Below the pieces are notes generated by a model that made no database searches, was not told the DNA's origin, and worked only from the letters and a program-made list of their open reading frames with translations. The position numbers and the translations under genes are program-made. A stretch of 64,000 bases of DNA from Bacteroidota bacterium (GTDB taxonomy: Bacteria > Bacteroidota > Bacteroidia > Flavobacteriales_E > Vicingaceae): assembly GCA_016183805.1 (NCBI GenBank), contig JACPDX010000027.1, positions 1 through 64,000 of the forward strand, read 5' to 3'. How positions within the stretch are numbered: the stretch's first letter is position 1; each line of letters opens with the position of its first letter. Positions 1 through 64,000 of the stretch are shown one piece after another.

Positions 1-2
1 AA

Positions 3-10
3 TAATTTTG
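3..10 (+). promoter_or_regulatory. Candidate -7 promoter element for the adhesin-like gene at 62
   Basis: TAATTTTG matches the Bacteroidota -7 consensus TAnnTTTG exactly and lies about 50 bases before the ATG at 62. The -33 element would fall outside the window. The start site would be near base 17. Motif match only. Confidence 0.45.
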
Positions 11-61
11 ATTTCTATTCTCATCTCAAACTAAAGTTTAGTATTAACAAGAAAAAACTAT

Positions 62-1657
62 ATGAAAAAAATTACTACCTTAATTTCAACGGTAATATTT
101 ACTGCTTTGAGTACTACTCTTGATGCACAAGTATTAAACCAATCAGCAAACTGGCCGGATACCAATTGGACAGTTGGCGGAACCTATAATCCAGCTGGAT
201 TATTGAATAATCCAACAATAAATTCGAGTTTTTCTTTTGATGACGATGCCGCAGGAAACAGTTCCTTTGATGTGAGTTTTGCTGCTTCACCGATAATTGA
301 TTTGACTCCAGCACAAGTAGCTGGAGAGACAATGATTAACATTTCAGGGACAGTTGTTTACAGACCTCTTGGAGGAGATTCATTAACCATAGACTACTGG
401 GATGATGATGCTTTAACATGGAACACTATAGAAGTGTTTGCTGGAAATAGCACTACAACGGATTATCAAACATGTTTAGGATTATTACCATACACAACAG
501 GATTTTTAAATATTGCTGGGTTTACTCCTACACAATTAGCCGGATTTAGATATAGAATTAATTATAATGATAATGCAGGATGGCAATGGGGATTTTGTAT
601 TAGCTCTCCAACAATTACTTCATCGGTTCCTCCTTCATGCCCTGATCCAACCACTCTGATGGCGAATAATATTACAGCAACTTCTGCTGATTTGGGTTGG
701 ACTGAAAATGGATTTGCTACAAACTGGAATATTGAATGGGGTACAGCAGGATTCACTCTAGGAACCGGTACAATGGTTTCCGATACAGTTAATCCATATG
801 GTTTAACAGGACTTTCTGCTTCTACGAGTTATGATTTTTATATTCAGGCAGATTGTGGTGGAGATTCAAGTGCTTGGGTTGGCCCTTATAGTTTTACAAC
901 TCCATGTGTAGCAAGTGCTATCTCATCTTTCCCATGGACAGAAAATTTTGACGGAGAAACTGTTCCAAACTTGCCTTGTGGCTGGTTAGCAGAAAATGTA
1001 AATGCCGACGCTAATACATGGATTTCAACTACAACTCAGTCAAGTTCAGCTCCAAATGCTTTAGCGGTTACTTATAATGCTACTATTGCAACAGATGACT
1101 GGGCTTTTACTCCTAATTTAACATTAACAGGTGGGCAAGCGTATCAATTGTCGTTTAAATATAGAGCAGAGAGTGCTACATACCCAGAAAAATTGAAAGT
1201 AATGTATGGTAGTGCTCAAAACTCAGCATCAATGACTACCATGTTATTTGATAGCACGAACATTATAAATACTACATTTAATACAGCTAGTGTAATTTTT
1301 ACTCCGCCTACAACAGCTTCATATTTTATTGGCTTCCATGGTTATAGTGATGCTAACATGTGGAGATTATATGTTGATGATATAACAGTAGATATTTCAA
1401 CTAATGTAAATACTGAAGTTGGCAATAAAGGATTTACTGTTTATCCTAATCCAAACCATGGATTATTTACAGTTGCAACTCCAAAAGGAGAGAAAGCAAC
1501 CATTGAAATTTTAAATGTTCAAGGCAAGGTAATTTACAAAAATACTATGAATGGTTCGAATCAAAACATTGATTTAACTAACAATGCTAAAGGAATTTAC
1601 TTTGTAAATATCACTACCGCTAAAGGTGTTGAAGTTCAAAAAATTGTAATTCAATAG
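62..1657 (+). CDS. T9SS-secreted FN3 / cleaved-adhesin-like protein
   Basis: A 531-residue exported protein. It begins with a signal peptide (MKKITTLISTVIFTALSTTLDAQ). A fibronectin type III domain lies at about residues 195-282 (CPDPTTL to YSFTTPC). A jelly-roll region like gingipain cleaved-adhesin domains follows (FPWTENFDGE, then DDWAFTPNLTL). The last ~75 residues are a T9SS type A sorting domain (VYPNPNHGLF, GKVIYKN, GIYFVNI), so it should be exported by T9SS and anchored on, or released from, the cell surface. No catalytic motif is visible; adhesion or glycan binding is a guess. It stands alone between a consensus promoter at the window edge and a strong terminator. The family call is firm, the function unknown. 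Confidence 0.85.
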   Translation: MKKITTLISTVIFTALSTTLDAQVLNQSANWPDTNWTVGGTYNPAGLLNNPTINSSFSFDDDAAGNSSFDVSFAASPIIDLTPAQVAGETMINISGTVVYRPLGGDSLTIDYWDDDALTWNTIEVFAGNSTTTDYQTCLGLLPYTTGFLNIAGFTPTQLAGFRYRINYNDNAGWQWGFCISSPTITSSVPPSCPDPTTLMANNITATSADLGWTENGFATNWNIEWGTAGFTLGTGTMVSDTVNPYGLTGLSASTSYDFYIQADCGGDSSAWVGPYSFTTPCVASAISSFPWTENFDGETVPNLPCGWLAENVNADANTWISTTTQSSSAPNALAVTYNATIATDDWAFTPNLTLTGGQAYQLSFKYRAESATYPEKLKVMYGSAQNSASMTTMLFDSTNIINTTFNTASVIFTPPTTASYFIGFHGYSDANMWRLYVDDITVDISTNVNTEVGNKGFTVYPNPNHGLFTVATPKGEKATIEILNVQGKVIYKNTMNGSNQNIDLTNNAKGIYFVNITTAKGVEVQKIVIQ

Positions 1658-1676
1658 TTTTTGTTAGTAGATTTTC

Positions 1677-1711
1677 AAAAAGGCTTGGAGAAATTTCTTC
1701 AAGCCTTTTTT
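1677..1711 (+). terminator. Rho-independent terminator of the gene at 62
   Basis: An 11-bp perfect stem (AAAAAGGCTTG / CAAGCCTTTTT) ends in a T run 20 bases after the stop codon. Confidence 0.85.
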
Positions 1712-1833
1712 GATTTTAAAAGACTAATAAAAAAATTAAATTTGAGCTTATGTCTTTTGAAAGTGCTGATTGTTTTTCTTATAATATAACGTGAGATTCT
1801 GTGCTGTGTTAAACAATAACAAAATACAAAAGC

Positions 1834-1868
1834 AAAAAAGCCGCACGAATTTATCCGTGCGGCTTTTT
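1834..1868. terminator. Bidirectional intrinsic terminator
   Basis: The perfect stem AAAAAGCCGCACG / CGTGCGGCTTTTT has A and T runs on both sides, so it can act on either strand. It lies between the converging genes at 62 and 1912 and mainly serves the minus-strand metalloprotease. Confidence 0.85.
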
Positions 1869-1911
1869 CTATCTAAAAACTGAAATTAAAATGTTTAACA
1901 ATCGAAGTAAA

Positions 1912-4026
1912 TTAACGAACAATTAATTTTTCTACACTTATTTTGTTGTCAGCATTAAACTCTATAAAATAAAGACCGGAAGCCAATTTTTTACCTTGGT
2001 CAATACTTAATGTATATCTGCCGGCAGCAAAAGGTTGTCCGTTAATTATTTTAGTAACTTCTTTTCCTAAAACATCTTTAAGTGTTACACTTAAATTTTT
2101 AACTTCTGAAATTAAGTTAAAAGAAAGAGCAGCACTTTCGCTGGTTGGATTAGGAAAAATAGTTAGGTTATTTACCAATTTTGGTTCATCTATTCCTACA
2201 GTCCCATCAACGTTGATATCGTCTAAATAAACATTGTTACCTCCATTGCTTTTAAAATAAAATTTAAATCTAACATTTGTTTGTGCGGCTAATCCGGCAC
2301 TTATCGTAATGCTGTGATTTTTCCATTGAGTTGTACCAGAAGGCGTAAAAGCAACATCAGTTGCAGGTGCACTCGACATGGTTGAGGCAGACTTAATGGT
2401 TACAATTTGCCAAGAAGCACCACAATCAATAGAAGAGTAAATTATCAATTGGTCGTTTCCTCCAGATACTTTTTTAGCATAAGCTAATTTAAAAGTCATT
2501 ATCGGGTTCTGCAATGATGTTAAATTTAAAGAAGATGAAATAGCCTCGGAAACATCATTAATAGAATTAGCTAAATTATTAATTTTTAAAGAACGTGTTC
2601 CGGAATAAGAAGCCGTTGTTACATTTTGCCATCCATTACCACTTATGGTATTTATAGTCCAATCGTTGTTAAAATTGGTGGTATTTTCCATACCTTCAAT
2701 AAAAGGCAACGTAAATTGAGCGGCAATAGAACTTACAGTAATAATATTGCTTTTTGATACAGCAGGAGTATAGTAACCTGCAGTTGTACCTGGCGAATAG
2801 GTTGCTCCATAAGTACCAGCAGTATTATAAGTAATTACTGGTGAAGCAACATTTGATGTGTTGGGAGTTCCTCCAGTAAAAGTCCAATCCCATAGAGTTG
2901 GAGTGGCATTATAGGTATTTAAATCCGAATAAGTAACAGCCTCTCCTTCACACAGGTATTGTTTGTTGTAAGAAAAATCTGCACCCCAAGGAATACAAAT
3001 TGGATTTGGGTCATAAGGGTCTCCCGTGCCAGTGAAAGCTAAATTAGAAGGTGTCCATAATTGAGCTAATCCAGTTGTAGTATTTGCCGAATTTAATGTT
3101 GACATCATTCTGGTGGCTTGATTTAAACTAAACATATTTTGGCAAGCATTGTAACTCATGTAGTTTTCAATTTGATCCAGTACATTTGCGTTGTAAGGAG
3201 CGTGATTTACATCATTTGAACAAGTATTTTCTGAATAATCACAAGAACCGCTTGATGTAGAAACAGGGGGAGTGTCGCAACACATATCACCAGAAGCAGA
3301 ACAATTAGTACTTCCACAACCACTTTGGAAAGTGTGGTATAAATTAAAACAATGACCAATTTCATGTGTTAATGTTCTACCTGATAAAAAGGTATTATCT
3401 ATTACAACACCATAAGTTGAATTTATACCGCTGGAAGGAAATTGAGCATATCCGGCTACATAACTTGGGGGTGCAGATCCATTAATTAAATCAACCACCC
3501 AAACATTAAAATATTTTTTACTATTCCAATAGCTTACTGCTTTAACAGCATCTGTTGCGTTTGAAGATAAAGGAGATTCCACTCTTACAATACCTTCTGT
3601 ACAATTCCCATTAGGGTCTAAGTGAGCCAAACGAAATTCAATATCTAATGATGCTACATAAGGTTGAAAAATTGATCGCGTATTTGCCGCATCAGGGTTT
3701 AATCGCTTAAAATCTTGATTTATGACATTAACAGCCTGTTGTATTTCTGCTTTTGTAACATTTCCGTTACCATTATCTGTAATAACATGAAACACGATAG
3801 GTATGATAATTGTAGCTTTTTTTGCAGTTGGGTCAAAAGATTGCGAAAAATTTAAAATATAGTCTTCTAAATCTTGTTGCTGTTGAATTAATGCCGGATT
3901 TTGTTGTTGTAACAATTGTGTTTGCTCGTCAGTAAAACACCAGTTCCCACTTCTGTTTTGAGCGGAATTGGCATTAGCTATCAGAAGCATTGTTAATCCC
4001 AATAAATAAGTAAATATTTTTTTCAT
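1912..4026 (-). CDS. Secreted M43-family zinc metalloprotease with T9SS tail
   Basis: The protein has 704 residues when started at MKKIFTYLL (4026). That Met begins a normal signal peptide; a start ten codons earlier would put LKT-type residues ahead of it. The zinc site HEIGHCFNLYH (HExxHxxGxxH type, from about residue 221) and the downstream Met-turn NYMSYN place it in peptidase family M43 (pappalysin/ulilysin, cytophagalysin-like). The many Cys after the zinc site fit that family. A PKD-like segment (DWTFTGGTPNTSN), a MAM-like jelly roll and a T9SS type A sorting domain (IFPNPTSESAAL to SVEKLIVR) follow. It should be an extracellular endopeptidase. It is monocistronic, with its own promoter motif and terminator. 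Confidence 0.9.
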   Translation of the reverse strand: MKKIFTYLLGLTMLLIANANSAQNRSGNWCFTDEQTQLLQQQNPALIQQQQDLEDYILNFSQSFDPTAKKATIIIPIVFHVITDNGNGNVTKAEIQQAVNVINQDFKRLNPDAANTRSIFQPYVASLDIEFRLAHLDPNGNCTEGIVRVESPLSSNATDAVKAVSYWNSKKYFNVWVVDLINGSAPPSYVAGYAQFPSSGINSTYGVVIDNTFLSGRTLTHEIGHCFNLYHTFQSGCGSTNCSASGDMCCDTPPVSTSSGSCDYSENTCSNDVNHAPYNANVLDQIENYMSYNACQNMFSLNQATRMMSTLNSANTTTGLAQLWTPSNLAFTGTGDPYDPNPICIPWGADFSYNKQYLCEGEAVTYSDLNTYNATPTLWDWTFTGGTPNTSNVASPVITYNTAGTYGATYSPGTTAGYYTPAVSKSNIITVSSIAAQFTLPFIEGMENTTNFNNDWTINTISGNGWQNVTTASYSGTRSLKINNLANSINDVSEAISSSLNLTSLQNPIMTFKLAYAKKVSGGNDQLIIYSSIDCGASWQIVTIKSASTMSSAPATDVAFTPSGTTQWKNHSITISAGLAAQTNVRFKFYFKSNGGNNVYLDDINVDGTVGIDEPKLVNNLTIFPNPTSESAALSFNLISEVKNLSVTLKDVLGKEVTKIINGQPFAAGRYTLSIDQGKKLASGLYFIEFNADNKISVEKLIVR

Positions 4027-4061
4027 CGTTTTAAGTTTAGTTAGTTTAATTTGCAAGATAT

Positions 4062-4069
4062 CAAATTTA
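4062..4069 (-). promoter_or_regulatory. Candidate -7 promoter element of the M43 protease
   Basis: Reads TAAATTTG on the minus strand, an exact TAnnTTTG match 36 bases upstream of the chosen ATG. No clear -33 TTTG was seen. Confidence 0.4.
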
Positions 4070-4144
4070 ACGAATTGTTATTAAAAAAATAGTCTATTAT
4101 TATATTAACGGTTGGATTTTTAAGTTAAACGGTTAAGTATGGAG

Positions 4145-4867
4145 TTACTTTGTTAAATCTCTAACAGAACAAACCACATTTTTTGACAAATTTGGTTCAT
4201 TAATAAATCGGATGATTTTTTTTGCCGTGTCTTCGGCAGAAGCTAAATCGCCATTTTTTTTGTATTCAACAAAACGGTTGATGTTCGAGAAATTTTGGCT
4301 GTCGGTACTTCTAATTTGTTGTTGCATTTCGGTATCAATAATACCCGGAGCAATGCTCAATACCTTGATATTTATTTTATTGATGTTCGATTCTTCTTGT
4401 AAAACCCTGCTAAACATATCCAGCCCTGCTTTGGTTGCACAGTAAACACTCCAACCATCAATGGCAGATTGACTGGCTCCGGAGCTAATGTTTAACACCA
4501 ATTTTTCAGCATTCGTTTTTTGATACGTTTTTACAAATTCGTTGGAGAGCATAGAAGGCACAATTAAATTGATGGTGTAGCAATCCACAATTTTTTGGTT
4601 GGATAAATTTCCCACGTGTTTTATTTCTCCAACAATTCCTGCATTGTTAATCAACACTACCTTTTTGGCATCTTTTAGTTCCGGAAATTTAATTTTCTGA
4701 ACAGCTTCTAAGCTAGCAAAATCAATGTGTTTGTGGTAATAACGATGATGCGTAATGCTTGAACTTCTGGCATAACCAAAAACAAAGTTGTTTTCGTTTT
4801 GCAATAATAATTCGGTAAGAGCTTTTCCTAAACCTTTACTGGAACCGGTTATAAAGTAGTAGTTCAT
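4145..4867 (-). CDS. Short-chain dehydrogenase/reductase, sepiapterin/benzil reductase-like
   Basis: A 240-residue SDR started at MNYYFITGS (4867). Upstream in-frame codons spell repeat-derived sequence (QETRNRRQETSNQ) and are not native protein. It shows the N-terminal cofactor motif GSSKGLG (residues 8-14), NNAG (74-77), a Ser in NISSG (about 128) and the catalytic Y142xxxK146 (VYCATK). GASQSAIDGWSVYCATKAGL resembles sepiapterin reductase and (S)-benzoin-forming benzil reductase relatives, so NADPH-dependent carbonyl reduction is likely; the substrate is unknown. It follows the cystathionine synthase-type gene on the same strand with only repeat sequence between them, so they may be co-transcribed. 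Confidence 0.8.
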   Translation of the reverse strand: MNYYFITGSSKGLGKALTELLLQNENNFVFGYARSSSITHHRYYHKHIDFASLEAVQKIKFPELKDAKKVVLINNAGIVGEIKHVGNLSNQKIVDCYTINLIVPSMLSNEFVKTYQKTNAEKLVLNISSGASQSAIDGWSVYCATKAGLDMFSRVLQEESNINKINIKVLSIAPGIIDTEMQQQIRSTDSQNFSNINRFVEYKKNGDLASAEDTAKKIIRFINEPNLSKNVVCSVRDLTK

Positions 4868-4947
4868 GGTTGTTTGGTTGCTGGTTTCTTGTCGCCGGTT
4901 TCTTGTTTCTTGTTGACTGAAAAGAACTGCCAACTGTTTACAGTCAA
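4868..4947 (-). repeat. Low-complexity intergenic repeat (CAAGAAAC / ACAGTTGAC type)
   Basis: Read on the minus strand this is a run of degenerate short units (ACAGTTGAC, ACAAGAAACC) filling the whole gap between the PLP-enzyme gene and the SDR gene. The repeat supplies the last codons and TGA stop of the upstream gene (AACAGTTGA). Confidence 0.7.
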
Positions 4948-6086
4948 CTGTTCAACGCTTGTTCTAAATCGGCAATTAAATCTTCTACGGCTTCAACACC
5001 AACACTTAAACGGATTAATGAATCGACAACACCGCTTTTTTCCCGTTCTGCTTTTGGAATAGAAGCGTGTGTCATGGTTGCAGGATGCCCGATTAACGAT
5101 TCAACTCCACCAAGTGATTCTGCCAAAGAAAAAATTTGAACATTTTTAACAATTTTGTGAGCGTCTTCCAATTTATTTCCTTTCAAGGTAAATGAAATCA
5201 TTCCACCAAAACCTCTCATTTGTTTTTTTGCCACATCGTGGTTTGGATGAGTTGGAAATCCTGGCCAATATACTTTGTCAATTTTTGGATGTTTAACTAA
5301 AAAATGAGCAATTTTTTCGCCATTTTCGCAATGTCTTTCCATTCTTAAATGAAGCGTTTTAATACCTCTTAATACCAAAAACGAATCTTGAGGACCACAA
5401 ACTGCACCGCTACTGTTTTGAATTCTATAAATTTCTTTGGCTAATGTTTCGTCGTTGCAAATTAACGCTCCCATTACTACGTCAGAGTGTCCGCCTAAGT
5501 ATTTTGTTACCGAATGCATAACAATATCAGCACCCAAATCTAAAGGGGTTTGAAGGTATGGCGAAGCAAATGTGTTATCGACTGCCAATAAAATATTTCT
5601 AGGTTTAGTTAACTTAGAAACTGCTTCAATATCAATAATGTTCATCATTGGATTGGTAGGAGTTTCCACCCAAACCAATTTAGTGTTGGCGTTTATTTTT
5701 TCTTCAATAAACTTTACATCTTGCATCGGTACAAAATGAAATTTGATGCCATATTTTTCAAAAATGGTTTTAAAAATTCGGTACGAACCACCATACAAAT
5801 CGTTGGTTGAAATTACTTCATCGCCCGGATTTAATATTTTTATGATACAATCCATGGCAGCCAAACCTGAGGCAAAACAAGCACCAAACTTTCCATTTTC
5901 AATGGCGGCTAAATTTTTCTCTAAAGCATGACGGGTTGGATTTAACGTTCTTGAATACTCATATCCTTTGTGATTTCCAACACCTTCTTGTACATAAGTT
6001 GAAGTTTGATAAATAGGAGTCATTATTGCTCCAGTTGCTGAATCAGGCTCTAATCCTGCGTGAATTGCTTTTGTGGCAAATTTCAT
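4944..6086 (-). CDS. Cystathionine gamma-synthase / beta-lyase family PLP enzyme
   Basis: About 380 residues, the usual length of the Cys/Met metabolism PLP family (MetB, MetC, Mgl). Visible hallmarks are the N-terminal KFATKAIHAG, YxYSRxxNPT-like GYEYSRTLNPT, the aldimine lysine in SVTKYLGGHSD, and the C-terminal SLGGVESLIGHPATMTHAS. It acts in transsulfuration or methionine synthesis in the cytosol; sequence alone does not separate synthase from lyase. The start at 6086 (MKFATK) matches family N-termini. An ATG at 6104 adds six residues, and one at 6152 would lie upstream of the likely transcription start. It heads a probable two-gene unit with the SDR gene. Confidence 0.88.
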   Translation of the reverse strand: MKFATKAIHAGLEPDSATGAIMTPIYQTSTYVQEGVGNHKGYEYSRTLNPTRHALEKNLAAIENGKFGACFASGLAAMDCIIKILNPGDEVISTNDLYGGSYRIFKTIFEKYGIKFHFVPMQDVKFIEEKINANTKLVWVETPTNPMMNIIDIEAVSKLTKPRNILLAVDNTFASPYLQTPLDLGADIVMHSVTKYLGGHSDVVMGALICNDETLAKEIYRIQNSSGAVCGPQDSFLVLRGIKTLHLRMERHCENGEKIAHFLVKHPKIDKVYWPGFPTHPNHDVAKKQMRGFGGMISFTLKGNKLEDAHKIVKNVQIFSLAESLGGVESLIGHPATMTHASIPKAEREKSGVVDSLIRLSVGVEAVEDLIADLEQALNS

Positions 6087-6124
6087 TTTTGAGTGGTCTT
6101 GCATGGCTTTAATTTTTATGGAAG

Positions 6125-6153
6125 CAAAACTACATAAATTGGGAATAAACAAA
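6125..6153 (-). promoter_or_regulatory. Promoter of the cystathionine synthase-type gene
   Basis: On the minus strand, TTTG (6153-6150), a 17-base spacer and TAGTTTTG (6132-6125) match the Bacteroidota -33/-7 pair. The predicted start near 6118 argues against translation from the ATG at 6152. Confidence 0.6.
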
Positions 6154-6248
6154 GGGCTTATTTTACTAATTTTTAGGATTGATTATTAGCAAATCATTTA
6201 AATAGCATGAGTATTGATTTATACAATATTATCAGATGGATTAAAATC

Positions 6249-6322
6249 ACCCCTCTAACTCCCCTCAAGGGGAGAATGACCTCCGTTATGATTTTCTCCC
6301 TTAAGGGAGGGTAGGGTGGGTG
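6249..6322. repeat. CCCCTC...GAGGGG palindromic intergenic repeat
   Basis: Two inverted half-sites of about 29 bases (CACCCCTCTAACTCCCCTC... and ...GAGGGTAGGGTGGGTG) surround a short centre, each with its own inner CCCCTC/GAGGGG-type hairpin. The element sits in the roughly 420-base gap between 6087 and 6509, which otherwise holds only the upstream promoter. Related elements occur near 33703, 44650, 50890, 52180 and 59025. Confidence 0.7.
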
Positions 6323-6509
6323 ATACAACCAAAACTTGTTATTTGTAGATAAGAAAACTTTTTTGTTTTTTTGAAAAATTGCTGTATCTAACGCATAATC
6401 AATATAATAAATTTTCTAATGCTACAAGAAAAATGCAGATAAGAAAATTTAAAATGTCAAGCTGGGGAGACTGAATAAGAATTAGATAAGTCATGCTAAA
6501 GACTATACG

Positions 6510-7058
6510 TTATTCTTTTATTATTTGTAATGTGTCAGTGACTTGTTCGTTTTCTTCGATATAAATTTCTAATCTTTTAGGCATTTCACTTAGTTCAAAA
6601 ATCACATTGTCAACGGTTAATTGGCCATAATTTCGTCCGTCTTTGGTGAAGGTGAATAATTTAAACTTTTCTTCCCAAACGCCCGAACCCATTTTGTAAC
6701 CATAGTCAACAGGAATAATTAAGTTGAATTCATCCTCCTTTATGTATTTATCCCAAAAAACCATATACGGACATACCGAATATTGATTTTCTACCCAAGG
6801 CTGGTTAATTTTTAATATCGTATTGTCTACCAAAGTCTTTCGGGCATGGTTTAGAGTATACTGTCCTTGATAAAATCCTCTATCCTTTGATTTTTCAATA
6901 GTTAGGCTTATTCTATTTTCTGAACAACCATGTTTTTGCCCATCAATTCTTTGTTGCAAACCATATGTAATAATGTAAAGAGGTGAGAAAAAAAATAATA
7001 TTATTAAGGTCAATAGTCCACCTATTATCCACAATATTACCTTTGTCCTCCTTGTCAT
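6510..7058 (-). CDS. Small membrane-anchored protein of unknown function
   Basis: A 182-residue protein with a basic N-terminus (MTRRTK) and one membrane segment (about residues 7-32, VILWIIGGLLTLIILFFF), then a soluble domain of mixed strands. No signal cleavage site or known motif is seen. It may be a single-pass inner-membrane protein with a periplasmic domain. It lies just downstream (in transcription) of the copied sucB tail and the surface module, so it may belong to the acquired segment. I do not recognise the family. Confidence 0.6.
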   Translation of the reverse strand: MTRRTKVILWIIGGLLTLIILFFFSPLYIITYGLQQRIDGQKHGCSENRISLTIEKSKDRGFYQGQYTLNHARKTLVDNTILKINQPWVENQYSVCPYMVFWDKYIKEDEFNLIIPVDYGYKMGSGVWEEKFKLFTFTKDGRNYGQLTVDNVIFELSEMPKRLEIYIEENEQVTDTLQIIKE

Positions 7059-7069
7059 TTTTTTCAGTT

Positions 7070-7136
7070 TATAAATTCAACAAAACCTCATCGGGGTTTT
7101 TGCCTCCAAAAATAATTTTGGTGGGGTTTTCCAGCA
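7070..7136 (-). repeat. Duplicated 3' end of sucB (gene fragment)
   Basis: Bases 7073-7136 are identical to 8874-8937, the last codons of sucB, in the same orientation. The copy extends through a stop codon (AAT TTA TAA here, AAT TTG TAA in sucB) with one synonymous difference. It is a non-functional 21-codon remnant that, together with the real sucB end, brackets the two-gene surface module. Confidence 0.92.
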
Positions 7137-7157
7137 GATTCTTATCGATTCAACTTC

Positions 7158-8261
7158 CTAATGCAGATTAGTCCAAATTGCTGTAGATGGTAATACAAAT
7201 AATTTAAAAAATAAATCATATGGACTTTCTGCATTTGGAACTGAATTATATGACACACCATTTGGATAAGGATTAATGTTTGTACTACAATTCATTAATA
7301 TATCTGTTAAAAAGGTATATTGGTTTCCTGCAGTAATTGGTATTGGAGTAGATAGTGTAATGACGTTTGTTCCAGCTACAAGAGATATAGGTTGTGAAAT
7401 CAGCAACGTTCCTCCATTTCCTTCACCAGAATAAATGTTTAATGTCCCAGTTTGAGGCCCGAAAGAGATGTTGTTAACTTCTATCTGTGTCCAGTCTCCT
7501 GTTATCCCTGCCTGAAACGATTGACCAGAATTATAAATATTGGAGTCAAATATTTGATTATATTGATCAATAAGAGGCACCGTATTATCTGCACTACATA
7601 CTTGAGCCTTTAAATCAGTTGTATTAAAAATAATCATTCCAATTTCTGCAGTCAAAAGATCTCTCTGTGCAGTGGTTAATCTAGGTAGAAGTAATGCCCC
7701 TGTAGTGGAGTTGATTTCTAGTGCCGCACTTGGCGCAGGACTGGATGTTCCAATCCCAACGTTACTACCGTTATTATAAATATTACTACTGTTCGTCACC
7801 CAACTAGTACCATTCCAATATGGAGTATTCCCAGCAGCGGAACCATCTGACAATGTTCCCTTTGCATTTGCTGCATATAATGCATAAGGAACACTCATGA
7901 GTTCACTGGTGCTGGTTATTGTATATGATGCACCACCTGTAGGGTCTGTTTCAGTTTTAATAAAGTATGGTCCATTTGCCCAATCAATTGTTGAGAATGT
8001 TCCGGAAACAACTGCCCCACCACCAATTTCTATACTCACCAGACCGTTTAGATTCGTAGTAGGCACTTGTGTTTCAACATATACAGCTGCGCCACTTACA
8101 GAATCTTGAAGGACACTAATTTTCATTCCAATAGCCTGATTAGTAACCAATGCGTTTGAGCTGTTTCTGATTACAGCCTGATAGCTCATTTTATTTGGAG
8201 CTTGAGCAAAAATATTTGCAGTCATCATTAATGCTGCACAAATTGTAATTAGCTTTTTCAT
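7158..8261 (-). CDS. NYQAVAR-type secreted surface protein (large partner of module A)
   Basis: A 367-residue protein with a signal peptide (MKKLITICAALMMTANIFAQ), directly followed by APNKMSYQAVIRNSSNALV. This is the Bacteroidota motif that opens many surface adhesin or tail-fibre-like proteins. An N-terminal beta-rich domain (to about residue 130, ending SVPYALYAANAK) leads to a repetitive linker (NVGIGTSSPAPSAALEINS, a head-fibre-like motif) and a distinct C-terminal domain. It has no T9SS sorting tail, unlike the gene just upstream, with which it shares an operon (gap 4 bases). The pair recurs at 41146-43338. The role as adhesin or surface filament is inferred. Confidence 0.75.
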   Translation of the reverse strand: MKKLITICAALMMTANIFAQAPNKMSYQAVIRNSSNALVTNQAIGMKISVLQDSVSGAAVYVETQVPTTNLNGLVSIEIGGGAVVSGTFSTIDWANGPYFIKTETDPTGGASYTITSTSELMSVPYALYAANAKGTLSDGSAAGNTPYWNGTSWVTNSSNIYNNGSNVGIGTSSPAPSAALEINSTTGALLLPRLTTAQRDLLTAEIGMIIFNTTDLKAQVCSADNTVPLIDQYNQIFDSNIYNSGQSFQAGITGDWTQIEVNNISFGPQTGTLNIYSGEGNGGTLLISQPISLVAGTNVITLSTPIPITAGNQYTFLTDILMNCSTNINPYPNGVSYNSVPNAESPYDLFFKLFVLPSTAIWTNLH

Positions 8262-8265
8262 GTTA

Positions 8266-8754
8266 TTATTTTTTAATGATTTTAAATGATTGAACTTTTT
8301 GGTTTTGTTGGTTTAATACGTGAATAAAGTATGTGCTAGTGGGCAAAGTTGCTGTATTGATTTGTGTTAGCTGTTCAGAAATTTGTCCGATTTTTAATAA
8401 CCTTCCCTGCATATCAAAAAGATGATACAATAACTTTTCGTTGCTGTAATCATTTATTTGCAGGGATAAATTATCCACAGTTGGGTTTGGGAAGATAATG
8501 ACTGAAATGTCAAGCACCGTTTCATTAAGACCAACTGTAAAAATTTCGTAAGCATGTTGTACACCTTGTGTGATACTTCCGGAACTACCCATATCGGTTG
8601 TGTAAACCATTTGTCCGATACTGTAAGATACCGAGCCACCAATTCCAGTAACGTTACTGCCAGATGAATTGACAGATTCCTGAGCCTGTGCTAAGCTCAT
8701 CCAAAGCAGCCCTGTCGCTAATAATACAATGGGTTTTGATCTGTTTTTTGTCAT
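8266..8754 (-). CDS. Small T9SS cargo protein (small partner of module A)
   Basis: A 162-residue exported protein with signal peptide (to about LAQAQ), then a short domain with YSIGQMVYTT and GSITQGVQHAYEI, and a T9SS type A sorting domain making up over half the protein (IIFPNPTVDNLSLQI, YHLFDMQGRLL, STYFIHVLNQ). The QGVQ.(P/A)YEI signature marks a common Bacteroidota family of unknown function. It precedes the large NYQAVAR protein by 4 bases. The same small-large order is found at 43338-41146, suggesting the two work together on the cell surface. Confidence 0.8.
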   Translation of the reverse strand: MTKNRSKPIVLLATGLLWMSLAQAQESVNSSGSNVTGIGGSVSYSIGQMVYTTDMGSSGSITQGVQHAYEIFTVGLNETVLDISVIIFPNPTVDNLSLQINDYSNEKLLYHLFDMQGRLLKIGQISEQLTQINTATLPTSTYFIHVLNQQNQKVQSFKIIKK

Positions 8755-8837
8755 TTTGTTTGTATTTGAAATTTATTTCTAAATATTAGTTTGTCGAATT
8801 TAATACTTTTTTGGCAGTCGCTGACCATGATCATATA

Positions 8838-8867
8838 ACAGTTTAGTTATGGTAAGTAGCAGTTTTT
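8838..8867. promoter_or_regulatory. Possible LytTR-type direct repeat upstream of module A
   Basis: ACAGTTTAG (8838) fits the LytTR half-site consensus [TA][AC][CA]GTTN[AG][TG]. GCAGTTTTT (8859) is a weaker match exactly 21 bases away, two helical turns. The pair lies upstream of the 8754 gene. It is weaker and further from a promoter than the repeat at 43407; tentative. Confidence 0.25.
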
Positions 8868-8869
8868 AC

Positions 8870-10111
8870 TTACAAATTCAACAAAACCTCATCGGGGTTT
8901 TTGCCTCCAAAAATAATTTTGGTGGGGTTTTCCAGCATTTCTTTTACGGTTTTCAAAAATCCTACTGATTCTTTTCCGTCAATAATACGGTGGTCGTAAC
9001 TCAATGCCACATACATGATTGGGCGTATTTCTACTTTACCATCAATGGCAACAGGTCGGTCAACAATGTTGTGCATACCTAAAATTGCACTTTGTGGTGG
9101 GTTAATAATTGGTGTGCTCAGCATCGAACCAAAAACACCACCATTGGTAATGGTAAATGTTCCGCCTTCCATGTCGGTAATGTCAATTTTACCATCACGG
9201 GCTTTTACCGCTAAACGTTTAATTTCGCCTTCAATTTCTGCCAAACTTAGTTGTTCTGCATTTCGTACCACAGGCACCATCAATCCTTTTGGTGAGCTAA
9301 CGGCAATACCTATATCGGCATAGTTAAAACTTACCATTTGGTCGCCATCTATCATAGAGTTTACTGATGGATATAAACGAATGGCTTCTGTAACTGCTTT
9401 GGTAAAAAACGACATAAACCCCAAGTTTACACCGTGTTTTTCTTTAAAAGCATCTTTGTATTTGGCACGTAAATCCATCAACGGTTTCATGTCCACCTCG
9501 TTAAATGTGGTTAACATGGCTGTTTCGTTTTTTACTGCGACCAACCGTGATGCAATTTTTCGTCGCAACATGCTCATTTTTTCGCTGCTTTGCTCTCTTG
9601 TTCCGCCCCAGCCGGTAATTGAATTTGGTGTTAACCCGGTGGTTAAATACGCTTCAATATCGGCTTTGGTAATTTTTCCGTTCGAACCCGAACCATGAAC
9701 CTTCACCGTGTTTATGCTGTTTTTGGTTATCATTTCTTTTGCCACCGGAGTTGCTTTTACATCAACTTTTGCAGGCATTGGATTAGGAACAATTTCGGTT
9801 TGTTTTTGGGCAATAGCTTCTTCTTTTTTTGTAGGTGTTTCAACAACTTTTGCGGCAGCTCCAACAGGTCTTTTTGCTTTAGTATCAATTAAACAAACCA
9901 CAGCACCCACTTTTACCACATCGCCTTCGGCAGCTTTTAAGGTAATAATTCCGGCTTCTTCAGCAGGTAATTCCAAGGTTGCTTTATCAGAATCTACTTC
10001 TGCAATGGCTTGGTCTTTCTCTACATAATCTCCATCTTCTACCAACCATCTTGCAATTTCTACTTCTTTTATTGATTCTCCCGGCGAGGGAACTTTCATT
10101 TCTAAAGCCAT
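8870..10111 (-). CDS. sucB: Dihydrolipoyllysine succinyltransferase, E2 of 2-oxoglutarate dehydrogenase
   Basis: A 413-residue E2 with, in order, a lipoyl domain (lipoylated K43 in [11 protein letters not shown]), an Ala/Pro/Lys-rich linker, an E3/E1-binding domain ([23 protein letters not shown], about 130-155) and the catalytic acyltransferase domain ending [16 protein letters not shown] with the active-site His. It transfers succinyl groups to CoA in the TCA cycle. It lies directly downstream of sucA on the same strand, with repeat sequence in the 68-base gap. Its last 21 codons are duplicated at 7070-7136. Confidence 0.95.
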
Positions 10112-10150
10112 GTTTTTTTGATTTACGATTTACGATTTTTGATTTGGGAT
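10112..10150 (-). repeat. Low-complexity intergenic repeat (AAATCGTAAATC type)
   Basis: Degenerate copies of ATTTACGATTT/TTTTTGATTT fill the sucA-sucB gap. The same unit occurs at 24831-24860, 25211-25242 and 59566-59612. Confidence 0.7.
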
Positions 10151-10179
10151 TTGAGGATTGGTTGCATTTTCAAATTTTG

Positions 10180-12897
10180 TTAACTCACCAATGCGTTTTC
10201 AAATACTTTATTAATTATTGCATTTTGTCGTTTTGCATGCATTTTTGATGAGCCTGTTGCAGGAGCACCACTTTCTGCCAACGAAATTACATTTAATTTC
10301 ACTGATGTAAAATGTCGCATCATGTGCGTCCAAGCTCCCATATTTTCTGGTTCTTCTTGAGCCCAAATATACTTTTTAGCTCCTTTATATTTACTAATGA
10401 TTTGGGTTAACTGTTTTTGATGTAACGGATACAATTGTTCAATTCGAACTAAAGCAATGTTATCGGCTCCACCAATTTCTTCTTTTTTTGCCAACAAATC
10501 GTAATAGAATTTACCTGTACAAAAAACCACAGTGTCTACATTTTTTGGGGTAACAGTGGTATCGTCGATAACTTCCTGAAAAGTTCCGTTTGCCAAATCA
10601 TTGATACTTGAAACGCATTTTGGATGACGCAATAAACTTTTTGGAGTAAAGACCACTAACGGTTTTCTAAACTTACGTTTTAGCTGACGACGCAACAAGT
10701 GGTAAAAATTTGCCGGTGTGGTACAATCGGCAACCTGCATGTTTTCTTCGGCACAAAGTTGAAGAAAACGTTCCATTCTTCCGCTGGAATGTTCAGCACC
10801 TTGTCCTTCATAACCGTGAGGCAGTAATAAAACTAACCCATTTTGAGTTTTCCATTTGTCTTCGGCAGCACTTAAAAATTGGTCGATAATGATTTGTGCA
10901 CCATTGTTAAAATCACCAAATTGAGCTTCCCAAATGGTTAAACCGTTTGGCGTTGACATTCCATAACCGTATTCAAAACCCAAAACCCCGTATTCAGAAA
11001 GTAACGAATTGTAAATGTAAAAAGGAGCTTGGTTTTTGGAAATGTTTTCTAATGGAACGTACTCTTCTTCCGAGTCTTCCACTTTTACAACTGCATGTCG
11101 GTGCGAAAAAGTTCCTCTTTCTACATCCTGACCAGAAACCCGAACCGGATGACCCTCTTCCAATAAGGTGGAATATGCCAACAATTCGCCCATTGCCCAA
11201 TCTAAATTGGTAGCATCTTCTACCATTTTCATTCGGTCGCCAAACAACTTCACAATTTTATTGATAAACTTTTTGTCGGAAGGCAAAGTGCTAATTTTTT
11301 TAGCAATGGTTATCAATTTTTTCTTATCGAAAGTCGTGTTTACTGTTTTTTCGAAATCGCCGGGATTACAGTATTCATAATCTTGCCACGTTCTTTTTAA
11401 GAAAGGTGTTACAATAGCTTTTTCAATTTGTTTAGCATCGTTTAAGCGGTCTTGAAGCAAGTTGTCAAAGTTTTTCTCCAATTCTTTAAGTTCTTCCGAC
11501 GAAATAATACCTTCATCTTGCAATTGTTTCAAATAAATATCTCTTGGGTTAGCATGTTTGCTAATGGCTTGGTACAATAAAGGTTGAGTAAATCGTGGTT
11601 CATCACCTTCGTTGTGTCCGTATTTTCGGTAGCCAAGTATGTCAATAAAAACATCTTTTTTGTATTTCTGACGGTATTCTACTGCCAAAATTATAGCTTG
11701 TATTACCGCTTCGGCATCATCGCCATTTACGTGTAAAACAGGCGACAAGGTTACTTTAGCAACATCTGTACAATACGTACTTGAACGAGCATCCAAGTAA
11801 TTGGTGGTAAATCCTATTTGATTGTTTACCACAATATGGATGGTTCCTCCGGTTCGATAGCCATCTAACTGAGCCATCTGTACCACTTCATAAACAACAC
11901 CTTGTCCGGCAATAGCAGCATCGCCATGAACAATAATGGGTATAATTTTACTTTCGTCGTTTAAATAACGATCTATTTTTGACCGTGTAATCCCTTCAAC
12001 AACAGGGGCAACAGTTTCGAGGTGTGATGGGTTTGGAGCTAGTGTAATATGAACTTCCCGGTCGTTTTTAGTTTTTACAAACGAAGAAAATCCCAAATGA
12101 TATTTAACATCACCATCGTAAAGACTATCCTCGTATTCTTTTCCTTCAAATTCGCTAAAAATACTTTCGTACGATTTGTTAAAAATATTGGCCAACACAT
12201 TTAACCGTCCTCGGTGTGCCATACCAACAATAAATTCAACCACACCCAAATCGCCGCCAACTTTTATAATGGCGTCTAAAGCAGGTATTAATGCTTCGCC
12301 ACCTTCTAAAGAAAATCGTTTTTGACCAACAAATTTTTTATGCAAAAACTGCTCAAAAACAACCGCTTTATTTAATTGGTGAAGAAGGTATTTTTTTTGC
12401 CGTGCATCAAATACGGTTAACGATTTTAATTCGATGTTTTCTTTTATCCAGGCCAGTTCTTCAGGTTTTCGAATATACATATATTCGATACCTATAGAAT
12501 TACAATACACACGTTCTAAATGAGCAATAATGTTAGTTAGTGTTGTTGCTCCAACACCAACCTCTTTGCCGGCTTGAAAAACAGTATCTAAATCGGCTTG
12601 GGTTAACCCAAAATTTTCAATTTCAAGTGTAGGTAAATATTGTCTTCTAATTCGAACAGGGTTGGTTTTGGTAAACAAATGACCACGAGTTCGGTATCCA
12701 TTAATTAATGCAAGAACTTTAAATTCTTTATCAAATCCTTCAGGAACATCAGTTTCATAATTTTTACGGGCGAATTCAAATCCTTCAAAAAATTTTCGCC
12801 AGCCTTCGCCAACATTTTCAGGATTAACAAGGTATTGTTGATAATATTCATCAATTACAGAAGCGTCTGCGTTACTCAAATAGGAATGTTTATCCAT
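10180..12897 (-). CDS. sucA: 2-oxoglutarate dehydrogenase E1
   Basis: A 905-residue thiamine-diphosphate E1 of full family length. The N-terminal segment YLSNADASVIDEYYQQYLVNP matches the 2-oxoglutarate dehydrogenase N-domain. MAHRGRLNVLANI, HGDAAIAGQGVVYE and NNQIGFTTNY belong to the TPP/dehydrogenase domain. SHRHAVVK and GYEGQGAEHSSGRMERFLQLCAEENMQV fall in the transketolase-like pyrimidine domain. WAQEEPENMGAWTHM closes the C-terminal domain. It makes succinyl-dihydrolipoyl-E2 with SucB and presumably an E3 encoded elsewhere. The host also carries ferredoxin-linked KorAB, so it has two ways to oxidise 2-oxoglutarate. Confidence 0.96.
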   Translation of the reverse strand: MDKHSYLSNADASVIDEYYQQYLVNPENVGEGWRKFFEGFEFARKNYETDVPEGFDKEFKVLALINGYRTRGHLFTKTNPVRIRRQYLPTLEIENFGLTQADLDTVFQAGKEVGVGATTLTNIIAHLERVYCNSIGIEYMYIRKPEELAWIKENIELKSLTVFDARQKKYLLHQLNKAVVFEQFLHKKFVGQKRFSLEGGEALIPALDAIIKVGGDLGVVEFIVGMAHRGRLNVLANIFNKSYESIFSEFEGKEYEDSLYDGDVKYHLGFSSFVKTKNDREVHITLAPNPSHLETVAPVVEGITRSKIDRYLNDESKIIPIIVHGDAAIAGQGVVYEVVQMAQLDGYRTGGTIHIVVNNQIGFTTNYLDARSSTYCTDVAKVTLSPVLHVNGDDAEAVIQAIILAVEYRQKYKKDVFIDILGYRKYGHNEGDEPRFTQPLLYQAISKHANPRDIYLKQLQDEGIISSEELKELEKNFDNLLQDRLNDAKQIEKAIVTPFLKRTWQDYEYCNPGDFEKTVNTTFDKKKLITIAKKISTLPSDKKFINKIVKLFGDRMKMVEDATNLDWAMGELLAYSTLLEEGHPVRVSGQDVERGTFSHRHAVVKVEDSEEEYVPLENISKNQAPFYIYNSLLSEYGVLGFEYGYGMSTPNGLTIWEAQFGDFNNGAQIIIDQFLSAAEDKWKTQNGLVLLLPHGYEGQGAEHSSGRMERFLQLCAEENMQVADCTTPANFYHLLRRQLKRKFRKPLVVFTPKSLLRHPKCVSSINDLANGTFQEVIDDTTVTPKNVDTVVFCTGKFYYDLLAKKEEIGGADNIALVRIEQLYPLHQKQLTQIISKYKGAKKYIWAQEEPENMGAWTHMMRHFTSVKLNVISLAESGAPATGSSKMHAKRQNAIINKVFENALVS

Positions 12898-12923
12898 GCC
12901 TTAAAACTATAAAAATTAGTCGG

Positions 12924-12931
12924 CAAAGGTA
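12924..12931 (-). promoter_or_regulatory. Candidate -7 element of sucA-sucB
   Basis: TACCTTTG on the minus strand matches TAnnTTTG exactly, 27 bases upstream of the sucA ATG. No convincing -33 element at the expected spacing. Confidence 0.4.
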
Positions 12932-13035
12932 AGTAATTATCTATTATTAAGAATGATTATAAATAAATATGTTGAATAACACAAACTACTTTTAGTTGGT
13001 GATAAATGGTTGCGTAGTTAAAATGAAAGCCAGAA

Positions 13036-13413
13036 TTAATCAATAATCTTTTCGTGTTTAAGAAAATTATGGAAACTTTCAGCAGCATTAAAACAGGAAC
13101 AAACTTTATCGGTATCGGTACAAACTCTGGTTTCTAAATCTTTTGAAGTGCATTGAAGTGCAGATAGATTAACCTTTTCGAATTTTTTATTTATTTCTTT
13201 GCACTTCGTATAAAGCTCATCAATGGTATGGTAACTATTTGAATCGATATTGTTTTTAAATAAATATCCTTTCAAATAATTTTCGATAACAAATTGAGAA
13301 TTTTTACAAACCAAGAAAGAAACAAGGTCTTCCTTGGGTTTGTATATTTCATCTTTCGCTTGATTTAACTTTGCAGCTGCATCATCAAATAATTTGGTTG
13401 CTTTAGTTTTCAT
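13036..13413 (-). CDS. HEPN-like small helical protein
   Basis: A 125-residue all-helical protein. The central part (QFVIENYLKGYLFKNNID...YHTIDELYTKCKEI) resembles HEPN-domain proteins that pair with nucleotidyltransferases or act alone. The RNase motif Rx4-6H is not evident, so nuclease activity is not claimed. Four Cys cluster near the C-terminus (CTSKDLETRVCTDTDKVCSC). It follows nifJ on the same strand and is separated from it only by repeat sequence. The family assignment is tentative. Confidence 0.55.
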   Translation of the reverse strand: MKTKATKLFDDAAAKLNQAKDEIYKPKEDLVSFLVCKNSQFVIENYLKGYLFKNNIDSNSYHTIDELYTKCKEINKKFEKVNLSALQCTSKDLETRVCTDTDKVCSCFNAAESFHNFLKHEKIID

Positions 13414-13515
13414 TTTTATTAGGTGTTAGTCAATAGTCATTGGTCATTAGTTGTTAGACATTTATCGCTCGTCCCCTGTCCCTTGCCACTTGTCCTTTGT
13501 CCCCTGTCCCTTTCA
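13414..13515 (-). repeat. Low-complexity repeat (GGGACAGGGGACA and AATGACTA types)
   Basis: Read from the nifJ stop codon, near-identical 7-10 base units run for about 100 bases (GGGACAGGGGACAAAGGACA, then CTAATGACCAATGACTATTG) up to the next ATG. It is the longest of the stop-codon-docked repeats here. Confidence 0.75.
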
Positions 13516-16500
13516 CATACTACTTAAATGTTCCAATTTTTCCCATTTAGTTTGTACATTTTCCTGTGCTTCTGCCAATAATTCTTTAGCCAAGTCCGGA
13601 TTATCTTTAACCAATCTGGTAAAACGTGTTTCGTTATACATAAAATCAGCTAAAGGTGCTGTCGCAGCTTTCGAATCTAATTTGAATCTGCTTCCTTTTG
13701 GTTTTGATGGGTCGAACCTAAACAATGGCCAATAACCGGTTGCTACCGCTTTTTCTTGTTGTAAAGCCCCATCTTTCAAGTCATAACCATGTTCACCACA
13801 GTGCGAATATGCAATAATTATTGAAGGACCATCGTAAGCAGCAGCTTCTTCAAAAGCTTTTAGGGCTTGTAAATCTTTTGCTCCCATGGCAATTTGTGCA
13901 ACATAAACGTTTTCGTAAGAAACAGCTTGAAGTGCTAAATTTTTCTTGCTGGTTCTTTTACCCGACATGGAGAATTTTGCAATAGCTCCAAGCGGAGTAG
14001 ATTTTGATGTCTGTCCACCGGTATTTGAATAAACCTCTGTATCTAACACTAAAATGTTAATGTTTTCGCCCGAAGCCATGATGTGGTCAACACCTCCAAA
14101 ACCAATGTCGTAAGCCCATCCATCGCCACCAATAATCCAAACAGCTTTTTTTCTAAGATAATCAGAAAGTTGAGCCAATTTTGCAGCATCTTTATTGTTG
14201 TTCATTTTTGTAAGTGCTGCATTCAATACATCTATTTGAGCAATTTTTTCTTCTTTTTGAGTTTCTGTTTCTTCCGGGTTGTTTACAATACTTTCAACCA
14301 AAGAAGCATCAAGCATTGGTTTTAATGTTTCTAATAAATTAAAAGCAATTTCTTGTTTTTTGGTCAACGCTAATTTCATTCCTAAACCAAACTCTGCATT
14401 GTCTTCAAACAATGAGTTTGCCCAGGCCGGGCCTCTTCCCGATTTGTTTGTTTTGTAAGGTGTAGTTGGTAAATTACCGCCGTAAATTGAAGAACAACCT
14501 GTTGCATTGGCAATTAAAATACTATCGCCGTACAGTTGAGTAAGTAATTTAATGTAAGGAGTTTCTCCACAACCTGAACATGCTCCTGAAAATTCAAACA
14601 ACGGTTCCAAGAATTGTGACCCCTTAACTGTAGAAACTTGTAGTTCTTTTCTGTCGTAATAAGGCAACTCCACAAAAGCATCCCAATTTGCATTTTCAAC
14701 AACTTCAACATCTTGTTTTTTTCTCATGTTGATTGCCTTAAAGTTTTCAATTTCTTTGCTTTCGGCAGGACAAACAGCAACACACAAGTCGCAACCGGTA
14801 CAATCTTCGGGAGAAACTTGTAAAATATACGATTCTTTGTCGCTAGCGAAAGGTCTTCCTTTTGCTGGAACTGATTTTAACGAAGAAGGTAAACCAGTTA
14901 ATAAATCATTTGAAACCACTTTTGCCCGAATGGCAGCGTGAGGGCAAATGGCAATACATTTGTTACATTGTGTACACAATTTTTCATCGTCCCAAACCGG
15001 AACAATATCAGCAATTCCGCTTTTTTCGTATTGTGTAGTTCCTGTTGGGAAAGTTCCATCAACAGTAAACGCACTTACCGGTAATTCATCACCAAAACCA
15101 CCTAATATTTTTTCTAATACATCAGTAACAAATCCGGCAGGAGCATTTCTCATAGCCGACAACAAGTGTTTTTTGCTGGTTGCCAGTTTTGGATAATCAA
15201 CTTGTTGTAAATTTTCAAGTGATTTGTCCACTGCATTAAAGTTCATGTTCACCACTTTTTCTCCTTTGTGAGAATACGATTTAACAATGGCGTTTTTAAT
15301 TTTTTGAATGGCTTCATCTTTGGGTAAGATTCCCGAAATAGCGAAGAAACAAGTTTGTAAAACGGTATTTGCTCTTTTTCCTAAATGAGCATCTTGAGCT
15401 ACTTTACTGGCATCAATAACATAAAATTTAATTTCTTTTTGAATAATTTCTTTTTGCATTTCAATGGGTAACTTATCCCAAATTTCATCTTTCGAAAAAG
15501 GTGAGTTTAATAAGAAAGTACCGCCTTGTTTTAAATCGGTAACCATGTTAAATTTTTCAATAAATTTAAATTGATGGCTGGCAACAAAATCCGCTTTATC
15601 AATTAAATAAGTTGAATAAATTGGGTCTGGACCAAAACGTAAGTGCGAAATGGTTTGAGCTCCGGCCTTTTTAGAATCGTACACAAAATATCCTTGAACG
15701 TAATTGTCGGTAGTTTCACCAATAATTTTAATCGAGTTTTTGTTTGCTCCAACCGTTCCGTCAGAACCTAAACCATAAAACATACAGTTGATGGTCGATT
15801 TTTTAATTTCAAATGATTGGTCATAATCTAAACTTGTAAAACTTACATCGTCATTTATACCAATGGTAAAGTGATTTTTAGGGCTGTCTTTTAACAATTC
15901 ATCATAAATTCCTTTAACCATGGCAGGAGTAAATTCTTTTGATGATAATCCGTAACGACCAGCTACAACAGTTGGCATTTCTCTTTTGCTTTCTACTAAA
16001 GCCGTAACCACATCTAAATAAAGAGGGTCGCCAACACTACCGGGTTCTTTTGTTCTATCTAAAACAGCTATTTTTTTAACTGATTTAGGAAGTTGTTCAA
16101 CAAAACCAGCAATAGAGAACGGTCGGAATAATCGTACAAAAATAGCTCCTACTTTTTCGTTTTTATCTACCATTGCATCAATGGTTTCTCTAATCGGACC
16201 TTCAGCCGAACCCATCACAATAATTACTCTTTCAGCTTCAGGATGACCTAAATAATAAAACAAACTGTATTTACGACCAGTATGTTCGTAGAACTCGTCC
16301 ATTACTTGCTGAACAATTCCCGGAACTTTATCATAATATAAATTGGCAGCCTCTCTTGCCTGAAAAAACACATCAGGGTTTTGAGCGGTACCTCTAATCA
16401 CCGGGCTATCCGGATTTAATCCTCTTTTTTTGTGAGCCATAATATTGTCTTCCGGCATCATGGCTTTAATCACATCATCAGGTATAGCATCAATTTTTGA

Positions 16501-17046
16501 AATCTCGTGCGAAGTCCTGAATCCATCAAAAATATTTAAAAATGGCACTCTTGATTTTAATGCTGATACTTGAGAAATTAAAGCAAAATCGTGTGCTTCT
16601 TGTACCGAGCCCCCAAATAACATGGAAAATCCTGTTTGTCGGGTTGCCATTACATCGGAGTGGTCGCCAAAAATAGATAAGGCATGTGTTGCAATGGTTC
16701 TGGCTGCAACATGAATAACGGTGGGTAATAATTCGCCGGCCATTTTATACATGTTAGGAATCATCAATAATAACCCTTGCGAAGAGGTAAATGTAGTTGT
16801 TAACGCTCCAGCTTGCAATGATCCATGAACAGTTCCGGCAGCACCACCTTCACTTTGCATTTCAACAATTCGTGGAACATTGTTCCAAATGTTTTTCTTG
16901 CCTTGAGCACTATAAACATCTACATGCTCCCCCATTGGTGAAGCTGGTGTAATTGGATAAATGGCACAAACTTCATTGGTTTTATGTGCAACAATAGCAA
17001 CGGCTTCGTTGGCATCACAAATTAATTTTTCGCTTTTTTGTTTCAT
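13513..17046 (-). CDS. nifJ: Pyruvate:ferredoxin (flavodoxin) oxidoreductase
   Basis: A single-chain 1177-residue PFOR of full length. It runs through the N-terminal pyruvate-binding domain (AIYPITPASPMGEHVD), domain II/III, and a CoA-binding region. A two-cluster ferredoxin domain follows at about 680-770 (CTQCNKCIAICP and CTGCDLCVAVCP). Last is the C-terminal TPP domain with the GDGWAYDIGFGGVDH motif and the proximal-cluster Cys (FSGACSGCGETPY). It decarboxylates pyruvate to acetyl-CoA and reduces ferredoxin. The ferredoxin gene just upstream on the same strand is the likely acceptor. A strong hairpin sits between the two, so relative expression may be tuned by attenuation. Confidence 0.96.
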   Translation of the reverse strand: MKQKSEKLICDANEAVAIVAHKTNEVCAIYPITPASPMGEHVDVYSAQGKKNIWNNVPRIVEMQSEGGAAGTVHGSLQAGALTTTFTSSQGLLLMIPNMYKMAGELLPTVIHVAARTIATHALSIFGDHSDVMATRQTGFSMLFGGSVQEAHDFALISQVSALKSRVPFLNIFDGFRTSHEISKIDAIPDDVIKAMMPEDNIMAHKKRGLNPDSPVIRGTAQNPDVFFQAREAANLYYDKVPGIVQQVMDEFYEHTGRKYSLFYYLGHPEAERVIIVMGSAEGPIRETIDAMVDKNEKVGAIFVRLFRPFSIAGFVEQLPKSVKKIAVLDRTKEPGSVGDPLYLDVVTALVESKREMPTVVAGRYGLSSKEFTPAMVKGIYDELLKDSPKNHFTIGINDDVSFTSLDYDQSFEIKKSTINCMFYGLGSDGTVGANKNSIKIIGETTDNYVQGYFVYDSKKAGAQTISHLRFGPDPIYSTYLIDKADFVASHQFKFIEKFNMVTDLKQGGTFLLNSPFSKDEIWDKLPIEMQKEIIQKEIKFYVIDASKVAQDAHLGKRANTVLQTCFFAISGILPKDEAIQKIKNAIVKSYSHKGEKVVNMNFNAVDKSLENLQQVDYPKLATSKKHLLSAMRNAPAGFVTDVLEKILGGFGDELPVSAFTVDGTFPTGTTQYEKSGIADIVPVWDDEKLCTQCNKCIAICPHAAIRAKVVSNDLLTGLPSSLKSVPAKGRPFASDKESYILQVSPEDCTGCDLCVAVCPAESKEIENFKAINMRKKQDVEVVENANWDAFVELPYYDRKELQVSTVKGSQFLEPLFEFSGACSGCGETPYIKLLTQLYGDSILIANATGCSSIYGGNLPTTPYKTNKSGRGPAWANSLFEDNAEFGLGMKLALTKKQEIAFNLLETLKPMLDASLVESIVNNPEETETQKEEKIAQIDVLNAALTKMNNNKDAAKLAQLSDYLRKKAVWIIGGDGWAYDIGFGGVDHIMASGENINILVLDTEVYSNTGGQTSKSTPLGAIAKFSMSGKRTSKKNLALQAVSYENVYVAQIAMGAKDLQALKAFEEAAAYDGPSIIIAYSHCGEHGYDLKDGALQQEKAVATGYWPLFRFDPSKPKGSRFKLDSKAATAPLADFMYNETRFTRLVKDNPDLAKELLAEAQENVQTKWEKLEHLSSM

Positions 17047-17068
17047 TTTAAAGGTGTTTTAAAAACAA

Positions 17069-17108
17069 AACAGCATCATTAATGTAGTTTTAAATTAATG
17101 ATGCTGTT
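17069..17108 (-). terminator. Strong hairpin between ferredoxin gene and nifJ
   Basis: A 15-bp perfect stem (AACAGCATCATTAAT / ATTAATGATGCTGTT), followed on the minus strand by TTGTTTTT, lies between the two genes and just before the nifJ ATG. It may be a partial terminator that lowers nifJ relative to ferredoxin, or an RNA-processing site. Confidence 0.6.
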
Positions 17109-17118
17109 AAAATTATTT

Positions 17119-17154
17119 CAACTTTCCAAAAGTTTTAAACTTTTTTGAAAGTTG
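17119..17154 (-). terminator. Second hairpin downstream of the ferredoxin gene
   Basis: CAACTTTC / GAAAGTTG stem with a further pairing AAAAGTTT / ACTTTT inside, 20 bases after the ferredoxin stop. It could be a stabilising 3' structure. No clear T run follows. Confidence 0.35.
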
Positions 17155-17174
17155 CTTAAATTGGTTAACTTATT

Positions 17175-17525
17175 TTATTCAGCATGTAACCAAGCTTTTT
17201 TCTTTAACAAGTCACCTTCACTTTCTACATGATTGGTGTCTGGAACACAACAATCTACAGGGCAAACAGATGCGCATTGTGGCTCGTCGTGAAAACCTTT
17301 ACATTCAGTACATTTGTCAGATACAATAAAGTAAAACTCATCCGAAAGAGGAGCATTTTCTTTATCAGCATCAATTTGTTTACCATCAAGCGTTGTTACC
17401 ATACCGCTTAATGAGGTTTTTTCTGAATAAGACCATTTTTGATCCGGTTCATAGATTGCATTGTTTGGACATTCTGAAATACAAGCATCGCAATTAATGC
17501 ATTCGTCAGTGATTATAATAGCCAT
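17175..17525 (-). CDS. 2[4Fe-4S] ferredoxin with inserted loop
   Basis: A 116-residue cytosolic ferredoxin. Cluster ligands are CINCDACISECP (residues ~10-21) and CTECKGFHDEPQCASVCP (~73-90). The 8-residue spacing in the second motif is typical of low-potential Alvin/Chlorobium-type ferredoxins. About 45 residues separate the two motifs instead of the usual ~17, so there is an extra loop (SLSGMVTTLDGKQIDAD region). It probably carries electrons from NifJ (next gene) and KorAB (divergent) to complex I and other acceptors. Confidence 0.9.
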   Translation of the reverse strand: MAIIITDECINCDACISECPNNAIYEPDQKWSYSEKTSLSGMVTTLDGKQIDADKENAPLSDEFYFIVSDKCTECKGFHDEPQCASVCPVDCCVPDTNHVESEGDLLKKKAWLHAE

Positions 17526-17575
17526 GATTTATAAAATAGTTAAGTTTGTATATTAATTATTACCTTAATTATCGA

Positions 17576-17671
17576 CAAATGTAAAATTCATCCTAAAGTT
17601 GATTGCTGATTATTATCATAAGCGTTTATGATTATTGTCATAATTCTATTTCTGGGGCAAAACTACATTTG
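17576..17671. promoter_or_regulatory. Divergent promoters and palindrome between ferredoxin-nifJ and korAB-nuo
   Basis: TACATTTG on the minus strand (17583-17576) and TACATTTG on the plus strand (17664-17671) are perfect, identical -7 elements pointing away from each other, 51 and 55 bases from their ATGs. Between them an 18-bp palindrome, ATCATAA-GCGT-TTATGAT (17615-17632), and a neighbouring TCATAAT could be an operator shared by both operons. The regulator is unknown. Confidence 0.5.
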
Positions 17672-17725
17672 ACATCTAAAATCAGTATATTTAATACATA
17701 ATTTGATAATATAAATCTTAAGTTT

Positions 17726-19579
17726 ATGAGTATAGAAAGTAAGACACTCCAACCTGAAGAATTACAAGCAGTTGTTATTCGGTTTGTTGGTGATTCAGGA
17801 GATGGAATGCAGTTAACAGGAACCCAGTTTTCCGATACCTCTGCAATGTTCGGAAACGATATTGCCACATTCCCCAATTATCCCTCAGAAATTAGAGCCC
17901 CACAAGGAAGTTTGTACGGAGTTTCTGGTTTTCAAGTTCACATTGGTAGCGTTGAGGTTAGCACACCGGGCGATAGTGTTGATTTGTTGGTAGCGATGAA
18001 CCCTGCTGCATTAAAAACCAATTTGTATGCGTTAAAACCGGGTCATACCATTATTGTTGACAAAGATTCCTTTAACAAAAAGAATCTGGAAAAAGCTTTT
18101 TATACAACCAATCCGTTGGAAGATGGAAGCTTAGAAGGCTACCGTGTGATTGAAGTGGACATGTCAACCTTAACAAAGGAAGCATTAAAAGATGTGGCAG
18201 GGTTAGACAATAAAGCGATTACCAGAAGTAAAAACATGTTTGCATTGGGTATGGTATATTGGATGTATAATCGTTCAACCGACCATACTGTTGATTTTTT
18301 CAATAAAAAATTTAAAAATAAACCGGAATTAGTTGAAGCAAATACGAAAGTATTGAACGCCGGATTTTATTTTGCTGAAACCTTGGAGTTAATTCCAAAT
18401 TCGTTTACCGTATCTCCAGCTAAAATGAAGCCAGGTACTTACCGTATCATTATGGGAAATACCGCAACAGCTTGGGGTTTATTAGCTGCTTCCGAAAAAT
18501 CAGGATTAGAATTGTTTTTAGGTTCTTACCCTATTACACCTGCAACAGATATTTTACACGAATTGGTTAAACACAAACATTTTGGTGTAAAAGCTTTTCA
18601 AGCTGAAGATGAAATTGCAGGAATTACATCAGCCATAGGTGCTGCTTTTGCCGGTGATTTGGCCATTACTACAACTTCAGGTCCGGGTTTAGCTTTAAAA
18701 GGCGAAGCGTTAGGTTTAGCTATGATGATTGAATTACCTTTGGTGGTAATTAATGTTCAACGTGGTGGTCCATCAACTGGTTTGCCTACTAAAACAGAAC
18801 AATCGGATTTGTTACAAGCCATGTATGGTAGAAATGGTGAAAGCCCGGTAATTGTAATTGCTGCGGGTACTCCTGCCGATTGTTTTAATTTTGCTTACGA
18901 AGCTGCAAGATTAGCTTTGGAGCACATGACACCAGTAGTTTTATTAACCGATGGTTATATTGCTAACGGTTCTGCTCCATGGAAAATTAAAAGTGTAGCT
19001 GAAATGCCGGAAATAAAAAATCGTAAAGTAACTAAAGCGGTTGAAAATTGGCATCCTTACAATAGAGATCCGAAAACTTTAGCCCGTGATTGGGCAGTTC
19101 CCGGAACACCAGGTTTAGAACATCGGGTTGGCGGATTGGAAAAAGATAGTGTAACAGGAGATGTAAACTATGTTCCTGAAAATCACCAAGTAATGACCAA
19201 TACCAGAGCCGAAAAAATTAAACGGGTTCAAGATAATATTCCTGACTTAAAAGTTGAATACGCTCAAGAAGGAGATTTATTGGTAGTTGGTTGGGGTGGA
19301 ACTTATGGCACATTGCACTCAGCAGTAAAAGAAATTACCGAGGAAGGCTACAAAAACATTGGGTTTGCTCATTTTAATTACATCAATCCGATGCCAAAAA
19401 ATACAGAAGAGGTATTTAAAAAATTCAAAAAAATTATTGTTTGCGAATTAAATAGTGGTCAGTTTGCCTTTATTTTAAGAGCCAACTTTGGCAAATTCGA
19501 TTTTCAACAAATTAACAAAGTTCAAGGGTTACCATTTTCTAACGACGAACTTATTCAAAAATTTAAACAACTATTATAA
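17726..19579 (+). CDS. korA: 2-oxoacid:ferredoxin oxidoreductase, gamma-alpha fused subunit
   Basis: 617 residues with an N-terminal gamma domain (VIRFVGDSGDGMQLTGTQF, residues ~14-200) fused to the alpha domain (SYPITPATDILHEL, then QAEDEIAGITSAIGAAFAG and TSGPGLALKGEALGLAMM). This arrangement is typical of two-subunit KorAB/OforAB enzymes of bacteria and archaea that oxidise 2-oxoglutarate or related 2-oxoacids to acyl-CoA with ferredoxin. It lies two bases ahead of korB and leads the whole nuo operon. 2-oxoglutarate is the probable substrate but this is not proven by sequence. Confidence 0.9.
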   Translation: MSIESKTLQPEELQAVVIRFVGDSGDGMQLTGTQFSDTSAMFGNDIATFPNYPSEIRAPQGSLYGVSGFQVHIGSVEVSTPGDSVDLLVAMNPAALKTNLYALKPGHTIIVDKDSFNKKNLEKAFYTTNPLEDGSLEGYRVIEVDMSTLTKEALKDVAGLDNKAITRSKNMFALGMVYWMYNRSTDHTVDFFNKKFKNKPELVEANTKVLNAGFYFAETLELIPNSFTVSPAKMKPGTYRIIMGNTATAWGLLAASEKSGLELFLGSYPITPATDILHELVKHKHFGVKAFQAEDEIAGITSAIGAAFAGDLAITTTSGPGLALKGEALGLAMMIELPLVVINVQRGGPSTGLPTKTEQSDLLQAMYGRNGESPVIVIAAGTPADCFNFAYEAARLALEHMTPVVLLTDGYIANGSAPWKIKSVAEMPEIKNRKVTKAVENWHPYNRDPKTLARDWAVPGTPGLEHRVGGLEKDSVTGDVNYVPENHQVMTNTRAEKIKRVQDNIPDLKVEYAQEGDLLVVGWGGTYGTLHSAVKEITEEGYKNIGFAHFNYINPMPKNTEEVFKKFKKIIVCELNSGQFAFILRANFGKFDFQQINKVQGLPFSNDELIQKFKQLL

Positions 19580-19581
19580 TT

Positions 19582-20595
19582 ATGGAAGCTACAGCTGTAA
19601 AAAAATATACTTACAAAGATTTTGTAAGTGATCAAGAGGTAAGATGGTGTCCGGGTTGCGATGATTACGTAATTTTAAATTCCATGCAAAAAGCACTTCC
19701 AGAAATGGGGGTTGAAAAAGAAAATGTTGTATTTGTTTCAGGTATTGGATGTTCATCACGTTTTCCATATTACATGAACACTTATGGTGTACATAGTATT
19801 CATGGTAGAGCACCGGGCATTGCATCTGGAGTAAAATTAGCTAATCCTAATTTAAGTGTTTGGATAATTACAGGAGATGGTGATGCAATGGCAATTGGAG
19901 GAAATCACTTCATCCATGTATTAAGAAGAAATATTGATTTAAACATTGTTCTTTTTAACAATGAAATATATGGTTTAACCAAAGGTCAATTTTCTCCAAC
20001 ATCATTAGTTGGGCAAAAAACAAAATCATCTCCTTACGGAAATACACAACCTCCATTTTCTCCGGGCGAATTGGCTTTAGGAGCTAATGCTAGATTTTAT
20101 GCTAGAATTGGTGGTAACAATCCAAAAGCAATGACTCAAATTTTTATTGAAGCTCATCGTTTTAAAGGAACATCGTTAATCGAAGTTTTACAAAACTGTG
20201 TAATTTTTAACGATGGCTGTTTTACAGATGTTACCGATAAAGAGGTAAAAGATGATAGACAAATTTATTTGGAACATGGTAAACCAATGATTTTTGGTAA
20301 AAACTCTGAAAAAGGGTTGGTATTAAAAGGCTTAAAATTAGAGGTGGTTATTATTGGCGAAAATGGTATTACTGAAAAAGATTTACTGGTTCATGATGCT
20401 AAAGAAAAAGACCCAACCTTACACCAAATGCTTGTTCGATTGGAATATCCGATTGCTACGGGTATTATCAGAGCTTTTGACGATGTTACTTTGGAAGAAA
20501 GAGAAGATGAATTAACTAAAAAAATTAAAGCGAACTCTAAATACAAAAAAACGGACGATTTATTCTTTTCAGGAGAAACTTACGAAGTGAAGTGA
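19582..20595 (+). CDS. korB: 2-oxoacid:ferredoxin oxidoreductase, beta subunit
   Basis: A 337-residue TPP-binding beta subunit. It has the N-terminal cluster motif VRWCPGCDDYVIL, GIGCSSRFPYYM (second Cys) and the TPP motif GDGDAMAIGGNHFIHVLRRNIDLNIVLFNN in two adjoining stretches, then IYGLTKGQFSPT. With KorA it forms the ferredoxin-reducing 2-oxoacid oxidoreductase. No separate ferredoxin subunit is encoded, so the soluble ferredoxin at 17175 is the likely acceptor. The last codons run into the repeat that separates it from nuoA. Confidence 0.92.
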   Translation: MEATAVKKYTYKDFVSDQEVRWCPGCDDYVILNSMQKALPEMGVEKENVVFVSGIGCSSRFPYYMNTYGVHSIHGRAPGIASGVKLANPNLSVWIITGDGDAMAIGGNHFIHVLRRNIDLNIVLFNNEIYGLTKGQFSPTSLVGQKTKSSPYGNTQPPFSPGELALGANARFYARIGGNNPKAMTQIFIEAHRFKGTSLIEVLQNCVIFNDGCFTDVTDKEVKDDRQIYLEHGKPMIFGKNSEKGLVLKGLKLEVVIIGENGITEKDLLVHDAKEKDPTLHQMLVRLEYPIATGIIRAFDDVTLEEREDELTKKIKANSKYKKTDDLFFSGETYEVK

Positions 20596-20690
20596 AGAAG
20601 TTGGAAGACCGAAGACTGAAGTTGGAAGACCGAAGTTTGAAGGCTGAGAACTGACAACTGAGAACCGATAAACTATGAACTGTTAACTTT
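20590..20690 (+). repeat. Low-complexity repeat (GAAGTTGGAAGACCGAAG / AACTGAGAAC type)
   Basis: Degenerate units GGAAGACCGAAG and then CTGAGAACTGACAACTGAG start right at the korB stop and run to the nuoA promoter. Related copies lie at 21629-21668 and 33631-33685. Confidence 0.75.
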
Positions 20691-20694
20691 TCAG

Positions 20695-20702
20695 TAATTT
20701 TG
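20695..20702 (+). promoter_or_regulatory. Candidate -7 element for nuoA
   Basis: TAATTTTG matches TAnnTTTG exactly, 24 bases before the nuoA ATG and after the repeat. It would give nuo a promoter of its own besides read-through from korAB. No clear -33 box. Confidence 0.4.
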
Positions 20703-20726
20703 CATAAATATTTATAAAAGAAGACA

Positions 20727-21077
20727 ATGGGTTCAGAAGCAATAATAGTTTTTTTACTGGCAGGTATAGTGTTGGTTGCAGGAGCTAATTTTTTATCCAA
20801 CTTAATATCTCCTAAATCGGACAATACCCAAAAAAGGGAACCTTACGAAAGTGGGATGCAAACTATTGGACCAACATGGGTTCAGTTTAAGGTAGGCTAT
20901 TATTTATATGCCATTTTATTTTTAGTGTTTGATGTGGAGGTAGCCTTTTTATTTCCTTGGGCAGTAGTGTTCAAAGAAGTTGGGACAGTTGCTTTAGTAG
21001 AAATCATTATTTTTCTATTTATTTTAGGACTAGGCTTATTATACGCTTGGAAAAAAGGAGCATTAAAATGGGAGTAG
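20727..21077 (+). CDS. nuoA: NADH-quinone oxidoreductase subunit A
   Basis: A 116-residue membrane subunit with three transmembrane helices and the conserved loop [47 protein letters not shown] (split here only by the reader), which contains the NuoA ESG and FDVE signatures. It forms part of the quinone-site/membrane junction of complex I. Its last ten bases overlap the nuoB start. Confidence 0.95.
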
Positions 21078-21628
21078 AAAATAATACACAAATTCCTGCA
21101 GATTTTCCGGGAAAAGTAATTCCGGCAGGAAATGGAGCAAACATTATGGTTACTAATTTAGATAAAGTAATCAACTGGGGAAGAGCAAATTCTCTTTGGT
21201 CACTCTATTTTGGTACTAGTTGTTGTGCAATAGAAATGATGCAAACAGGTGCTTCCCGACACGATTATTCTAGATTTGGATTTGAGGTAGCACGTCCTTC
21301 CCCACGACAAGCAGATTTAATAATTATTGCAGGAACTATCGTTAATAAAATGGCTCCTGTTTTACGTCGATTATACGACCAAATGGCTGAGCCGAAATAT
21401 GTAATTGCTATGGGGGCATGTGCAATATCTGGAGGTCCGTTTTTTTACAATTCGTATTCTGTGGTAAAAGGTGCTGACCATGTTATTCCTGTTGATGTTT
21501 ATGTGCCTGGATGTCCTCCTCGACCAGAAGCTTTACTCGAAGGAATGTTGATGTTACAAGATAAAATACGACAAGAAAGTATGAAAAATAAAGAAAATCC
21601 GGTTGATGGGTTTGATGAAGGAAAATAG
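21068..21628 (+). CDS. nuoB: NADH-quinone oxidoreductase subunit B (cluster N2)
   Basis: 186 residues from the ATG at 21068, which overlaps the nuoA stop by 10 bases; an in-frame start 111 bases upstream would lie wholly within nuoA. N2 [4Fe-4S] ligands are visible in [19 protein letters not shown] and [14 protein letters not shown]. It passes electrons to quinone together with NuoD. Its C-terminus ends (FDEGK) at a GGAAGTCCGAAG repeat that fills the gap to nuoC. Confidence 0.95.
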
Positions 21629-21668
21629 AAAAAGTTGGAAGTCCGAAGATGGAAGTCCGAAGAAAAAA
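21629..21668 (+). repeat. Low-complexity repeat (GGAAGTCCGAAG type)
   Basis: Two and a half GGAAGTCCGAAG-like units start at the nuoB stop and lie directly before nuoC. Same family as 20590-20690. Confidence 0.7.
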
Positions 21669-21679
21669 ACCAATGATAA

Positions 21680-22141
21680 ATGACTAACGAAGCTTTACAA
21701 AATATTATTACTACTTGGATTCCGGAATTAGAGTTTTCTGAAGCAGAATCACAGTTTTTAAATATTACGGTAAAACCGGAACAACTTCACGAATTAATGC
21801 TTCAACTAAAAAATAATAATGAAACAAAATTCGATTATTTGTTTTGCTTGAGTGGTGTGGATTGGGGCACTGATTTAGGAGTAGTTTATCATTTAGAATC
21901 TACTGATTACAGACACACCATCGTTGTAAAAGTAAAAACTGCCGATAGAGAAAATCCAACTTTTGATTCTGTTTGCGACATCTGGAAAACTGCTGAATTT
22001 CATGAAAGAGAAGTCTTTGATTTTTTCGGAATAAAATTCAATAATCATCCCAATTTAAAACGTCTCTTTTTAACAGAAGACTGGAGTGGTTTTCCACTAA
22101 GAAAAGATTATGTGGATGAAATTAATATGATTGTTAAATAA
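21680..22141 (+). CDS. nuoC: NADH-quinone oxidoreductase subunit C
   Basis: 153 residues of the peripheral 30-kDa subunit. FDYLFCLSGVDWG and the C-terminal signature WKTAEFHEREVFDFFGIKF, followed by HPNLKRLFLTEDW and GFPLRKDY, are diagnostic. It is separate from nuoD, as in most non-enteric bacteria. Confidence 0.94.
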   Translation: MTNEALQNIITTWIPELEFSEAESQFLNITVKPEQLHELMLQLKNNNETKFDYLFCLSGVDWGTDLGVVYHLESTDYRHTIVVKVKTADRENPTFDSVCDIWKTAEFHEREVFDFFGIKFNNHPNLKRLFLTEDWSGFPLRKDYVDEINMIVK

Positions 22142-22147
22142 ACATAG

Positions 22148-23269
22148 ATGGAACCAATTGTTGTAAATAATAACTTTAAATCGGAAGAGTATTTTATCAA
22201 TATGGGGCCGCAACACCCTGCAACACACGGTGTTTTGCGTTTATTGTTAACCATCGATGGTGAAATCATTAAAAAAGTTGAACCTGACTTAGGTTACATC
22301 CATCGGTCTATCGAAAAAATGTGTGAACGTGACAGCTATCAGCAGATTGTTCATTTAACTGATAGAATGGATTATTTATCTTCCAACATCAACAACGAAG
22401 CGGTTTGTTTAGCGATTGAAAATGCACTACAATTAGAAGTTCCTGAGCGTGTAAAAGTAATCAGAACCATTATTGGAGAATTAACCAGAATTGCTTCTCA
22501 TACGTTGTGGTGGGGAGTTATGGGGATGGATGTTGGTGCTTTTACTACCTTCTTTTACGGATTTAGAGACCGTGAAATGATTAATGATATTTTTGAAGAA
22601 ACTTGTGGTGCTCGTTTAACCATGAACTACAACATGCCAGGTGGTTTAATGTTCGACATTCATCCCAACTTTATAAAGAGAACGAAAGAATTTGTGGCTC
22701 ATTTTAAAACAAAATTACCTGAATACGATGCATTATTAACCAATAATATCATTTTTCAGCACAGAACCAAAGGTGTTGGTATTTTAACTAAAGAAGATGC
22801 CATTTCGTTTGGTGCGAGCGGACCTGTTGGTCGTGCTTCCGGTTATTCGTGCGATGTTAGAGTTCATCATCCATACAGTGCTTTGGACAAAGTAAAATTT
22901 AAAGAAGCCATGCGAACAACCGGCGATACTTTTGCTCGATATGAAGTGAGAATTGAAGAAATGTGGGAATCGTTATCCATTATTGAACAATTGATTGACA
23001 ACATTCCGGAAGGAGACTATAAAGTAGCTACCAACGCGGTAATTAAATTACCAAAAGGAGAATTTTACCAACGTGTAGAAACTGCCAGAGGAGAATTAGG
23101 TGTATATATCATCAGTACAGGAACAAAAAATGCACACCGGGTAAAATTCCGTTCACCTGGATTTTCGAATTTATCGTTATTAAACCATATTTCTGTCGGA
23201 AGTAAAATTGGCGATTTGGTTGCTATTATGGCAACGTTAGATTTGGTAATTCCTGATATAGACCGATAA
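22148..23269 (+). CDS. nuoD: NADH-quinone oxidoreductase subunit D
   Basis: 373 residues, the 49-kDa quinone-site subunit related to hydrogenase large subunits. MGPQHPATHGVLRLLLTIDGE, GYIHRSIEKM, DRMDYLSS and the C-terminal MATLDLVIPDIDR are conserved. The hydrogenase-type Cys ligands are absent, as expected for complex I rather than a membrane hydrogenase. Confidence 0.95.
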   Translation: MEPIVVNNNFKSEEYFINMGPQHPATHGVLRLLLTIDGEIIKKVEPDLGYIHRSIEKMCERDSYQQIVHLTDRMDYLSSNINNEAVCLAIENALQLEVPERVKVIRTIIGELTRIASHTLWWGVMGMDVGAFTTFFYGFRDREMINDIFEETCGARLTMNYNMPGGLMFDIHPNFIKRTKEFVAHFKTKLPEYDALLTNNIIFQHRTKGVGILTKEDAISFGASGPVGRASGYSCDVRVHHPYSALDKVKFKEAMRTTGDTFARYEVRIEEMWESLSIIEQLIDNIPEGDYKVATNAVIKLPKGEFYQRVETARGELGVYIISTGTKNAHRVKFRSPGFSNLSLLNHISVGSKIGDLVAIMATLDLVIPDIDR

Positions 23270-23279
23270 AAATAAAATT

Positions 23280-24338
23280 ATGTTATTAAGTATAACAAAA
23301 AATATTCACGAGTGGCTGTTTAGCTTAATGCCTGAAAACATTGCCAGTATTGTTGAGATGACCATAATAGCCGTAATCTATTTAACTGGTTTTGCAGTTG
23401 CCGGGTTGTTTTTGGTGTTAATGGAACGAAGAATTGCTGCATGGTTTCAGTTAAGAAGAGGTCCAAATCGAGTTGGTTTTCATGGGATTTTACAAACTAT
23501 TGCCGATGCACTTAAACTGGTTTCAAAAGAGTTGACAGGAACCATAAAAGCTGATAAGTTTTTATACAACTTAGCTCCTTATTTTGTAATAATAACTGCC
23601 TTATTGGCTTTAGCTGTTTTTCCTTTTACCAAAGATTTTCAAGCCTTTGATATTAATATAGGAATTCTCTTTTTAATTGCCATTTCGTCTATTGGAGTTA
23701 TTGGAATTTTATTGGCAGGATGGAGTAGTAACAACAAATTTTCGTTAATTGGAGCCATGCGAAGTGGTGTACAAACCATTAGCTATGAGTTGTCAGTATC
23801 CTTATCTTTATTAACGATTGTATTAATGACCGGAACATTACAACTTTCGGAAATTGTTGAGGTTCAAAAAAATGGTTGGCTAATTGTTCAAGGACATGTG
23901 CCAGCAGTAATCGCATTTATGATTTACATGATTGCCGGAACAGCCGAAACCAATAGAACACCTTTCGATTTAGTAGAAGCTGAATCGGAATTAGGAGCAG
24001 GTTTCCATACCGAATATTCTGGGATGAAATTCGCTTATTTCTTTTTAGCTGAATTTATCAACATGTTTATTATTGCATCTATTGCAACCACCGTATTTTT
24101 TGGGGCATGGTTATCTCCTTTCGGAATAACAGAATCAATTCCTTTATTGGGTATATTTTGGTTTTTAGCCAAAACCTTCGTTATCGTATTTTTAATGATG
24201 TGGTTCAGGTGGTCGTTTCCTCGATTAAGAATAGACCAAATTTTAACTTTAGAATGGAAATATTTACTTCCAATTAATCTAGTAAACTTAGTAGTAATGG
24301 CTATTGTTGTTTGGCTTGGCTTAACAATTCAATTTTAG
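23280..24338 (+). CDS. nuoH: NADH-quinone oxidoreductase subunit H
   Basis: A 352-residue, eight-helix membrane subunit forming the quinone chamber. RRIAAWFQLRRGPNRVG, ALKLVSKE, the acidic loop NRTPFDLVEAESELGAGFHTEYSG and RLRIDQILTLEWKYLLP are all family hallmarks. In this operon nuoH follows nuoD directly: the nuoEFG genes that usually sit here are missing. Confidence 0.95.
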   Translation: MLLSITKNIHEWLFSLMPENIASIVEMTIIAVIYLTGFAVAGLFLVLMERRIAAWFQLRRGPNRVGFHGILQTIADALKLVSKELTGTIKADKFLYNLAPYFVIITALLALAVFPFTKDFQAFDINIGILFLIAISSIGVIGILLAGWSSNNKFSLIGAMRSGVQTISYELSVSLSLLTIVLMTGTLQLSEIVEVQKNGWLIVQGHVPAVIAFMIYMIAGTAETNRTPFDLVEAESELGAGFHTEYSGMKFAYFFLAEFINMFIIASIATTVFFGAWLSPFGITESIPLLGIFWFLAKTFVIVFLMMWFRWSFPRLRIDQILTLEWKYLLPINLVNLVVMAIVVWLGLTIQF

Positions 24339-24343
24339 AAGAT

Positions 24344-24826
24344 ATGGGTTATTTTTCAGATATATATCAAGGTATAAAATCGCTTCTTACTGGCATGAGC
24401 ATTACTGGAAAGTATTTTTTAAATTTCAGAAAAGGCTCTATAACCCAACAATATCCAGAAAATAGAGAAACCTTAAAAATGTTTGAGCGTTTTCGAGGAG
24501 AAGTAATTATGCCTCACGATGAAAACAATGAACATCGTTGTACCGGTTGTCAAGCGTGCGAAATAGCTTGTCCAAACGGCACTATAGAAATTATTTGGGA
24601 CAGGCAATTGGATGAAGAATCAGGAAAAAAGAAAAAAATGATTGATAAACACATTTATCGTTTAGGAATGTGTACCATGTGTGGTTTGTGTATTGAAGCA
24701 TGTCCTACTGATGCGATAAAATGGGGGCAAAACTTCGAAAATTCTGTGTATGATAGAAAATATTTGGATAGGATTTTAAATAAACCGGGTTCTAAGTTAA
24801 TGAAAGGAGTAGAAGATAAAGAATAA
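24344..24826 (+). CDS. nuoI: NADH-quinone oxidoreductase subunit I (2[4Fe-4S])
   Basis: 160 residues from ATG 24344, five bases after the nuoH stop. Ligands for N6a/N6b are CTGCQACEIACP and CTMCGLCIEACP, with the typical YPENRETLKMFERFRGE lead-in. With no NuoG or NuoF encoded here, NuoI is the probable entry point for electrons from ferredoxin, as proposed for other 11-subunit complex I enzymes. This is inference from gene content. Confidence 0.94.
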   Translation: MGYFSDIYQGIKSLLTGMSITGKYFLNFRKGSITQQYPENRETLKMFERFRGEVIMPHDENNEHRCTGCQACEIACPNGTIEIIWDRQLDEESGKKKKMIDKHIYRLGMCTMCGLCIEACPTDAIKWGQNFENSVYDRKYLDRILNKPGSKLMKGVEDKE

Positions 24827-24830
24827 AAAT

Positions 24831-24860
24831 TTACGAATTACGATTTTTGATTTACGATTT
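24831..24860 (+). repeat. Left inverted repeat flanking the four-helix-bundle gene
   Basis: TTACGATTTTTGATTTACGA (the first 20 of 23 bases at 24838-24860) recurs as a perfect inverted copy at 25218-25240. It is the AAATCGTAAATC repeat type. Confidence 0.85.
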
Positions 24861-24866
24861 AAGAAT

Positions 24867-25226
24867 ATGCAGGAGTTAATTAAAAAAAGAACGAAACAAA
24901 TAGGTTTAGAAGTAATTCAATTAATTGATGAGTTACCTAATAAGCCATCTGCTTGGGCAATTGCTAAGCAAATTGTTAGGAGTTCAACTTCTGTGGGAGC
25001 AAATTACAGAGCAGCTTGTAGGGCAAAATCTACTCCTGACTTTATTAATAAATTGAAAATTGTAGAAGAAGAGGCTGATGAAACCTATTATTGGTTGGAA
25101 ATTTTGGAAGAAAGTGGGCTGGTAAATACTGCAAGAGTTGAATTACTTAAAAAAGAAGTGAATGAAATTCTTTCAATTGTTGTAGCATCAATAAAAACTA
25201 TGAGGGCAAAAAATCGTAAATCGTAA
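24867..25226 (+). CDS. Four-helix-bundle protein (23S rRNA intervening-sequence type)
   Basis: A 119-residue protein of the four helix bundle family first seen in 23S rRNA intervening sequences. Typical blocks are LIDELPNKPSAWAIAKQIVRSSTSVGANYRAACRAKS (shown as one continuous region, residues ~19-55), then FINKLKIVEEEADETYYWLEIL and a C-terminal VASIKTMRA. The molecular role is unknown; relatives form pentamers and bind nucleic acid in diversity-generating systems. It interrupts nuo between nuoI and nuoJ and is flanked by 23-bp perfect inverted repeats. The right repeat encodes its last residues (NRKS) and stop. It looks like a small inserted cassette that keeps the operon in one direction. 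Confidence 0.88.
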   Translation: MQELIKKRTKQIGLEVIQLIDELPNKPSAWAIAKQIVRSSTSVGANYRAACRAKSTPDFINKLKIVEEEADETYYWLEILEESGLVNTARVELLKKEVNEILSIVVASIKTMRAKNRKS

Positions 25227-25242
25227 ATCAAAAATCGTAAAT
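25211..25242 (+). repeat. Right inverted repeat flanking the four-helix-bundle gene
   Basis: Contains the inverted partner (25218-25240) of the left repeat and supplies the stop codon of the four-helix-bundle gene. It ends seven bases before nuoJ. Confidence 0.85.
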
Positions 25243-25249
25243 AATAACT

Positions 25250-25765
25250 ATGGAGAAAATACTGTTTTACATTTTAGCAATCATCATGATTGTTTTTGCG
25301 ATAGCTTCAGTGAGCAGCCGTAAAATGCTTCGCTCAGTGGTATATCTTCTATTTGTATTAATAGGCATGGCAGGAATTTATTTTTTAATTGATTATAATT
25401 TTTTGGCAGCCATCCAACTCACCGTTTATGCCGGTGGTATTATTGTTTTAATGATTTTTTCAGTCCTCCTAATTCATCACATTGAAATGGAGTTAGAAGT
25501 TGCTAAAACAATAAAAAAATTAATCACAGCAATTGCTTGTTTGGCAGGATTGGGCATTTTTTTAGCCACCATTTACTCACATCCATTTAATGTAATAGAA
25601 AATTCAAACTCAACAACAATTAGTGAAATTGGAAAAGGATTTTTAAGTTACGAAGCAGGTGGATTTATTTTGCCGTTTGAAGTAATTAGTGTGCTTTTAT
25701 TAGCAGCAATGATTGGAGCTATTGTAATTGCTAAAGGAACAAAGAAGTCGGAAGTAAAAAAGTAA
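25250..25765 (+). CDS. nuoJ: NADH-quinone oxidoreductase subunit J
   Basis: 171 residues with five membrane helices. VSSRKMLRSVVYLLFVLIGMAGIYF and the pi-bulge-bearing TM3 QLTVYAGGIIVLMIFSVLL are the conserved NuoJ core (each stretch noted by its first residues). It links the proton-pumping arm to the quinone site. It is the first nuo gene after the inserted four-helix-bundle cassette. Confidence 0.93.
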   Translation: MEKILFYILAIIMIVFAIASVSSRKMLRSVVYLLFVLIGMAGIYFLIDYNFLAAIQLTVYAGGIIVLMIFSVLLIHHIEMELEVAKTIKKLITAIACLAGLGIFLATIYSHPFNVIENSNSTTISEIGKGFLSYEAGGFILPFEVISVLLLAAMIGAIVIAKGTKKSEVKK

Positions 25766-25784
25766 GTTATTAAATAAAAAAAAC

Positions 25785-26102
25785 ATGATACTCGGAGTTA
25801 GCATATACGAAATCCTTACCTTAACATCCATACTGTTTTTTATTGGTGTGTACGGATTTATTACCCGAACCAACTTAATATCTATGCTAATTTCGGTGGA
25901 GTTAATTTTAAATTCATCCGTTGTAAATTTTGTGGTGATTAACAAATATTTATTTCCTGAGGTATTGCAAGGGGTTTTCTTTTCCGTTTTTATTATTGCT
26001 GTTGCTGCCGCAGAAACGGCTTTGGCAATTGCCATAATCATTAACTTGTACCGACTAATTAGCTCGGTTGAGGTTAAAGACACAGAAGTAATGAAGTATT
26101 AA
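25785..26102 (+). CDS. nuoK: NADH-quinone oxidoreductase subunit K
   Basis: 105 residues, three helices, with the two membrane glutamates of NuoK in MLISVELILNS and AAAETALAIAIII. Related to MrpC antiporter subunits and part of the proton path. Confidence 0.95.
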   Translation: MILGVSIYEILTLTSILFFIGVYGFITRTNLISMLISVELILNSSVVNFVVINKYLFPEVLQGVFFSVFIIAVAAAETALAIAIIINLYRLISSVEVKDTEVMKY

Positions 26103-26114
26103 TTATATATAGAC

Positions 26115-28028
26115 ATGAACATCAATTATATCATATTAGTCCCATTAATTCCTCTGGCAGTTTTTTTATTGTTGGGTATTTTTAGCCATAAAATTAAACC
26201 TACAGTTTCTGGTCTTATCGGTGTTGGAGGTTTGTTAAGTTCTACTATTTTATCTTTTTATGCAGCTTATCAATACTTTTTTGTTTTTGGGAAAGTAGGT
26301 GGTGTTTTTCAAACATTTGTTGAAAAAACCACTTGGATGAATTTTACTGATACTTTGCACATTGATATGGGAATTTTAATCGACCCCATTTCTGTAATGA
26401 TGTTGGTGGTGGTATCAACTATTTCTTTAATGGTTCATATTTACAGTAATGGTTACATGAAAGGCGACGAAGGGTTTACCAAGTTTTTCGCTTATTTATC
26501 GCTGTTTTCTTTCTCCATGTTTGGATTGGTTTTGGCAACCAACTTGTTTCAAATCTATATTTTTTGGGAATTAGTGGGAGTTTCCTCTTATCTTTTAATT
26601 GGATATTATTATACCAAATCATCAGCAATAGCCGCATCTAAAAAAGCATTTATTGTAACTCGTTTTGCTGATTTAGGGTTTTTAATTGGAATTTTAATTA
26701 TAGGGTATTATACCGGAACATACGATTTTGTTGATTTAAACAACCCTGAAGGAAATGCCATATTAAGTTGGGCAGCCACTTCATTTATGGGTATGTCAGT
26801 AATAACCTGGGCATTGATTTTAATTTTTGTTGGAGGTGCCGGTAAATCAGCGATGTTTCCTTTACATATCTGGTTACCCGATGCCATGGAAGGACCAACA
26901 CCGGTTTCTGCATTAATCCACGCAGCAACAATGGTAGTTGCCGGTTGTTATTTGGTTGCCCGATTATTTCCCATGTATTATTTTGTAGATGATGGTTTTG
27001 CCTTACACATTGTGGCTTATGTCGGAGCATTCTCTTCATTATTTGCTGCCGTAATTGCCATTACACAAACAGACATTAAACGAGTATTGGCATTTTCTAC
27101 CATGTCGCAAATTGGTTACATGATGTTTGCTCTTGGCGTATCTGGTTATGACGGACACGAAGGAGTTGGTTATATGGCATCCATGTTCCATTTGTTTACA
27201 CACGCCATGTTTAAAGCCTTATTGTTTTTGGGTGCGGGTTCAGTAATTCATGCAGTACATAGCAACGAACTAAAAGACATGGGAGGGTTACGTAAATACA
27301 TGCCCATCACTAATATTACTTTTTTAATTGCAGCTTTAGCCATTGCAGGCGTTCCACCTTTTGCAGGTTTTTGGAGTAAAGACGAAATTTTAGTAGCAGC
27401 TTTCCATCACGACAAGTTGATTTATTATGTAGGTCTTTTGGTAGCAGGGTTAACGGCATTTTACATGTTCAGACTTTATTTTGGCATATTTTGGAGCAAA
27501 GATACCAAGTACCACCATACCCCACACGAATCGCCTTTATCGATGAGTGTTCCATTAATGATTTTAGCATTTTTAAGTATTACAGTAGGGTTTATTCCTT
27601 TTAGCGAATTTGTAACTGCCGATAAAATGGGTTTTGAAGCACACCTTAACTATCCGTTAGCGGCAGTAGCTGTTGGTGTTGGAGCTGTTGGCATCATACT
27701 TTCGTGGATTTTTTATAAAAAAGAAAACGATTTAGCACAAAAATGGGCGAATGGTTTTGGTATGTTATATAAATGGGCAAGCAACAAATTTTATTTCGAT
27801 GAAATTTATCTATTCGTTACCAAAAAAATTATTTTCAATTTAATTGCTGCACCAATTGCCAAATTCGATAAAAAAATAGTAGATGGAACCATGGAAGGTA
27901 TTGGAAACAAAACAGTGTTGTTAGCTCAAAAAATAAAAGGTCTTCAATCAGGAAGAGTTCAGGATTATGCACTCTTTTTTGTTGGTGGAGTTGTTGTTAT
28001 TGTAATGGTGTTTATTTATTTATGGTAA
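26115..28028 (+). CDS. nuoL: NADH-quinone oxidoreductase subunit L
   Basis: 637 residues, the distal antiporter-like subunit with the long lateral helix. Diagnostic segments are FWELVGVSSYLLIGYYY, the Lys/Glu proton path in KSAMFPLHIWLPDAMEGPTPVSALIHAATMV, MSQIGYMMFALG, HLFTHAMFKALLFLGAGSVIHA and GVPPFAGFWSKDEIL (all continuous with their surroundings). It ends with a C-terminal helix after the HL-like region. It pumps protons across the inner membrane. Confidence 0.96.
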   Translation: MNINYIILVPLIPLAVFLLLGIFSHKIKPTVSGLIGVGGLLSSTILSFYAAYQYFFVFGKVGGVFQTFVEKTTWMNFTDTLHIDMGILIDPISVMMLVVVSTISLMVHIYSNGYMKGDEGFTKFFAYLSLFSFSMFGLVLATNLFQIYIFWELVGVSSYLLIGYYYTKSSAIAASKKAFIVTRFADLGFLIGILIIGYYTGTYDFVDLNNPEGNAILSWAATSFMGMSVITWALILIFVGGAGKSAMFPLHIWLPDAMEGPTPVSALIHAATMVVAGCYLVARLFPMYYFVDDGFALHIVAYVGAFSSLFAAVIAITQTDIKRVLAFSTMSQIGYMMFALGVSGYDGHEGVGYMASMFHLFTHAMFKALLFLGAGSVIHAVHSNELKDMGGLRKYMPITNITFLIAALAIAGVPPFAGFWSKDEILVAAFHHDKLIYYVGLLVAGLTAFYMFRLYFGIFWSKDTKYHHTPHESPLSMSVPLMILAFLSITVGFIPFSEFVTADKMGFEAHLNYPLAAVAVGVGAVGIILSWIFYKKENDLAQKWANGFGMLYKWASNKFYFDEIYLFVTKKIIFNLIAAPIAKFDKKIVDGTMEGIGNKTVLLAQKIKGLQSGRVQDYALFFVGGVVVIVMVFIYLW

Positions 28029-28039
28029 TTTAAAAGAAT

Positions 28040-29518
28040 ATGGACATTTTATCACTTTTTGTCGCTGTACCAGTCCTAACTATTTTAGGATTATTGCTTA
28101 CTAAAGGTTTGGCACAAGCCCGTGTAGTGAGTATGGTAGGCAGTATCGTTCAGCTCGGAATGGCTATCAATTTGGTTTTTGCTTATTTTAGAGAAAGAGC
28201 TGTTAACGACAGTGTAATGCTTTTTACCCGAGATTTAACTTGGTTTGAAAATTTTAACATTCATTATGCGATTGGAGTAGACGGTATTTCGGTGGCTTTA
28301 TTGTTATTAACCACTATAGTTGTTTTAGCTGGGGTTTTTATTTCATGGAAAGTGGAAGACTTGCCAAAAGAATTTTTCATTTCATTGTTGGTATTGTCAA
28401 CCGGAGTTTATGGATTTTTCATTTCCTTAGATTTATTTACCATGTTTGTTTTTTACGAAATTGCTGTAATACCAATGTATTTGTTAATTGGTATTTGGGG
28501 TTCAGGACCAAAAGAGTACTCAGCCATGAAGTTAACGTTGATGTTGATGGGTGCTTCTGCAGTACTGTTAGTAGGTGTTTTAGGAATATATTTTAATTCA
28601 AATGCTGATGGTGGAGAACTAACTTTCAATATTTTAGAAATTGCAAAAGTGAACATCCAATTTGAAGCCCAAAAATTATTTTTTCCTTTAACTTTTGTAG
28701 GTTTTGCAGTACTGGGAGCATTATTTCCATTCCACACTTGGTCACCCGATGGTCATGCTTCAGCACCAACAGCAGTATCGATGTTGCATGCAGGAGTTTT
28801 AATGAAATTAGGAGGTTACGGTATTTTTAGGGTAGCTCTATTTTTAATGCCTGAAGGAGCAATGGACTGGTCGTGGTTCTTTATTATTTTATCAGCAACC
28901 GGAGTTATTTACGGAGCATTTGGAGCATTACGCCAAACCGATTTAAAATACATCAATGCTTATTCTTCGGTTAGCCATTTAGGCATGGTATTATTTGCGT
29001 TGTTAATGTTTAATAAAACAGCTTGGAATGGAGCAATTTTACAATCCTTATCACATGGATTAATGACAGCACTTTTCTTTGCTTTAATTGGAATGATTTA
29101 CGGCAGAACTCACACCAGAGACATCACCAAATTAGGAGGGCTGTTAAAAGTGATTCCATTTATTTCTGTTATTTATGTAGTTGCAGGTATGGCATCGTTA
29201 GGTTTGCCCGGATTTAGTGGTTTTGTGGCTGAGATGAACATCTTTGTCGGAGCTTTTCAAAACGAGCAACTATTTTACAGAATAGCAACCATTGTTTCAG
29301 TTTCGGCAATTGTGGTAACAGCAGTTTATACCTTACGAGTAGTAGGAATAATGCTAATGGGAAAAGTTACGAATCCTGAATATTTGGATTTACCAAAAAC
29401 TACATGGTTTGAAAAAACGGGTATTTTATTGTTGCTTATCCCTGTCGTAGGTATGGGTGTTGCACCACTTTGGATTAGCGATATGGTAATGGATAGTATA
29501 AAACTTTTTATGCAATAG
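28040..29518 (+). CDS. nuoM: NADH-quinone oxidoreductase subunit M
   Basis: 492 residues, antiporter-like. The conserved glutamate is in FYEIAVIPMYLLIGIWG, with the Lys/His path in FPFHTWSPDGHASAPTAVSM, LMKLGGYGIFR and SVSHLGMVLFAL. It lies between nuoL and nuoN, with a stable hairpin in the gap to nuoN. Confidence 0.96.
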   Translation: MDILSLFVAVPVLTILGLLLTKGLAQARVVSMVGSIVQLGMAINLVFAYFRERAVNDSVMLFTRDLTWFENFNIHYAIGVDGISVALLLLTTIVVLAGVFISWKVEDLPKEFFISLLVLSTGVYGFFISLDLFTMFVFYEIAVIPMYLLIGIWGSGPKEYSAMKLTLMLMGASAVLLVGVLGIYFNSNADGGELTFNILEIAKVNIQFEAQKLFFPLTFVGFAVLGALFPFHTWSPDGHASAPTAVSMLHAGVLMKLGGYGIFRVALFLMPEGAMDWSWFFIILSATGVIYGAFGALRQTDLKYINAYSSVSHLGMVLFALLMFNKTAWNGAILQSLSHGLMTALFFALIGMIYGRTHTRDITKLGGLLKVIPFISVIYVVAGMASLGLPGFSGFVAEMNIFVGAFQNEQLFYRIATIVSVSAIVVTAVYTLRVVGIMLMGKVTNPEYLDLPKTTWFEKTGILLLLIPVVGMGVAPLWISDMVMDSIKLFMQ

Positions 29519-29520
29519 CA

Positions 29521-29542
29521 ACAAGGGGGCACGCTCCCTTGT
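29521..29542 (+). other. Intra-operon hairpin between nuoM and nuoN
   Basis: ACAAGGG...CCCTTGT stem followed by an A-rich, not T-rich, stretch on the coding strand. It is therefore not a normal terminator for nuo and could instead stabilise or punctuate the mRNA. Confidence 0.5.
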
Positions 29543-29564
29543 CAAAAAAAAGAAAAAAAAGAAA

Positions 29565-30995
29565 ATGGATATAAGTAATTTTTTATTAATGAGGCAAGAA
29601 ATAATGCTATTATCAATAGTGTTATTGTTAATCATTGCCGAAATTTTTATTCCAAACGATAAAAAAAGCAGCATTGTTCACTTTGCTATCTTTTTATTTG
29701 GAATACACACCATTCTTGGTTTTGTGGGGCTGAGCGAAGGAAGTTTATTTGGAGGGTCTTTTCAAACCACTAAATTGGTGTACTTTTTTAAAAATGTGTT
29801 GAATGTGGGTGTATTAATTGTCCTACTTCAATCGGCAGATTGGATTCAAGAGAAAGTAGTGAAAGAAAATAAAGGTAGTGAGTTTTTTATATTGTTGTTT
29901 TCGTCACTTTTAGGCATGTATTTTATGATTTCTGCCGGCGACTTTTTAATGTTTTACATTGGTTTAGAGTTGGGTACTTTACCGGTTGCAGCTTTAGCGG
30001 CTTACGAAACCTCCAAAAGAATTTCGAGCGAATCGGGTATAAAATTTATTCTCTCTGCTGCTTTGGCTTCAGGAGCTGCTCTGTTTGGCGTTAGTTTGCT
30101 TTATGCCACCTCCGGCTCTATCTTCTTTGCAGATATTATTCCAACCATAACTGCAAGCAATTTAACCATTTTAGGGTTTGTACTTTTCTTCTCGGGGTTG
30201 GCATTTAAAATTTCGATTGTTCCTTTTCATTTTTGGACTGCCGATGTTTACGAAGGAGCTCCAATTAGCGTTTCTTCTTATTTATCGGTTATTTCTAAAG
30301 GTGCAGCAGTATTTATTTTAATGATTTTACTGTTTACTGTTTTAAAACCATTGATGTACATTTGGGAAAACATGATTTATGGGTTAACCATTGCTACCAT
30401 GCTTATCGGTAATTTATTTGCTTTACGTCAACAAAACATGAAACGGTTTTTAGCATTTTCATCTATTGCACAAGCAGGGTTTATTTTATTGGGAATTATT
30501 TCAGGAACTCAATTAGGAGCTACCACAGCTATTTATTTTGTGTTGGTGTATATTTTCTCCAACTTGGCTGCTTTTGGTGTGGTTCAAGCCATTTCCTTAA
30601 AAACAGGTAAAGAAAACATGGACGATTACAATGGATTGTACAGAACCAATCCTAAGCTTAGTTTAGTAATGATGTTGGCTTTGTTTTCATTAGCAGGAAT
30701 ACCTCCTGTAGCTGGATTTTTCGGTAAATTTTTCCTGTTTACTTCTGCCGCAAGCGAGGGCTATTATTTGTTGGTATTTATAGCCGCAGCAAATGCAACA
30801 GTTTCACTTTACTATTATTTGTTGGTGGTACGTGCCATGTTTATTCGTAAAAACGAACACCCTATACCATTTTTTAACAGCAAAATTTATATGAGGTTAG
30901 GATTAATCGTTTCAGTAATAGGTATTTTAGTTTTAGGATTATATAGCCCATTGTACGATTACATTTTTGAATTAAATGGATTTTTAAACCAATAA
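29565..30995 (+). CDS. nuoN: NADH-quinone oxidoreductase subunit N
   Basis: 476 residues, 13-14 helices, third antiporter-like subunit. FYIGLELGTLPVAALAAYE, VPFHFWTADVYEGAPISVSSYLSVISKGAA (one continuous Lys-bearing region), FLAFSSIAQAGFILLG and LAGIPPVAGFFGKFFLF are characteristic. It is the last recognised nuo gene. The small conserved gene at 30999 follows three bases on. Confidence 0.96.
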   Translation: MDISNFLLMRQEIMLLSIVLLLIIAEIFIPNDKKSSIVHFAIFLFGIHTILGFVGLSEGSLFGGSFQTTKLVYFFKNVLNVGVLIVLLQSADWIQEKVVKENKGSEFFILLFSSLLGMYFMISAGDFLMFYIGLELGTLPVAALAAYETSKRISSESGIKFILSAALASGAALFGVSLLYATSGSIFFADIIPTITASNLTILGFVLFFSGLAFKISIVPFHFWTADVYEGAPISVSSYLSVISKGAAVFILMILLFTVLKPLMYIWENMIYGLTIATMLIGNLFALRQQNMKRFLAFSSIAQAGFILLGIISGTQLGATTAIYFVLVYIFSNLAAFGVVQAISLKTGKENMDDYNGLYRTNPKLSLVMMLALFSLAGIPPVAGFFGKFFLFTSAASEGYYLLVFIAAANATVSLYYYLLVVRAMFIRKNEHPIPFFNSKIYMRLGLIVSVIGILVLGLYSPLYDYIFELNGFLNQ

Positions 30996-30998
30996 GAT

Positions 30999-31340
30999 AT
31001 GGCAACTTTAGACGGAAAACATTCATTTGGAAGCATAGGCGAAACGAGGGTAACCTTTATTGAAAAAAACGTTGATGCTAACAGAAAAGATTTTTTGAAA
31101 AAATTATTGGAACACAATGGTCTGGAAGTGGTGATAGATGAGCCGGCACCAAAAACTCCTGAAGATCCACAACTTTATACGGTTGGTGTTACTGATATGA
31201 CGTTTAACCCAACCATTTATGTATTTGAACGCCGATTAAAAACCTTTGATGGTAAAATAGTTAACCAAGATTATTGGTTTCAACGAACAAGCGAGGATTT
31301 AAAACCTCAATACAAACCTCAATACTGGAAAAACGATTAA
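30999..31340 (+). CDS. Conserved small protein of unknown function at the end of the nuo operon
   Basis: A 113-residue hydrophilic protein that I do not recognise. It starts three bases after nuoN, so it is translated from the nuo transcript. Features are a charged N-terminus (TRVTFIEKNVDANRKDFLKKLLE), a Pro-rich stretch (DEPAPKTPEDPQLYTVG) and a C-terminal tandem KPQYKPQYWKND. A diverged partial copy at 37944-38164 differs almost only at synonymous sites over its 5' part, which shows the sequence has been under selection as protein. It could be a complex I accessory or assembly factor; this is a guess from position. Confidence 0.75.
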   Translation: MATLDGKHSFGSIGETRVTFIEKNVDANRKDFLKKLLEHNGLEVVIDEPAPKTPEDPQLYTVGVTDMTFNPTIYVFERRLKTFDGKIVNQDYWFQRTSEDLKPQYKPQYWKND

Positions 31341-31512
31341 TCAAATTTTTTTCTTGTTTCGAATCTTAACTTAGTTTCTAGGTTAATGTTATTTTTATGC
31401 TTTATTTTACTTTGAACACGTAAGGTTTTGATAAAATAGCATTTATTACTTCTAATTAAGTTCTAAAATTTGCTTCATCAATCAATCAATTAATTATTAA
31501 AACGTTAAGATT

Positions 31513-33618
31513 ATGAAAACAATTAATTACAAAATTTTATTGATAATACTGATAAGCTTTATCTTTTTACAAAGTGCAAAAGCTCAATGTGTAGCTTCTT
31601 TTACTTATACTGATGATGGAAACGGAGTAATTACCATGCAGTCGACATCAGATTCAATTTATAATGTATGGTGGCAAGTTGATAGTAATTATATTGGCTA
31701 TGGCGACATTACAACAATTACATTACCCAATGGAACATACGAAATTTGTATGTTTATTGAGGATTCAGCTACATCTTGTTATGATAATACTTGCCAAACT
31801 ATTGTTGTAAACGATAGTACACAAAATTGTGTAGCTTCTTTTACTTATACCGATGATGGAAATGGAACATTCTCATTTACCAATACTTCCGGTAGTGGAT
31901 TAGACTATTATTGGAATTTTGATAATTTATATGGATTTCCGTATGCTACTTCATCGATTGAAAACCCTACATATGCCTATTCAGCACCGGGAACTTATTA
32001 TGTTTCTTTATCCATTTACGATTCTATTAATAGTTGTTATGATTCTATTGCTCAACAAATAGTGTTTCAAGACCCTTGTAATATTGTTGCCGGGTTCACT
32101 TTCGTTGATAATGGAAACGGAGATTATACGTTTACTAATACATCAACTGGTACAAATCAAAATTCGTATCAATGGAGTTTTGGAGATGGAGGCTTTTCCT
32201 ACATAGAAAATCCCCTTCACACTTTTACAGCAAACGGAACTTATCAAGTTTGTATTACGGCAGGAGATTCCACAAACGGTTGCTATGATGATGTTTGCCA
32301 AAGTATTACGGTTATAGGAGTTTCAAATCCATCTTGTAATTATACGGTTGAAGCTCAAAAACAGCAAACAAATAACTATACATTTTTTACTAATCAATCT
32401 AGTGGAACTATTTATACTCTCGATTTTGGTGATGGAAATACTTCCTCATCTTCATATCAATGGGGATGGAATCACACCTATTCAAATTCTGGCACATATT
32501 ACTATTGTTTAACTATTGATAGTTGTCCTCCTGTTTGTGATAGTGTTGTTATAGATGTTTGTGATTATTATATAAGTGCATACGTAGATTCTCTAAGTGT
32601 TGTGCATTTTTCGAGTAACGCACCTTATCCGGCATCTTACTTTTGGGATTTTGGTGATGGAAATACATCCACTTCAGCCTCTCCTAACTATACCTATTCT
32701 GCCCCTGGAACCTATTATTATTGTCTAACTGTAGATAGTTGCCCAACTGTTTGCGATTCTATTGTTGTCCCTTCTTGTAATGTTTATGCATGGTTTAACA
32801 CCTATAATTTTGGAAATGGTAACTACTCATTTTATAATGGTTCTGGTGGTAGTGCATTAAATGGGCTTTCATTTTTTTGGAATTTTGGTGATGGTAATAC
32901 TTCAACTACATACGATGCTAATCATACTTATACTACCAACGGAACGTATGTGGTAGTTTTAGCAGCAATGGATTCTACCGTTTATGGTACTTGTATGGAT
33001 TATTATACAGCAACAATAACCATTACTGATGCCGGCAACCCTGTTACTTGCAATGCTGCTTTTGTAATGTACACCGATTCGAGTTATAATGGGGTAATGG
33101 TGGTAAACAGCTCAACAGGAAGTAACCTCTCGTATTTTTGGGATTTTGGTGATGGTAACACATCTACTCAAGCTTATCCAAATTATACTTACGCTACGGC
33201 AGGTCCGTTTGAATTGTGTTTGACCGTTACCGGAGATAGTAGTTGTACAAGTACTTATTGCGATTCAATTGATGCCGGGGGTATTGTTTTAAAAACAAAT
33301 GGATTTAGTATTAATGTGGTTTCTCCAATAACCGTTGGTATTAAAAACGAAATCGACCTCATCTCAGCCTTAACGCTTTATCCAAATCCGGTTAAAAACA
33401 ATTTAACGGTTGAGTTAGGATTAACTGAGCAAACTGTTGTTGAGATTTTTGTTACGGACTTATTGGGCAATATGGTAGTTCAGCTAGTAAATGAAGAAGC
33501 TTCTGCTGGTACAAATAAATTTGTATGGAATACTGGCAATACCAAAAATGGTATTTATTTGTTAAACATTATTTCAAACCATTCACGACAAATTAAAAAG
33601 GTTGTAGTAAACAGATAG
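31513..33618 (+). CDS. PKD-repeat T9SS-secreted protein
   Basis: A 701-residue exported protein with signal peptide (ending LQSAKAQ), then about seven consecutive beta-sandwich PKD-like units, each ~80 residues. Five carry a clear F/WxFGDGN-type core (YQWSFGDGG, YTLDFGDGN, YFWDFGDGN twice, FFWNFGDGN). The units share Cys-bearing tails (CYDxxCQ, CDSxVV), which may form disulphides. A T9SS type A sorting domain closes it (LYPNPVKNNLTVEL, GIYLLNI). Probably a surface-exposed adhesive stalk. It is the first gene of the accessory region after nuo. Confidence 0.85.
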   Translation: MKTINYKILLIILISFIFLQSAKAQCVASFTYTDDGNGVITMQSTSDSIYNVWWQVDSNYIGYGDITTITLPNGTYEICMFIEDSATSCYDNTCQTIVVNDSTQNCVASFTYTDDGNGTFSFTNTSGSGLDYYWNFDNLYGFPYATSSIENPTYAYSAPGTYYVSLSIYDSINSCYDSIAQQIVFQDPCNIVAGFTFVDNGNGDYTFTNTSTGTNQNSYQWSFGDGGFSYIENPLHTFTANGTYQVCITAGDSTNGCYDDVCQSITVIGVSNPSCNYTVEAQKQQTNNYTFFTNQSSGTIYTLDFGDGNTSSSSYQWGWNHTYSNSGTYYYCLTIDSCPPVCDSVVIDVCDYYISAYVDSLSVVHFSSNAPYPASYFWDFGDGNTSTSASPNYTYSAPGTYYYCLTVDSCPTVCDSIVVPSCNVYAWFNTYNFGNGNYSFYNGSGGSALNGLSFFWNFGDGNTSTTYDANHTYTTNGTYVVVLAAMDSTVYGTCMDYYTATITITDAGNPVTCNAAFVMYTDSSYNGVMVVNSSTGSNLSYFWDFGDGNTSTQAYPNYTYATAGPFELCLTVTGDSSCTSTYCDSIDAGGIVLKTNGFSINVVSPITVGIKNEIDLISALTLYPNPVKNNLTVELGLTEQTVVEIFVTDLLGNMVVQLVNEEASAGTNKFVWNTGNTKNGIYLLNIISNHSRQIKKVVVNR

Positions 33619-33625
33619 TTTTTTA

Positions 33626-33733
33626 AAAGTTAGAAGTCGGAAGACCGAAGTCGGAAGTTAAAACAACTCCTTTCTTCGGTCTTCCAATCTTTTTCAGTCC
33701 ACTACGTAGCCCCCCCCTTCGGAGGGGTTGTGG
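33626..33733. repeat. Composite repeat: GGAAGACCGAAG hairpin plus CCCCCTTCGGAGGGG palindrome
   Basis: A GGAAGACCGAAG / CTTCGGTCTTCC 12-bp stem (33639-33650 and 33674-33685), followed by TCTTTTTC, may double as terminator for the PKD gene. Directly after it comes a CCCCCTTCGGAGGGG palindrome. It fills the gap between converging genes. Confidence 0.7.
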
Positions 33734-33737
33734 AGGC

Positions 33738-35186
33738 TCACAACTTACTTTTTAACCATTCATCGTAGTTAATAATATCGTTATCCGATACCGAGTTTTT
33801 GGTAGATAATTCTAAAAATTCGGTTATTTTTTGCTTTAATTCGGTAGCACGATAGGTTTCCATTTTTGCAACCAAATCAACAAATAATTTTTCCCGTTGA
33901 TACTCCTCTTTACATAAAACTTCCTTAAAATCTTTTCGAATAGTAGTTAGTTGATAGTCGAATAAATCAATATCTCCATACTCATAAAAAGTTAGTAACT
34001 CCACAATATGAACTTTAAACCTGAATACAACATCCATGTCTTTAAAAGAATCAGATAATTTAAGGTTAGCTAAATTTTTTCGGGCATTTTTAAAGTCTTT
34101 GGTATCAAAATAAAGCACTGCTAAATTCAAATAAACAAAAATGGTGTAAAAAGGAAGTTTCTGAATTTCCGGTTTTGTTTTCGCCTCTAAAAGCACTTCG
34201 ATGGCTTTCTTTTTGTCCGATACTTGATAGTTGATAACTAACGAGTTGTAGTAGTAAAACAAATATTTGGTAAACAGTAAATTATCAAATTCGCTCATTG
34301 CAATAAAAAGATCTTCAGCAACTTTAAGCGACTCCTTAATTTTTTTATTCTTAAATAAAGAATTTATCAGATAGGTGAGCATTTGTAATTTGGTATCGTG
34401 GTTCGATTTGTTAAATAAATTACGGGAAACAAAATCGGAATAGGTAAGTTTCAGGTACTCTTCCAAAGAAACATAATCCCTGTGTTGAAGTAAAATTCTA
34501 CTAATCGATTGATAAATCTTAAACTGTAATTTCGGACTTTTTTTAACTTCGTCATAATTTATAAATTCAGCTATTGTTTTTTGCAACACTTCAGTAAATT
34601 GATAATTGTGTGTAGAATAGTTTTGCGAAATTTTTATTCGGTACATTAAAGCAGCAAGTAAATCATCAATTTCTTGTAAAACATGTAAACTTTTGTGGTT
34701 GTTTTTTCTTTTTTCGATGTATTCAATAGGGTTAAATTCAACACTTTCGTGAGATAATTTTATCAAATCACTGTAAATCAAATCCAGCAAATCGAAAAAC
34801 TCATTTTTAACAGCTTTTTGTTCTGCTTGAATTAAATATTCAAAGGCAATTTTATAATTGTTTTTTTCAGTAAAAATCTTTGATAAAGTAATACTATTTA
34901 TCACAAAAATATGGTCGGTTTTCCCAAAATTCAATAACAACAGGCTTTTTCCGGTTTCCGTTAAAAGCCTGTTTTTTAAACGGTAAAAAGAATTTTTATC
35001 GATACTGTTGTTGTATAATTTCGATAAAATTTGCTCTTCGTTTAATTCTTTTTTGTTTTTCCGGATAAAATCAAATAAAGCAACGTCTTTTCTATCGTTG
35101 TGTGCATTGGTTCTGTTTAAAAAAATAGATAAATTTCTACTTTCTTCTTTTGAAAGGTTTTCGATAACATCGTAAAGTTTTATCAT
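33738..35186 (-). CDS. Helical-repeat protein of unknown function
   Basis: A 482-residue soluble protein without signal peptide or membrane segment. It is built of amphipathic helices in a TPR/SEL-like pattern (for example KLPFYTIFVYLNLAVLYFDT and KDFKNARKNLANLKL). The N-terminal part (IENLSKEESRNLSIFLNR, FYRLKNRLL) is helical and basic. I do not recognise a catalytic motif. It is transcribed away from the T9SS gene at 35275, with which it shares a short divergent promoter region. A scaffold or regulatory role is possible. Confidence 0.65.
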   Translation of the reverse strand: MIKLYDVIENLSKEESRNLSIFLNRTNAHNDRKDVALFDFIRKNKKELNEEQILSKLYNNSIDKNSFYRLKNRLLTETGKSLLLLNFGKTDHIFVINSITLSKIFTEKNNYKIAFEYLIQAEQKAVKNEFFDLLDLIYSDLIKLSHESVEFNPIEYIEKRKNNHKSLHVLQEIDDLLAALMYRIKISQNYSTHNYQFTEVLQKTIAEFINYDEVKKSPKLQFKIYQSISRILLQHRDYVSLEEYLKLTYSDFVSRNLFNKSNHDTKLQMLTYLINSLFKNKKIKESLKVAEDLFIAMSEFDNLLFTKYLFYYYNSLVINYQVSDKKKAIEVLLEAKTKPEIQKLPFYTIFVYLNLAVLYFDTKDFKNARKNLANLKLSDSFKDMDVVFRFKVHIVELLTFYEYGDIDLFDYQLTTIRKDFKEVLCKEEYQREKLFVDLVAKMETYRATELKQKITEFLELSTKNSVSDNDIINYDEWLKSKL

Positions 35187-35274
35187 GTTTGAACACGTAA
35201 GGAAAATATAAATTTAATTATTATTTTTTTAAAATAAACAACTAACTTGGTCATTATTATAAAACACAACATTT

Positions 35275-35961
35275 ATGAAAAAATATTTAAAAGTAATTGC
35301 ACTTTCATTTTCAATATTTTTCTTTGGAATTGTAAATGGTCAGGATTTAGGTGTTGACACACTTGGATCAGGGTTAAACATATACCCTGACACCTTAGCA
35401 CTTAACGATAATTATACGCATCAGGTAACTATTATGAGTTACGGTGGAGCATCATTTACAGGCTACATTTATTTGATAGCTGGCATAGATACCAACGGAA
35501 CTTTGTTTTCTGTCGATACAGTAGGTACTGTTTCTGTATCAAATTTTGGATTTGGAGATACTGTCAGTATTTTTTATAACGAAACATATAGTGTTCCAAA
35601 TGGATATAAAACTGGCGACAACATTGTAGTTGTTTGGCCTTATACTTTTTCTGGAACAACAAGAGATACGTTGCGTAAAAATATTTATATCGACGACCCC
35701 ATTTCTGTAAATCCAATTACCGGATTAGACGACGAACTCTTAATATATCCTAACCCATTCCACGATAAAGTATTCATTAAAAATCTCAACAATAATAAAA
35801 CCATTGACCAGGTAAGAATTATTGATGTTAATGGAAAAATAATTTATGATAATAAATTCTCCAACACTATAAAGTTTGATGAAATTAATACAGGAATCTA
35901 TTTTTTAGAAATATTTTTTGAAAATAAGAAAAGTAAAAGATTCAGGTTAATAAAAAACTAA
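35275..35961 (+). CDS. T9SS-secreted protein of unknown function
   Basis: A 228-residue protein with signal peptide (MKKYLKVIALSFSIFFFGIVNGQ), a beta-rich domain of ~120 residues and a T9SS type A sorting domain (IYPNPFHDKVFI, VRIIDVNGKIIYDN, TGIYFLEIFF, KRFRLIKN). The passenger domain is not recognised. It is followed after 24 bases by the CotH gene, whose sorting tail is closely similar, so they likely form one operon. Confidence 0.75.
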   Translation: MKKYLKVIALSFSIFFFGIVNGQDLGVDTLGSGLNIYPDTLALNDNYTHQVTIMSYGGASFTGYIYLIAGIDTNGTLFSVDTVGTVSVSNFGFGDTVSIFYNETYSVPNGYKTGDNIVVVWPYTFSGTTRDTLRKNIYIDDPISVNPITGLDDELLIYPNPFHDKVFIKNLNNNKTIDQVRIIDVNGKIIYDNKFSNTIKFDEINTGIYFLEIFFENKKSKRFRLIKN

Positions 35962-35985
35962 GCCCTAACCCTAAACTTTTTGATT

Positions 35986-37482
35986 ATGAAAAAGATTTTA
36001 ATGATAGTAATTGGTGCAATGGTTTCTAGTGTGTATGCACAAATCCCCGGAAGCAACGTTTTTAATGATTCTTTTCTTCATGAAATTAGATTCGAAAACG
36101 CAGATACAACCTACTGGATTACCACAGAAAATTATCAAATGTTAAACATGAGAATTGACGGTAATTTGGTAGATAGTATTGGATTTAAAAGAAAAGGAAA
36201 TATTTCTGAATATTCGTCAACCAATAAGTATGGAATAAAAATTAAAACCAACAAGTATGTATTGGGCAAATATTATGATGGTATTAAAGAATTTACGCTA
36301 CACATGAATTTTCAAGATCCTACCATGATGAGAGAAAAACTCACCTACGACATTTGTAATGAAATGGGGTTATTTTCTTTAAGAACAGCTTTTGCAAAAG
36401 TGTATATTAATAATGTGTATTGGGGTGTATATACTATTGTTGAAGGTAAAGACGAAATGTATAAACAAAAGTTTGGTAATAGAAGTTCTGATGCAATCGA
36501 ATCTTTAGATTTTGGGGATATGTGCTATTATGGTACAGACATGTGGGAGTACGATGCTAATCACCCATCTAGTTTTTATCCCAGATACGAATTCTCTAAT
36601 GGAGACCCAAATACTGCTTGGCCAAGTTTTATTAATATGCTAAATAAAGCAAACAATACATCAAACACTCAATACTTAGATACTGTTCCTAAATACTTAA
36701 ATATTGAAGATTTTTTCAAATACCAAGCTTTAAATGTTTATTTATTAAACTTCGATTCATACATCAGTTTAAAAGGAAATCAAATTTATGTATTTGATAG
36801 TTTGGTTAAAAAATGGCAAGTAACCCCTTGGGATTTTAATGCCTCTTTTGGCCTATGGGAAACCAATAATTATCAAGTTACATCTTATCCTATAATTCCT
36901 AGTTCAATTTCATCGGGTTGTATTGCATCGAAAATGAACATTTTACCACAATTAAAAAATTACTATTTAGAGGCGATGTGTGCCTTAAATAACTCCGTTT
37001 GTGATACCAATTTAATGTATAGTAAAATAAATGATTGGAAAAATCAAATCCAACAAGCGGTTTACGATGATTATAGAAAAGTAGCAAGTAATACTGATTT
37101 TGATAATGGTACCGAGTTTGGATATTACAATGTATTTGGCTTGACAGATGTTCCGGCTTTAAAAACAGTTTTAAGAGAGCGTCATAATTTAATTCGCCAA
37201 GGATTGATAAATGCAGGGTATAATTGCACAGTAGGAATAAGTGATGTAAAAGTGGACGATAAAATCAGTATTTATCCAAACCCTTCGCACGACTTTATTA
37301 CAATTTCATCAAACAATAATTCCATTGATAGAGTAAATATTATTGACATGAATGGTAAATTAGTTTTTGATGCTGAATACGCTTTAAAAATAGATATTTC
37401 TAAATTAAATGCCGGGGTGTATATGATTAAAAGTATTTCTAAAAATGGCAATCAAACCATCAATAAATTAATTAAGAACTAA
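35986..37482 (+). CDS. CotH-kinase-family T9SS-secreted protein
   Basis: 498 residues from ATG 35986 (MKKILMIVIGAMVSSVYAQ signal peptide). A TTG two codons upstream is not needed. The domain after it matches CotH spore-coat kinase-like proteins: FKRKGNIS, KYGIKIKTNKY, FTLHMNFQDPTMMREKLTYDI, YWGVYTIVEGKDE and WQVTPWDFNASFG (metal/active-site DFN-like region). A T9SS type A tail follows (IYPNPSHDFITI). CotH proteins phosphorylate secreted substrates; its target here is unknown. It forms an operon with the genes before and after it. Confidence 0.82.
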   Translation: MKKILMIVIGAMVSSVYAQIPGSNVFNDSFLHEIRFENADTTYWITTENYQMLNMRIDGNLVDSIGFKRKGNISEYSSTNKYGIKIKTNKYVLGKYYDGIKEFTLHMNFQDPTMMREKLTYDICNEMGLFSLRTAFAKVYINNVYWGVYTIVEGKDEMYKQKFGNRSSDAIESLDFGDMCYYGTDMWEYDANHPSSFYPRYEFSNGDPNTAWPSFINMLNKANNTSNTQYLDTVPKYLNIEDFFKYQALNVYLLNFDSYISLKGNQIYVFDSLVKKWQVTPWDFNASFGLWETNNYQVTSYPIIPSSISSGCIASKMNILPQLKNYYLEAMCALNNSVCDTNLMYSKINDWKNQIQQAVYDDYRKVASNTDFDNGTEFGYYNVFGLTDVPALKTVLRERHNLIRQGLINAGYNCTVGISDVKVDDKISIYPNPSHDFITISSNNNSIDRVNIIDMNGKLVFDAEYALKIDISKLNAGVYMIKSISKNGNQTINKLIKN

Positions 37483-37485
37483 CTT

Positions 37486-37896
37486 ATGAAATTCAATATT
37501 ATATCGCTAATAACCTTAATTACTATTATAAGCTCAGGTTGTAGTAAAGAAACTATAAATCAATCATCTTCAAATTCTATTATTGTCGAAAATTGGTTGT
37601 TTGATGTTCATCGCTACGAAGTAAATACTGATAGTATTGGATATTATTATCATGATTCGATAACATACCAGGGAACTATAAAATATGCGAAACCTTCTAA
37701 CGAAATTGAAATATTTTATACAAACGATAATTCCATTAAATTAACAGTAGATAGCTCGGGTGTGTTATCAAATTTTCCGACCAACTATTGTTCAGGTCAA
37801 TTTTTTCCAAACGACTCTATTTATGTTTATCTCAAATGGGGAGGTTTGGGTGGAGGTACAACTCATGTCATTAACGGACTAAAAGTAGGAAAATAA
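37486..37896 (+). CDS. Small lipoprotein
   Basis: 136 residues with a lipobox (LITIISSGC; acylated Cys at residue 19). No known domain. It starts four bases after the CotH gene, so it is the last gene of that operon. An outer-membrane or periplasmic lipoprotein partner of the cargo proteins is plausible but unproved. Confidence 0.65.
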   Translation: MKFNIISLITLITIISSGCSKETINQSSSNSIIVENWLFDVHRYEVNTDSIGYYYHDSITYQGTIKYAKPSNEIEIFYTNDNSIKLTVDSSGVLSNFPTNYCSGQFFPNDSIYVYLKWGGLGGGTTHVINGLKVGK

Positions 37897-37911
37897 ACCT
37901 TTCTACTCTTT

Positions 37912-37948
37912 AATTAAACCCAATGTGAAAAATGGCATCGTCTTGATA
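37912..37948 (-). pseudogene. Fragment: last codons of an AstE/AspA-family gene
   Basis: 37 bases match 43656-43692, the 3' end of the intact gene at 43642, with two differences and in the same orientation. On the minus strand it encodes YQDDAIFHIGFN followed directly by TAA, so the copy ends at its own stop codon. It is joined at about 37944-37948 to the fragment of the 30999 gene. Confidence 0.85.
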
Positions 37949-38164
37949 AACTATTGGAACACAATGGCTTGGAAGTAGTGATAAATGAGCCTGCTCCAAA
38001 AACACCTGAAGATCCACAGCTTTATACGGTTGGTGTTACTGATATGACGTTTAACCCAACCATTTATGTATTTGAACGCCGATTAAAAACCTTTGATGGT
38101 AAAATAGTTAACCAAGATTATTGGTTTCAACGAACAAGCGAGGATTTAAAACCTCAATACTTAA
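37944..38164 (+). pseudogene. Truncated copy of the small gene at 30999
   Basis: About 220 bases match 31094-31313. The first ~80 bases carry eight substitutions, seven of them synonymous. The remaining ~143 bases are identical. The start codon, first ~32 codons and native C-terminus are missing. After KPQY the frame runs into unrelated sequence (LKCTDG...) to a stop at 38220. An ATG at 37954 could in theory start an 88-residue product, but it is probably a remnant. Confidence 0.88.
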
Positions 38165-38177
38165 AATGTACTGATGG

Positions 38178-38185
38178 TATCTTTG
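38178..38185 (+). promoter_or_regulatory. Candidate -7 element for the sensor-kinase operon
   Basis: TATCTTTG, an exact TAnnTTTG match 14 bases after the gene fragment and 62 bases before the kinase ATG. Confidence 0.45.
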
Positions 38186-38247
38186 TTTGTAATAAAATTC
38201 GTAAGTTTATTTTTGTGTGAACCAACAGGCTTCAATATTTTTTTTGC

Positions 38248-40353
38248 ATGAACAAATTATTAACTGGTCTTATTTTTTTATTTGTAATGCAGTTAGCAAC
38301 TGCAAATCAACATTTGGACAGCTTAATTAGTATCAGCCAAAATAACAGGAGTAGCTACTCAGAACGACAACAAGCATTAAAGTCGTTAATCAATGAATAT
38401 AAAAAATCCAATATTGATTCTGCACTATATTTTGTTGATAAAGCATTAAAAAGTGCTCAGGAAAAGAATGATTTGATTGGAATAAGTACGGCTTATCTCA
38501 GTAAGGGAATTGTTTATGGAAATTTTTCTAAAAACAATGAAGCAGTTGATAGTTATTCCGAGGCACTGAACTACGCAAATAAAAGTGATGACGATAAGCA
38601 AATTACTAAGGTTTTGATAAATCTAGGTGTTGCATACAATGACATTGGGAATGCTGAGGAAGCTTTAAAAAAGCTGACAACATGTTATGAAATTGCTTCG
38701 CAACATAACAATAATGAAGACGCTTTAAAGGCGTTGAATTCGATTGGAAACACTTACATCAAACAAGCAGATTATTCTAAAGCTCAGGTGGCTTTTTTTC
38801 ATGCTCTGGAAATAAACAAAACGTTAAACAATGATCTTTATGAAACCGTGATAACGAATAATATCGGAAATATTTATTATTATTTATTCAATTACGATAA
38901 GGCCATAGAGTACTATTATAAATCGTTGAAAGTCGCCGAAAAATTAAACGATGAGTATTTCATTGTATCGGCTTATACCAATATTGGCGTAATCTACAAA
39001 GATTTAGGTGAATATGATAAGGCCATTGAAAACACGTATCGTTCAGTTCAGTTTTATTTAAAAAATGACGATAAATATAATGCGACATTATCCTATAATA
39101 CCTTAGGATTAATTTATATGAACCAAAACAAATTAGATAGTGCTTTGATATGTTTTAATCAATCCATAAATTTAAAAAAGGAAATCGCTGACAGCTCTGG
39201 TTTTGCTTTGGTTTATAATAATATTGGTGATCTTTTTATTAGAAAAAATAATTTCAAATTAGCTGAAGACAACCTAACTAATGCCTTAGAACTTGCCACC
39301 AAGTATGATGATGTGTATAATAAGGTTAACGCATACCTATCACTTGGAGATATTCATAATGATCATCCTGCGGAGGCATTAAATTATTATCTGTTAGCCT
39401 CAAAGGAAGCAAACCTTCATAACATAAATTCTCTTTCAATTTTGGCTTACGACAAATTATATAAATATTATAAAAAGAACGGGGATTATAAAAATGCTCT
39501 TGTTAATTATGAAAAATATACCTTGTTAAATGATAGTTTAAGCGGCGAGGATAGTAAATTAAAAATAGAGGATATTGAAACACGGTATGAGGTTGATAAA
39601 AAAGATACGGAAATATTATTGCTTCAAAAAGATAAAGAGCTGAAGGAAATAAAGTTTAACGAGGAAAAAAAGACTGCAAGGGTAAGAGTCTTTCTTATTC
39701 TGCTGGTTTCAGGAATAATCATCTTAACATTTCTAATCTTTTTTATCAAGTTTAGACAAAAACAAAAGAATAAAATTAATGTTTTGGAAAAAAGAGGGCT
39801 AAAAGTGGAGACGGAAATGCTTCGTTCTCAAATGAATCCACACTTTATTTTTAATTCATTGATGAGATTGATTTTGGATAATTCCAGACAACCATTTGTT
39901 ACTTTTGATAAAGAAATAACAACTTTAGAATTGTATCTGGAACTGGAAAAATTGAGGTTTAGCAATCGATTTACAAGTCACATTCATATCAACGATATTG
40001 ATGATGAGTTCACTATGATTCCACCAATGTTAGCTCAACCATACATCGAAAACGCAATATTGCATGGGTTTACAGGAAAAACGGATGGAATTATTGAAAT
40101 CAATTACGTTCAAACAGAAGGTAAAATAATATGCACTATTGATGATAATGGAATTGGTCGAAAAAAATCGGGAGAAATAAAAAATAATACCTCACAGAAA
40201 TCGTCGTTAGGAATTAAAGTTACGGAAGAAAGAATAGCTCTTCTTTCGGAAGAATTTCAGTTAAGTTTAACTGTTGAAATTATTGATAAAACGGATGAAT
40301 TTGGAAATGCAACAGGTACCAGGGTGGTTATTGAAATGCCGTACAAGGATTAA
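38248..40353 (+). CDS. TPR sensor histidine kinase, LytS/YehU type
   Basis: A 701-residue membrane kinase. It has a signal peptide (MNKLLTGLIFLFVMQLATA), then about eight TPR repeats (residues ~40-440, for example AVDSYSEALNYANKS and AIENTYRSVQFYLKN) that would lie in the periplasm, a coiled linker and one membrane helix (VFLILLVSGIIILTFLIFF, ~478-498). A His_kinase domain follows with the phospho-acceptor in RSQMNPHFIFNSL (His ~532), and an ATPase with ENAILHGF and DDNGIGR. It autophosphorylates and passes phosphate to the LytTR regulator 15 bases downstream. The signal is unknown; TPRs suggest a protein or peptide partner. Confidence 0.9.
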   Translation: MNKLLTGLIFLFVMQLATANQHLDSLISISQNNRSSYSERQQALKSLINEYKKSNIDSALYFVDKALKSAQEKNDLIGISTAYLSKGIVYGNFSKNNEAVDSYSEALNYANKSDDDKQITKVLINLGVAYNDIGNAEEALKKLTTCYEIASQHNNNEDALKALNSIGNTYIKQADYSKAQVAFFHALEINKTLNNDLYETVITNNIGNIYYYLFNYDKAIEYYYKSLKVAEKLNDEYFIVSAYTNIGVIYKDLGEYDKAIENTYRSVQFYLKNDDKYNATLSYNTLGLIYMNQNKLDSALICFNQSINLKKEIADSSGFALVYNNIGDLFIRKNNFKLAEDNLTNALELATKYDDVYNKVNAYLSLGDIHNDHPAEALNYYLLASKEANLHNINSLSILAYDKLYKYYKKNGDYKNALVNYEKYTLLNDSLSGEDSKLKIEDIETRYEVDKKDTEILLLQKDKELKEIKFNEEKKTARVRVFLILLVSGIIILTFLIFFIKFRQKQKNKINVLEKRGLKVETEMLRSQMNPHFIFNSLMRLILDNSRQPFVTFDKEITTLELYLELEKLRFSNRFTSHIHINDIDDEFTMIPPMLAQPYIENAILHGFTGKTDGIIEINYVQTEGKIICTIDDNGIGRKKSGEIKNNTSQKSSLGIKVTEERIALLSEEFQLSLTVEIIDKTDEFGNATGTRVVIEMPYKD

Positions 40354-40368
40354 TATTTTAATGAATAT

Positions 40369-41100
40369 ATGAAAGCAATAATAATTGACGACGAAGAGTC
40401 GGGTAGAAAAACAGTTAGAAATTTCATTGAAAAATACACCCCCGATGTTGAGGTGGTTGATGAGGCTGATAACGTTAAAAATGGTTTGTTTTCAATATTA
40501 TCGAACAAGCCGGATGTTGTTTTTTTAGATGTTAGAATGCCTGATGGTACGGGTTTTGACCTATTAGAGAAATTGCCAAAAATTAATTTTAAAATAATCT
40601 TTGTTACCGCATACGAACAACACGCTATTAAAGCGTTTAAGTACAGTGCTATTGATTATCTGTTAAAACCTGTAAACCCAGATGATTTTATTGAAGCAAT
40701 TAATAAATTAAAAAGTGGCAATAGGATAGAAGAAATTGGACAAAAAGTCGATATCTTATTAAAAAACAAAATTCGTTTTAATAGGATTGCATTACCGACA
40801 AGTTCGGGGTTAAAGATGATTTCAGTTTCTGAAATCATTCGTTGTGAATCTGACAATAATTACACTAATTTTTTTCTTATCAGTGGAAAGAAGATATTAG
40901 TGTCTAAAACATTAAAGGATTTTGACGAGCTTTTGTCTTCCGAAGGATTTTATCGGGTACATAAATCACATTTAATTAATATTCAGTTTGTAAAGGAGTA
41001 CATTAGAGGGGAGGGAGGAACCGTTGTTTTGGAAGACAATACTCCAATAGAAGTTTCCAGAAGAAAAAAAGATGGATTAATTGAATTGTTGTCAAATTAA
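40369..41100 (+). CDS. LytTR-family response regulator
   Basis: 243 residues. The receiver domain has the acidic pocket IIDDEE and phospho-acceptor D54 (VFLDVRMPDGTGF), T in FVTAYE and K in DYLLKPV. The C-terminal LytTR DNA-binding domain (~140-240) has RIALPTSSG, RCESDNNYTNFF and FYRVHKSHLIN. LytTR proteins bind paired 9-bp direct repeats about 21 bases apart. Such a pair lies at 43407-43438 upstream of the neighbouring surface module, a likely target. Confidence 0.92.
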   Translation: MKAIIIDDEESGRKTVRNFIEKYTPDVEVVDEADNVKNGLFSILSNKPDVVFLDVRMPDGTGFDLLEKLPKINFKIIFVTAYEQHAIKAFKYSAIDYLLKPVNPDDFIEAINKLKSGNRIEEIGQKVDILLKNKIRFNRIALPTSSGLKMISVSEIIRCESDNNYTNFFLISGKKILVSKTLKDFDELLSSEGFYRVHKSHLINIQFVKEYIRGEGGTVVLEDNTPIEVSRRKKDGLIELLSN

Positions 41101-41132
41101 AAAAAGGCTGGAAATTTTTTCCAGCCTTTTTT
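41100..41132. terminator. Bidirectional terminator
   Basis: AAAAAAGGCTGG / CCAGCCTTTTTT stem of 12 bp between the converging response-regulator and surface-protein genes, with A and T runs on both sides. Confidence 0.85.
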
Positions 41133-41145
41133 GGTTTAGTATTTT

Positions 41146-41583
41146 TTAGTTGTCCAGTTGTTTCCAAAGGCCTCCAAGGTAGCAATAAATGTGATTATCT
41201 GTTCCCACATAAATTTCTCCTTGAGTTGGGCTTGATGGAGGAGAAGCCAATTGTTCAAGTTTTAAAACACTATCTATAGTTACTTTTCCTGTAGAAAAGT
41301 CTCCTGAAATAAGTCTGGAGCCAGTACCATTCCAATTGTTACCAATGATTAATTTATTGCTTCCGGTTTCGTAGTATCCTGCTCGATATCCAATAAATAC
41401 ATTTCCACTACTGTTTGTTGGTGATTGAAGTCCTGCACTTGACCCAATAATGGTGTTATAAGATCCATTGTTATTATAATAAGCCGAATTACCTAAAACA
41501 ACATTATCTCCACCAGTTGTATTAGAATACATAGATGACGAACCCAGTGCCACATTGTTTGATCCGGTGGTATTGTCAATCAT
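41146..41583 (-). CDS. NYQAVAR-type surface protein, 3' part after a frameshift
   Basis: This is the C-terminal portion (145 residues from the first ATG) of the gene at 41612, in another frame. The open frame reaches back to about 41645 and continues the repeat pattern (YSLYANSTGNLNTAIGVYS before the ATG). It has head-like repeats (GSNNVALGSSSMYS, GDNVVLGNSAYYN, GNVFIGYRAGYYE) like trimeric adhesin heads. It ends PTQGEIYVGTDNHIYCYLGGLWKQLDN (read as a typical C-terminal domain). Probably translated only if the frameshift is an error or is bypassed. Confidence 0.7.
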   Translation of the reverse strand: MIDNTTGSNNVALGSSSMYSNTTGGDNVVLGNSAYYNNNGSYNTIIGSSAGLQSPTNSSGNVFIGYRAGYYETGSNKLIIGNNWNGTGSRLISGDFSTGKVTIDSVLKLEQLASPPSSPTQGEIYVGTDNHIYCYLGGLWKQLDN

Positions 41584-41611
41584 GGAATAGACACCGATTG
41601 CAGTATTTAAA

Positions 41612-42853
41612 TTACCGGTACTGTTTGCATATAAAGAATAAGTACCTCATTTTTCCAGCATTATCACCAATGTATATGTTCTTGTGATTACTGTTCAAAT
41701 TATCATTCAAGCCGGTATTTGTTCCCAAAAAGATACTTCCACTATGAGCAGGGAAAGATAAACTCCTGCCATTTAACATCATCATTTGTTTTCCACCGGT
41801 TGTGAACATAATTTCATCGTTATTTGCTATCCTTTCAACTTCAACCTTAGTATTATTATCGGCATCTCTAATAATATCAAAATAGGTAGGAATAACTGAA
41901 CTTAGGTCTAAAGTATTTCCATTAGTAATAGACAAATTAGTTCCAGATAAACTTATGGTTTGATTATCAGTATTGGCCTCATATCCGTCTTGAATAGAGC
42001 TGAGGTTAATAGTGTTTCCGTTGGAAATAGACAGATTTGTTCCTGATAAACTTATGGTCTGATTATCAGTATTATCTAAATATCCGCTCAAATTAACCGG
42101 AGTTGCATCACTACTCAGGCTTAATGTATTTCCTGATAATGACAAATCCTGCAATTCGTTAGTTGTGCTTCCATCAACTTCAGTAAATGAGGTTAAATAG
42201 CCGTTATTGCCAACCATGGCATCAACTTCGGCTTCAGTCAAATGAGTATCTGTATCAATGCTTCCTAAGTTAACGGAATTACCATTACTAATACTCAGTG
42301 AAGTTCCGGACAATGATAAATTTTGTAATTCATTTGTTGCACTGGCATCGGCATCATCAGGATTGGTAATAAATCCCGAGTCATTAGTTAAATCAGAAGT
42401 ATTGGTAGGAATAGCAGGAGTATTTGTTAAATCATTATAATTACCACTGAATGTATTGTCAGCAGTTTTGGCATGCATGGCATACGGAACAGTAAGAAGA
42501 GGAGAAGCCCCCATTAATGTGTAATTTGACCCACCGTTTTCATCCATTTCAACTTGTACACTATAATTTCCGGTAGTCCAGTCGATGGAAGAAAAATTTC
42601 CTAAAGTGGCATTTCCCTGACCAATCCCTAAAGTAAATAAGCCATATTGGTTGGTAGTAATGGCATGGGTTTCCGTATAAACGGCTGAACCGTTATTTAA
42701 TACAGATATTTGGATAGAAATATTTTGATTATTGATTATTGTTCCGGCTGATGAACGGGCAACAGCTTGATAATTGAACGCTTCAGGCGTTTGTGCATTT
42801 GTAAATGCTACTGCAAGTAATAAACTTGCAACTAGTAATTTTATCTTTTTCAT
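41612..42853 (-). CDS. NYQAVAR-type surface protein, 5' part (frameshifted; large partner of module B)
   Basis: 413 residues with signal peptide (ending VAFTNAQ) and the opening motif EAFNYQAVARSSAGTII. The N-domain ends VPYAMHAKTADNTFSGNY. Then come stalk-like repeats of a common Bacteroidota type (LSLSGTSLSISNGNSVNLGS, repeated about five times) and the start of the head (FLGTNTGLNDN). A 1-base shift near 41640-41650 replaces the tail by MRYLFFICKQYR and a stop. The remainder is in the next frame. Restored length would be about 568 residues. It lies 11 bases after the small T9SS gene, as in module A. Confidence 0.78.
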   Translation of the reverse strand: MKKIKLLVASLLLAVAFTNAQTPEAFNYQAVARSSAGTIINNQNISIQISVLNNGSAVYTETHAITTNQYGLFTLGIGQGNATLGNFSSIDWTTGNYSVQVEMDENGGSNYTLMGASPLLTVPYAMHAKTADNTFSGNYNDLTNTPAIPTNTSDLTNDSGFITNPDDADASATNELQNLSLSGTSLSISNGNSVNLGSIDTDTHLTEAEVDAMVGNNGYLTSFTEVDGSTTNELQDLSLSGNTLSLSSDATPVNLSGYLDNTDNQTISLSGTNLSISNGNTINLSSIQDGYEANTDNQTISLSGTNLSITNGNTLDLSSVIPTYFDIIRDADNNTKVEVERIANNDEIMFTTGGKQMMMLNGRSLSFPAHSGSIFLGTNTGLNDNLNSNHKNIYIGDNAGKMRYLFFICKQYR

Positions 42854-42864
42854 GGTTTTTTGTT

Positions 42865-43338
42865 TTATTGTTTGGTTACTTTAAATGTGTTTTTTGTATT
42901 TTTTGATGTAGAATACACCTCAATCAAATAGATGTTTTTGGCATAATTGAGCAGATTAATTTTTGTTTGACTTTCAATTAACTCACCGGTTTCCAATATT
43001 TTTCCGGATAAATCCAGCACATGATATTTCATTAATTTTTCTGAAGTTTTTAAATAAACTACATCAGTGGTTGGATTAGGAAAAATTTCAACTTCCAGCT
43101 TTTCTTTTTTAGGAGTATCAACAGATGTAATAAAAAAGGTAGGTTGCTGGAAACCTTGTGTTAGAGTAACATTGGTTTGTTCAAGGGTATTTGTCACTGT
43201 TTCTCCCATCGTGCTGCTTAATGAACCGTTTGCTGCTTCAAATGATCCTCCTGCAGAGCCAACAACTTTATTGTCGATGGTTTGGGAAAAAGAATGAATT
43301 GAAAAAACCGTCAAAATTGGTAGTAAGATTTTTTTCAT
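42865..43338 (-). CDS. Small T9SS cargo protein (small partner of module B)
   Basis: 157 residues from MKKILLPIL (43338; an ATG two codons earlier is also possible). It has a signal peptide, a ~55-residue domain with GGSFEAANGSLSSTMGETV and LTQGFQQPTFF, and a T9SS type A sorting domain (EIFPNPTTDVVYLK, YHVLDLSGKILETGEL, NIYLIEVYS). It is the counterpart of the gene at 8266 in domain layout, size and position relative to its large partner. Expression is probably under the nearby LytTR system. Confidence 0.8.
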   Translation of the reverse strand: MKKILLPILTVFSIHSFSQTIDNKVVGSAGGSFEAANGSLSSTMGETVTNTLEQTNVTLTQGFQQPTFFITSVDTPKKEKLEVEIFPNPTTDVVYLKTSEKLMKYHVLDLSGKILETGELIESQTKINLLNYAKNIYLIEVYSTSKNTKNTFKVTKQ

Positions 43339-43368
43339 ATACATTAAGTTTATTGGTTAATAATAGAT

Positions 43369-43376
43369 CAAATGTA
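43369..43376 (-). promoter_or_regulatory. Candidate -7 element for module B
   Basis: TACATTTG on the minus strand, exact match to TAnnTTTG, 31 bases from the chosen ATG. Confidence 0.5.
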
Positions 43377-43406
43377 GAAGCTAACATCTGAGTAAACAAT
43401 CAGTAA

Positions 43407-43438
43407 TTAGTTAATGGCGGGTTTCATTTAGTTAATGG
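43407..43438. promoter_or_regulatory. LytTR-type direct repeat upstream of module B
   Basis: TTAGTTAATGG occurs twice, at 43407 and 43428, exactly 21 bases apart (two helical turns). Each copy matches the LytTR half-site consensus at 8 of 9 positions. The pair sits 31-70 bases upstream of the -7 element, a classical activator position. A LytTR regulator gene lies 2.3 kb away, just beyond the two genes it could control. Confidence 0.5.
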
Positions 43439-43641
43439 TTGATTTTACCATATTTAGCAATGAATTATATATCCACGACTCTAATATTCGTGATATATAG
43501 TGAAAATACACTAATGTTGTAAAACTAAATCAATTGATTAAAAGGTTATATTTTTTGGAAATAGTAAGGAATAGGTAATAGAAAATGATATTACAAATTA
43601 ATTAAAGATTGATCTGTATGTAAGAGAATGATTAAACTAGG

Positions 43642-44616
43642 CTATTTTTCAAGTGAATTAAACCCAATATGAAAAATGGCATCGCCTTGATATACAATAG
43701 GAGAGTGATTTGAACAAATTACATAACCATCACGTTTTGCAATGACCCGTTTTTCAAAATCACCAAACGGATCGGAAATAGTACCGAGAACCATTCCTTT
43801 TTTAATTTTAGTGCCAATGCTAACGGTTGTTCTAAACATACCTGAATAACGGGCTCTCATCCAAGTAGATTCTGTTAAGGTAATTGGTGCTACATCACTG
43901 TGATGATTGGCTAATTCTTTGGTAAAATCTCTCATTCCCAAATGCTGCATTACCCGCAAAGCACCTTTTACGCCAACTTTTGTAACAATCCGATCTAAAT
44001 CCAACGATTTACCGCCTTCAAATAAAACTACACTAACACCTGCTTTAACAGCTTCACTTCTTAGCGATTTTGGCAATTCTTTCGATAAAAGTATAAATGG
44101 AGCACCAAATGCGTTTGCCAATTCGCTACTTTTTGGATCGGTTCCTTCAATGCGTAAGTGAGTGTAATTAAAACGGCTGCTTGCTCCGGTGTGGTAATCA
44201 ATACAATATTCCACATTGGGCATAATTTCTTTCATCAAACAATAAGCGAAACGACTAGCCAACGAGCCTTCCTTAGAACCAGGAAAAACCCTGTTTAAAT
44301 CTCTCCCATCAGGAAACTCTCGTGTTTTATGTAAAAATCCAAATACATTTAAAACGGGAATACAAACTACCGTCCCGCAATCTGGTTGATGATAACCTTT
44401 AGCAACAATTTGACGAACAATTTCAACACCGTTTACCTCATCGCCGTGAATACCGGCATTTAGCAAAATAATAGGGCCAGGATTTTTTCCTCGGGAAACA
44501 ATTACAGGAACTTCAATCATGGTTCGGGTATGTAACCGGGCAATATCTAAATTTAACGTAACGGTTTGTCCACGCTTAATTTTTTTTCCAAGAAGTACAA
44601 ATATGTCGTTATCCAT
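43642..44616 (-). CDS. Succinylglutamate desuccinylase/aspartoacylase-family protein
   Basis: A 324-residue zinc carboxypeptidase-fold protein. Zinc ligands are visible in NAGIHGDEVNGVEIVRQI (HxxE) and in CIDYHTGA (His). The FPDGRDLNRVFPGS block has the substrate-binding Arg residues. The C-terminal beta domain ends GDAIFHIGFNSLEK. In Bacteroidota and proteobacteria this family is often next to rimK, as here (rimB-like, rimK, then this gene). It may trim or process a peptide or amino-acid conjugate made by RimK; the substrate is not known. Its last codons exist again at 37912-37948. Confidence 0.82.
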   Translation of the reverse strand: MDNDIFVLLGKKIKRGQTVTLNLDIARLHTRTMIEVPVIVSRGKNPGPIILLNAGIHGDEVNGVEIVRQIVAKGYHQPDCGTVVCIPVLNVFGFLHKTREFPDGRDLNRVFPGSKEGSLASRFAYCLMKEIMPNVEYCIDYHTGASSRFNYTHLRIEGTDPKSSELANAFGAPFILLSKELPKSLRSEAVKAGVSVVLFEGGKSLDLDRIVTKVGVKGALRVMQHLGMRDFTKELANHHSDVAPITLTESTWMRARYSGMFRTTVSIGTKIKKGMVLGTISDPFGDFEKRVIAKRDGYVICSNHSPIVYQGDAIFHIGFNSLEK

Positions 44617-44679
44617 TTTTCTTAGTCGTCAGTCTTCAGTTGTCAGCTCACAAAGTCCCCCTTTGGGGATTAGGGGGTT
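44617..44679 (-). repeat. Mixed repeat: TGACAACTGAAGACTGACG units and CCCCC/GGGGG palindrome
   Basis: It fills the gap between rimK and the AstE-family gene. Degenerate AACTGAAGACTGACGACTAAG units are followed by AAGTCCCCCTTTGGGGATTAG, a member of the CCCCT/AGGGG palindrome family (unit strings abbreviated to their cores). Confidence 0.6.
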
Positions 44680-45552
44680 TTACACATGTCTTTCAATATA
44701 CCTGATAATTGCGTTGGCAATATCTTTTCCTGTAGCACCTTCAATTCCTTCCAATCCGGGAGAAGAATTTACTTCCATAATCAATGGTCCTTTTTTGGAT
44801 TGAAGCATATCTACACCAGCAATTCCAAGCCCTAAAACTTTTGCAGCTTTTAATGCGGCATTTTCTTCTTCGTCGGTTAATTCAATTACTTGTGCAGAAC
44901 CTCCTCTGTGTAAATTCGAACGGAATTCACCTTCTTTCCCTTGTCGTTTCATGGCTCCAACCACTACACCATCTACCACAAATGCACGAATATCGGCACC
45001 ACCGGCTTCTTTGATAAATTCCTGAATAATTACACGAGCTTTTAATCCGTTAAATGCTTCAATTACCGATTCTGCAGCATTTTGATTTTCGGCTAAAACC
45101 ACTCCAACACCTTGTGTTCCTTCTAACAATTTAATTACACAAGGAGCTCCACCCACATTCTGAATAACTGTTTTTACATCTTTAGAATAATTGGTAAATG
45201 CCGTTTTTGGTAAGCCTAAACCGGCTCTCGCCAATATCTGTAAACTTCTTAATTTATCTCTCGAACGAACAAGGGCTTGAGATTCTGTGGCAGTAAATAC
45301 CTTCATCATTTCAAATTGACGAACAACTGCAGCACCATAAAATGTTACTGATGCCCCTATTCTGGGTATTACTGCATCAACCCCTTCTAATGGCTTTCCT
45401 TTGTATAAAATCTGAGGATTTTTTTTCTCAATTAATAAATCACATTTGGTGTGATCTATCACCAGCATCTCATGATTTCTTTTTTCTCCTGCTTCAACTA
45501 ATCTACCGGTTGAGTATAAGTGGGGGTTTCTTGATAAAACAACTATTTTCAT
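44680..45552 (-). CDS. rimK: RimK-type ATP-grasp ligase
   Basis: A 290-residue ATP-grasp enzyme. [16 protein letters not shown] is the P-loop-like nucleotide strand, [19 protein letters not shown] the grasp motif, and [17 protein letters not shown] the Mg-binding Glu/Asn end. [18 protein letters not shown] matches RimK N-termini. It adds glutamate residues to the C-terminus of ribosomal protein S6 in E. coli. Six bases separate it from the upstream RimB-like gene, as in the Pseudomonas rimABK set. Confidence 0.9.
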
Positions 45553-45558
45553 TTGTGT

Positions 45559-46008
45559 TTATGGATAAGTAATAATCTTGTTTTTAAACGATAAATTTTT
45601 TATTGCGGGGTTGATGATAAATTTTTTGGAGAGAAATTTTCGTCCTAATAAAACACTAAATTTCATACTTCTTCGTTCGGTTAACGTTAATTCTATCGGA
45701 TAATTGGTTTTAAATAATATAATTTCTGTTTGTATTGAATATCTTATTTCTACAATTCCGTTGGAGCTTTTTACTCTTCGTTTTTTAAAGTGTTCAAATA
45801 TAATTTCTTTTTCGTGGTATTGTTCGTGTTCGGGGTCTAAAAAGTTACATTTTATTTTTTTTATGCCCTTTTCTTCGAACTCAACAATATTGTGGCAATG
45901 TAAACTAGAGGTATAAGCTCCCGAATCAATTTTTACCGGGAGTTCAAAAAGACTTAGTTCAGGAAAATCTGCAACATCTTGTCGACCAATTAGTATTCTA
46001 GTTTTCAT
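45559..46008 (-). CDS. RimB-like retropepsin-type protease (Zn_protease family)
   Basis: A 149-residue member of the family first called ATP-dependent zinc protease, now seen as a retropepsin-like aspartic protease. Its catalytic triplet is in PVKIDSGAYTSSLH (D-S-G-A), and the C-terminal half has FSVLLGRKFL. In Pseudomonas the homologue RimB cleaves glutamate tails added by RimK. The tight coupling to rimK here supports the same role. A short tail (KNLSFKNKIITYP) is lineage-specific. Confidence 0.82.
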   Translation of the reverse strand: MKTRILIGRQDVADFPELSLFELPVKIDSGAYTSSLHCHNIVEFEEKGIKKIKCNFLDPEHEQYHEKEIIFEHFKKRRVKSSNGIVEIRYSIQTEIILFKTNYPIELTLTERRSMKFSVLLGRKFLSKKFIINPAIKNLSFKNKIITYP

Positions 46009-46094
46009 TGTTGTTTTTAGAAAGGAATGTCTAGCTGCAAAGATGATTAATTAATTTAAAGTGGTGGATAATCTAACTAAAAATTAATTGCTCC

Positions 46095-47057
46095 TTAATT
46101 TTCTGCAGTTGTTATTTCATAGTCCAAAATAAATTTAACAGCATCTTCATAAGCATTTATGTTTTTTGCTTTTTTAATCTTTTTAAATGTTTTATGAGGG
46201 TTTGAAAAACTCAAGGAAAAATATTCCCAGAAACTTTGCATTTTCATGATGGTTTGAGTAGAACCGGAGAGAGCTTCATCGTATTCATGAAAAATGGTAT
46301 CGTGGAATTTGCTAAAAATTTCCAGTCTGTTTTCGGGATAAATAGAAGTATTGTTTTTTATCATGCTCGGTAAAAAAGGGTCGGCAATTAAACCTCGTCC
46401 TATCATCCAATGGTCGATGGTGGGAAAACGCTCTGTCATTTCGTTAAATTTTGCTACCGAAGTGATATCGCCATTGTAATACATTTTGTGTTTGGATTGG
46501 TCTAAACACTTTTGAAAGGAATCTAAATCAACACCACCTTTGTACAATTGTTTTCCAATTCGGGCATGAATGGCGATATTTTTTATGGGATATTTTTCTA
46601 AAACAGGAAAAACCTCTAAAATTTCTTCGGGTGTATTGTAGCCCATTCTCATTTTCATCGACACCACAATATCCGATTCTGCATGAACTCTGTTCAGGAT
46701 TTCGTCAATTCGCCCGGCATCGCTAATTAAACCTGAGCCTAAACAACGATTGGTAACCATGGGATATGGACAGCCTAAATTCCAATTGAGTTCGTTGTAG
46801 TCCATTTGCTGAACATATTTAGCTGTAAAAAGAAACTCATCGGCATCATTGGTCATGATTTGAGGAATGAGCTCTGCAACGGTGTTGTTTTTAGGCAACA
46901 AATCACGCTCGTAAACCGATTTAATCTCTAACTTTCCATTAAATCGAATGTATGGGGCATAAAAGGTATCTATTCCACCAAAATACTTATTAAACGCATT
47001 TCGAAACCGAAAATCGGTAAAGCTTTGTAGGGGGGAAGAGAGTAGGATGTAGGGCAT
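46095..47057 (-). CDS. tRNA-dihydrouridine synthase
   Basis: A 320-residue FMN-dependent Dus-family enzyme. LSSPLQSFTDFRFRNAF begins the TIM barrel. The catalytic Cys is in LNWNLGCPYPMVTNRCLGSGL. VSMKMRMGYNTPEE, IAIHARIGKQLYKG, YYNGDIT and MIGRGLIADPFL are the FMN-binding blocks. It reduces uridines in tRNA. Length and motifs resemble DusC-like members, but the target position cannot be told. Monocistronic with its own promoter motif. Confidence 0.92.
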   Translation of the reverse strand: MPYILLSSPLQSFTDFRFRNAFNKYFGGIDTFYAPYIRFNGKLEIKSVYERDLLPKNNTVAELIPQIMTNDADEFLFTAKYVQQMDYNELNWNLGCPYPMVTNRCLGSGLISDAGRIDEILNRVHAESDIVVSMKMRMGYNTPEEILEVFPVLEKYPIKNIAIHARIGKQLYKGGVDLDSFQKCLDQSKHKMYYNGDITSVAKFNEMTERFPTIDHWMIGRGLIADPFLPSMIKNNTSIYPENRLEIFSKFHDTIFHEYDEALSGSTQTIMKMQSFWEYFSLSFSNPHKTFKKIKKAKNINAYEDAVKFILDYEITTAEN

Positions 47058-47091
47058 TTAAACCAAAATATCAATAGGTTATATAATACGG

Positions 47092-47099
47092 CAAAAGTA
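47092..47099 (-). promoter_or_regulatory. Candidate -7 element of the dus gene
   Basis: TACTTTTG on the minus strand, exact consensus match, 35 bases from the ATG. Confidence 0.4.
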
Positions 47100-47186
47100 T
47101 ATTTTATGTGCTATGCACTATGCTTTTTTCAACGATATTAGCATTGAAATTACTTCTTCGTCATATTTTTAATTTGTGTTTAAATC

Positions 47187-47216
47187 AAAAAAAAGTGTCC
47201 GTCAGTTGACGGACAC
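47187..47216 (-). terminator. Rho-independent terminator of the FISUMP lipoprotein gene
   Basis: Perfect 10-bp stem GTGTCCGTCA / TGACGGACAC followed on the minus strand by eight Ts, 33 bases after the stop codon. Confidence 0.92.
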
Positions 47217-47248
47217 CTAGTTGAAGTTTTCACTATAATTTAGAAGAA

Positions 47249-48307
47249 TTAATCTTTTAGACAACGAATTGAATAACCATCATTTTTATCAATCGCACGC
47301 CTGTTTATACCCCCACTTCCATAACTCACGTCTCGAGAATATGCCTCGTTAGTATTCAGCTCTGTAGAAGTCCAAAATCCTACACTAATATTGATGTAAT
47401 TAAAATCTCCAATAGTATCTCTCGAACCAGCTGGAAGAGCTGAAAAACCAGTTTCGTTGGTTGCATAAGTGTTAGGAGTTTGCCAGTATTGTTTTCCCTT
47501 ACTTTTCATTCTTCCTCCTGCTATATAACTTTGGGTTCCAATTGTACTTACAACAGCTTCAGGATCTAAATAAGATACTAATGTATTCCATTCTGTATCA
47601 TTTGGAACATGCCAGCCTGTTGGACACACATTTCGAGAATCCGCTACAACAAAATAATTATATAATTTTCCGTATGGATTTTCAAATTGGCTATCAAAAT
47701 TGTAATGAGACCAAGCTCCTGTTGTTAAATTTTGCCATTGGGTTGCATTAACTTTTATTTTTATACAACAACCAATTGTAGTATCACTTAAAAGAGTATC
47801 ATTTACCGTAAGTATATCGCCAGACAAATAATCATTACCAAAATTAATAATTGTCATAGCTACAACCTCTCCTGTATCAATTGTAATATCAGCAGTCGCT
47901 CCCATTCCATTACCTCCAATCAAAGCAACATTATTGTATGTACCGTTTTTATATCCAGAACCTGGATCTGTTACAGATGCAGTAGCAATAACACCTGATT
48001 CATTAGCTATTAAATCTCCATTAGAATATTTCGTTGTTTTTAAGTTTCCAGCCATCCACTCTTGTCCATTACCCAATACAACAGTAGAGTATGTATTTCC
48101 ATCAACATCCGTTACTCCACTACCTGAATTACTAGTTATTGGACTTAAAGTAGGTAGTGGTGAATTTACAGAGTTGTCATAAACAGGTGCTGGTGGAGTT
48201 TCAGTTTCTTTCGAACATCCTATTATAGAAAATACAAAGCTCAATAGTATTAAAACTCTACTTGAAAAGTATTTTTTTTGTTTTTGTTTAAATTCAAATG
48301 CTTTCAT
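47249..48307 (-). CDS. FISUMP-domain lipoprotein
   Basis: A 352-residue lipoprotein: basic N-terminus, hydrophobic stretch and lipobox (FVFSIIGC). A C-terminal Fibrobacter-major-paralogous-type domain has the usual signatures: DVDGNTYSTVVLGNGQEWMAGNL, CPTGWHVPNDTEWNTL, GFSALPAGSRD, GFWTSTE and GYSIRCLKD. An insertion (ATASVTDPGSGYKNGTYNNV, residues ~110-180) splits the domain and resembles a separate repeat unit. An outer-membrane surface protein of unknown role. Confidence 0.85.
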   Translation of the reverse strand: MKAFEFKQKQKKYFSSRVLILLSFVFSIIGCSKETETPPAPVYDNSVNSPLPTLSPITSNSGSGVTDVDGNTYSTVVLGNGQEWMAGNLKTTKYSNGDLIANESGVIATASVTDPGSGYKNGTYNNVALIGGNGMGATADITIDTGEVVAMTIINFGNDYLSGDILTVNDTLLSDTTIGCCIKIKVNATQWQNLTTGAWSHYNFDSQFENPYGKLYNYFVVADSRNVCPTGWHVPNDTEWNTLVSYLDPEAVVSTIGTQSYIAGGRMKSKGKQYWQTPNTYATNETGFSALPAGSRDTIGDFNYINISVGFWTSTELNTNEAYSRDVSYGSGGINRRAIDKNDGYSIRCLKD

Positions 48308-48325
48308 CGATTAATTTTTTTCTTC

Positions 48326-48333
48326 CAAAAATA
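48326..48333 (-). promoter_or_regulatory. Candidate -7 element of the FISUMP gene
   Basis: TATTTTTG on the minus strand, exact consensus match, 19 bases from the ATG; leaves a very short leader. Confidence 0.35.
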
Positions 48334-48389
48334 ATAATTTCTTATTAGAATAATCTAAATAATATATTTATTTTCATATGGATAGGCTT

Positions 48390-48656
48390 TTACTCTCCTG
48401 TATAAATCACTTTTTGACCAATGTTAGTTAATCCTAACAAGGCATCTTTGGTGGTAAAAATAGCTACCAATTTTTCTAATTCCGATTGTGGACCTTTGGC
48501 TTGTTCAATCAATTCTTCGGCAAAATTCATGGCAATAGGAGCTTTAAAACTCATGGTTTTACCCAATTTAGCCACTGCTTCTGCCGAAATTCCTCCGTTG
48601 GCATAATCCCTACGAACCTGTTTGCTTTCAAATAACACTAAATTTTGGTTGTTCAT
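48390..48656 (-). CDS. Small protein of unknown function
   Basis: 88 residues started at MNNQNLVLFESKQVRRDY (48656); codons further upstream lie inside the preceding gene. LFESKQVRR is like the first strand of BRO/KilA-type antirepressors, but the rest (AVAKLGKTMSFKAPIAMNF, GPQSELEKLVAIFTTKDALL) does not follow that family. It lies 23 bases after the pyridoxamine-oxidase-like gene and is probably co-transcribed. Confidence 0.5.
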   Translation of the reverse strand: MNNQNLVLFESKQVRRDYANGGISAEAVAKLGKTMSFKAPIAMNFAEELIEQAKGPQSELEKLVAIFTTKDALLGLTNIGQKVIYTGE

Positions 48657-48679
48657 TTTATTTATATTTTTAACAAAAA

Positions 48680-49048
48680 CTATAATAACTGTTCTATTTT
48701 TTCTACTGTAAAAACCAAAACCGCTCTTGCCCAATTGAAACGATTTTTTGTTTTGTTAAATACATTGCCTTCTGTAACAAAAACAGCACTTCCAGTTAAT
48801 CTTAACCCTGTTCCCATGCTTTGTTTTCCAGCTACTTCTTTACTAGCAATGAGCATGATTAGTTTGCTGCCCGAATTAATGTTGCTTTCTGTTTTGTGAT
48901 ACCCTCCAGCAGGAATTAATAGTTGACCAGTTTTATCCAATTCAATATATGAGTTCCAAGTTGCAGTTACATGTGGCTCGCCACCACTATAGGTAACTAT
49001 TGTTGCAGCACCTTCGTGTTGTATTATTTTTGAAATCAATTGATTCAT
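48680..49048 (-). CDS. Pyridoxamine 5'-phosphate oxidase-like flavin protein
   Basis: A 122-residue single-domain FMN split-barrel protein. It has ATIVTYSGGEPHVTATWNSYIE, LLIPAGGYHKTESNI, LIMLIASKEV and GLRLTGSAVFVTEG, the usual run of strands. Substrate unknown. Such proteins reduce or bind FMN, F420 or haem. Confidence 0.72.
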   Translation of the reverse strand: MNQLISKIIQHEGAATIVTYSGGEPHVTATWNSYIELDKTGQLLIPAGGYHKTESNINSGSKLIMLIASKEVAGKQSMGTGLRLTGSAVFVTEGNVFNKTKNRFNWARAVLVFTVEKIEQLL

Positions 49049-49065
49049 AAATTTGATGTTAGCAC

Positions 49066-49198
49066 AGTCTGTAGTTTGTAGCCGAGCTGGTGTGTGAGCA
49101 ACTACAGACTAATATTTTTTACCAAATGTAACACTTTTTGATTTTGTAGTTATAAGCCCGTAGTTGCCACCACTTTTTGCCTTCGCTTCAAACTACGG
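49066..49198. repeat. Two CTGTAGTT / AACTACAG hairpins
   Basis: AGTCTGTAGTT (49066-49076) pairs with AACTACAGACT (49100-49110). A second, CCGTAGTT (49158) / AACTACGG (49191), lies 50 bases on. The related core TGTAGTT suggests one repeat family, of REP type. They fill the 206-base gap between two minus-strand genes. Confidence 0.55.
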
Positions 49199-49254
49199 AC
49201 AGGTTGGGGGAGTTAAACCCAAGTATTACAAATGGTATATTTCTCAATTCGATG

Positions 49255-49797
49255 TTAGATATTGAAATTAATAAAAGAAGGTAGCTTTTTCAACGTTAGG
49301 TTTTCATTATTAGAAATAATTTCTTGCAGATTCTCATAGTCAGCTTTGTTATTTATAATAAAATAAGTCTTAGTGTTTTTTTCGTTATTAAACTGTATAT
49401 AATTAATTCCATCATGAGATTCACCTCGACCAGATTTAGGACTTGTAAAAACCATAACGAACATCGTTAGAAGGTAGATTGGTCTTGACATTTTTTCATA
49501 TCCATAAAGGCGTATCAATGATGGGGCAGTTTGAGAAACCCCATTAATCAACACTTCTTCATTACTTATGGTTAATTGACCATCTGTTTTATAATGGTCA
49601 GAAATGAAGCCGTAATAAATTTTGAATGAAAAGAAAACAGTTAACATTATAATAAAAGGCCAGCTAGAAATATCATCATCTTTCTTAAGGTATAATTCAA
49701 AAATTGTCACATATAAGATTAGAAATGATTGGGATAAGCCTATTATTAACCGAATTAATCTGTAATATTTTTTGTATTCTACTATTCTAAAATCCAT
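49255..49797 (-). CDS. Membrane protein of unknown function
   Basis: 180 residues with two to three membrane helices (IIGLSQSFLILYVTIFELYL, WPFIIMLTVFFSFKIYYGF, PIYLLTMFVMVF) and a soluble C-terminal part (YIQFNNEKNTKTYFIINNK). PH-like small membrane proteins look alike, but I cannot assign a family. Sequence composition (very AT-rich) and the repeat on one side and empty DNA on the other suggest a mobile or recently acquired gene. Confidence 0.55.
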   Translation of the reverse strand: MDFRIVEYKKYYRLIRLIIGLSQSFLILYVTIFELYLKKDDDISSWPFIIMLTVFFSFKIYYGFISDHYKTDGQLTISNEEVLINGVSQTAPSLIRLYGYEKMSRPIYLLTMFVMVFTSPKSGRGESHDGINYIQFNNEKNTKTYFIINNKADYENLQEIISNNENLTLKKLPSFINFNI

Positions 49798-50107
49798 TTT
49801 CTATTACGTATAACAAGCGGCTATGTGTACTGGTACACTTATTCGCACTATATGTTTATTGTTTGTAAGTTATTATAAATCAATTTGTTTTAATTTTTAT
49901 TCGTTGAATAAACGTATAATTATACGTTTTCAAACGACTACAAATGCTAATAAACAACACTTAATATTTTCACTAAATGTAATTAATTTACCTAAACTAA
50001 TAAAATCTATTTGGTTAAAAAAAATAAAAAGCGAATAAAGAAATTTATTGATTCGCATTTTAATATAAAAAAGAGCTATTATCCTAATAGAATGGATGGT
50101 ACAGCAT
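49798..50107. other. 310-base intergenic region without a supported gene
   Basis: Very AT-rich. Near the upstream gene it holds a perfect palindrome GTGTACTGGTACAC (49826-49839), preceded by CGTATAACAAGCGGCTATG, a boundary type seen next to cassette-like genes in Bacteroidota. No promoter consensus or stable terminator was found for either flanking gene. The downstream gene dch ends at 50108. Confidence 0.4.
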
Positions 50108-50881
50108 TTAACAATTTTCCCAAACAGGGGGTCTTTTTTCCAAAAATGAGTTGATGCCTTCGTTGGCATCTTTGGTTTCCATCAGTTGTTTAACGTACAT
50201 GTATTCCAATTGTGGTAAAAAGTTTCCTAAAATGTGGTTAAACTTAATTCTGGCAGCTTTTACTCCGTAACGTAACGAAGAGGCACTTTTTGGCACTATA
50301 TTTTTTGCTATCCAGGCTTCTACTTCGGTGTTTAAATCATCTTTGTTTTCAAACACATGGTTTAATAAACCTATTTTTAGGGCTTCATCGGCATCAATGG
50401 TTTTACCGGTTAGCAATAATTCTTCCGCTCTGGCTAAGCCTATTTTTTCGGGCAAAATAACCGATGCAGGTGGTGGAAAAACACCTAGAATAATTTCGGG
50501 CTGACCTAATTTTGCGGTTTTGTCGGCAAACAAAAAATTGCACATGATGGCTAATTCCATTCCGCCACCTAAACATTGCCCGGAAATTTTTGCCATGGTA
50601 GGAATTCCCAAATCCATGATACCAAAAAAGAGTTGATGAAACGTTTTTATCATCATTTCAGCCAGTTCTTTGGTGTGTTCCGGAACACTTGCCCCAAACG
50701 AAAAGTGTTTGCCTTCGCCCTGAAAAGTAATCAGTTTCAAATTCGGGTTGGTTTTAAAAGTTTTAAAACAATCCAGAATTTCTAGCATCATTATATTGTC
50801 TAACACATTGCCTTTGCCATCGTCTAAAAGTAGGTTGGCAACGGTGTTGTTGTGCGTGTAGGTTAATTTTATTTTTTCCAT
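50108..50881 (-). CDS. dch: Cyclohexa-1,5-diene-1-carbonyl-CoA hydratase
   Basis: A 257-residue crotonase-fold protein of the length of Thauera Dch (BamR type). FSFGASVPEHTKEL (oxyanion hole), GQCLGGGMELAIMC and GQPEIILGVFPPPASVILPE are conserved, and the end REKRPPVWENC-like (LEKRPPVWENC) matches the family. It hydrates dienoyl-CoA to 6-hydroxycyclohex-1-ene-1-carbonyl-CoA, the step after benzoyl-CoA reduction. It closes the cluster with oah and had immediately upstream. General enoyl-CoA hydratase is the alternative, but the order dch-oah-had makes this unlikely. Confidence 0.88.
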   Translation of the reverse strand: MEKIKLTYTHNNTVANLLLDDGKGNVLDNIMMLEILDCFKTFKTNPNLKLITFQGEGKHFSFGASVPEHTKELAEMMIKTFHQLFFGIMDLGIPTMAKISGQCLGGGMELAIMCNFLFADKTAKLGQPEIILGVFPPPASVILPEKIGLARAEELLLTGKTIDADEALKIGLLNHVFENKDDLNTEVEAWIAKNIVPKSASSLRYGVKAARIKFNHILGNFLPQLEYMYVKQLMETKDANEGINSFLEKRPPVWENC

Positions 50882-50885
50882 ATCG

Positions 50886-50912
50886 CCTCTTTTATCTCCC
50901 CAAAGGGGAGAA
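50886..50912. repeat. CTCCCC/GGGGAG palindrome
   Basis: TCTCCCCAAAGGGGAGA, a short member of the palindrome family, in the gap between oah and dch. Confidence 0.55.
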
Positions 50913-50950
50913 AGTTAAAATTTAATTTATATTGTAATTGTACTTCTTTA

Positions 50951-51031
50951 CCGTCATTGCGAGGCACGAAGCAATCTGTCTATGATTTAGGCAGATTGCT
51001 TCGTTCCGTTGCACTCCACTCGCAATGACGG
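50951..51031. repeat. Long hairpin repeat CCGTCATTGCGAG...CTCGCAATGACGG
   Basis: An 81-base imperfect inverted repeat. Outer arms CCGTCATTGCGAG / CTCGCAATGACGG pair over 13 bases, inner arms GAAGCAATCTG / CAGATTGCTTC over 11. A second copy is at 53341-53420. This repeat type is known from many unrelated bacteria. It lies in the oah-dch gap. Confidence 0.9.
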
Positions 51032-51051
51032 TGGAAACGCAATGACGATTA

Positions 51052-52155
51052 TTATACATTTGCACTTTTATACTGTGGAGAAATTGCTCTGTGCATTTCG
51101 TCATTCCACTCTTTGCCCTCAGCCAAAAGTTGACGAAGTTTAACAAAATCAACTTCTCTATCGTTTTTAGGTCCATCGTTAAATGCTTTAAATCCGGCTT
51201 TAGCTTCGGTCATCATGTTTAATGCTAACCATTCACGGCTACCTTCTTTGTTCATGTCCCAATGTTCTAATTTTTTCTTACGCACTTCGGTTAATGTTTT
51301 GTGTAAACAATTCGGGAAGGTGTGTAATAATTTAGCAATCAATTTATTCACCGTTTCATCTAATTTTGATAAATCAACAACACCTTTTGCCATCAGTTCT
51401 TTTCCTTTGGCTAATTCTTCTCCTGTTTTCATGGCTCCGAAAATTATCCGGCCGTATTCGTCAGCATATTTTTCAATATTCACCAATGGGTTGGCGATGA
51501 ACTTTCCGTCCACTTTAAGTGCCGGGGCAACGTCGGTAATCATGCCTAAATTTAAGGCTTGGTGAGCAGTAAATGGTTCGCAAAGTGTTAATGAAGCCAT
51601 GGCTCTTTCCACTCCAATGTATAAATGCAAAAAGTCGGTTGCACCACCAATGGCTGCACTTCCGTGTTTTGGTCCGGCTTGTCCGAAACGAGCTAAATCA
51701 GAAGCCACAGTAAAATCGGCTGCCATTCCAATTTCTTGTCCGCCACCAATTCGCATTCCGTTTACACGACAAACAACAGGTTTTTCGCATTTTAAAATGG
51801 CTGAAACCATGTCGTTAAACAAACGCATGTATTGTGAATATTCTTGAGGATTTCCTGAATAATATTCTGCATATTCTTTCGTATTTCCACCGGTACAAAA
51901 TGCTTTATCTTCAACTCCGGTAAATACCACTGCAACAACACTTCTGTCGTTTGATGCTTCGCCAAAAGCCAAAATAATTTCTTTAACAGCTTTGGTGGTA
52001 TAAGAGTTGTATTGTTTTGGATTGTTTAATATAATCCAAGCGTTAAAAAGTCCTTTAACAGGAGTGCCGTCAAAGTTTAAGCAAGGTCTTTTTTCGAAAA
52101 GGATGTCTGTGTAAGTATATCCTTCTACAATGTTGTGATTTTTTAGATTTTCCAT
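51052..52155 (-). CDS. oah: 6-oxocyclohex-1-ene-1-carbonyl-CoA hydrolase (BamA type)
   Basis: A 367-residue ring-opening hydrolase, very like Thauera Oah from end to end. Diagnostic stretches are NFDGTPVKGLFNAWIILNNP, SVVAVVFTGVEDKAFCTGGN, GNPQEYSQYMRLFNDMVSAI, RVNGMRIGGGQEIGMAADF and FGQAGPKHGSAAIGGATDFL. It hydrates and opens the ring of 6-oxocyclohexenoyl-CoA to 3-hydroxypimeloyl-CoA. This protein is the standard marker of anaerobic aromatic degradation, and finding it in a Bacteroidota context is notable. The gene lies between had and dch, the pathway order. Confidence 0.95.
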   Translation of the reverse strand: MENLKNHNIVEGYTYTDILFEKRPCLNFDGTPVKGLFNAWIILNNPKQYNSYTTKAVKEIILAFGEASNDRSVVAVVFTGVEDKAFCTGGNTKEYAEYYSGNPQEYSQYMRLFNDMVSAILKCEKPVVCRVNGMRIGGGQEIGMAADFTVASDLARFGQAGPKHGSAAIGGATDFLHLYIGVERAMASLTLCEPFTAHQALNLGMITDVAPALKVDGKFIANPLVNIEKYADEYGRIIFGAMKTGEELAKGKELMAKGVVDLSKLDETVNKLIAKLLHTFPNCLHKTLTEVRKKKLEHWDMNKEGSREWLALNMMTEAKAGFKAFNDGPKNDREVDFVKLRQLLAEGKEWNDEMHRAISPQYKSANV

Positions 52156-52177
52156 AGTATTTATTTTAAATTTAAAG

Positions 52178-52266
52178 TTTTACACACCCCTACCCCTACA
52201 TTCGACTTCGCTCAGCACAGAGTCTCAAGAGGGGAAATAGCCACGCCTTTTGCGTGGTTGGGGGAG
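52178..52266. repeat. Composite palindromic repeat in the had-oah gap
   Basis: CACCCCTACCCCTAC, CTTCGCTCAGCACAGAGTC and ...TAGCCACGCCTTTTGCGTGG followed by GGGGGAGG. It combines a CCCCT-type element with a second widespread type (GACTTCGCTCAG) and a small hairpin (CCACGC / GCGTGG). It fills the gap between the two genes. Confidence 0.65.
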
Positions 52267-52270
52267 GCTT

Positions 52271-53326
52271 TTAACAAGCCGGCACCAACACCGAGCGTTT
52301 ATCGTATTTATGTGCTAATGTATTTTTAAAAACTTCGTTGATTTGTGACAAGGGAAAAGTTTGGACAAAATCTTTGATTTCCAATTTTCCGGTAGCGATT
52401 AAATCCACCACTTCAGGGTATAATTCCGGTTTACAACCCCATGTTCCGATTAGTTTGGCATCAAATGCCATCAAATTACTCAAACGAACTTCTAATTTGT
52501 TCATGGTAAACCCAACAATACTTAATGTTGAGGTAAAAGTGATGAGGTTAAAAGCCAATTCCTGACCAGCTGTTGATCCGGAAAATTCAAAAATTTTCCA
52601 ACCGTATTTTGGAGCTCCAATTTCTTTGGCCAACTCTTTTACTTTGGCTTTTATTTCTTTAATGTCCAACCCTTTTGAGTTTATTGTAGCATCCACACCA
52701 TTCTTTTTAGCTTGTGCCAATTTTTCATCATTAATATCAATTGCCAAAACTTTAGCACCAAATATTTTTGCAATTAATGCTCCATAAACACCAACTCCAC
52801 CAACTCCAATTACAATAGCCAAATCGCCTTTTTCCAATTCCGATTTTTTCATCACCTGATATGGAGTAGAAATCGCATCGGCAATGACCGAAAGCTCTTC
52901 TAATTTGTATTTGGTAAGCATTGAATCAGGAACCACACACAAATATTGGTGAGGCACTACAATATGCGTTGCAAAACCTCCGTGAAAATCGTTTCCCGGC
53001 ATCAGTTGGTTCTGACACATGTTGCTTCGTCCTTTGTTGCACAACTCACAATTGCCACAAGGCAAAACCGCAGGAATAATTACATTTTTGCCTTTTAAAT
53101 GAGCAGGGCCTTCCAAAACAGTTCCGCTAATTTCGTGTCCAAGTGTTAATGGCATTTCTTTTTTGGTACGAACACCATCGTGCCAAAAGCTAAGGTCGGT
53201 ATGGCAAACGCCACAACCGGCGACTTTTACCAAAGCTTCATTTTCTTTTATTGTTGGCACTTCAACTTCAACCAATTTAAAATCGGCTTTCAGTTCAGTC
53301 ATTTGCCATTGTTTCATTTTTCCCAT
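52271..53326 (-). CDS. had: 6-hydroxycyclohex-1-ene-1-carbonyl-CoA dehydrogenase
   Basis: A 351-residue zinc alcohol dehydrogenase. Catalytic zinc ligands are in GCGVCHTDLSFWHDG and GHEISGTV, structural zinc Cys in CGNCELCNKGRSNMCQN, and the NAD-binding motif is VIGVGGVGVYGALIAKIFG. ADLSFWHDGVRTK-type residues (TDLSFWHDGVRT) resemble Had rather than general ADHs. It oxidises the 6-hydroxy compound made by Dch to the substrate of Oah. Its position next to oah supports the name. Confidence 0.87.
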   Translation of the reverse strand: MGKMKQWQMTELKADFKLVEVEVPTIKENEALVKVAGCGVCHTDLSFWHDGVRTKKEMPLTLGHEISGTVLEGPAHLKGKNVIIPAVLPCGNCELCNKGRSNMCQNQLMPGNDFHGGFATHIVVPHQYLCVVPDSMLTKYKLEELSVIADAISTPYQVMKKSELEKGDLAIVIGVGGVGVYGALIAKIFGAKVLAIDINDEKLAQAKKNGVDATINSKGLDIKEIKAKVKELAKEIGAPKYGWKIFEFSGSTAGQELAFNLITFTSTLSIVGFTMNKLEVRLSNLMAFDAKLIGTWGCKPELYPEVVDLIATGKLEIKDFVQTFPLSQINEVFKNTLAHKYDKRSVLVPAC

Positions 53327-53340
53327 GTTATTTTTATTTA

Positions 53341-53420
53341 CGTCATTGCGAGGTACGAAGCAATCTGTCCTTCGATGAGGCAGATTGCTTCACTCCATTG
53401 CATTTCGTTCGCAATGACGG
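53341..53420. repeat. Long hairpin repeat CGTCATTGCGAG...CGCAATGACG
   Basis: Second copy of the element at 50951. CGTCATTGCGAGGTACGAAG with CAATCTG pairs with CAGATTGCTTC and TCGCAATGACG. It lies in the thiolase-had gap. Confidence 0.9.
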
Positions 53421-53426
53421 TTAATT

Positions 53427-54686
53427 TTAAATATTTGTATTCTCAAATAAAATAGCTGTTCCTTGTCCCCCACCGATACACGCCGAAGCGATACCATATT
53501 TAACACCTCTTGCTTGCATTTCTCTAGAGATAGTGAGCGACAAACGTGTTCCAGTTGCAGCCAATGGATGCCCTAAAGCAATAGCTCCACCATTTACATT
53601 ACAGATGTCTCTGTTTAAGCCTAATTCTTTTTCGCAACCAATAAATTGAGCAGCAAAGGCTTCATTAATTTCTATTAAACCGATATCGGCTATTGTTAAA
53701 CCAGCCAATTCTAAAACCAAACGAATTGCAGGAACAGGTCCTAATCCCATTACTCTAGGATCTAAAGCACTGGTAGCAGAAGCAACAATTCTTGAAAGTG
53801 GTTTTAAGCCTTTAGCTTTAATAAAATCGCCATTCGCAACAACAACTGAAGCAGCACCATCAACAATTCCACTGGAGTTTGCAGCAGTTTGAACACCATC
53901 ACGAGCAAAAACAGAAGGTAATTTTGCCATATCCTCCAGATTGGATGGACGAACGTTTTCGTCTGTACAAAAATCTACTGCATGTTTAGGTAGCCTTACT
54001 TTTCTTGAGATTAAGCCTTCTATTGCAAATTCTGCCGAATTCATTTTAACCACTTCGCCATCAAAAAACCCTCTTTTATGGGCAGCAATGTACCTATCCA
54101 CAGAAAGTTTGGCAAAAATGTTGGCGTCTTCTTTGGTAATTCCGTGTTTTGCTGCAACATTTTCAGCTGTACATCCCATTGGTACAGCAGCGGTATCGTT
54201 TAATGCTTCCCAAAGCATGTCTTTAAAATCAATTTTTCCTAAGGCATAACCCATTCTGTTTCCAAAACTTACTGTAGGTGAAAGGCTCATATTTTCTGCA
54301 CCTCCACACAAAGCTGTATTTGCTTTTCCTAACGAAATTTGTTCTGCACCTGCAATAATAGTTTCAAAACCACTGCCACAAATACGTTGTAACATTACTG
54401 CCGGAACACCTTCAGGGATACCTGAAAATAGACCAACGTGCCGGGGAAAGAAATAAGAATCGGCCGAACTTTGACCAATATTTGCATACATTACTTGGTC
54501 GATGTCTTCGCCTTTAATTCCTGATTTTTCTATGGCAGCTTTTGTTGCATAAATAGCTAAATCTGTAGGAGAAACCTGCCCAAGTGTACCACATAATTTT
54601 CCGAACGGAGTTCTTGCTCCGTTAACTAAATAAATGTTGTCGTAGGTTATACCAAATCCTTTTTTCTTGTCGTGAAATCCTTTCAT
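53427..54686 (-). CDS. Acetyl-CoA acyltransferase (thiolase)
   Basis: A 419-residue thiolase of full length. Nucleophile Cys is in LQRICGSGFETI (family block), the His in NGGAIALGHPLAATGTRL and the second Cys in SACIGGGQGTAILFE. It cleaves 3-oxoacyl-CoA to acetyl-CoA and a shortened acyl-CoA. In this cluster it most likely serves the beta-oxidation that turns 3-hydroxypimeloyl-CoA into glutaryl-CoA plus acetyl-CoA. The matching 3-hydroxyacyl-CoA dehydrogenase is not in the window. Confidence 0.88.
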   Translation of the reverse strand: MKGFHDKKKGFGITYDNIYLVNGARTPFGKLCGTLGQVSPTDLAIYATKAAIEKSGIKGEDIDQVMYANIGQSSADSYFFPRHVGLFSGIPEGVPAVMLQRICGSGFETIIAGAEQISLGKANTALCGGAENMSLSPTVSFGNRMGYALGKIDFKDMLWEALNDTAAVPMGCTAENVAAKHGITKEDANIFAKLSVDRYIAAHKRGFFDGEVVKMNSAEFAIEGLISRKVRLPKHAVDFCTDENVRPSNLEDMAKLPSVFARDGVQTAANSSGIVDGAASVVVANGDFIKAKGLKPLSRIVASATSALDPRVMGLGPVPAIRLVLELAGLTIADIGLIEINEAFAAQFIGCEKELGLNRDICNVNGGAIALGHPLAATGTRLSLTISREMQARGVKYGIASACIGGGQGTAILFENTNI

Positions 54687-54778
54687 TGTTTTATGTATTT
54701 TTTAAATTTATTTTCCTTAACAAAAGACCACTTTTTTTACCTCATTTTCTATGATATATATCAGTAATAGAAGACCAA

Positions 54779-55813
54779 CTAATGGCTTAAACAAGCGATG
54801 ATTTTTAGGTTAGCATTCTCATCCCCTATACTAATTCGAAGTGCTTTTTCATCACCAAAAGGTTCCATTTTTCTGGTTTGTAGCCCGGCATCAATGAGCT
54901 GATCATAAATTACATCTCTTTCGAGCTTTGTATAAAAATAGAGATAAAGAAAATTGGCTTGAGATGGAAGTACATTAAATCCTAAGTTTTTTAAATTTGA
55001 ATAAAGGTAGTTACGTTGTTTCTCATTATTTTCAATGCTATATGTTATAAAATCAATATCATTTAAAGAAGCCATAGCAGCAACTGTTGCCAAAATGTTA
55101 ATGGTAAATGGTGTGCGTTGGTTTTCAATTTTATTGACAATGTTTTGATGTGCAATTCCATAGCCAATTCTAAGTCCGGCTAAGCCATAAATTTTAGAAA
55201 ATGAGCGAAGAATAATTACATTAGGGTACTTATTTAATAAACTCAAAGAATCAGGAAAACTGGGGTCGTTTACGTATTCAAAATAAGCTTCATCAATTAC
55301 AGCTAAAGTAGTTGGATTTAGTTGGTCTAAAAAGTGTTTTAATTCATTGTGAGTAAAAGTGGTTCCGGTTGGATTGTTAGGGTTTGCCAAAAAAACTAAT
55401 TTGGTTTTTTCATCACACAATTTTCCAATTATAGACAAATCTGTTCTATAGTTGTTCATTTCTGCAATTCGAAAATCAACTCCATATATTTCTGCCAGTA
55501 CTTTATAGGCAGTAAATGATATTTTTGGAATAACAATATGCTCGTCTTTGCTAACAAAGGTTTTAATCATGGTTTCGATAATTGAAACAGAGCCTGCACC
55601 AACCACAATATTGGAAACATCAACGTTTGATTTATCGGCTAACAATTGACGAAGTTCATGTTGCTTAACATCAGGATAAATAGACACTAAATTCAAGTTT
55701 TCCTGAATAGCGGAAATGGCTTTTGGAGAAGTTCCGTAAGGATTTTCGTTTTGAGCTAATCGAATAAATTTTTCTGTGTAGTTCACGGTATCATATTTAG
55801 TATTAATACTCAT
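54779..55813 (-). CDS. HisC-like PLP aminotransferase, probably for aromatic amino acids
   Basis: A 344-residue class I/II aminotransferase of the histidinol-phosphate family. RLAQNENPYGTSPKA, ANPNNPTGTTFT, IDEAYFEYV and the PLP-lysine motif SFSKIYGLAGLRIGYG are visible. Its start overlaps the stop of the FAD-subunit gene by four bases, so it is translationally coupled to catabolic, not histidine, genes. Transamination of phenylalanine, tyrosine or tryptophan to the 2-oxoacid used by the IorAB-type enzyme is the best fit. This is inferred from context. Confidence 0.8.
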   Translation of the reverse strand: MSINTKYDTVNYTEKFIRLAQNENPYGTSPKAISAIQENLNLVSIYPDVKQHELRQLLADKSNVDVSNIVVGAGSVSIIETMIKTFVSKDEHIVIPKISFTAYKVLAEIYGVDFRIAEMNNYRTDLSIIGKLCDEKTKLVFLANPNNPTGTTFTHNELKHFLDQLNPTTLAVIDEAYFEYVNDPSFPDSLSLLNKYPNVIILRSFSKIYGLAGLRIGYGIAHQNIVNKIENQRTPFTINILATVAAMASLNDIDFITYSIENNEKQRNYLYSNLKNLGFNVLPSQANFLYLYFYTKLERDVIYDQLIDAGLQTRKMEPFGDEKALRISIGDENANLKIIACLSH

Positions 55814-56676
55814 TTTCCAAAAATGGTTTTACTGACATTAAAGAGCACTTCTTTTCTATACCAATCAGAGGCTCTTATGTCTGAAATAGGGTTAGCATAC
55901 TCTAACACTTTTATTGCAAATTCTTCCTTATCGTTTTCTGAAATGGTATTTATATTTTTCTCAATTAAAAATTCACAAGCCGAAGTTGTAAAAGGAATGG
56001 TAGGAGCTACAGCTCCACAAGCCACTCCTGCGTGAGTTATTATTCCATCGTTAGTTAGTTGCAAATGATAAGCTAAAGAAACAATAGATATTTCCATAGA
56101 TTTTCTTGAGCCTACTTTCTCAAATCCGGATTTTAGGTTTTGGCCTGCATTTTTTGGAATGGTAATGTTTTTTATAATCTCTTTTTTTGTGAGAGAAGTC
56201 TTTTTCAACCCTCTAATAAAAGAGCTCAATAACTCTTTTCGTTCATTACCATCACAATCAATAATATGGCAGGTGGCTTTTAGGGCAATTAATGCGGCGG
56301 TCATATCACCGGAAGGAGAAACATTACAAATATTTCCACCAACAGTTGCTACATTTCTAATTTGTGTGGAAGCCAATTTACTAGCAGCTTGATATAAAAC
56401 AGGAAAATTTTCTTTTATGGATTTGTTGTCAATGATTTCGGAAGCTGTGGTTAATGCTCCTATTTGAAAATTAGTTTTATTTTCTATGATTAGTTTAAAA
56501 TTATCATCCTTTAATTGAGTTAAATTGATTAAAATCAACCCTTCGGTTTCTTGAGTTTTAAACTGGTTGATTAAATCGGTAAACCCGGCACCAATTCTAA
56601 AGTTTTCAGTTTGGTTGTCATAAATTGCATTCAGCAATTCAGGGGTTGTTTTGGGACTTATTACTTCAAAGTTCAT
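55810..56676 (-). CDS. Molybdenum hydroxylase FAD subunit (CoxM/XdhB/HcrB family)
   Basis: A 288-residue FAD-binding subunit. FRIGAGFTDLINQ and ATVGGNICNVSPSGDMTAAL are the FAD motifs, and FEKVGSRKSMEISIVSLAY the C-terminal domain start. It lacks the ~40-residue, four-Cys insertion that binds a [4Fe-4S] cluster in Thauera 4-hydroxybenzoyl-CoA reductase HcrB, so it is not a standard HcrB. It overlaps both neighbours by four bases. It passes electrons between the 2Fe-2S subunit and an unknown acceptor. Confidence 0.85.
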   Translation of the reverse strand: MNFEVISPKTTPELLNAIYDNQTENFRIGAGFTDLINQFKTQETEGLILINLTQLKDDNFKLIIENKTNFQIGALTTASEIIDNKSIKENFPVLYQAASKLASTQIRNVATVGGNICNVSPSGDMTAALIALKATCHIIDCDGNERKELLSSFIRGLKKTSLTKKEIIKNITIPKNAGQNLKSGFEKVGSRKSMEISIVSLAYHLQLTNDGIITHAGVACGAVAPTIPFTTSACEFLIEKNINTISENDKEEFAIKVLEYANPISDIRASDWYRKEVLFNVSKTIFGK

Positions 56677-56725
56677 ATCTTATTAGTTTCTTGTTTAGAG
56701 TTTCGTGTTTCAAGTTTCTTTTCAC
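56673..56725 (-). repeat. Low-complexity repeat (GAAACTTGAAACACG / AAGAAAC type) at the gene end
   Basis: AAACTTGAAACACGAAACTC and CAAGAAACTAATA units encode the last 15 residues of the large subunit and its stop, and reach the start of the FAD subunit gene. Confidence 0.7.
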
Positions 56726-59000
56726 TCAACGCTCTTAATACTTTTTCGGCAGTTATAGGTAATGAATAAAACCGAACTCCCAAAGCATTTGAAACTGCAT
56801 TGGCAATTGCTGCTGCTGTTGGAATTAATGGTGCTTCTCCAGCTCCTTTTGAGCCATAAGGCCCAGCTTCATCGTACGTTTCTATTGGATAAAAATGTAC
56901 ATCAGGCATATCTGTTGAAGTTAGCATTTTGTAGCCATGAAAACTTGGGTTTTTAAGAATTCCTTTTTCATAAATCATTTCTTCGGTTAACGCATAACCA
57001 ATTCCTGTTGCTAATCCACCTTCCATTTGTCCTTGTAATCCTATTGGATTTAGGACCCGTCCAACATCCTGAGAAACGTGAACATTAAGCACCTGAACAT
57101 TTCCGGTAACGGTATCCACCTCAACTTCTATGGCTTGAGAAGCAAAAGCATAATTCCCGGAAACATCGCCTTTAAAATCTTTATCTTGAAAACGACTTGG
57201 TGGTTCGTAGAAATAGTTCACCGTACACAATTCGTGTGGTGAAGCAAAGTGCATTTCACGAGCTACTTTGTCAAGTTTAATTTCTTGGCCATTGAATAGC
57301 ATAGAACCATCTTTGTATTCCCATTCATTGGTTTTAACATTTAACAATTGAGATGCTTTATTATTTAATTTTTCTTTGATGAGTTTGATTGCCCCCAATA
57401 AGGAATTACCGGCAACAAAACTTGTTCTGGAAGCATGAACTCCAACGTCCCAAGGTTTTACATCGGTATCGGTATTAATCACTTTTATCTTTTCCTTTGG
57501 AATTCCTAATTCTTCCATCGCAATCATCGCCAAAACGGTTTCAGAACCTTGTCCGATTTCGTTGGAGCCTGTAACAATGGTTAAATAGCCGTAATCGTCT
57601 AACTTTAAAGTTGTTCCACAGCCATCGGAACGGTAAATTTTTGCTCCTCCACCCACATGCAACATAGAACCTAAGCCAACTCCCCTTTTATACCTGCCAG
57701 TATTTGGTGCTGCCATTATTTTGTCGTAATTACTTTTCTCGATTACCGTTTTTAATGCCGGAATTGCTCCACAAGTTTTAAAATGCAATCCTTGACCCGT
57801 AATTTCCCCTTTGTAATTGGCATTAATTAATCGTATTTCCCTTTTGTCCATTCCCAATTCTTCAGCCATTAAATCAATATTTGATTCAATTGAAAAAGTT
57901 GCCTGAGGATTTCCATATCCTCTAAAAGAACCTGCAAAAGGGTTGTTGGTATAAACTGCGTGAGAATCGAATTTACAGGCTGGAACCTGATACAAAGATG
58001 AATAAGATTGCATCATCACAAAAGGTGTTGTTGCTCCCCAAGAAGTATATGCTCCGTTGTCTTTTATGATTTCAACTTCTCTAAAGGTAAATTTTCCGTT
58101 TTCATCACAACCAGTTGTTAAATCAATAACCATTGGTTGGCGGGTTGGAGAAGCTAAAAATTCTTCTTCTCTGGAATATAAAATTTGAACAGGTTTTCCA
58201 CTTTTTTTAGCCAACAGCACGCAAATGGGTTCAAAAGGATGCATGTCTAATTTACTACCAAAACCACCTCCAATAATTGGTTGTATCACTCTGATTTTTG
58301 ATGGCTCCATTTTTAAAGCGTGAGCAATATCCCGTTGATACAAAAATGGAACTTGTGTTGATGACCAAAGTGTTAATCGTCCGTCAAAATTATTGAACTC
58401 GGCAGTGATGTTGCTTGTTGCCATACAAGCATGAGTAACACGAGGTAACTCATACCTTTTTTTAACAATCACTTTACTTTTGGCTTTCTGCTCTGCTAAA
58501 TTTCCATGTTCGTAATGAAAATATTCAGCTACGTTTTTATTTCCAAATTGTTCAGCACCTTTTCCAAATTCATTAATTCGGGGAGCAGTTTCTTTAAGAG
58601 CTTCAAATGGGTCGTAAACCCCTTCTTTTATCTTGTATTTAACTTCAATTAGTTGGATGGCTTTGTCTGCAATTTCTTTTGTTTGGGCTGCAACAGCTGC
58701 AATTTCATCACGATTACAATTTACAGTTCCTTTTTTGAGGATAGGATGGTCTCTTTTGTAGCCAATGTTGTTCACATCTACATCGTTGGCAGTAATTATA
58801 CATTCTACACCTTCTAGTGTCAGAGCTTTAGAGGTATCAATTGAAATAATTTCTGCACAAGGGTATTTGGCTCGTAAAATTGAACCGTGTAGCATGTTTG
58901 GTAATTCAATATCGTGACCATAAACGGCTTTTCCAGAAACACGTTCTTTGCCATCTAATTTTTGGTGCGATTTACCGATTATGTTTAGTTCTTTTTTCAT
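56673..59000 (-). CDS. Molybdenum hydroxylase large subunit (HcrA/XdhA family)
   Basis: 775 residues from MKKELNIIGKSH (59000), close to HcrA length (~770). Upstream in-frame codons are repeat-derived (NPPLTPPKEGKLPPFGRVG) and not native. Mo-pterin motifs are GGGFGSKLDMHPFEPI, AGSFRGYGNPQATFSIE, GSNEIGQGSETVLAMIA, DVGVHASRTSFVAGN and GSKGAGEAPLIPTAA with the catalytic Glu. The PWDVGVHASRT block resembles what I recall of hydroxybenzoyl-CoA reductases. The C-terminal tail KKLETRNSKQETNKI is encoded by a repeat. It probably reduces a 4-hydroxyaryl-CoA or hydroxylates a heteroaromatic ring. Confidence 0.85.
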   Translation of the reverse strand: MKKELNIIGKSHQKLDGKERVSGKAVYGHDIELPNMLHGSILRAKYPCAEIISIDTSKALTLEGVECIITANDVDVNNIGYKRDHPILKKGTVNCNRDEIAAVAAQTKEIADKAIQLIEVKYKIKEGVYDPFEALKETAPRINEFGKGAEQFGNKNVAEYFHYEHGNLAEQKAKSKVIVKKRYELPRVTHACMATSNITAEFNNFDGRLTLWSSTQVPFLYQRDIAHALKMEPSKIRVIQPIIGGGFGSKLDMHPFEPICVLLAKKSGKPVQILYSREEEFLASPTRQPMVIDLTTGCDENGKFTFREVEIIKDNGAYTSWGATTPFVMMQSYSSLYQVPACKFDSHAVYTNNPFAGSFRGYGNPQATFSIESNIDLMAEELGMDKREIRLINANYKGEITGQGLHFKTCGAIPALKTVIEKSNYDKIMAAPNTGRYKRGVGLGSMLHVGGGAKIYRSDGCGTTLKLDDYGYLTIVTGSNEIGQGSETVLAMIAMEELGIPKEKIKVINTDTDVKPWDVGVHASRTSFVAGNSLLGAIKLIKEKLNNKASQLLNVKTNEWEYKDGSMLFNGQEIKLDKVAREMHFASPHELCTVNYFYEPPSRFQDKDFKGDVSGNYAFASQAIEVEVDTVTGNVQVLNVHVSQDVGRVLNPIGLQGQMEGGLATGIGYALTEEMIYEKGILKNPSFHGYKMLTSTDMPDVHFYPIETYDEAGPYGSKGAGEAPLIPTAAAIANAVSNALGVRFYSLPITAEKVLRALSEKKLETRNSKQETNKI

Positions 59001-59021
59001 TGTTTTGAAGTTTGAGGTTTG

Positions 59022-59085
59022 TCCCACCCCGACCCTCCCAAAGGGAGGGAGCTTCCCCTCCTTCGGAGGGGTTAGGGGAGGATTT
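59022..59085. repeat. Double CCCTCC/GGAGGG palindrome
   Basis: CCCTCCCAAAGGGAGGG and CCCCTCCTTCGGAGGGG in tandem, between the 2Fe-2S and molybdenum subunit genes. Confidence 0.75.
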
Positions 59086-59088
59086 GAA

Positions 59089-59559
59089 CTATTTTTTATA
59101 AACTGCCTCAGCAGCATCAATTATTTTAGCATAACCTGTACATCTGCATAAATTACCTTCTAAGCTTTTTTTAACCTCCTCTCGTGTTGGAGTTATTCCT
59201 TCGGCAATACATTTGTCGCTGTATGCTTTGGTAGTCATTACCATTCCAGAGGTACAAAATCCACATTGAACAGCCCCGTTTTCGAGCATTTTTTCTTGTA
59301 CTTGATGTAATGGATTTTCATTATTTCCTAAGCCCTCGATAGTTGTTACTTCTTTTCCATCTACATTTATCGCCAAATACATACAAGAATTAATGGCAGC
59401 ACCATTAACAATTACCGAACAAGCACCACATTCACCTTCTAAACAACCGGGTTTTGTTCCCTTTAATCGGAGTACATCCCTGATTAAATCGATTAACAAC
59501 AAGGAGGATTTTATTTCTTGTGTTTTTATTTCTCCGTTAATTTTAAATGTTATTATCAT
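59089..59559 (-). CDS. Molybdenum hydroxylase 2Fe-2S subunit
   Basis: A 156-residue subunit with two [2Fe-2S] clusters. The plant-type ligands are in GCLEGECGACSVIVNG and NSC; the helical-domain ligands are in VQCGFCTSGM and GNLCRCTGY. Size and layout match HcrC, CoxS and XdhC-type subunits. It precedes the large subunit gene and follows iorB with a repeat between. Confidence 0.93.
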   Translation of the reverse strand: MIITFKINGEIKTQEIKSSLLLIDLIRDVLRLKGTKPGCLEGECGACSVIVNGAAINSCMYLAINVDGKEVTTIEGLGNNENPLHQVQEKMLENGAVQCGFCTSGMVMTTKAYSDKCIAEGITPTREEVKKSLEGNLCRCTGYAKIIDAAEAVYKK

Positions 59560-59565
59560 GGTTTA

Positions 59566-59612
59566 GAGATTTACGATTTTGGATTTATGATTTACGATTT
59601 GTTATTTGAGTA
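59566..59612 (-). repeat. Low-complexity repeat (AAATCGTAAATC type)
   Basis: Supplies the last codons of iorB (AATCGTAAATCATAA) and fills the gap to the 2Fe-2S subunit gene. Confidence 0.7.
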
Positions 59613-60184
59613 CAATAATTTCTTCCCAATTCAAATGCTTCCAAAGTAGCTTCTAAATTATAATCGGCTACATGGTTTGTTATTGCTTTACATATCACTG
59701 CTGCTGAAAGCGGAAATGAGTTTACTTGAGAGGCAACGCCCAACACAAACATGTTTCTTAAAATATTTTTTATGCCGGTAATTTTTTCAATAACGATAAC
59801 TTGTTTTATTTGTGGTTGAAGCAGTTCCACAAACGCTGCTGTATCAGGATATTGAGCAGTTCCGGCATTTACGAGGAAAGGTGTGATTTTAAAATTATCA
59901 GCCACAACAACAGAATTTTTATGAAGATAATTTAAGCATCGTTGTGTTTCCAACAGTTCTAGACCTAACAAAAAATCTGCTCCTGCATTTTCTATAAAAC
60001 CATAAGTATTTTCTCCCAAGGTAATACTGGCCGTAACTGAACCACCTCGTTGCGATAAGCCATGAATCTCACTTGTTGCCACCGGAATGTCGGCTATTAG
60101 GGCTGCCTCAACAATTAAGTTGGTAAGAAACACTACTCCTTGTCCGCCAACCCCAGCAACTTGTATTTTGGTTTTATTATTCAT
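59585..60184 (-). CDS. iorB: Indolepyruvate:acceptor oxidoreductase beta subunit
   Basis: A 199-residue protein with VAGVGGQGVVFLTNLIVEAAL and ATSEIHGLSQRGGSVTASI, the standard IorB/POR-gamma motifs, and a full-length fold. It pairs with the IorA part of the neighbouring fusion to oxidise arylpyruvates to arylacetyl-CoA. Its start overlaps the stop of the preceding gene. The last residues TNRKS come from a repeat. Confidence 0.92.
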   Translation of the reverse strand: MNNKTKIQVAGVGGQGVVFLTNLIVEAALIADIPVATSEIHGLSQRGGSVTASITLGENTYGFIENAGADFLLGLELLETQRCLNYLHKNSVVVADNFKITPFLVNAGTAQYPDTAAFVELLQPQIKQVIVIEKITGIKNILRNMFVLGVASQVNSFPLSAAVICKAITNHVADYNLEATLEAFELGRNYCTQITNRKS

Positions 60185-61560
60185 TAAACAGGTATTACTT
60201 CTTCTATAAATGTTATTGCATTATTTGGGCAGACATCAATACACAAACCGCAATTGGTGCATTTTTGATAATCAATTTCTATTTTTCCATCTACTTTTAT
60301 CATGGCAGGACAACCGAAATTATCGATGCAATGATTGCATTTTGCACAAGCTTGATACAAATCCATTCCCTTTATTCCTTCTAACAAATCTTCTTCGGTT
60401 GAAAAAATATAGTTAGGAATAGTGTATTTGTTGCTTGATTGATTTAACTTTTTAAGTGCTTTAATTCCTTCATAACCGTATTTGTAATTTTCCAACAGCT
60501 GTCTTATTCCTGTAGCTGCTCTTCTTCCACTGGCAATTGCACCAATTACACTTTGGTGGTTGCCATTACAAACATCTCCGGCTGCAAAAACATTTTTAAA
60601 ATTGGTAAATCCATTTTCGTTGTTGATGTTAATGAGCGAAGAATTTTTGTCTGTTTGTTCGGTTAGTTCTGAAAATAGTTCTGTATTCGGACTTTGCCCG
60701 ATAGCTGTAATAACAACATCACAAGTTAATGTTTTTGTGTGTTTTGAATGAAGCGAATTTATCGTACATTGTATCATATCGTTTGAATCCACTACTTTTT
60801 CAATGGCATATTCATTAACAATTTCAATACCTTCTTCTATAGCATGGATAATTTCTTCTTCAAAGGCAGGCATGTTTTCTCGACTTTCTATACAAACTAA
60901 GGTTACTGTATTGTTTGGATTTATTTTTTTTGACGAACGTGCTGAATCAATTGCACTGTTTCCTCCGCCAATAATTAAGTAGTTTAAAGGATGGTTTGCT
61001 TGTATCGTATCAGTATTTATAGCTTTTAAAAAGGAAAGAGCAGTATATTTTTTTGTGTCGGGAATATTGTTTTCTACTACTTCCAGTTTTTTTGATTTCC
61101 ATAAACCAATTGCTAAAACAACTGCATCGTATTTTTGGCTGAGGTCATTTATCGTAAAATCTTTTCCTAGTAGTTTGTTGCCTAAAAATTTCACTCCTAA
61201 TTCTTCTAAAATGGTTGTTTCATAGTCCAAACCTGTTTTGTCCATTCTAAAAAAAGGAATAATGTATTTTAACATTCCTCCGGGTTTTTCTTCTTTGTCG
61301 TAAATAGCTACCTCATAACCCTCACGAATTAAATCGTAAGCAGCACTTAACCCGGCGGGACCGGCACCTATAATGGCTATTTTTTTATTTTTCTTTTCAG
61401 CATTTTTTGATTGTTGAATTGCATTAGAAAAATCGAAAAAACTCTCATCGAAAGAAGAAACAAATCGTTTTAGTTTTTTAATAGGAACAATCGTTTTGTT
61501 GTTCGATAACAATTCACATGGTCGGTGGCAAATATCTCCGCAGGTGCGAGAAAACAACAT
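60184..61560 (-). CDS. IorA-GltD fusion, C-terminal part (FAD oxidoreductase plus ferredoxin domain)
   Basis: 458 residues from the ATG at 61560, inside the second copy of the 35-base duplication. The order is Cys-rich TCGDICHRPCELL (the CGRxCPxxCE motif of GltD-type Fer4_20 domains), then IKKLKRFVSSF. FAD motif is IAIIGAGPAGLSAAYDLIREG, NADP-type motif LIIGGGNSAIDSARSSKKI, and AAGDVCNGNHQSVIGAIASGRRAATGI closes the oxidoreductase. A C-terminal 2[4Fe-4S] domain (CAKCNHCIDNFGCP, CTNCGLCIDVCP) is of the type that ends IorA. It is therefore the detached second half of the gene at 61470-63602. Confidence 0.85.
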   Translation of the reverse strand: MLFSRTCGDICHRPCELLSNNKTIVPIKKLKRFVSSFDESFFDFSNAIQQSKNAEKKNKKIAIIGAGPAGLSAAYDLIREGYEVAIYDKEEKPGGMLKYIIPFFRMDKTGLDYETTILEELGVKFLGNKLLGKDFTINDLSQKYDAVVLAIGLWKSKKLEVVENNIPDTKKYTALSFLKAINTDTIQANHPLNYLIIGGGNSAIDSARSSKKINPNNTVTLVCIESRENMPAFEEEIIHAIEEGIEIVNEYAIEKVVDSNDMIQCTINSLHSKHTKTLTCDVVITAIGQSPNTELFSELTEQTDKNSSLININNENGFTNFKNVFAAGDVCNGNHQSVIGAIASGRRAATGIRQLLENYKYGYEGIKALKKLNQSSNKYTIPNYIFSTEEDLLEGIKGMDLYQACAKCNHCIDNFGCPAMIKVDGKIEIDYQKCTNCGLCIDVCPNNAITFIEEVIPV

Positions 61561-63602
61561 TGGCAAATATCTCCGCAGGTGCGAGAAAACAACATCTTAT
61601 CTCGAACCATTTTTACGGCTTCCGGATAATTTTCTTCAATAATTGAATTAAAAAATCCGTGATTACAAATGTTAGCAGGGCACAATTGTTCTTTTGCAGG
61701 AATGTGATTGGTTGCTGTTATTTTTAGCTTGGCTCTTGATAAATTATTTAAAGGAGAATAACACCTTGCACAAGCAATTTGTTTATCCTCGTGATTGTCG
61801 CAGGTGTTGCAACGGGAATGGTCAACAACAATTTTTTTTCTATAAATGTTTCCGTCTTTAAATTCGGGTAAAAATATACATGGCGATTTTGCTACAATTA
61901 CGGAAACCCCTTTTGTTGCTAAAGCATCGTTTATTTTTCTAAAACTATCTTTTAAATTAAACGGGAAAATAGATTCTACATATTGAGCTCCCATACCTCG
62001 AATAAAAGGCAATAAATCTATTTGATGATATTTATTTAGATGCGTTGCCCCGGGGTGGTCTTGATGTCCGGTCATGCCAATAGTTCTGTTATCGAAAATT
62101 ATAACCAGAATATTAGCTTTGGTATAAATGGCATTTAATAAAGAAGTGACTCCCGAATGAAAAAATGTTCCATCGCCCAACATAGCAACCGTTTTATTGC
62201 TTTGGTTGGAAGTGCTAAATGCCTTAGAAAGTCCTTGTGCCATAGAAACACTCATGCCCATGTGGTTGATGGTATCAATCATTTTAAGCGGTGGCAAAGC
62301 TCCTAAACCGTTACATCCAATATCACCACAAAGTATTACATCGGGAATATTTCTGGGAACAGCTAATTTCAATGCATAAAATGTTGCACGGTGGGGGCAT
62401 CCTGCACACAAAGTTGGTGGACGTTGTGGTAAGTCTTTTAGAATATTTTCTGCATTTTTTATTGATACATTTTTATTTTTTAAGGTTTTGTCTTTTGTGA
62501 AATCGAGTAATGTTTTTTCAATGCTATCTAATGAAAATTCTCCTGTTGGAATCAAGGTGGAGAAACCTTTCCCGAAAATAGCAGTTTTAATTTTATTTTC
62601 TTGAGCAACAATCCTCACATCATTTTCGATGATAGGATCTAACTCTTCAATTACTATTATTTTCTTTAAAGGAAGGTTTAAAAATTCTAAAACAATATTA
62701 GTTGGAAATGGACAAATTAAACCAAGGTTAAGTATAGAATAATTGTTTTTTGAAGCAGAACGCTCCAGTATTTCTTTTACATAAACTGTTGTAACTCCAC
62801 TGGTAATAATTCCGATTTTAGCATTTTGATGATGTATAATTTGGTTGTATTTCACCCCATGTTCGTTAATAAAATCGGAACGAAGTTTATTTAAAAGTTT
62901 AGCATGTGCTGCGGATGTTTTTGCAGGAATGTTGATGTGTTCCGGGATTCTTTCGAATGAAGCTTCATTATTTTTTTTCGATAATTTTCCGTAGTTGATA
63001 ACACCTCGTGTATGCGAAACCCGAGTGGTAAGACGAACAATAACCGGAAGTTTTAATTGTGCTGAAAGTAAAAAAGCCGATTTGGTTTGTTCCAAACTTT
63101 CCTCTGGAGTAGCAGGATTAAAAATTGGAACCGAAGCCATTTTTCCCCAATAACGAGAATCCTGTTCGTTGGAACTGGAATGACAGCCAGGGTCATCACA
63201 AACAACAATTACTAAAGGAGCAACAATGGTTTGATAAGTAATGCTCATGAGTGCATCGCAGGCTACATTCATGCCTACGTTTTTCATTACACACAGTGCA
63301 CTTTTATTGCCTATGGAATAAGCAATGGCTTTTTCTAATGCAATTTTTTCGTTGATGCTGTATTCAAAATATATTTTAATGGCGGTTTGTTGAGGATATT
63401 TTTCCTCGTTTTCTTTTCTGTTTTGAAAAGAATTAACATGAGAAAAAACTTCTGAAATTTCGGTAGAGGGTGTGCCGGGATAAGAAAAAACGCCATCAAC
63501 ATTTGCTTCAATGGCACCTCTAGCAACAGCCACATTGCCCATTTCACAAACCTTAAGTGGTGCTGAATAAGAAGTTAATATGTCGATTGTTTTTCTTATC
63601 AT
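61470..63602 (-). CDS. iorA: IorA-GltD fusion, N-terminal part (indolepyruvate oxidoreductase alpha-like; frameshifted)
   Basis: 710 residues, of which about 680 are native. The IorA core is complete. Pyrimidine domain: GVFSYPGTPSTEISEVF. Cys block: PPTLCAGCPHRATFYAL. TPP motif: AMLGDGTFFHSGVTSLLNAI, followed by IFDNRTIGMTGHQDHPG. A Cys-rich linker (CNTCDNHEDKQIACARC, LCPANICNHGFF) begins a GltD-like Fer4_20 domain. The frame is lost at the duplication, adding about 29 foreign residues. With one copy removed the frame joins the next gene into one 1127-residue protein. It overlaps the CoA-transferase stop by one base. The likely substrates are arylpyruvates. Confidence 0.88.
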   Translation of the reverse strand: MIRKTIDILTSYSAPLKVCEMGNVAVARGAIEANVDGVFSYPGTPSTEISEVFSHVNSFQNRKENEEKYPQQTAIKIYFEYSINEKIALEKAIAYSIGNKSALCVMKNVGMNVACDALMSITYQTIVAPLVIVVCDDPGCHSSSNEQDSRYWGKMASVPIFNPATPEESLEQTKSAFLLSAQLKLPVIVRLTTRVSHTRGVINYGKLSKKNNEASFERIPEHINIPAKTSAAHAKLLNKLRSDFINEHGVKYNQIIHHQNAKIGIITSGVTTVYVKEILERSASKNNYSILNLGLICPFPTNIVLEFLNLPLKKIIVIEELDPIIENDVRIVAQENKIKTAIFGKGFSTLIPTGEFSLDSIEKTLLDFTKDKTLKNKNVSIKNAENILKDLPQRPPTLCAGCPHRATFYALKLAVPRNIPDVILCGDIGCNGLGALPPLKMIDTINHMGMSVSMAQGLSKAFSTSNQSNKTVAMLGDGTFFHSGVTSLLNAIYTKANILVIIFDNRTIGMTGHQDHPGATHLNKYHQIDLLPFIRGMGAQYVESIFPFNLKDSFRKINDALATKGVSVIVAKSPCIFLPEFKDGNIYRKKIVVDHSRCNTCDNHEDKQIACARCYSPLNNLSRAKLKITATNHIPAKEQLCPANICNHGFFNSIIEENYPEAVKMVRDKMLFSRTCGDICQCCFLAPAEIFATDHVNCYRTTKRLFLLKN
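61526..61595 (-). repeat. 35-base perfect tandem duplication that breaks the iorA-gltD fusion
   Basis: TGGCAAATATCTCCGCAGGT followed by GCGAGAAAACAACAT occurs at 61526-61560 and again at 61561-61595. Since 35 is not a multiple of three, the second copy shifts the frame. Removing one copy rejoins the two reading frames. Confidence 0.97.
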
Positions 63603-64000
63603 TAAATTATTTTTTCGGCTACCATTTTTTCTATTTCCTTTTCGGTAATTCCAATTTGTTGATATACTTTATTGTTTTGTTCTCCTAATCGTGGTGGACA
63701 ATTCAACGAAAAATTATTTTTTTCAAGAAATGCTGTATTGTATGATGGAGGAGAAAGTTTCACTTCTTTACCGTTCGGAATTGTTGTTCTCATCATACAA
63801 GCATCTATAAATGGTAATGCGGCAACTTCTTTAACTGTATTTACGGGAGCTGCTGATAGATTTAAGGAAATGCATAACTCGAAAAATTCTTTGGTGCTAT
63901 AGTTTTTACTTAATTCTCCTATTTCTTTATAAATGTTTTCTTTTTCCTTCATTCTTCCCTCGTTAGTTTTTCGATTTTCCGAAAAAAGTTTTTCAAACCC
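63602..64000 (-). CDS. CaiB/BaiF family CoA-transferase, C-terminal part (cut by window end)
   Basis: The frame is open to the window edge; only the last 132 residues are seen. GFEKLFSENRKTNEGR, then AAPVNTVKEVAALPF and PPRLGEQNNKVYQQIG match the C-terminal region of class III (formyl-CoA transferase type) enzymes. An ATG at 63952 inside the domain is not the start. In this cluster it could activate an aromatic acid by moving CoA from another thioester. It is coupled to iorA by a one-base stop/start overlap (TAATG type). Confidence 0.85.
   Translation of the reverse strand, partial: GFEKLFSENRKTNEGRMKEKENIYKEIGELSKNYSTKEFFELCISLNLSAAPVNTVKEVAALPFIDACMMRTTIPNGKEVKLSPPSYNTAFLEKNNFSLNCPPRLGEQNNKVYQQIGITEKEIEKMVAEKII

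Follow-up and report, generated by a model that had tools for sequence, protein, structure and literature searches.

Among the closest described relatives of the locus reported here is the iaa operon of Aromatoleum, which serves indoleacetate degradation; a GGG rather than a YEG motif marks the IaaF subclass, and the electron acceptor of IaaF is stated as unknown (PMC8360864). In Aromatoleum evansii KB740 (L130), the hydantoinases, IaaF, the mutase pair, the molybdenum hydroxylase and the CaiB transferase lie in one run, adjoining an ORF that appears by eye to encode an AMP-type ligase. Another related system is the class I, bcr-type benzoyl-CoA pathway. Among Bacteroidota, one sentence in PMC8099898 reports that Flavobacteriales koll-22 MAG 18, from a nitrate-reducing benzene reactor, expresses enzymes of anaerobic benzoyl-CoA degradation. 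The original prediction had seen here the best candidate for an undescribed system in the window, a claim that is limited by that sentence; the relevant passages of PMC8099898 contain no gene cluster, and the word tryptophan is absent from its main text. No report of an iaa-bcr combination was found among open-licence papers, and neither PMC10803450 nor PMC3794298 has any word beginning with "Bacteroid" in its main text. Judged from its genes, the cluster looks like a junction of two known routes, bacterial auxin degradation and the benzoyl-CoA ring-breaking pathway. We consider it likely that it encodes anaerobic tryptophan degradation, running from indolepyruvate through indoleacetyl-CoA and 2-aminobenzoyl-CoA into the benzoyl-CoA pathway.

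Gene content of the 45-kb cluster

The window, that is, the whole stretch of 64,000 nucleotides analysed, corresponds to positions 1-64000 of contig JACPDX010000027.1, and the cluster occupies positions 50108-95003, about 45 kb in all and far more than its window part. The ORF calls placed the genes originally named on the minus strand at the positions first reported, and family models recovered the thiolase, the aminotransferase, the three-subunit molybdenum hydroxylase, IorB, IorA and the end of the CaiB gene (Table 1). The gene order, sought elsewhere in Bacteroidota, recurs in the operons of relatives, and the cluster is therefore not a product of chance.

Table 1. Features of the cluster lying in the window, with their family matches.
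Feature	Position	Strand	Family match or remark
dch, cyclohexa-1,5-diene-carbonyl-CoA hydratase-like crotonase	50108..50881	-	best NCBIfam TIGR03189
oah (BamA), 6-oxocyclohex-1-ene-carbonyl-CoA hydrolase	51052..52155	-	TIGR03200
had, 6-hydroxycyclohex-1-ene-carbonyl-CoA dehydrogenase	52271..53326	-	TIGR03201
core thiolase	53427..54686	-	TIGR01930, 373.4 bits, above cut-off 240.55
class I/II aminotransferase, proposed tryptophan/aromatic transaminase	54779..55813	-	hisC TIGR01141
FAD subunit, molybdenum hydroxylase (proposed indoleacetyl-CoA 2-hydroxylase)	55810..56676	-	PF00941, PF03450
Mo subunit (MoL)	56673..59120	-	PF02738, PF20256, PF01315
2Fe-2S subunit, molybdenum hydroxylase	59089..59559	-	family match
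iorB, indolepyruvate oxidoreductase beta-like	59585..60184	-	TIGR03334, 133.3 bits, below cut-off 205.8
iorA-like, fused to GltD/ferredoxin domains	60184..63602	-	TIGR03336
two exact 35-bp tandem copies	61526..61595		shift iorA frame
CaiB-type CoA-transferase, IaaL-like	63602..64000, on to contig 64795	-	PF02515

The grouping of dch, oah and had was confirmed, with Oah (594.8 bits, cut-off 464.45) and Had (454.6 bits, cut-off 338.65) above their equivalog cut-offs and Dch below its own (214.8 versus 292.5 bits). In the operons of relatives compared, dch adjoins oah except in genome G205, where Oah stands alone on an 18.6-kb contig. Whether Oah groups with general crotonases was examined within a narrow tree, in which 51 Oah sequences stood apart from 37 Dch sequences and one hydratase domain; the Dch sequences formed one group. 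The core thiolase, which belongs to the core operon whether the iaa cassette is there or not, probably acts in the lower benzoyl-CoA pathway. The aryl-CoA reductase sought beyond the window was also found, and the objection that the genome might hold none thus falls: BcrABCD, in the order CBAD, starts some 20 kb after the window ends, and the Bcr family is the best match for each of the four subunits. By these matches, an ATP-dependent benzoyl-CoA reductase is encoded in the genome.

The iaa cassette and its distribution

The steps from arylacetyl-CoA to aroyl-CoA, originally reported as not seen, turned out to be largely encoded, as an iaa pathway placed between the BCR genes and had-oah-dch, almost gene after gene, within a core operon conserved in relatives. 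The set comprises a hydantoinase pair, a B12 mutase pair, a CaiB transferase, a molybdenum hydroxylase and IaaF, with proteins 32-67% identical to those of A. evansii. The GGG motif of IaaF is present in this genome and four relatives and in all 67 sequences that reach the motif, six further ones being partial. The homology and clustering of this set, the identities of Oah, Had, BcrB and BcrC, and that of IaaF by its motif are established at the level of sequence.

The Mo subunit in the window shows 50% identity to that of the A. evansii iaa cluster, against 34% for a second molybdenum enzyme, which is encoded on the plus strand near the BCR genes and resembles 4-hydroxybenzoyl-CoA reductase; the 2Fe-2S subunit is 45% identical to A. 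evansii, compared with 47% for the domain of the plus-strand enzyme, and the FAD subunit 32% to the A. evansii cluster protein. If phenylalanine or tyrosine were instead degraded via arylpyruvate and arylacetyl-CoA to benzoyl-CoA, the window enzyme would act as 4-hydroxybenzoyl-CoA reductase, whose alpha subunit is both the best family and the best solved relative of MoL; the FAD subunit also has a weak TIGR03195 match (80.9 bits, cut-off 404.55), and the reductase-like pair lies nearby on the plus strand. However, MoL reaches 563.8 bits against a cut-off of 994.55, and the cysteine loop of 37 residues present in the plus-strand HcrB-like protein is absent from the window FAD subunit, which shows an alignment gap there and gave no match to 1rm6_B at 1e-10. 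The reductase assignment was rejected on these grounds, that role being better fitted, by sequence, by the plus-strand pair, and the window enzyme is by its homology a molybdenum hydroxylase of the iaa kind. The phenylalanine/tyrosine scheme also leaves no place for the hydantoinase, the mutase and the GGG-type IaaF, and appears highly improbable. Since these proteins fit a route through the indole N-ring, phenylacetate/Pad-type and plain phenylalanine/tyrosine routes were set aside for the window genes.

The cassette, with aminotransferase and IorAB, occurs in five other genomes of the family (G005, G006, G012, G017 and G025). It lies between core genes in this genome, G017 and G025, and also in G012, spread over three contigs, and on a contig other than the core in G005 and G006; in seven genomes the core genes adjoin directly. 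IaaF was detected in six of 46 family genomes, all six Oah-positive. Of 50 genomes chosen by iaa-type hydantoinase B, 49 contain Oah (1e-70), and IaaF accompanies 46 of the 50 hydantoinase loci, while Oah at 1e-80 was found in four of 395 genomes sampled across the phylum. Searches of plasmids gave no Oah match at 1e-60, one IaaF record (40%) and 154 hydantoinase B records, all below 60% identity, of which the one examined was not iaa. This distribution bears on the possibility that 2-aminobenzoyl-CoA is used by another enzyme, such as the HgdB/activase pair, and that the BCR acts separately on benzoate or 4-hydroxybenzoate. The core operon does exist without iaa genes, and HgdB/ApbA-activase could form a second ATP-dependent system; nevertheless, the joint occurrence of Oah and iaa-type hydantoinase and the position of the cassette inside the core operon in three genomes argue against such a division, which we regard as unlikely.

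Proposed tryptophan route and its entry

The best family of the aminotransferase is hisC (310.9 bits, cut-off 276.55), and its substrate is for this reason proposed from context; it is the last cassette gene in all five relatives that carry the cassette. IorA (551.2 bits, cut-off 650.9, scored on a broken ORF) and IorB both fall below their cut-offs and are therefore described as IorAB-like. The IorA-GltD fusion of the original prediction exists as a single ORF of 1123-1133 aa in G005, G006, G017 and G025, but in this assembly the 35-bp duplication splits it into two overlapping ORFs (61470-63602 and 60184-61566). The CaiB-type transferase is likewise present (48-49% identity to the A. evansii protein), its gene being cut by the window edge and ending at position 64795 of the contig. 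Among 21 loci that extend far enough to judge, 15 have an IorA of at least 50% identity directly after CaiB.

No CoA ligase (IaaB) was found among the cassette ORFs of this genome, and the core has only an ADP-forming-type ligase and a ligase part standing alone. Free indoleacetate (auxin) might be degraded as in Aromatoleum, activated by a core ADP-forming or AMP-type ligase, with the aminotransferase and IorAB serving other 2-oxoacids. The homology of the iaa set to the known indoleacetate pathway would agree with this, as would the core ligases; yet the core ligase also occurs in core operons without iaa genes and is thus not tied to indoleacetate, and aminotransferase and IorAB lie inside the cassette in six family genomes, this one included, even off the core contig. 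We consider auxin as the substrate quite unlikely.

The original view of a benzoyl-CoA-type ring-opening cluster stands, whereas its peripheral route from aryl-CoA to benzoyl-CoA was too vague; aromatic amino acids remain the likely source, now specified from the iaa gene set as most likely tryptophan, with 2-aminobenzoyl-CoA as product. In the tryptophan route, the aminotransferase would yield indolepyruvate, and IorAB would decarboxylate it oxidatively, directly to indoleacetyl-CoA, with no need of a ligase. The molybdenum hydroxylase would oxygenate the indole ring at C2, HyuA/HyuB would open the oxindole at the expense of ATP to (2-aminophenyl)succinyl-CoA, the CaiB transferase would shift CoA to the other carboxyl, and MutL/MutS would rearrange the product to (2-aminobenzyl)malonyl-CoA. 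IaaF could then oxidise and decarboxylate it to 2-aminocinnamoyl-CoA, and HadEch with the Thl2/HMGS-like pair could complete the steps to 2-aminobenzoyl-CoA. BcrABCD would reduce the ring, the amino group being lost at or near that stage, and Dch, Had and Oah would lead to 3-hydroxypimelyl-CoA. We infer the tryptophan entry, the passage of 2-aminobenzoyl-CoA into the reductase, the electron flow and every activity; the route would be anaerobic (facultative) and perhaps nitrate-linked.

Several observations count against this route. With a HisC call and sub-cut-off IorA and IorB, none of the entry proteins fixes the substrate, and the duplication in iorA is either an assembly error or a sign of a broken gene. 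A close IorA after CaiB is missing in six of the 21 loci, five of which show a 25-27% match. G205 has IaaF and Oah, and its Oah contig shows no core neighbour; the genome that carries the cluster reported here gave no narG over the cut-off and a sub-threshold NosZ match only. The route also does not account for RidA and HgdB/ApbA-activase. RidA, found at none of the 22 loci of a second locus group, reads CMS in 20 of 20 sequences at the position that we take to be that of the catalytic arginine, which weakens the case for a standard enamine deaminase acting once the ring has been reduced. Similarly weakened is the HMGS-like partner as an active synthase: at the column where we presume the active-site cysteine to lie, it is missing in all of the 15 sequences, out of 18, that cover that column. 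The sequence from L107 carries a cysteine two positions further on.

The HgdB-like core protein (219.8 bits, cut-off 750) keeps three cysteines aligning with those of HadB, and no second 2-hydroxyacyl-CoA dehydratase subunit was found beside it in the core operon; it is not counted here among the members of that enzyme family. It is conceivable, though doubtful, that it forms with the ApbA-activase a second, undescribed ATP-driven radical system degrading phenylpyruvate and 4-hydroxyphenylpyruvate. In such a system, a single-subunit HgdB-like iron-sulfur protein would work with a fusion protein that joins an activase to a 2-oxoacid reductase of the ketopantoate-reductase type, and the reductase would form (R)-aryllactates; after CoA addition by the neighbouring ligase, the aryllactyl esters would pass to cinnamoyl-CoA-type esters and, by beta-oxidation, to benzoyl-CoA and 4-hydroxybenzoyl-CoA. 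If this system is added to the iaa cassette and the 4-hydroxybenzoyl-CoA reductase, anaerobic breakdown of all three aromatic amino acids would be encoded in a single 45-kb cluster.

Comparison with described systems

The tryptophan route offers a gene-by-gene hypothesis of how Bacteroidota that scavenge protein could oxidise tryptophan anaerobically, predicts a ligase-bypassing entry into indoleacetyl-CoA, and brings many uncultured lineages within the range of the auxin-degradation gene set. The electron acceptor of IaaF, the nitrogen loss from 2-aminobenzoyl-CoA and the role of the conserved HgdB/ApbA-activase pair become testable. It may also give a reason for the expression reported for koll-22 MAG 18, likewise a Bacteroidota, in which the passages concerned of PMC8099898 place benzoyl-CoA degradation alongside peptidases and peptide uptake.

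All seven genes of the class I pathway (bcrABCD, dch, had and oah) are present, with BcrB, BcrC, Had and Oah over their cut-offs; here, however, Dch, BcrA (414.9 versus 578 bits) and BcrD (305.6 versus 312.85 bits) fall below, and the operon in this genome and its relatives adds the HgdB-like protein and the ketopantoate-reductase/activase (ApbA-activase) fusion. Compared with 4-hydroxybenzoyl-CoA reductase (1rm6/1sb3), the plus-strand HcrB-like protein aligns to 1rm6_B across the cysteine loop, but the enzyme has fused 2Fe-2S and Mo subunits, and both proteins score below cut-off. With the iaa operon of Aromatoleum (PMC8360864), the locus shares the hydantoinase pair, GGG-type IaaF, the B12 mutase pair, the three-subunit molybdenum hydroxylase and the CaiB transferase, all clustered in one direction. 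Because the ligase IaaB is absent from the cassette, it is treated as a variant of that operon rather than the same one: aminotransferase and IorAB-like proteins stand in place of IaaB, RidA, an HMGS-like/thiolase pair and a fused dehydrogenase/hydratase are added, and the genes lie inside a benzoyl-CoA operon, in another block order and in a Bacteroidota host.

Benzoyl-CoA reductase and the extent of the cluster

The cluster extends past the window edge, up to base 95003 of contig C36 (182,634 bases, read as far as base 120000), in a genome of 3.47 Mb, 109 contigs and 95.9% completeness; the cluster was counted as 34 ORFs, a figure that takes iorA twice and leaves out the 153-aa ligase part. 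It is a real, conserved gene system in which two known pathways are combined with a new entry; on homology and gene context, tryptophan would be converted through indolepyruvate and indoleacetyl-CoA to 2-aminobenzoyl-CoA, which would enter the benzoyl-CoA pathway. The gene list of the original prediction was borne out by the - strand ORFs of the window, with Oah and Had exceeding their NCBIfam equivalog cut-offs, while Dch has the correct best family at a score under its cut-off. When C36 was read beyond 64 kb for bcrABCD, absent from the window, all four genes were located (Table).

Table. Cluster genes at and beyond the window edge (C36 numbering, identical to window numbering)
Feature	Position	Strand	Family match or remark
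CaiB transferase	63602-64795	-	PF02515
Small 119-aa ORF	64865-65224	-	23S intervening-sequence protein family (by eye)
B12 mutase large	65254-66879	-	TIGR00641, above cut-off
B12 mutase small	66904-67323	-	TIGR00640, above cut-off
Cassette thiolase	67349-68536	-	
HMG-CoA-synthase-like/zinc-ribbon partner of thiolase	68533-69945	-	
IaaF	69972-71099	-	GGG motif
RidA	71193-71597	-	PF01042
Hydantoinase B	71668-73341	-	PF02538 and PF01968 for B/A pair
Hydantoinase A	73382-75586	-	PF02538 and PF01968 for B/A pair
3-Hydroxyacyl-CoA dehydrogenase/enoyl-CoA hydratase, fused	75599-77617	-	
Ketopantoate-reductase/activase fusion (ApbA-activase)	77804-79651	-	PF02558, PF08546, PF01869
Stand-alone C-terminal part of AMP-type ligase	79677-80138	-	153 aa
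HgdB-like protein	80143-81378	-	PF06050
ADP-forming-type acyl-CoA ligase	81445-83580	-	scores below cut-offs
bcrD	83655-84512	-	best family BcrD, 305.6, below cut-off 312.85
bcrA	84570-85985	-	best family BcrA, 414.9, below cut-off 578
bcrB	86086-87372	-	654.3, above cut-off 486.55
bcrC	87466-88686	-	433.0, above cut-off 421.15
MobA-like	88950-89546	+	by eye
XdhC-like	89533-90339	+	by eye
SDR	90401-91135	+	
2Fe-2S/Mo protein, fused	91172-93973	+	TIGR03194 831.4, below cut-off 994.55
FAD subunit with cysteine loop	94065-95003	+	TIGR03195 196.3, below cut-off 404.55

Residues C86, C125 and C353 of the HgdB-like protein are kept in 12/12 rows and align with HadB cysteines that we take to be cluster ligands; no second HgdB subunit was found beside its gene. 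Solved relatives of the ketopantoate-reductase-type domain of the fusion are annotated as 2-dehydropantoate 2-reductase. The ApbA-activase and a single HgdB-like gene also belong to the benzoyl-CoA core of relatives, whether or not these carry iaa genes. Relatives carry a whole AMP-type ligase in place of the ADP-forming-type ligase, and the family genome G018 has the same arrangement as the genome studied here (C-terminal AMP-type part plus ADP-forming-type ligase). The IorA-GltD fusion of the original prediction is one ORF of 1123-1133 aa in G005, G006, G017 and G025 and two overlapping ORFs here, owing to an exact 35-bp tandem duplication (61526-61595) that shifts the frame and may have arisen either in assembly or by recent mutation.

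By eye, the stretch 13513-20595 encodes a pyruvate:ferredoxin oxidoreductase-like protein and, in two genes, a 2-oxoacid:ferredoxin oxidoreductase; in G004, G017, G025 and G045 a similar two-gene pair, a possible electron source for benzoyl-CoA reductase, follows dch or a dehydrogenase behind dch. A complex I operon (20957-30995, names by eye) lies near ferredoxin-dependent enzymes; no NuoE/F/G-like ORF was found for it in the window ORF listing, and it may be of the ferredoxin type.

The indoleacetate cassette and the two molybdenum enzymes

The joint presence of a hydantoinase pair, a B12 mutase pair, a CaiB transferase and a Mo hydroxylase led to the indoleacetate (iaa) pathway being suspected. 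For the B12 mutase pair, D11, H13 and G16 of the cobalamin motif are kept in 33/33 rows, and the zinc-ribbon cysteines of the HMG-CoA-synthase-like partner in 18/18. The GGG motif, which marks the IaaF subclass (PMC8360864), was present in this genome and four relatives and, across the scanned loci, in 67/67 IaaF rows extending as far as the motif; 6 further rows are partial. Small ORFs similar to the 119-aa ORF occur at L109 and other iaa loci.

The window Mo enzyme has 4-hydroxybenzoyl-CoA reductase alpha as its top family, at a score far under the cut-off, and 1rm6_A as its closest solved relative. Its FAD subunit gave a weak match to the beta model (80.9 bits against a cut-off of 404.55), did not match 1rm6_B at 1e-10 and has a 37-residue gap opposite the cysteine-rich loop of the + strand FAD subunit, which aligns across that loop with 1rm6_B. 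On the loop gap, the missing 1rm6_B match and the weak scores, the window enzyme is assigned a putative role on the indole ring and the + strand enzyme one on 4-hydroxybenzoyl-CoA. The large Mo subunit (56673-59120) is listed with a TTG start and a PLTPPKEGK string N-terminal to the family-matching part; the true start probably lies further in.

Distribution in the family and across Bacteroidota

The same gene order was sought and found in the family, as BcrC-B-A-D, CoA ligase, HgdB-like, ApbA-activase, thiolase, Had, Oah and Dch, interrupted in some genomes by unrelated genes. Oah was detected in 13/46 family genomes and BcrB in 11, all within those 13; the two with Oah and no BcrB (G010, G019) are assemblies of 320 and 400 contigs. 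The fusion occurs in 13/46, 12 of them Oah-positive, the exception being G018, where a 6-kb contig carries it with HgdB and the ADP-type ligase. IaaF was found in six, every one Oah-positive. The ApbA-activase is next to the thiolase in G004, G005, G006, G013, G044, G045 and G104, whereas a 16-gene iaa cassette separates them in this genome, G017 and G025; G012, spread over three contigs, is consistent with the latter arrangement, and G005 and G006 carry the cassette on a separate contig. The HgdB-like/ApbA-activase pair follows the benzoyl-CoA core, not the iaa cassette. As for respiration, narG was above cut-off in 16/46 genomes, 11/13 with Oah and 5/33 without (Fisher 2e-5), and none was above cut-off in this genome, so the nitrate linkage is a family trend; this genome encodes four COX1-family proteins and a NosZ match below cut-off (371 bits, cut-off 625).

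Among 395 sampled Bacteroidota, Oah at 1e-80 was found in 4, including this genome, and IaaF in 2. The ApbA-activase was detected in 2, both Oah-positive. Neither G339, where ApbA and activase are two separate genes, nor G205 was matched; G205 has Oah alone on its contig, and its IaaF, mutase and hydantoinase B genes lie together on a second one. A hydantoinase B alignment was also scanned over genome contigs, and the best 80 of 441 relatives were used. Oah was tested in 50 of these 80 loci, the 30 left out including five family members and nearly all betaproteobacterial loci, and was present at <=1e-70 in 49/50 genomes (48/50 at 1e-80), the sole negative being a 2.3-Mb MAG. The G455 match spans 150 residues, and identity is just 50-53% in four genomes, including A. 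evansii. IaaF was found at 46 of the 50, the Oah-negative genome being among the other four. Fisher's exact test (49/50 vs 3/394) gave 2e-60, a descriptive value that ignores relatedness and differing thresholds.

Comparison with known systems

In a tree that bears narrowly on the distinctness of Oah from general crotonases, 51 Oah rows, without Thauera, Geobacter or Firmicutes Oah, stood apart from 37 Dch rows (own sequence present twice) and a single other crotonase domain on a very long branch. One starred branch comprised five betaproteobacterial Oah. Family f1 needs at least 4 changes on the Oah tree, the families of G4xx rows being unassigned, which may reflect transfer within Bacteroidota.

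As far as the relevant passages of PMC10936416 go, 37 representative FCB genomes held no bcr or bam genes, and bcr is present in Krumholzibacteriota MAGs, likewise FCB. Among the open-licence PMC papers listed, judged by title and opening of the abstract, none dealt with tryptophan entry in Bacteroidota or with iaa and bcr genes in combination; further taxa may be given in the 2012 and 2016 iaa papers to which PMC8360864 refers.

The 80 scanned loci formed a first group of 58 (L066-L121, L127, L142), titled mostly Bacteroidota, with Marinimicrobia, Ignavibacteria, Calditrichaeota, unplaced bacteria and one Competibacteraceae record, and a second of 22, mostly betaproteobacterial. RidA (>=60%) was found in 38/58 first-group loci and IorA (>=50%) in 15/58, flanks of 10 kb at most making some of these absences not real, and neither in any of the 22, where L135 and L139 have weaker Ior matches. 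IorA directly follows CaiB in 15/21 loci with at least 900 bp beyond CaiB; five of the other six show a 25-27% match. In betaproteobacterial L129, L131, L132, L134 and L136, had and oah lie a short way ahead of the iaa genes in the same orientation, so this linkage is not exclusive to Bacteroidota.

Aromatoleum evansii KB740 (L130) was among the best 80 of the 441 relatives. Its cluster contains hydantoinase A (49% identity), hydantoinase B (67%), IaaF (56%), the small (44%) and large (65%) mutase subunits, the FAD subunit (32%) and CaiB (48%), together with 2Fe-2S and Mo subunits and an ORF that is an AMP-type ligase by eye. The 2Fe-2S subunit does not discriminate between the two molybdenum enzymes (45% to the window's, 47% to that of the + strand), whereas for the Mo subunit identity is 50% with the window enzyme and 34% with the one on the + strand.
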